Shown here: positions 1 to 14,098 of the stretch, piece after piece
How the letters are laid out: each line of letters begins with the position of its first letter
How positions within the stretch are numbered: position 1 is the stretch's first letter
Assembly (NCBI GenBank): GCA_031259625.1
Contig: JAIRLG010000087.1
Location: 1-14,098, forward strand
DNA from: Puniceicoccales bacterium
Lineage (GTDB): Bacteria; Verrucomicrobiota; Verrucomicrobiae; Opitutales; LL51
DNA: 14,098 nucleotides
Reading direction: 5' to 3'
Notes under the pieces: generated by a model
Database searches by the model: none
What the model was told of the DNA's origin: nothing
The model's input: only the letters and a program-made list of their open reading frames with translations
Program-made: the position numbers and the translations under genes

Positions 1-126
1 GCCTTCTCCTCCTTCGCCAAGATGCACTTCAAAACCGCCCAGGAGGCCCTCGCAGCCGTGGCCGAATCCGCCGCTTCCCCGGAACCCCAACCGGCGAAAG
101 GGAAAGAGCCGGCCCTCGAGGGATGA
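1..126 (+). CDS. C-terminal fragment of an unidentified protein (5' end outside window)
   Basis: Reading frame 1 is open from the first base and stops at TGA 124-126, giving the last 41 residues of a protein. The visible tail is alanine-rich (ALAAVAESAASPEPQPAKG) and ends in a proline/lysine-rich stretch that looks disordered. No motif identifies the family. Codon choice (GCC, CTC, GAG) matches the genes downstream, which supports real coding. The next gene, fbaB, starts 237 nt downstream with a structured repeat and its own promoter between, so the two are probably separate transcription units. Function is unknown. Confidence 0.55.
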   Translation, partial: AFSSFAKMHFKTAQEALAAVAESAASPEPQPAKGKEPALEG

Positions 127-168
127 GGCGACGGGAGGCGGGAGAGACGGCCCGAGCCCGAGCCACGC

Positions 169-253
169 CCCGCTGTCCTGGATTCCGAAGGAATCGCCCA
201 CTTCGTGGGCAGCGGCCTAAAAATGAGAATTTTTAGGCCGCCAGGACAGCGGG
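169..253. repeat. Cloverleaf palindromic element, copy 1
   Basis: The outer stem CCCGCTGTCCTGG (169-181) pairs perfectly with 241-253 (13 bp). Inside are three hairpins: GATTCC-GAA-GGAATC (181-195), GCCCAC-TTC-GTGGGC (196-210) and a long arm 212-224/229-241 with loop GAGA. Arms abut with zero or one unpaired base, so the whole 85 nt can fold as a fully paired four-way junction. Four other elements in the window have the same plan. No T-run follows, so it is not a standard intrinsic terminator. The open frame running through it from 205 is not a credible start for fbaB. Confidence 0.85.
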
Positions 254-259
254 CGCCGC

Positions 260-319
260 GGGCAACACACTTGCCTACGGGCAACACATTTAATACGGGT
301 AACACATTTGCCTATTGCC
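260..319. repeat. Short tandem repeat, about 19-bp unit, three copies
   Basis: Three imperfect units start with GGGCAACACA or GGGTAACACA: 260-278, 279-296 and 297-319. The first and third continue with TTGCCTA. The array begins 6 nt after cloverleaf copy 1, and its last unit holds the -35 of the putative fbaB promoter. The role is unknown; it may be a slippage product or repeated operator half-sites. Confidence 0.6.
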
Positions 320-342
320 AAGACCGGGAAATTTCATTTAAT
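315..342 (+). promoter_or_regulatory. Putative sigma70-type promoter of fbaB
   Basis: TTGCCA (315-320, one mismatch to TTGACA) is followed by a 16-bp spacer and TTTAAT (337-342, one mismatch to TATAAT). The predicted start of transcription near 349 would leave only about 15 nt before the fbaB ATG. The local AT-rich patch stands out in otherwise GC-rich DNA. It is seen by pattern only. Confidence 0.45.
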
Positions 343-363
343 GGCCGAAAATCAATCGCTCTT

Positions 364-1413
364 ATGAACGCTCATATTCAGCACTTCATCCAGCGGGATC
401 CGCACAAGCTCGTCGAGTACCGCTGCAAGACGATTCCTGCGAAGGACCTGATACTTCCGGGGCCGGACTTCATCGACCGCGTCTGGCTGCATTCCGACCG
501 CTCCTGCAATGTTTTGAACAACCTGGCCCGCCTTTACGGCAGCGGACGGTTGGCCCATACGGGCTACGTCTCCATCCTGCCGGTGGACCAGGGGATCGAG
601 CACTCCGCCGGAGCGAGCTTTGGACCCAACCCGGACTACTTCGACCCGGAGAACATCGTGCGCCTCGGCCTGGAAGGGGGTTGCAATGCGGTCACCTCCA
701 CCCTGGGCGTCCTGGGCATCGTGAGCCGGAAATATGCCCACAAAATTCCCTTCATCGTAAAATTGAACCACAACGAGCTGCTGACTTATCCCAATAAATT
801 CGACCAGATCTACTTCGCCCAGGTGGAACAGGCCCAGGACATGGGGGCCGTCGGCGTTGGAGCCACCATCTACTTCGGCTCGGAAGAGTCCACCCGCCAG
901 ATTCAGGAGACCAGCGAGGCCTTTCAGCTCGCCCATGAGCTCGGCCTCCTCACGATCCTCTGGTGCTACCTCCGCAATCCCGCCTTCAAGGCGGACAAGG
1001 ACTACCACACGGCGGCGGATTTGACCGGCCAGGCGAACCACCTCGGAGCGACGATTCAGGCGGATATTTTGAAGCAGAAGCTGCCGACCAACAACGGCGG
1101 ATTCAAGGCCCTCAAGTTCGGTAAGACGCACGAAAAGGTCTACAGCCAGCTCTCCTCGGAGCATCCCATCGACCTGACCCGCTACCAGGTGGCCAATGGC
1201 TATATGGGGCGCACGGGCTTGATCAGCTCCGGCGGAGCCTCGGGGGAGAACGATTTTTCCGAGGCCGTCGAAACGGCCATCATCAACAAGCGGGCCGGAG
1301 GCATGGGTCTCATCTGCGGCCGCAAGGCCTTTCAGCGCCCCCTGAAGGAGGGCATCGAGCTCCTCCACACCATCCAGGACGTCTATCTGGAAAAGACCAT
1401 CACCCTGGCTTAA
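364..1413 (+). CDS. fbaB: Fructose-bisphosphate aldolase class I, DhnA/FbaB type
   Basis: This cytoplasmic enzyme cleaves fructose 1,6-bisphosphate to dihydroxyacetone phosphate and glyceraldehyde 3-phosphate, or runs in reverse in gluconeogenesis, through a lysine Schiff base. The 349-residue product is essentially the length of E. coli FbaB and resembles it throughout: [15 protein letters not shown] near residue 72, VKLNHNE near 132, [11 protein letters not shown] near 166, DLTGQANHL near 219 and [11 protein letters not shown] near 307. The likely Schiff-base lysine is K237 in [13 protein letters not shown] chose the ATG at 364 because upstream codons in the same frame run through cloverleaf copy 1 and tandem repeats and have no family similarity. 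No Shine-Dalgarno sequence precedes it. It is an ordinary host metabolic gene, not part of the phage cassette. Confidence 0.96.
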
Positions 1414-1492
1414 AAAACCTATCCCTCTGGCCCGAGAACAGGCCGTGGGTGGGGAAAATTTTCAAGAGTCGTCTCCAGGAGGGGGGCTCTTG

Positions 1493-1600
1493 GGGGCCGC
1501 CTTTGGCGGCGCGGAAAATAAAAAGGTCTTTTTATTTTCGCGCCGCAGGCCCGCGGCTCCGCCGCGGGCCCAGAGCCCGAAGGGCTCCAAAGGCGGCCCC
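1493..1600. repeat. Cloverleaf palindromic element, copy 2 (arms in reverse order)
   Basis: The outer stem GGGGCCGCCTTTGG (1493-1506) pairs perfectly with 1587-1600 (14 bp). Inside, in order, are a long arm 1507-1524/1529-1545 (17 bp with one bulged G at 1513, loop GGTC), a 10-bp hairpin 1548-1557/1561-1570 with loop TCC, and GAGCCC-GAA-GGGCTC (1573-1587). The long arm comes first here but last in the other four elements, as expected for the opposite orientation. The rest of the 1414-1768 spacer holds pyrimidine-rich DNA (1601-1660), a weak hairpin GCCGAG/CTCGGC near 1698-1719 and the promoter at 1732-1760. I see no gene in it. Confidence 0.85.
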
Positions 1601-1731
1601 ATACCCCGCCCACCCACCCCTCTTTTAGTTCTGAAAATCCAATTCCCCTGAGCCAAATCCCCGCCCCGGAAGCCTTTTCCTTCCTCAAACTTTCCAGCCG
1701 AGACCAACGAAGCTCGGCAGCCAATCCAGCC

Positions 1732-1760
1732 CTAACGCCTCACGCCAATCGGATTATAAT
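1732..1760 (+). promoter_or_regulatory. Putative promoter of the phage cassette with perfect TATAAT
   Basis: TATAAT at 1755-1760 is a perfect -10 hexamer in GC-rich DNA. A poor -35 (CTAACG, 1732-1737, three matches to TTGACA) lies 17 bp upstream. Transcription would start at about 1767, only one or two bases before the ATG at 1769, so the transcript could be leaderless. The weak -35 suggests help from an activator or another sigma factor. Confidence 0.45.
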
Positions 1761-1768
1761 CCCCCGCC

Positions 1769-2152
1769 ATGTGCAATGGTGTCAGCGGGATGAACCGGGC
1801 CCTTCCCATCCTGGAACTCGGCCTCGCCCTGGGCGCCGTCGTCGGCCTGGTGCTCCTGGGGCAAAGCTGGTGCCGCGCGCGGCGGCGGGCGGCCGAAGGA
1901 AATACGGAGGAACCTTCCCGTTTAAAAGAAATCCTGGGCCTCCTGCCGGAAAAAGTCCTGAATACCGGGAAACAGGTCTGTCGTAGGCTCAGGGCCCTTT
2001 TCCGCCCCATGCTCTCCCGGATCATCTCGTCGCTGCGGGACTCCATCCGCAAGATTGCCTCTTCCTTTCTACAAAAAACAGAAAAATCCGGAAAAACAGA
2101 AAAGTCCGGGAAATCCTCCCCCAAACGGACGCTCGTCGAAAAGGGCGAATAG
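1769..2152 (+). CDS. Small single-pass membrane protein of unknown function
   Basis: The product has 127 residues. A hydrophobic segment at about residues 11-31 (ALPILELGLALGAVVGLVLL) is followed by an arginine-rich stretch (CRARRRAA), which suggests an N-out, C-in single membrane span with a basic cytoplasmic tail. The C-terminal end is lysine/serine-rich and contains a KTEKSG pair. It is the first gene of the phage cassette, 8 nt before the next. In Mu-like phages this stretch often carries lysis-related or unassigned small genes, but nothing here identifies a holin or spanin. Start choice: ATG 1769 fits the TATAAT promoter; ATG 1790 (seven codons later) is the alternative and keeps the membrane segment. 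Confidence 0.6.
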   Translation: MCNGVSGMNRALPILELGLALGAVVGLVLLGQSWCRARRRAAEGNTEEPSRLKEILGLLPEKVLNTGKQVCRRLRALFRPMLSRIISSLRDSIRKIASSFLQKTEKSGKTEKSGKSSPKRTLVEKGE

Positions 2153-2160
2153 GACTCGTC

Positions 2161-2514
2161 ATGAAGGAGCCGAGAAATTTTCAGCACACCCTGGAGCGCC
2201 TGCGGAGGGCCCAGCTGCAGACCCGAGAGATACTGCAGTGCTGGGCACCCTCCCACGAGGCCGTGCAGGCCTCCCTCGCCTGCGCCTGGGAGCGCTTCTT
2301 CGAGCTCCTGCAGCAGCCGGAGGAGCTCTCGCTCGCCGACCTGAACACCGCCTCGGGCATACTCCAAAAGCTCTCGGCCTGCCACAGCCAGCTCTCGGCC
2401 CTGGAGGCGAAAAAGCACGAGGAATCCACAGGCGATGAGTCCCTGGAGCCTTCGAGTCCCCAGCTCTCACCGGAAATCCTCGAAGCCATCGAACGGCAGC
2501 TACAGCTGCTCTGA
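2161..2514 (+). CDS. Helical protein in the small-terminase position
   Basis: The 117-residue product appears almost wholly alpha-helical, with leucine- and glutamine-rich amphipathic stretches (QRLRRAQLQTREIL-like, ASGILQKLSACHSQLSALEAKK), and ends in IERQLQLL. It lies 5 nt upstream of the large terminase gene, the place where Mu-like phages carry gp27-type (DUF3486) packaging partners. I infer that it is the small terminase subunit or an equivalent DNA-recognition partner, but I see no clear helix-turn-helix and do not recognise the family by sequence. AGGA at 2151-2154, six bases before the ATG, is one of the few well-placed Shine-Dalgarno sequences in the window. Confidence 0.6.
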   Translation: MKEPRNFQHTLERLRRAQLQTREILQCWAPSHEAVQASLACAWERFFELLQQPEELSLADLNTASGILQKLSACHSQLSALEAKKHEESTGDESLEPSSPQLSPEILEAIERQLQLL

Positions 2515-2519
2515 AGCCC

Positions 2520-3908
2520 ATGCCCACCCGACGACATCCCTTTTTCCTCCCCTACCAGGAGCGCTGGATCCGGGACGAATCCCGGCTGAAAATCATGGAG
2601 AAATCCCGGCAAATCGGTATGAGCTGGGCCACGGCCTACCGGCTCGTCCGCCGGCACGCCGACCGCCGGCAGCGGCTCGACTCCTGGGTCGCCTCCCGGG
2701 ACGAGATTTCAGCCAAGCTCTTCCTCGAGGACTGCAAGTCCTTTCGGGACATCCTGCACACGGCGGCGCAGGACTTCGGCCACACCCTCCGCAGCGATGA
2801 GGGGCGGGACAGCAGCTACTCCCTCCGCTTCCGCAACCGCACGCAGATCCATTCGCTCTCCTCGAATCCCGACACCCAGGCCGGCAAGCGCGGCACGCGG
2901 GTGCTGGACGAGTTCGCCCTGCACCCGCAGGCGGAGCAGCTCTATAGCACCGCCCTCCCGGGCATCACCTGGGGCGGGCAGCTGGAAATTCTCTCGACCC
3001 ATCGGGATGCCGAGCACCTCTTCAACCGCCTGATCCAGGAGGTCCTGCACAACGGCAATCCCAAGCAGTTTTCCTACCACCGGGTCACGCTGGAGGACGC
3101 CCTGGAACAGGGCCTTCTGCCGCGCATTCAGGCAAAGCTCTCCGCCGAAGACCCACGGCGGGCGATGACGGAGGCGGACTACTACGAGCACGTCCGGCAG
3201 AGCTGCATCGACGAGGATTCCTTTCGGCAGGAGTACCTCTGCTGTCCCTTTCAGGAGGGCAATTCCTTCCTCCCACTCCCGTTGATCCGGGACTGCGAGT
3301 ACGCCGATGGCGAAGCCTGGGAGTACGGCCCGTCGGCCATCACACAGGACTGCTACCTCGGCATCGACATCGGTCGGGAGCACGACCTCAGCGTCTTCTG
3401 GCTCCTGGAAAAGGAAAAGGGCATCGCCCATACGCGCCAAATCCTCTGCGCGCAGCGAATGCGCTTTTCGGAGCAGGAAGTCCTCCTGAAATCCTTCTTA
3501 GCCCACCCCTCGCTGCGCCGTGTCTGCATCGACCAGAGCGGCATCGGGCGCCAGTTCACCGAACGGGCCATCGAACACTTCGGCTCCCACCGCGTCGAGG
3601 GCGTCACCTTCACTTCCGCCATCAAGGAACGGCTCGCCTACGAACTGCGACGGGCCTTCGAGCAGCGGCAGTTGAGAATTCCGGCCGAGCGCAGCATTCG
3701 GGACGACCTGCGCTCCGTCAAACGGGAGACCACCTTCGCCGGCAACATTCGCTTCTCGGCCGAGCGGAACAAGAACGGCCACGCCGACCGCTTCTGGGCC
3801 CTGGCCCTGGCCTGGCACGCCGGACAGAGTCCCATGGCCACCTCGTTTACCCATTTCACCCCCATTCCCTGGCACCAGTCTCACCATTCCTGGAGGGGAA
3901 GTCTTTAA
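2520..3908 (+). CDS. Phage terminase large subunit, Mu gp28-like
   Basis: This is the ATP-driven motor and nuclease that packages DNA into proheads. The 462-residue product has a variant Walker A EKSRQIGMSWA (about residues 27-37), typical of Mu gp28-type terminases rather than a classical GxxxxGKT. It has a Walker B-like TRVLDEFAL (about 127-134), then an RNase H-fold nuclease with acidic motifs GIDIG (D283), CIDQSG (D338) and HADRFWALALA (D423). All key residues are present and the frame is intact, so the enzyme looks functional. It starts 5 nt after the previous stop and ends 4 nt before the portal gene, consistent with one operon. Confidence 0.92.
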   Translation: MPTRRHPFFLPYQERWIRDESRLKIMEKSRQIGMSWATAYRLVRRHADRRQRLDSWVASRDEISAKLFLEDCKSFRDILHTAAQDFGHTLRSDEGRDSSYSLRFRNRTQIHSLSSNPDTQAGKRGTRVLDEFALHPQAEQLYSTALPGITWGGQLEILSTHRDAEHLFNRLIQEVLHNGNPKQFSYHRVTLEDALEQGLLPRIQAKLSAEDPRRAMTEADYYEHVRQSCIDEDSFRQEYLCCPFQEGNSFLPLPLIRDCEYADGEAWEYGPSAITQDCYLGIDIGREHDLSVFWLLEKEKGIAHTRQILCAQRMRFSEQEVLLKSFLAHPSLRRVCIDQSGIGRQFTERAIEHFGSHRVEGVTFTSAIKERLAYELRRAFEQRQLRIPAERSIRDDLRSVKRETTFAGNIRFSAERNKNGHADRFWALALAWHAGQSPMATSFTHFTPIPWHQSHHSWRGSL

Positions 3909-3912
3909 GCCT

Positions 3913-5136
3913 ATGAAATATTCTTCACAGATTTCCGACGGCCGCATCGCGCATTCCCTGCGCCTACGGTTCAATCCCATTCGGCAGTTGAATCCCGAGA
4001 CCCTGTCGCAGATCCTCGACAGCTTTTCCTCGGGATACCTGAAGCCGGCAGCCCTCGCCTGGGAAGCCATCGAGCGGCGGGATGACATCCTCCAGGGCGT
4101 CGCCGCCAAGCGCAAGAAGTCCGTCGCGCGCCTCCCCTGGGAAATCCTGAGCATCGACCATTCGCCCGAGGCCATGAGGCAGAAGGAGGCCCTGGAGTAT
4201 TTTTACAACAACCTTCGGGCGACCCATGCCTGTGACCGCAACATCTGCGGCGGCTTCGCCCTGCTGGTCAAGCAGATGATGGATGCCGTTGGGAAGAAAT
4301 ACGCCGTCCACGAAATCGTCTACCAGGAGCCGACAAAAAATGCCTCCGGAGACTTTCTCCTCTCCGCCGAATTCCGCTTCGTCCCGCTGTGGTTTTTCGA
4401 AAACCGCCAGGGGCATCTGCAGTTTTTGGAGCAGGAGGGCGCCCTGGAAGGCGTCGCGCTGGAGCCCGGTTCCTGGATGGTGACGCACGGGGACGGACTG
4501 ATGGAGGCCTGTTCCATCGCCTACCTCTTCAAGCACCTCCCCCTGCGGGATTGGCTCGTCTACTGCGAGCGCAACGGCATGCCCGGGGTTAAGGGAGTCA
4601 CCAACGCCCAGCCCGGAACCGAGGAGTGGGAGAGCGCCAAGTGCGCCGTCGAGTCCTTCGGGGCCGAATTCAATGCCCTGATGACGGCGGGGACGCAGAT
4701 CGAGGCCATCGACCTCAGCAGCCGTGGAGAACTGCCCTATCCCCCTCTGGTCGACCGCATGGATCGGGCGATGTCGGCCCTGTGGCGCGGCTCCGACCTC
4801 ACGACCCTGTCCCGCCAGGCCGGCACCGGCGCTTCCCTCCAGGGTGATGAGTGCATCCTGCTGGAGGAGGACGACGCCTGCACGATTTCCGAGACGCTGA
4901 ACCAGCAGGTCGACGTCCCGGTGCTGCGCTACCTCTTCGGCGAAGGGCCGGTCAAGGCCTACATCCGACTCATGCCCAAGACCCGTCGGGATCTGCAGGC
5001 AGAAATCCGCCTCTACCGCGAGCTCTACGACATGGGCATCTCCCTCTCCGCGGAAAAAATGCGGGAGCACTTCGGCATCCCCATCCCCGGCGAGGACGAA
5101 ATTACCCTGAAAAAACAGGAGGCGAGTACCCGATAA
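3913..5136 (+). CDS. Phage portal protein, DUF935 / Mu gp29 family
   Basis: This is the dodecameric ring at the capsid vertex through which DNA enters and leaves. The 407-residue product shows DUF935 features: an N-terminal region with LNPETLSQILDSFSSGYL, SVARLPWEI, the LVYCERNGMPG motif near residues 215-225 (the family has a similar conserved xxGMPxxxG stretch), and a C-terminal helical region followed by a short lysine-rich tail. It is somewhat shorter than Mu gp29, mainly at the C-terminus. The terminase-portal-protease order supports the call. A GGAGG at 3892-3896 is too far from the ATG (16 nt) to act as a normal ribosome binding site. No MuF-type (gp30) gene follows, which is unusual for this family. 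Confidence 0.88.
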   Translation: MKYSSQISDGRIAHSLRLRFNPIRQLNPETLSQILDSFSSGYLKPAALAWEAIERRDDILQGVAAKRKKSVARLPWEILSIDHSPEAMRQKEALEYFYNNLRATHACDRNICGGFALLVKQMMDAVGKKYAVHEIVYQEPTKNASGDFLLSAEFRFVPLWFFENRQGHLQFLEQEGALEGVALEPGSWMVTHGDGLMEACSIAYLFKHLPLRDWLVYCERNGMPGVKGVTNAQPGTEEWESAKCAVESFGAEFNALMTAGTQIEAIDLSSRGELPYPPLVDRMDRAMSALWRGSDLTTLSRQAGTGASLQGDECILLEEDDACTISETLNQQVDVPVLRYLFGEGPVKAYIRLMPKTRRDLQAEIRLYRELYDMGISLSAEKMREHFGIPIPGEDEITLKKQEASTR

Positions 5137-5143
5137 ATTTCTC

Positions 5144-6334
5144 ATGGACAAGGTTTTACAGGGAATCCCGTGGCCCGAGGCCACTCCGATTGGCTCGGCG
5201 GCCAGGCGCTGGCTCCGACTCAGTGCCTACGGCCATTACCCCCATCCGCAGGGGCTGCAGTGCATCGACCGCGCCGCCGCCCAGGCGATGGTGGAGCACT
5301 TCAAATCCTTCCGCGGGCGTCTGCGGCGCCGCTTCGGCGGCCTGCCGGTCTACATCGGCCATCCGGACGACCCCCAGCTCCGCCAACAGCCCGGGCATCA
5401 GGATACCCGCGCCTACGGGTGGATCCAGGACCTGGAGGCCCGGGAGGACGGGCTGCACGGGCTCGTCAAGTGGTCGGACGCCGGCCTGGAGCTCCTCCAC
5501 AATGCCTTTTTCAAGTTCTTCTCTCCGCGTTGGGAGATGCAGGCCATCGGGCCCGGGCAATTCAAACCCGTCCGCCTCCTGTCCATCGGCCTCACCAATT
5601 ACCCCAACATCCCGGGCGATGCGATCGCCAACCAGGGGGTGAACAGAGCAGAAGCACCGGCGCCCGCCATCCGAGAAGAAACTTCCCAAGAAAAGGTTTT
5701 CCAAGAAGAGGATATTCGAGAGAAGACTTCCCTTTCCCGAGAAAAGGATTTGCGAGAAGAGGCTTCCCGCGAAAAAGCTTCCGAAATACCTCCCAACCCT
5801 CCGGCTTCGGCCGACGACACACCCAGGGAAGGAATGGAGAATACGCCCAGGGAAGGGACGGAAGGCACGCTTAAGGAAGGGATGGAGGACGCGCCTAAAG
5901 AAAGGACGGAAGACGCGCCTGGGAAAGACACAGAGGACATGCCTAAGGAAGAAACGGAGAACGCACTTAGAAAAGAAACGGAGGACGCGCCTAAAGAAAG
6001 GACGGAGGACATGCCTAAGAAAGATACGGGGGCTTCCGCGGAGCTCGAGCACTTTCTGGCCCAGGGCCTAAGCGGAGGACATATCTTGCCCAACGAATGC
6101 GCCATATGGGCCCACCGCTACGGCGAAGATCCGGAAAGGGCCGGCGAGGAGATGCGGGCCCAGCGGCACGGACTCCACCTTCAGGCCCACAGCGCCTCGC
6201 TCCAGGGAGTTCATCCATCGGCCGTCTCCCGGGAACAGCTCCTCTCCCACGTCCACCGGCGCATCCGGGAATTCGGCGAGAGCTACACCGATGCCTGGGC
6301 CGCCGTACGCCAGTCCCATCCCCAGCTCTTTTGA
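5144..6334 (+). CDS. Capsid maturation protease with C-terminal scaffold, Mu gpI-like
   Basis: The 396-residue product has an N-terminal protease domain (about 1-165) with GLPVYIGHPDD (H73), FKFFSPRWE (S127) and SIGLTNYPNIPGD (about 147-159), a layout typical of Mu gpI-type prohead proteases; H73 and S127 are candidate catalytic residues. A low-complexity charged middle follows: residues about 177-214 rich in Arg/Glu/Ser/Lys, then nine octapeptide repeats at 226-297. A folded C-terminal domain (about 300-396) contains SGGHILPNE and helices. By analogy, the long C-terminal part acts as the scaffold around which capsid protein assembles, and is then degraded. The gene lies 7 nt after the portal gene and upstream of decoration and capsid genes. 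Confidence 0.82.
   Translation: MDKVLQGIPWPEATPIGSAARRWLRLSAYGHYPHPQGLQCIDRAAAQAMVEHFKSFRGRLRRRFGGLPVYIGHPDDPQLRQQPGHQDTRAYGWIQDLEAREDGLHGLVKWSDAGLELLHNAFFKFFSPRWEMQAIGPGQFKPVRLLSIGLTNYPNIPGDAIANQGVNRAEAPAPAIREETSQEKVFQEEDIREKTSLSREKDLREEASREKASEIPPNPPASADDTPREGMENTPREGTEGTLKEGMEDAPKERTEDAPGKDTEDMPKEETENALRKETEDAPKERTEDMPKKDTGASAELEHFLAQGLSGGHILPNECAIWAHRYGEDPERAGEEMRAQRHGLHLQAHSASLQGVHPSAVSREQLLSHVHRRIREFGESYTDAWAAVRQSHPQLF
5819..6034 (+). repeat. Nine tandem 24-bp units coding octapeptides in the scaffold region
   Basis: The units read TPREGMEN, TPREGTEG, TLKEGMED, APKERTED, APGKDTED, MPKEETEN, ALRKETED, APKERTED and MPKKDTGA (residues 226-297 of the protease/scaffold). The consensus is x-P-K-E-x-T-E-D, strongly charged and probably disordered or a charged helix. 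The frame is kept in all nine units. Copy number could vary by slippage without breaking the gene. Confidence 0.9.
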
Positions 6335-6355
6335 AAAAGCTTTTTTTATCTCATC

Positions 6356-6784
6356 ATGAAAATGAAATCCATACCCATCATCCTCTCCAACGTCGCCGGC
6401 GAGACCCATCGCCCGCACATCACCTATCGGGCGGGCGGGGCCATCCCACGCCACCGCCTCGTTCAGCTGTCCTCGGACGGAACGGCGGTCAGCGTCGCCG
6501 GAGCCGGTGATCAGCCCATCGGCCTGTCCACCGACGAGGCCGCTTTGGGCGAGAGCCTCGACATCGCCCTGCTGGGTTCCGCCGACACCCTCACGGCCCG
6601 GGCCAGCGGCAGCATCCAGGCCGGGGATATCCTGGTGCCGGCCGCCGAGGGTCGCGTCAAGACCCTGCCCACCGCCACCGGCAGCTACAGCCAAATCGGC
6701 ATCGCACTGCGGCCGGCCGTCAGCGATGCCCTGGTCGAGATCATGCCCTGCGTCCCCTGCCCGTACACGATCAGCGGTGAATAA
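6356..6784 (+). CDS. Capsid decoration / head stabilisation-like protein (DUF2190-like)
   Basis: The 142-residue product is small and beta-rich: alternating short strands with Gly/Ala turns (AGDQPIGLSTDEAALGESLDIALLG, then GDILVPAAEGRVKTL, then GSYSQIGIALRPA, then VEIMP). This pattern is typical of DUF2190-type or lambda gpD-like head decoration proteins, and the position just upstream of the major capsid gene agrees. Such proteins bind the expanded capsid surface and stabilise it after packaging. The start could be M1 (6356) or M3 (6362). No Shine-Dalgarno sequence is seen; the ATG is preceded by TCTCATC, the same context as the gene at 8962. Confidence 0.7.
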   Translation: MKMKSIPIILSNVAGETHRPHITYRAGGAIPRHRLVQLSSDGTAVSVAGAGDQPIGLSTDEAALGESLDIALLGSADTLTARASGSIQAGDILVPAAEGRVKTLPTATGSYSQIGIALRPAVSDALVEIMPCVPCPYTISGE

Positions 6785-6816
6785 CCCTTCCAATCAGCGG
6801 CAATTAACCCTTTCAA
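6771..6816. repeat. 23-bp imperfect duplication spanning the decoration gene stop
   Basis: Two adjacent 23-bp units, 6771-6793 and 6794-6816, match at 19 of 23 positions (TCAGCGG..., AACCCTT..., CAA). The first includes the last codons and the TAA stop of the decoration gene. The second lies wholly in the spacer before the capsid gene. The role is unknown. Confidence 0.75.
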
Positions 6817-6825
6817 CATCCTATT

Positions 6826-7800
6826 ATGATGAATCTCTACGAAAAACTTCCCCGCGACGACGGGCTTCAGGACTACGGCACCGTCTGCGCGGCCAATGAA
6901 TCGCGCTTCAACGCGAGCCACTACTCGGAGCCCCTCACCGCCTTCACCGTGGGCTGGAGGGATCCCGAGCACCTGGCCGAGCTGCTGGACTTCATCGCGC
7001 CGCCGATTCCCGTCGCCCGGCGCTTCGAGTTCAAGGTCGCCGACAACGGAGAGGCCTTTCTCTCCGAATCCGACGACATTCGGGCCATCGGTTCCGCCTT
7101 CAAGCGCATCGAATTCAGCGGCAGCTCCGTCACGGCCAAGACCTTCAACAAGGGCCTGACGATCCGGGTCGACCACGACGACGTGGCCGGCGATGACTGG
7201 CGGGAGCGCTACGTCCAACTCCTGCTGCAGCGGCTCTACCGGAACGAATTGCGCCGGGCCATCGCAGCCCTGGAGGGCAGCGCCGTTTCCCTCAGCGCCA
7301 GCTACGTCTGGAGCCCCAGTACGGGCACGCCCAATCCCGATGCCGACATTCGGGCCGAATTGGCGGCGGCCGCCGAGCTCACCGGCATCCGGCCGAATAG
7401 GCTCATCATCGGCGAAGGGGCCTGGGATCTGCGCTCGGATGCCTACGACCACCAGGACAACGCCGGCTCGCAGCGCTCGGCCGGACTCAGCCCCGCCGAA
7501 CTCGCCCAGAAGCTCTTCGTCGACGAGGTGAGGGTGATTCGGGCACGCTACCAGGGCAGTGCGAGCAAGGATGCCCTGCTCGGGAATACGATCTACGCCT
7601 TCCAGTCCCAGAACGGAATTCTCAAGGACGAGCCCTCCAACATCAAGCGCTTCGTCACACCGGTGGACGGCCACGGCTCCTTCCGGGTCTATCTGGAGGA
7701 GCACAGCAAGTTCAGCGACATCAGCGTCGAGCACTACAGCCACATCCTGATCACCTTCAACCAGGGCATCCGCAAGCTCAGCGTCGCCGCCAGCGCCTAA
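6826..7800 (+). CDS. Major capsid protein, HK97-fold type
   Basis: The 324-residue product is the expected shell subunit by position (after protease/scaffold and decoration genes) and by size. Features consistent with an HK97-like capsid protein include an N-terminal helical region, the segment RRFEFKVADNGEAFLS (about 65-80), a long spine-like helix RERYVQLLLQRLYRNELRRAIAAL (about 126-149), a conserved-looking NRLIIGEGAWDLR (about 188-200) in the A-domain, and a C-terminal beta segment ending VEHYSHILITFNQGIRKL. I do not recognise an exact family. It begins ATGATG, so 6826 or 6829 may be used. A cloverleaf element starts 20 nt after its stop codon. Confidence 0.78.
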   Translation: MMNLYEKLPRDDGLQDYGTVCAANESRFNASHYSEPLTAFTVGWRDPEHLAELLDFIAPPIPVARRFEFKVADNGEAFLSESDDIRAIGSAFKRIEFSGSSVTAKTFNKGLTIRVDHDDVAGDDWRERYVQLLLQRLYRNELRRAIAALEGSAVSLSASYVWSPSTGTPNPDADIRAELAAAAELTGIRPNRLIIGEGAWDLRSDAYDHQDNAGSQRSAGLSPAELAQKLFVDEVRVIRARYQGSASKDALLGNTIYAFQSQNGILKDEPSNIKRFVTPVDGHGSFRVYLEEHSKFSDISVEHYSHILITFNQGIRKLSVAASA

Positions 7801-7820
7801 GGCCCCACCCGGCCCCCGTC

Positions 7821-7920
7821 CCGCCATGGCCCCCTTTGCTCCGCAAAGGGCGGCGTTCCTCCGGAACGCCGCGGGTCGGCCCCCTCGGCGGGGGCCGAGG
7901 GGGCCGACGGGCCATGGCGG
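7821..7920. repeat. Cloverleaf palindromic element, copy 3 (inside the phage cassette)
   Basis: The outer stem CCGCCATGGCCC (7821-7832) pairs perfectly with 7909-7920. Inside are CCCTTTGC-TCC-GCAAAGGG (7832-7850), CGGCGTTCC-TCC-GGAACGCCG (7851-7871) and a perfect 15-bp long arm 7875-7889/7894-7908 with loop GGGG. Only three junction bases (7872-7874) are unpaired. The upstream frame of the next gene is open through part of this element, but that is a consequence of GC content, not coding. Confidence 0.87.
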
Positions 7921-7936
7921 CAAAAAACACCTGTTT

Positions 7937-8004
7937 CCATCCGCCATTTTTCAGAAAATCCATACCCGCCATTAAAAATCCCCATCCGCCATTTTTCCAA
8001 AAAA
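7937..8004. repeat. Short tandem repeat, 22-23 bp unit, three copies
   Basis: Units at 7937-7959, 7960-7981 and 7982-8004 share CCAT(C/AC)CCGCCATT followed by T- or A-rich DNA. CAAAAAACAC also occurs twice around the array (7921-7930 and 8012-8021). The array begins 16 nt after cloverleaf copy 3 and fills the leader of the next gene. The A-rich DNA may hold a promoter, but I see no convincing hexamer pair. Confidence 0.65.
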
Positions 8005-8033
8005 ACAGCTTCAAAAAACACAGTTCCAAAACC

Positions 8034-8498
8034 ATGACACCCTGGATTGCGATTTCACCGGAAACGGTCTACGACTACCTGGCCGCGCCGCAGGTCGAGG
8101 TGCTCCGACACGCCACCCTTGCCCAAGGGCAGGCGGATCCCCTGCCGGAGATCATCCGGGACATCTGCGAGCAGATGCGCGCGGAGATCAGCGCCCAGCC
8201 GCAGAACCGGCTCGACCGCACGGCCCATACCATTCCGCCCCACCTGAAGGCGACGGCCTGCTGGCTCATCATCGAGGCGGCCCAGACCCGCATTCCCGGT
8301 CTGAAGGCGACCGAGGACCAGATCCGCCTGGCGGAACAGGCTCGCCAGCGACTCCAGCGCATCGCCCAGGGGGAACTGCCCCTCGGGCAGCCGGACACCG
8401 TCGACACCAGCGGCACCTACCGACGCCCGGGGGCCCGCATCGACGTCCTCCACCGGCGGCGAGCCCAGGCCACCGGCCACACCCTCAGCGGATTTTGA
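8034..8498 (+). CDS. Mu gp36-like head completion protein (DUF1320)
   Basis: The 154-residue product starts MTPWIAISPETVYDYLAAPQ and contains DPLPEIIRDICEQMRAEIS, a long helical middle with LKATACWLIIEAAQTRIPG, and a C-terminal SGTYRRPGARIDVLHRRR tail. The pattern of short N-terminal strand, helical bundle and extended tail fits the DUF1320/Mu gp36 family of head-tail connector proteins that attach below the portal. I chose the ATG at 8034 because upstream codons in the frame belong to cloverleaf copy 3 and the tandem repeats. No Shine-Dalgarno sequence is seen. The stop is one base before the next start, so translational coupling is likely. Confidence 0.72.
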   Translation: MTPWIAISPETVYDYLAAPQVEVLRHATLAQGQADPLPEIIRDICEQMRAEISAQPQNRLDRTAHTIPPHLKATACWLIIEAAQTRIPGLKATEDQIRLAEQARQRLQRIAQGELPLGQPDTVDTSGTYRRPGARIDVLHRRRAQATGHTLSGF

Positions 8499-8499
8499 A

Positions 8500-8952
8500 A
8501 TGCAGCACCGAGCACCCAGTGTCCTGGAGGCCCTCCAGCGGGAGGTTTACGAGACCCTGCGCCACATCGGCGGCTTCCGGGAGCTGCCGATCCACTGCGG
8601 CTCCCCCAGCCACTTCGAGGCCCAGCTCCGCCAGCGGGCCGAGATGGGCAGCGGCCTTCAGCTCTACGTCCATCCGCCCATTCCACTGCGCATCGAGGAA
8701 GGTCTGGGCGGCCCGCTCTTCGACGAACTCGACCTCTGCGTCGAGGTGCTGGAATATTCCCTCAGCAACACCAGTGCCTGGAGCGCCATCGCCGTCGCCG
8801 AGGAGGTCTGCCGGCAGCTCCACGGACTCGCCCTCGCCCCACCGGCCCTGCAGGGGCAGCTGGTCTGCCGACCGGACAAACCCTGGGACTACGCCTTCGA
8901 GGACAGTCCCAACCGCCTCCGGCTCCACTTCACGGCCACCGGCAGTCTCTAA
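8500..8952 (+). CDS. Neck / tail-terminator-position protein
   Basis: The 150-residue product sits where Mu-like phages carry gp37-type (DUF1834) tail terminators. Visible features are an N-terminal helix (VLEALQREVYETLRHIGG), a central strand pair around LCVEVLEYSLSNTS (about 87-100) and a helix AIAVAEEVCRQLHG (about 105-118). The strand-then-helix order resembles the small alpha/beta fold of tail-terminator and tail-completion proteins, which cap the tail tube or join it to the head. The assignment rests on order, size and this pattern, not on a recognised family motif. The start lies one base after the previous stop. Confidence 0.55.
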   Translation: MQHRAPSVLEALQREVYETLRHIGGFRELPIHCGSPSHFEAQLRQRAEMGSGLQLYVHPPIPLRIEEGLGGPLFDELDLCVEVLEYSLSNTSAWSAIAVAEEVCRQLHGLALAPPALQGQLVCRPDKPWDYAFEDSPNRLRLHFTATGSL

Positions 8953-8961
8953 ATTCTCATC

Positions 8962-9366
8962 ATGAAAATCACCTTCGGTTCCCTCTCCCTCGCCGCCGGA
9001 CTGGAGTTCGGCGAGTCCCCCTACGAGCTCAGGATTCAGGGCCAGTGCCAGGTGCAGATCGCGGAGCGCATCCGCGGCGAGGAGGTCCGGGCCTTCGACC
9101 GCGGGAATCTGCAGACCCAGCTCAGCTTCCGGGTCAAGCGCAGGCATGATTCCGCCGAAGCAGCCCAGGCCTATGCCCTGTCCCACGCCGCCGCCCTCGC
9201 CCGGCAGAGCGGCCCCCTGCGGCTCATCAACGAGCCCGGCGGGACGAGCTACACCCTCTCCGACGCTGCGGTCACGCGGGTGGAATCCTCCAGTTCCCAC
9301 AACATCTCCTTCCACAGCTACCAGATGGTCGGGGGTAAATTCACCGCCTCCACGCAACTTTTCTGA
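8962..9366 (+). CDS. Small tail-associated protein, family not recognised
   Basis: The 134-residue product is beta-rich with one helix: it opens MKITFGSLSLAAGLEF, has NLQTQLSFRVKRRHDSAEAA, an alanine-rich helix AAQAYALSHAAALARQ (about 67-82), and ends in strands SYTLSDAAVTRVESSSSHNISFHSYQMVGG. This resembles small tail or distal-tail structural domains found just upstream of fibre genes. I do not recognise a named family. The start context TCTCATC-ATGAAAAT is identical to that at 6356. It is followed by a 32-nt spacer with a tandem duplication. Confidence 0.55.
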   Translation: MKITFGSLSLAAGLEFGESPYELRIQGQCQVQIAERIRGEEVRAFDRGNLQTQLSFRVKRRHDSAEAAQAYALSHAAALARQSGPLRLINEPGGTSYTLSDAAVTRVESSSSHNISFHSYQMVGGKFTASTQLF

Positions 9367-9396
9367 GAACAACGACGCCTTTTCCAAGAACAACGA
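9358..9396. repeat. 18-bp imperfect duplication spanning the end of the tail gene
   Basis: CTTTTCTGAGAACAACGA (9358-9375) is repeated as CTTTTCCAAGAACAACGA (9379-9396), 16 of 18 identical with a 21-bp period. The first copy contains the TGA stop of the upstream gene. The second replaces TG by CA and ends two bases before the ATG of the fibre gene. The role is unknown. Confidence 0.75.
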
Positions 9397-9398
9397 TT

Positions 9399-10820
9399 AT
9401 GCCTACACTTCAACGTTTTCCCGTCCGCATCGCCGCGCTGATCGATTCCTTCGACCAGCCACAGGATGTCTACCGGCACATGGCGCCGCAGTTCTGGCGC
9501 GGCAATGACCTGGAGTTCCAGATCGGAATCCTTCGGGACAACCAGCCCATCGACATCTCCAACCTGAGCGCCATCCACCTGGCCATCAAGGCCCTCAACG
9601 CCGACGGAACGGCCCCCTCCGGCCAGCAGCCGAACCTCATGGCCGGCCACGACACGGCCCCGCAGAACATCGGCCTCAGCGATTGGAAAAACGGCAGCCA
9701 GCAGCACGCGACGATCCGCTTTTCCGCCGAGGAGAGCGCCCTTCCGGCCGGCCACTACTGGCTGAGCATCTGGGCGACGACCCAGGACGCACCGGAGAAG
9801 GTGCTGACCCTGACCGCCGGCCACATTCGGGTGCTGGAAAACGGCGGCCTCTCGCTGGCCGCACCGGAGCCGCAGGCGCTCTACTACGACGCCGAGACCT
9901 GCGATGCGCGCTATCTCCTGAAAGAGGACGACGTCACTCCGCTGATCGACACCGAGGCCCTGCGTACTTCCCTCGAGCTCGGCACGCTGGCGGAACAGGA
10001 CGCCGATGCGGTCAGCATTTCCGGCCATGTGGACATCACCAGTGGCTCCATCGTCCAGATCAGCGACCTGTCCATCGCCGACGGCGGGACGGGCGCCTCG
10101 ACGGCCGCCGAGGCCTTTCAAAACCTCTCGCCGCTGACGACCAAGGGGGATCTCCTCAGCTCCGACGGGAGTTCCCACGGCCAGCGCCTGGCGGTGGGAA
10201 CGGCAGGACAGCTGCTGTGCGCCCAGCCGACCGCCAGCCAAGGCCTGGCCTGGGTCACCCGCCCGGGCCAGCCCCTGGCCCAGCAGAACATCGACACGGG
10301 CACGCCCAGCGTCGATTTCCTCCAGATCTTCGATGGCGCGAAGTTCCACCACTATAAACTGTACGTGCAGCACAATACCCGCTCCCCCGTCGGCAGCCAG
10401 ATGCAGCTGCTGCTGGGCGCCTCAGCCCTGGGCACGGCTCCATGGCTGGAAACCGCGGCGGACTACCGCTGGCAGTGTTACGACATCCGGGGCAAGACGA
10501 TCCGCGCGGAATCCACAGCGGATGTCGGCGAACTACCCTATTTTCCCCTGGGCAACAGCAGCGAGAGCTACCGCGCCGGCAATGGTTTCCTGCACCTGAA
10601 CATCGACATCTGGAACGACGGCATCGCCGGCCATGCGGTGGCGGTGGCGGCCATCGCCCATTACCTGTGGGTCAGCGAGACGAACCAGGACAGTGGCATG
10701 GGCTACTACTGGGGCAGTTTCCTCAACTCCGGCAACGACGTCGTCGATTCCCTGCGCTTCCAGAGCGCCAGCGGCGGCAACATCAGCGGGGGTTCCTACA
10801 GCTTCTACGGCATCGAATGA
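9399..10820 (+). CDS. Receptor-binding tail fibre protein
   Basis: This 473-residue product is a modular adhesin. Residues about 1-150 form a beta-sandwich-like N-terminal domain (FWRGNDLEFQIGILRDNQP, HYWLSIWATT) resembling BppU-type baseplate attachment domains. Residues about 160-225 are a linker with LGTLAEQDADAVSISG, a common fibre motif. Residues about 229-290 carry the shaft motif GGTGASTAAEAFQNL...TTKGDLL...RLAVGTAGQLL, seen in very many phage fibres. Residues about 300-473 form a C-terminal head rich in Trp/Tyr/Gly that ends GGNISGGSYSFYGIE, a typical final strand of phage binding domains. It should act at the virion tip and decide host range. The stop overlaps the start of the next gene (ATGA). 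Confidence 0.85.
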   Translation: MPTLQRFPVRIAALIDSFDQPQDVYRHMAPQFWRGNDLEFQIGILRDNQPIDISNLSAIHLAIKALNADGTAPSGQQPNLMAGHDTAPQNIGLSDWKNGSQQHATIRFSAEESALPAGHYWLSIWATTQDAPEKVLTLTAGHIRVLENGGLSLAAPEPQALYYDAETCDARYLLKEDDVTPLIDTEALRTSLELGTLAEQDADAVSISGHVDITSGSIVQISDLSIADGGTGASTAAEAFQNLSPLTTKGDLLSSDGSSHGQRLAVGTAGQLLCAQPTASQGLAWVTRPGQPLAQQNIDTGTPSVDFLQIFDGAKFHHYKLYVQHNTRSPVGSQMQLLLGASALGTAPWLETAADYRWQCYDIRGKTIRAESTADVGELPYFPLGNSSESYRAGNGFLHLNIDIWNDGIAGHAVAVAAIAHYLWVSETNQDSGMGYYWGSFLNSGNDVVDSLRFQSASGGNISGGSYSFYGIE

Positions 10821-10942
10821 TGGACGAAGGCATTCGGGCGGAACTGCAGGCCCTTTACCAATACCTGCGGGAACAGGAAGCCGCGACGCAGGCGGCGCTC
10901 CAGGAGCTCAGCTCGCGCCTCGACAATTTAAGAAATTTTTAG
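10817..10942 (+). CDS. 41-residue coiled-coil protein
   Basis: ATG at 10817 overlaps the fibre stop (ATGA), and a second in-frame ATG follows at 10820. The product begins MMDEGIRAELQALYQYL and ends LQELSSRLDNLRNF, a single amphipathic helix with leucine heptads (A/L at about every third to fourth residue). The stop is 4 nt before the hub gene. Coding is supported by tight spacing on both sides and the helical pattern. It may be a trimerising or linker peptide for the fibre, or a small chaperone; no family is recognised. Too short for most gene finders. Confidence 0.65.
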   Translation: MMDEGIRAELQALYQYLREQEAATQAALQELSSRLDNLRNF

Positions 10943-10946
10943 GAAA

Positions 10947-12743
10947 ATGTGGTCACTGACTTACCAGAACCAGCGGCGTTCCTTCGCCGATTGGGGGATT
11001 TCCCGCGCCACGCGGGTGCTGAAGAACCAGGCCACCGACACCCTCACGCTGGAGAGGGACGGAGAGTATCCCGGTGCCTTCGCCTTCGGAGAGCCAATTC
11101 GGATCCACCGCGGCGAGGAGCTCTGGTTCCAGGGCATCGTGACGGAAACCCCCTCCTTTGACCGCGCGCGCAAGGCCCATCAGCGCTGCATCATCTCCGG
11201 CCCCTGGTGGTTCCTGGAGCAGACGATTTACCAGCAGAAGTGGAAGGAGAGCAGCGACACTTCGTCCGAGGATAGTCCGCTGCAGGATGTCTACAAGAGC
11301 CACCTGATCCTCGGCCAGGACGAAAACGGTCAGGCCCTGAGCCTGGGCCAGCAGATCGGCGATGTCCTTGCTTATCTCTCCCAGGAAGCCGGCGTGGCCA
11401 TCGCCCTCGACCCGCAGCTGGACCTGCCGATCTTCATCCCCTACGACGAGTGCAAAGACCTGTCCTGTGCCGAGGTCATCCGGCGGCTCCTGCGCTGGGC
11501 ACCGGACACGGTCAGTTTTTTCGACTACACGGGCGAAACTCCTTGCCTCTACCTGAAGCGCCAGTCCCAACTGGAAGCGCTGAGCCTGGATCTAAAAGAC
11601 CCCCGGCTCGGCCTCCAGGAGCTCCGGGTGCGCCCGCGCCATGACCTGCAGATTCCGGCCGTCGTGCTGAAGTTCGAGAAGACGCACACGGTCAACGGTC
11701 GGGTCTGGTCGACGCTGGAGACCCAGGCCTGGCCGGCCGGCGCCGATGGTACGGCCCCCCGCTCCCTCGTCATGACCATCGAACTGGAGGGCTCCCGCGC
11801 CACCTACGTCCGGCAGAAGATCGGCTCGGAGCCCATCGACCTGCACAGCGTCAGCTGGTGGAAGGCGCACCTGCCCGGTCTCGAGAACATCTCGGCCGAA
11901 GCCATCACGGTCGAGGAAGCCGAGCGCACAGGCGAGTTGCCCCGGGAGCTGACGGAGGGCTCCGTCGCCAGCTGGATGAACGCCTCCGCCGAGACAGCCC
12001 TGATCCAGGCCCGCATTTCCTACACCAGCGACGAGGAATCGGTCTACCGCAAGCGCGTCACGGTCAAGCTGCGCACGACGGATGCCCTGCCCAAGACCTA
12101 CCAATTCCTGTCCGCCTACACCTCGGAGGAAGACGCGCCGAGCGGCCTCGCGGAACAGCTCTACGCCGGTGTCAGTCCCCTGACCTTCGAGGGCCAGCTC
12201 CACCTGGAAACCCGGGAGGTCTCGGGCCATCCCATGGGGAAGAAGCTGAACCTCCTCGGCGGCGACACGGCCTGGGCGACGATGCAGGCGGCGGTACAGG
12301 AAGTCACAGAGGAGCTCGGCAGCGGCCGGACCCAGATCCGCTTCGGCCCCGCCCAGCACCTGGGTGCCGCCGATCTGGTCGAGCTGACCCGGAGCAACCG
12401 CCACCGCTTCTCGGTGCGCAATGCCCTGGCCCGCAGCAGCGGCGAGGCGGAGGGCAGCGGCTGCGTCGAGCAGGGAAAGTCCGCGCCGCTGGAGAATACG
12501 GCCTACGGCCCCGGGAAATACCAGAAGATGATCTTCATCCATCCCGAGGCCCCCACGGCCCGCAGCATCACCATCGATGCCAGTGCCCTCTCCCGCGACC
12601 TCTCCGTCCAGCTGCGGGAGGAAAATGTCTGTGAATCCGGACTCGTCAAAAAGCGCCTCTCGCTGGCCAGCGAAGCTTTTCTGGAAGAGAGCTCGGATTC
12701 CACTCCGGAAGAAAGTTCGGACTCCAACACCACAGGCTCATGA
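10947..12743 (+). CDS. Probable tail hub / baseplate protein
   Basis: The 598-residue product opens with a beta-rich domain (MWSLTYQNQRRSFADWG, TLTLERDG, FGEPIRIHRGEELWFQGIV) like the first barrel of phage hub proteins of the gpD/gp27/gp44 class. IISGPWWFLEQTIYQQKW follows at about 82-99, then a serine/acidic insert (about 101-113). The middle has VIRRLLRWAPDTVSFFDY and LQIPAVVLKFEKTHTVNG, again usual in hub-like proteins. The C-terminus is an acidic low-complexity tail, EESSDSTPEESSDSNTTGS, encoded by the start of the 56-bp repeat region. I infer that it joins the tail tube to the fibre. The stop overlaps the first micro-ORF start by ATGA. Confidence 0.6.
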   Translation: MWSLTYQNQRRSFADWGISRATRVLKNQATDTLTLERDGEYPGAFAFGEPIRIHRGEELWFQGIVTETPSFDRARKAHQRCIISGPWWFLEQTIYQQKWKESSDTSSEDSPLQDVYKSHLILGQDENGQALSLGQQIGDVLAYLSQEAGVAIALDPQLDLPIFIPYDECKDLSCAEVIRRLLRWAPDTVSFFDYTGETPCLYLKRQSQLEALSLDLKDPRLGLQELRVRPRHDLQIPAVVLKFEKTHTVNGRVWSTLETQAWPAGADGTAPRSLVMTIELEGSRATYVRQKIGSEPIDLHSVSWWKAHLPGLENISAEAITVEEAERTGELPRELTEGSVASWMNASAETALIQARISYTSDEESVYRKRVTVKLRTTDALPKTYQFLSAYTSEEDAPSGLAEQLYAGVSPLTFEGQLHLETREVSGHPMGKKLNLLGGDTAWATMQAAVQEVTEELGSGRTQIRFGPAQHLGAADLVELTRSNRHRFSVRNALARSSGEAEGSGCVEQGKSAPLENTAYGPGKYQKMIFIHPEAPTARSITIDASALSRDLSVQLREENVCESGLVKKRLSLASEAFLEESSDSTPEESSDSNTTGS

Positions 12744-12799
12744 GCTCCCACAAAGCTCTTCTCCATCGGGACTCCCATACTACAGCCATAGGCTCATGA
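12740..12799 (+). CDS. Micro-ORF 1 of three in the 56-bp repeat
   Basis: Nineteen codons: MSSHKALLHRDSHTTAIGS. The ATG overlaps the hub gene stop, and the TGA overlaps the next ATG (ATGA at both ends). Whether it is translated is unknown; coupling from the hub gene is plausible. Confidence 0.4.
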   Translation: MSSHKALLHRDSHTTAIGS

Positions 12800-12855
12800 G
12801 TTTCCACGAAGCCTTCCTCCGCCGGGACTCCAGCACCACAGCCGCCAACCCATGA
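12796..12855 (+). CDS. Micro-ORF 2 of three in the 56-bp repeat
   Basis: Nineteen codons: MSFHEAFLRRDSSTTAANP. It differs from micro-ORF 1 at many bases but has no indel and no early stop. It overlaps its neighbours by ATGA at both ends. Confidence 0.4.
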   Translation: MSFHEAFLRRDSSTTAANP

Positions 12856-12911
12856 GTTCCTTTGAAGTTTTTCTCTACCGAAACTCCAGCATTATAGCCA
12901 TCAACCCATGA
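12852..12911 (+). CDS. Micro-ORF 3 of three in the 56-bp repeat
   Basis: Nineteen codons: MSSFEVFLYRNSSIIAINP. The first ten residues equal those of the following gene (MSSFEVFLYR), and the first 29 bases are identical. Its TGA overlaps the ATG of that gene. Confidence 0.4.
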   Translation: MSSFEVFLYRNSSIIAINP

Positions 12912-13483
12912 GTTCCTTTGAAGTTTTTCTCTACCGGGTCAGCGAGGCCGGTGTTCCGCATCATATCCCCTACGAGCCCTACGGTGAGCCGGCGACGCTG
13001 CGCGATCTGTCGACCCAGGAAGTGGCGAATCTCTACTGGCTGCTCGAAACGCTGACCGTCGACTACCACTACAGCATCAACGGCATCGGTCTGCAGCGCC
13101 ACTACGTGATCTCCGGCACGGACACCCCGCCCATCCAGCGGCCGAAGTTCCCGTCCTTCCTCCTGAGCCACATGGCCTACGACCCGAACTACAACTACCC
13201 CTATCGGGGCTCCCTCCACTTCGGCACGATTTACCAGGATCCCGCCCAGGCCGGTCGCTACGGGCTCCCGCTCAGCCTCTACGAGGAGGACGGTACCGGC
13301 TACAGTCTCTTCTGCCTGACGACCGCTCCTCAGCACAGCAGTCTGACGGAGCGCATTCCCTACGACTTCAGCTTTCTGGGCAAGGCCCTTTCCCTCTACC
13401 TCTACTACAACCCCAGCTACGTCTCGAATCCCTCCCTGGACAGCGTCACCCTCACGGCCAGCTTTTTCTCCAACGACGCCTAG
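12908..13483 (+). CDS. Hypothetical protein at the end of the tail cassette
   Basis: The 191-residue product is not recognised. It starts MSSFEVFLYRVSEAGVPHH, has a helical STQEVANLYWLLETL (about 35-49), then is rich in Tyr, Pro and Ser with strands such as GRYGLPLSLYEEDGTGYSLFCL and ends VTLTASFFSNDA, a beta-strand-like terminus. No signal peptide or membrane segment is seen. The position after fibre and hub genes suggests a tail-tip, fibre-accessory or decoration protein, but that is inference. There is no Shine-Dalgarno sequence; the only visible route to initiation is reinitiation from the micro-ORF array through ATGA. Confidence 0.7.
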   Translation: MSSFEVFLYRVSEAGVPHHIPYEPYGEPATLRDLSTQEVANLYWLLETLTVDYHYSINGIGLQRHYVISGTDTPPIQRPKFPSFLLSHMAYDPNYNYPYRGSLHFGTIYQDPAQAGRYGLPLSLYEEDGTGYSLFCLTTAPQHSSLTERIPYDFSFLGKALSLYLYYNPSYVSNPSLDSVTLTASFFSNDA

Positions 13484-13537
13484 GGTTTCCCCAGCAATAC
13501 CTAGGTCTCCCGGCCATTCTCCGGCCGTTGATTCTCC

Positions 13538-13643
13538 GGCCGCCGCCTTGGGGCCCTCCGGGCCCAGGCCCGCTCCGCGGGCCGTGAGGAGGAGGAAGGG
13601 GCGGCGTAGCCGCCCCTTCCTTCTCCTCACCAAGGCGGCGGCC
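13538..13643. repeat. Cloverleaf palindromic element, copy 4
   Basis: The outer stem GGCCGCCGCCTTGG (13538-13551) pairs perfectly with 13630-13643 (14 bp). Inside are GGGCCC-TCC-GGGCCC (13551-13565), GGCCCGC-TCC-GCGGGCC (13567-13583) and a 22-bp long arm 13584-13605/13609-13630 with loop GTA and a single G-T wobble. One unpaired base (13566) lies between the short arms. CCGGCC(A/G)-TTCT-like motifs are repeated just upstream (13510-13540). Confidence 0.88.
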
Positions 13644-13653
13644 CCACAACGAC

Positions 13654-13741
13654 GTACAGTGCCAACGATAGCGGCACACAGTGCCAACGATAGCGGCACA
13701 CAGCGCCAACCACAACGGCCTACAGCGCCAACGGTGGGGGC
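13654..13741. repeat. 22-bp tandem repeat, four copies
   Basis: Units 13654-13675, 13676-13697, 13698-13719 and 13720-13741 share ACAG(T/C)GCCAAC. The first two are nearly identical (ACAGTGCCAACGATAGCGGC); the last two diverge after the core. The array starts 10 nt after cloverleaf copy 4. A 22-bp period puts the units on about the same face of the helix, so a repeated protein-binding site is possible, as is simple slippage. Confidence 0.85.
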
Positions 13742-13784
13742 TTCGTCGGTGGCTGGCCGACTGAGGGTATGCAGGGCCGAGGGT

Positions 13785-13881
13785 GGGGGCTGGCTTTCGA
13801 TTCCTTCGGAATCGTGCCCGCTGCGCGGGCTGCCTGGAGGAAAAGGACAGAGTCCTTTTCCTCCAGGCAAAGCCAGCCCCC
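13785..13881. repeat. Cloverleaf palindromic element, copy 5
   Basis: The outer stem GGGGGCTGGCTTT (13785-13797) pairs perfectly with 13869-13881. Inside are CGATTCC-TTC-GGAATCG (13798-13814), GCCCGC-TGC-GCGGGC (13816-13830) and a perfect 18-bp long arm 13831-13848/13852-13869 with loop AGA. One base (13815) is unpaired. The first short arm has the same GATTCC/GGAATC stem as copy 1, and the second is close to those of copies 1, 2 and 4. Confidence 0.88.
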
Positions 13882-14041
13882 TAAACCATCCCTCTATTCC
13901 CCATCCCCTAGAGCGCCGACAAAAACCCAGAGCGCCGGCCGGAATTCGCTGCGAAGGCCAGGCCGTGGGTTCCATCGAAGGGAAAGGAGATTCCCAAAAA
14001 ATTTCTCACCGAAAAAATTTCACTTTTTCTTTACAAATGGG

Positions 14042-14094
14042 TTTACAAGCGCCGCCGGCTACTTTTAATGAGTAAGTCTAGGGAAGGAGAAGGA
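14042..14094 (+). promoter_or_regulatory. Candidate promoter and ribosome binding site for a gene beyond the window
   Basis: TTTACA (14042-14047), a 16-bp spacer and TTTAAT (14064-14069) form a plausible promoter. AAGGAGAAGGA (14084-14094) is Shine-Dalgarno-like, only a few bases from the window end. A gene may therefore start just outside. Between copy 5 and this site, 13882-14041 holds no credible gene, only AT-rich DNA near 13993-14040. Confidence 0.35.
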
Positions 14095-14098
14095 ATAT

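Follow-up and report, generated by a model that had tools for sequence, protein, structure and literature searches.

Parvovirus-type terminal palindromes, which lie at genome ends and act with a replication protein, have a closing stem around two internal arms. The small double-hairpin elements of Allomyces mitochondria, for which there is reportedly evidence of mobility, consist of two hairpins side by side with no closing stem, and the attC sites of integrons carry the core pair RYYYAAC/GTTRRRY. The attC sites are described as poorly conserved in sequence and as recombined in the form of a folded single strand (PMC2727003). REP repeats are described as palindromes of 20–40 bp tagged with GTAG or CGTC; together with REPIN and BIME they are short, many-copy, intergenic and thought to be non-autonomous, and the processing of folded single-stranded DNA by TnpA_REP (RAYT) provides a model mechanism (PMC8266576, PMC3733652). 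MITE-type repeats (Correia/NEMIS, ERIC and CIR) are dispersed, structured, non-autonomous units of ~100–200 bp; in the review of Delihas, most pair their ends into a single long stem loop, TIR and target duplications being frequent, and CIR consists of two arms plus a linker (PMC2229807).

The elements described here share the short, palindromic, many-copy and intergenic character of the REP group and the dispersed, structured character of the MITE-type repeats, but they are closed three-arm units of 68–121 nt, in which an outer stem encloses the arms, and they show no target duplication. In 338 end windows from 169 elements REP tags are not in excess (GTAG 5, CTAC 7, CGTC 14 and GACG 10, against a background 44–60 nt away of 4, 4, 14 and 10); the exception is a subfamily in genome G016, where CGTCT is found in the left flank of 15/26 copies. 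Like attC sites they are poorly conserved in sequence, but the attC core pair is present in 0/169 elements. The Allomyces elements differ in being mitochondrial and in having two hairpins without a closing stem. Parvovirus-type termini are similar in that a closing stem encloses small internal palindromes, whereas the cloverleafs have three arms and are internal and dispersed. The descriptions that we found of bacterial interspersed repeats involve single hairpins, paired hairpins or one long stem, and none has a closed three-leaf plan.

Cloverleaf elements in the window

The window is a stretch of 14,098 nt from a Puniceicoccales bacterium. It contains five elements, and the coordinates and three-arm plan given in the original prediction are correct for all five on both strands, with outer stems of 12–13 bp:

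Element 1, 169..253, + strand: outer stem 169–180/242–253 (12 bp); short arms 181–195 and 196–210; long arm 212–241; R1 64.0 bits
Element 2, 1493..1600, − strand: outer stem 1493–1505/1588–1600; long arm 1506–1546 (one-base bulge); shorter arms 1548–1570 and 1573–1587; R1 73.2 bits
Element 3, 7821..7920, + strand: outer stem 7821–7832/7909–7920; arms 7833–7849 and 7850–7872; long arm 7875–7908
Element 4, 13538..13643, + strand: outer stem 13538–13550/13631–13643; short arms 13551–13565 and 13567–13583; long arm 13584–13630 (one mismatch by Watson–Crick pairing); R1 66.0 bits
Element 5, 13785..13881, + strand: outer stem 13785–13796/13870–13881; short arms 13798–13814 and 13816–13830; long arm 13831–13869; R1 93.6 bits

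All five fold with z-scores of −9.8 to −12.0, a stability reached by 0/200 shuffles, and the two strands fold about equally well. A strict perfect-stem scanner recovers four of the five and finds no three-arm structure in 20 dinucleotide shuffles; it misses element 2, which has a one-base bulge in the long arm and is recovered by the covariance model. Element 2 is inverted relative to the other four, and on the minus strand its arms follow the same short, short, long order. The proposal that structure rather than sequence is conserved was overstated: element 3 does have another sequence, but the other four fit one covariance model, the alignment of which has a conserved core of approximately GCTGNCTTTG, the arms and CAAAGNCAGC. 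Element 3, which is absent among the R1 matches listed, belongs to a second sequence family with a GCCATGGCC/GCGATGGCC core; in the alignment of this second family the long arms match poorly. The expectation of an element in every gene-free gap over 100 bp did not hold, with two of six such gaps empty (10821–10946 and 12744–12907).

Counterparts of several window elements occur elsewhere. Element 1 has orthologs upstream of an aldolase gene in G001 and G002. The G001 ortholog of element 2 is identical at 106/108 positions, and at the equivalent site in G003 there is a copy whose long arm is entirely different. Element 3 separates the capsid gene from the next phage gene, and cloverleafs are present at the equivalent site in L002 (17205) and L003 (14900). 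Close copies of element 5 are found at L098:5714, L102:9335 and L107:6826. An origin from phage was considered and set aside: four IMG/VR loci (L222–L225) with terminase or capsid relatives of 49–64% identity are without a cloverleaf by the scanner.

A large, clade-limited family

The strict scan found 68 copies in the 317 kb of one relative (G001) and 77 in the 484 kb of another (G002), or one copy per 4.7 kb and one per 6.3 kb; shuffles, run with N removed and with a shorter maximum length, gave none. Intergenic gaps hold 119 three-arm elements compared with 0 in 20 shuffles. The original prediction had proposed a covariance-model scan, and had named a lack of further copies, or the formation of such structures by shuffled spacers, as evidence against it; the family proved to be large, with abundant further copies, and shuffled spacers formed none.

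The family is also clade-limited. The covariance model matches many times in 4/4 genomes examined from the family of the closest relative and in one more among 132 genomes of the order, and a phylum-wide search found that closest relative alone among 240 genomes; the genomes compared are fragmentary, incomplete MAGs. Units are 68–121 nt long and three-armed in 93/93 cases, all preselected as three-armed by the scanner. Several sequence-unrelated families share this one architecture, namely those with the GCTGNCTTTG core and the GCGATGGCC core, the GGGGCCCCGGGACG type and the G070/G006 types.

Pairing and loops

Pairing is nearly perfect despite differing stem sequences. In the 150 best model matches 6051/6325 stem cells (95.7%) are Watson–Crick, and among the remainder G-T cells (80) are only modestly commoner than A-C cells (57), in a model that favors Watson–Crick pairs because it was built from perfectly paired copies. 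Of 44 pairs, 36 have changed on both sides, in copies that were chosen for pairing. Between orthologs, broken stem pairs are nearly as frequent as compensated ones, with 11 broken and 13 compensated, or 18 and 24 when compared reciprocally. Stems of kept orthologs change less than their flanks, in a set biased toward slow change because orthologs were picked by score.

The short arms obey a loop rule: of the 300 loops that they form in the 150 best matches, 272 follow C-(G/A)NA-G or the complement C-TN(C/T)-G. When only C-G-closed triloop hairpins are counted, the rule holds for 272/284 in elements, 103/206 outside detected elements in G001 and G002, and 19/71 in 66 control loci. These loops are of the stable DNA-triloop type; a C-G closing pair is reported to stabilize a d(GCA) triloop hairpin by 1.9 kcal/mol relative to a G-C pair (PMC5815330). 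Judged from the pairing counts and these loop sequences, the constraint looks like one that acts on DNA.

Evidence on mobility

Near-identical copies occur at different places, with 18 same-genome pairs over 90% identical. Both flanks are at background in 10 of these pairs (eight within the 95% level and two more within the 99% level), while in the other eight one flank or both lie above the 99% level. Sequence identity between copies does not always end at the outer stem; in the 10 nt outside it, identity is 0.46 compared with 0.30 for background, and therefore some units extend past the stem or sit in larger duplications. Direct repeats of at least 3 nt flank a perfect outer stem in 2/127 elements, where ~1.2 are expected, the other 50 of 177 having no recognized core, lying too near an end or containing N.

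The content of orthologous gaps differs between genomes. Syntenic G002 gaps contain a clear ortholog for 9 of 26 G001 elements and none for 17. Alignments were too diverged to yield a base-exact empty site. Some copies have stayed in place between flanks that are ~71% identical, and some are kept in three genomes. The idea of a mobile, non-autonomous family is thus borne out as far as the dispersal of near-identical copies and the occurrence of ortholog gaps with and without a copy; on the other side, no mobilizing enzyme was found and movement was not observed.

Search for a mobilizing enzyme

The RAYT/HUH-type transposase suggested in the original prediction was not seen in intact form: Y1/RAYT-type matches number 0/4 in G001, G002, G016 and G070 (incomplete MAGs), and the seven in G003 all have internal stops. 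The carriers thereby differ from genomes with RAYT-served REPs. Reverse transcriptases, IS110 Transposase_20, serine recombinases and Rep_trans are each found in 0/5 genomes. DDE_Tnp_1 matches are present in four of the five, the exception being G002, and tyrosine recombinases number one to three per genome. Typing of 3/10 tyrosine recombinase matches gave two XerD above the cut-off and one XerC/D-like below it, with the integron-integrase models below the cut-off. In G070 and G016 a model match has a tyrosine recombinase gene nearby; this looked suggestive but was dropped because the genes typed as XerD or Xer-like and elements are dense. No intact candidate common to carriers was seen in the five genomes, and no transposase-like protein has at least three copies at 50% identity or more among 662 proteins called in stretches of five genomes, by gene calling that misses genes.

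Origin of the elements

One possibility is that the elements are transcribed and act as regulators, mRNA-end stabilizers or RNase III sites, a kind of role reportedly proposed for NEMIS. The strong fold and the two-sided changes would fit such structured RNAs, and bacterial MITE transcripts are described as highly paired stem loops in the review of Delihas (PMC2229807). The G-T excess is only modest, however (in a model that is itself biased toward Watson–Crick pairs), both strands fold comparably, and the window has 0 Rfam matches at gathering scores and 0 ARAGORN tRNA or tmRNA genes. The elements are mostly intergenic (overlap with called genes is at most 20 bp in 168/177). Their orientation, which argues against an RNA role, is independent of neighboring genes, 39 lying with and 49 against codirectional genes. 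Gaps of at least 150 bp are filled in 33/50 convergent, 77/150 codirectional and 22/53 divergent cases, so that divergent gaps are filled too, and we regard structured RNA as improbable. The preference for convergent gaps would be expected of bidirectional intrinsic terminators between genes, but in the element's own orientation the positions 4–10 nt outside the core have T at 395/889 on the left and A at 333/889 on the right. The flanks are therefore rich in T ahead of the element and in A behind it, the reverse of what a terminator would show on either strand; with divergent gaps filled and 0/14 terminator-like sites in the window overlapping an element, terminators are highly improbable.

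Retained copies might instead be extruded as cruciforms to which junction or nucleoid proteins (HU, RuvA or gyrase, for example) bind, organizing the chromosome, with dispersal secondary. High density, the retention of some copies at the same site in three genomes and the slower change of ortholog stems favor such sites, but the choice of orthologs by score biases toward slow change, the sequence family is limited to few genomes and 17 of the 26 G001 copies are without a clear ortholog, making this reading rather unlikely. Alternatively, with no moving enzyme at all, template switching and break repair could create palindromes, perfect them and occasionally copy them elsewhere. Template switching is described as homogenizing arms and inverting spacers (PMC8794818; PMC8604942). 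Symmetric changes in arm length, inverted loops, the lack of a common intact transposase in the five genomes and the flank sequence common to some near-identical pairs point this way, but a fixed three-arm order, a shared junction core, the loop rule and the 10 of 18 near-identical pairs with unrelated flanks would be left unexplained, and a purely mutational origin seems unlikely.

The reading we prefer, by a narrow judgment in its favor, is that the cloverleafs are mobile but non-autonomous elements of ~70–120 bp that are read in the form of folded DNA, dispersed by a shape-recognizing trans-acting enzyme and maintained by template switching. The outer stem would be the end of the unit in many copies, and either strand, single-stranded or extruded, could fold into a closed cloverleaf around a four-way junction. 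An enzyme acting in trans would recognize this folded DNA through its shape and junction core and insert the unit elsewhere in intergenic DNA, leaving no target duplication. Between moves, template switching during replication would copy one arm onto the other, keeping stems near-perfect, altering both arms together and sometimes inverting loops; the both-side changes and inverted loops seen between copies match the template-switch footprints of PMC8794818. Weighing against this reading are the eight near-identical pairs with similar flanks, the lack of an intact mobilizer common to the five genomes and of a base-exact empty site, the copies that have stayed in place, and the near parity of broken and compensated stem pairs. 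Since sequence-unrelated families share one architecture, the mobilizer would read shape, and the elements could represent a new class of mobile DNA in which the closed three-arm cloverleaf itself, a folded four-way junction rather than sequence ends, is recognized; this further step is doubtful, and we offer it tentatively.

A closed three-arm DNA family with one copy per few kb and several sequence families would add a new architecture. The cloverleafs allow tests of whether DNA can be moved by enzymes according to its folded shape, and of whether template switching, not selection, is the keeper of near-perfect palindromes. These repeats may be a main source of intergenic change where the tested transposase families are few or broken.

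Fold and distribution of the elements

The five elements of the window share the three-arm cloverleaf fold of the original prediction, in which an outer stem encloses two shorter hairpins and one long hairpin:

169-253, element 1
1493-1600, minus orientation, element 2
7821-7920, element 3, a member of a second sequence family
13538-13643, element 4
13785-13881, element 5

Their DNA folding free energies range from -39 to -62 kcal/mol, with z-scores of -9.80 to -11.95 and 0 of 200 shuffles as stable, and the opposite strand folds likewise (z -10.0 to -12.2). A scanner requiring a perfect outer stem of at least 7 bp around consecutive hairpins recovers four of the five (the one missed has a bulge in its long arm) and no two-arm or four-arm structures in the window; 20 window shuffles gave no three-arm and one two-arm structure. 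An element had also been stated to lie in every gene-free gap longer than 100 bp, but two of the six such gaps are without one. Between elements 4 and 5 lies a 22-bp tandem repeat (3.5 copies, 13656-13733).

Relatives were sought with the aldolase gene adjoining element 1 (364-1413). The closest among the best 80 of 548 confirmed loci are L001, L002 and L003 (97, 93 and 87%), from Puniceicoccales MAGs whose source we suspect, from isolate labels, to be the termite gut; they hold 3, 4 and 1 three-arm elements, respectively. The remaining 77 loci gave one three-arm match (L051, AT-rich, with a 7-bp outer stem) and three two-arm matches, and one shuffle of each locus gave two matches in all.

The same aldolase gene adjoins, within the reach of L001–L003, the phage head cassette found at 2161-13483 of the window (terminase, Mu-type portal, protease, cement and capsid). 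Identity to these loci is 75-97% for terminase, portal and capsid, near the 87-97% of the aldolase. The cassette looks vertically inherited and may be a domesticated cluster or one resembling a gene transfer agent. Immediately before its last gene, 56-bp tandem repeats (12730-12936) resemble the start region of that gene, ATG included.

Structural scanning of related genomes found 68 three-arm elements in 317 kb of G001 (the closest relative), 77 in 484 kb of G002, 14 in 147 kb of G003, 7 in 118 kb of G016, 9 in 106 kb of G070, 2 in 59 kb of G006 and 0 in 55 kb of G010; matches to R1, the covariance model of the main sequence family, guided the choice of stretches in G003, in G016 and for part of G070, and the densities there are not genome averages. 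Five shuffles of each of the seven stretch sets contained no three-arm match. Two-arm matches number 0-3 per genome (6 in the five shuffles together), and two of the three four-arm matches listed are three-arm elements recounted. Shuffled spacers gave no such nested perfect stems: the 279 intergenic gaps of G001 and G002 (151 kb) hold 119 three-arm elements versus 0 in 20 shuffles per gap.

R1 was built from 44 elements showing both-side changes at 36 of 44 pairs, a figure that comes from copies selected for pairing and is reached by 0 of 500 shuffles. The predicted further copies are abundant: among no more than 150 scored candidates per genome, R1 matches 149 in G001, 127 in G002, 120 in G003 and 146 in G016, where one element can count on both strands. 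It matches many times in all four genomes examined from the family of G001. Among 15 genomes from the aldolase list, G001–G003 have many matches, G006 and G010 one weak match each and ten none. With stricter filters and evenly drawn samples, 5 of 132 genomes match across the order (G001, G002, G003, G016 and, with 2 matches, G070) and 1 of 240 across the phylum, namely G001. Because R1 is sequence-aware, these limits apply to the sequence family rather than to the architecture; three-arm units with different sequences occur in G070 and G006. The cloverleaf elements are a real, clade-limited family.

Anatomy and level of constraint

When all copies are read in one orientation, the outer stem is followed by a short arm (6-7 bp in 88/93), a second arm (6-10 bp in 84/93) and a long arm (12-21 bp in 84/93), with 0-8 unpaired bases. 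The long-arm loop of a second-family cloverleaf at about 2.6-2.9 kb of L088 has about 35 nt, as if arms could hold cargo. The outer stem of the main family has a conserved inner part, about GCTGNCTTTG...CAAAGNCAGC. A core was recognised in 127 of 177 G001/G002 elements; in these, the next three to five pairs outward are variable and mostly still pair (0.95/0.93 at d = 1, 0.88/0.74 at d = 3, background level from d = 6), and past these only a T-rich left and an A-rich right side are visible.

Short-arm loops of the 150 best R1 matches are C-GNA-G or C-TNC-G in 208 of 300 cases, and 272 of 300 if C-ANA-G and C-TNT-G are included; the background for GNA plus TNC within CNNNG is 15%. Among C-G-closed triloop hairpins, the rule holds for 19/71 in 66 control loci and for 103/206 outside detected elements in G001 and G002, a set that may include undetected copies. 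d(GNA) triloops with a C-G closing pair are described as a stable DNA motif (PMC5815330). The loop is found in both strand senses, and therefore no single strand is clearly favoured.

The 6325 stem cells comprise 6051 Watson-Crick, 80 G-T, 57 A-C and 137 other combinations, a tally enriched for pairing since it uses the best matches of R1, itself built from perfectly paired copies. A DNA-level constraint predicts such near-equal numbers of G-T and A-C. Element orientation is independent of gene direction (39 with, 49 against), and every gap type is occupied: gaps of at least 150 bp are filled in 77/150 codirectional, 33/50 convergent and 22/53 divergent cases. Overlap with called genes is seen for 9 of 177 elements, on gene calls of our own that miss some genes.

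Upkeep of pairing

Twelve ortholog comparisons, which are not independent and omit queries unfoldable by the strict scanner (including element 2), gave 458 unchanged stem pairs, 13 that still pair after changes on both sides, 11 broken and 11 gapped; the reciprocal comparisons gave 441, 24, 18 and 12 for these classes. Arm length can change symmetrically (L088:2500 versus L117:9296). Across 77 non-independent element pairs with an identity of 82% or more, loops whose flanking arms are equal were exact reverse complements in 6 cases, nearer the reverse complement in 9, singly substituted in 76 and unchanged in 88; of the G016 copies, 2 of the 23 that were scored carry an inverted long-arm loop. 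Both-side changes, symmetric lengths and inverted loops are the kind of footprint that template switching is expected to leave (PMC8794818). This process can keep stems near-perfect without selection; the loop rule and the fixed arm order are left unexplained by it.

A G016 subfamily of near-alike copies (e.g. L219:4069-4172, L218:1941-2044) has conserved flanks, left about CGTCTCCG...GGCGGG and right CCGAAT.CTCCCGAG. The left-flank motif is inverted and on the right side at L214:9894-9999 and, by eye, apparently also at L217:2341-2444.

Dispersal and possible movers

Eighteen same-genome element pairs are more than 90% identical. Flank comparisons between unlike elements, 1153 in number, set the 95% level at 22 and the 99% level at 27; 8 pairs have both flanks within the 95% level and 2 more have them within the 99% level. 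The proposed non-autonomous dispersal thus fits 10 of 18 pairs, but in the other 8 at least one flank exceeds the 99% level; the strongest likeness, L117:6994/L149:17922 (right flank 194), could come from a larger duplication. Over the 10 nt outside the stem, the near-identical pairs have an identity of 0.46 versus 0.30. Many copies are therefore alike only to near the outer stem (e.g. L091:2141, L091:11604, L107:6576), but some units include slightly more. No target duplication adjoining the 127 G001/G002 elements with a recognised core was found.

Comparison of orthologous gaps, as originally proposed, revealed both shared and unshared sites: a syntenic G002 gap exists for 26 G001 elements, of which 9 have a clear ortholog there and 17 have none, at a threshold score of 90 that counts strongly diverged orthologs as none and with 3 more elements excluded for unaligned flanks over 700 bp. 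Some copies last at one place; element 3 has a same-place cloverleaf in L002 and L003. The site of element 2 is occupied in L003 by a copy with a wholly different long arm.

The suggested HUH/RAYT-type transposase did not emerge as a common partner in the five genomes searched (G001, G002, G003, G016 and G070): all 7 Y1_Tnp matches are in G003 (L081–L087), every one with internal stops, and the other four genomes have none. RVT_1, Transposase_20, Resolvase and Rep_trans gave no match in the five. DDE_Tnp_1 matched 1, 0, 3, 9 and 1 times and Phage_integrase 2, 2, 2, 3 and 1 times, respectively; of three Phage_integrase matches typed, two are XerD and one is Xer-like. Tyrosine recombinases are the one enzyme family, of those searched, that all five genomes share. 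MAGs often lack repeated genes, and the absence of an enzyme is for that reason weak evidence.

The matches listed in the open-licence literature, a scope outside which most subscription papers fall, include no description of like repeats, and the family could not be matched to any described one. The cloverleaf elements are best read as non-autonomous mobile DNA that acts as folded DNA and is spread by a putative mover.
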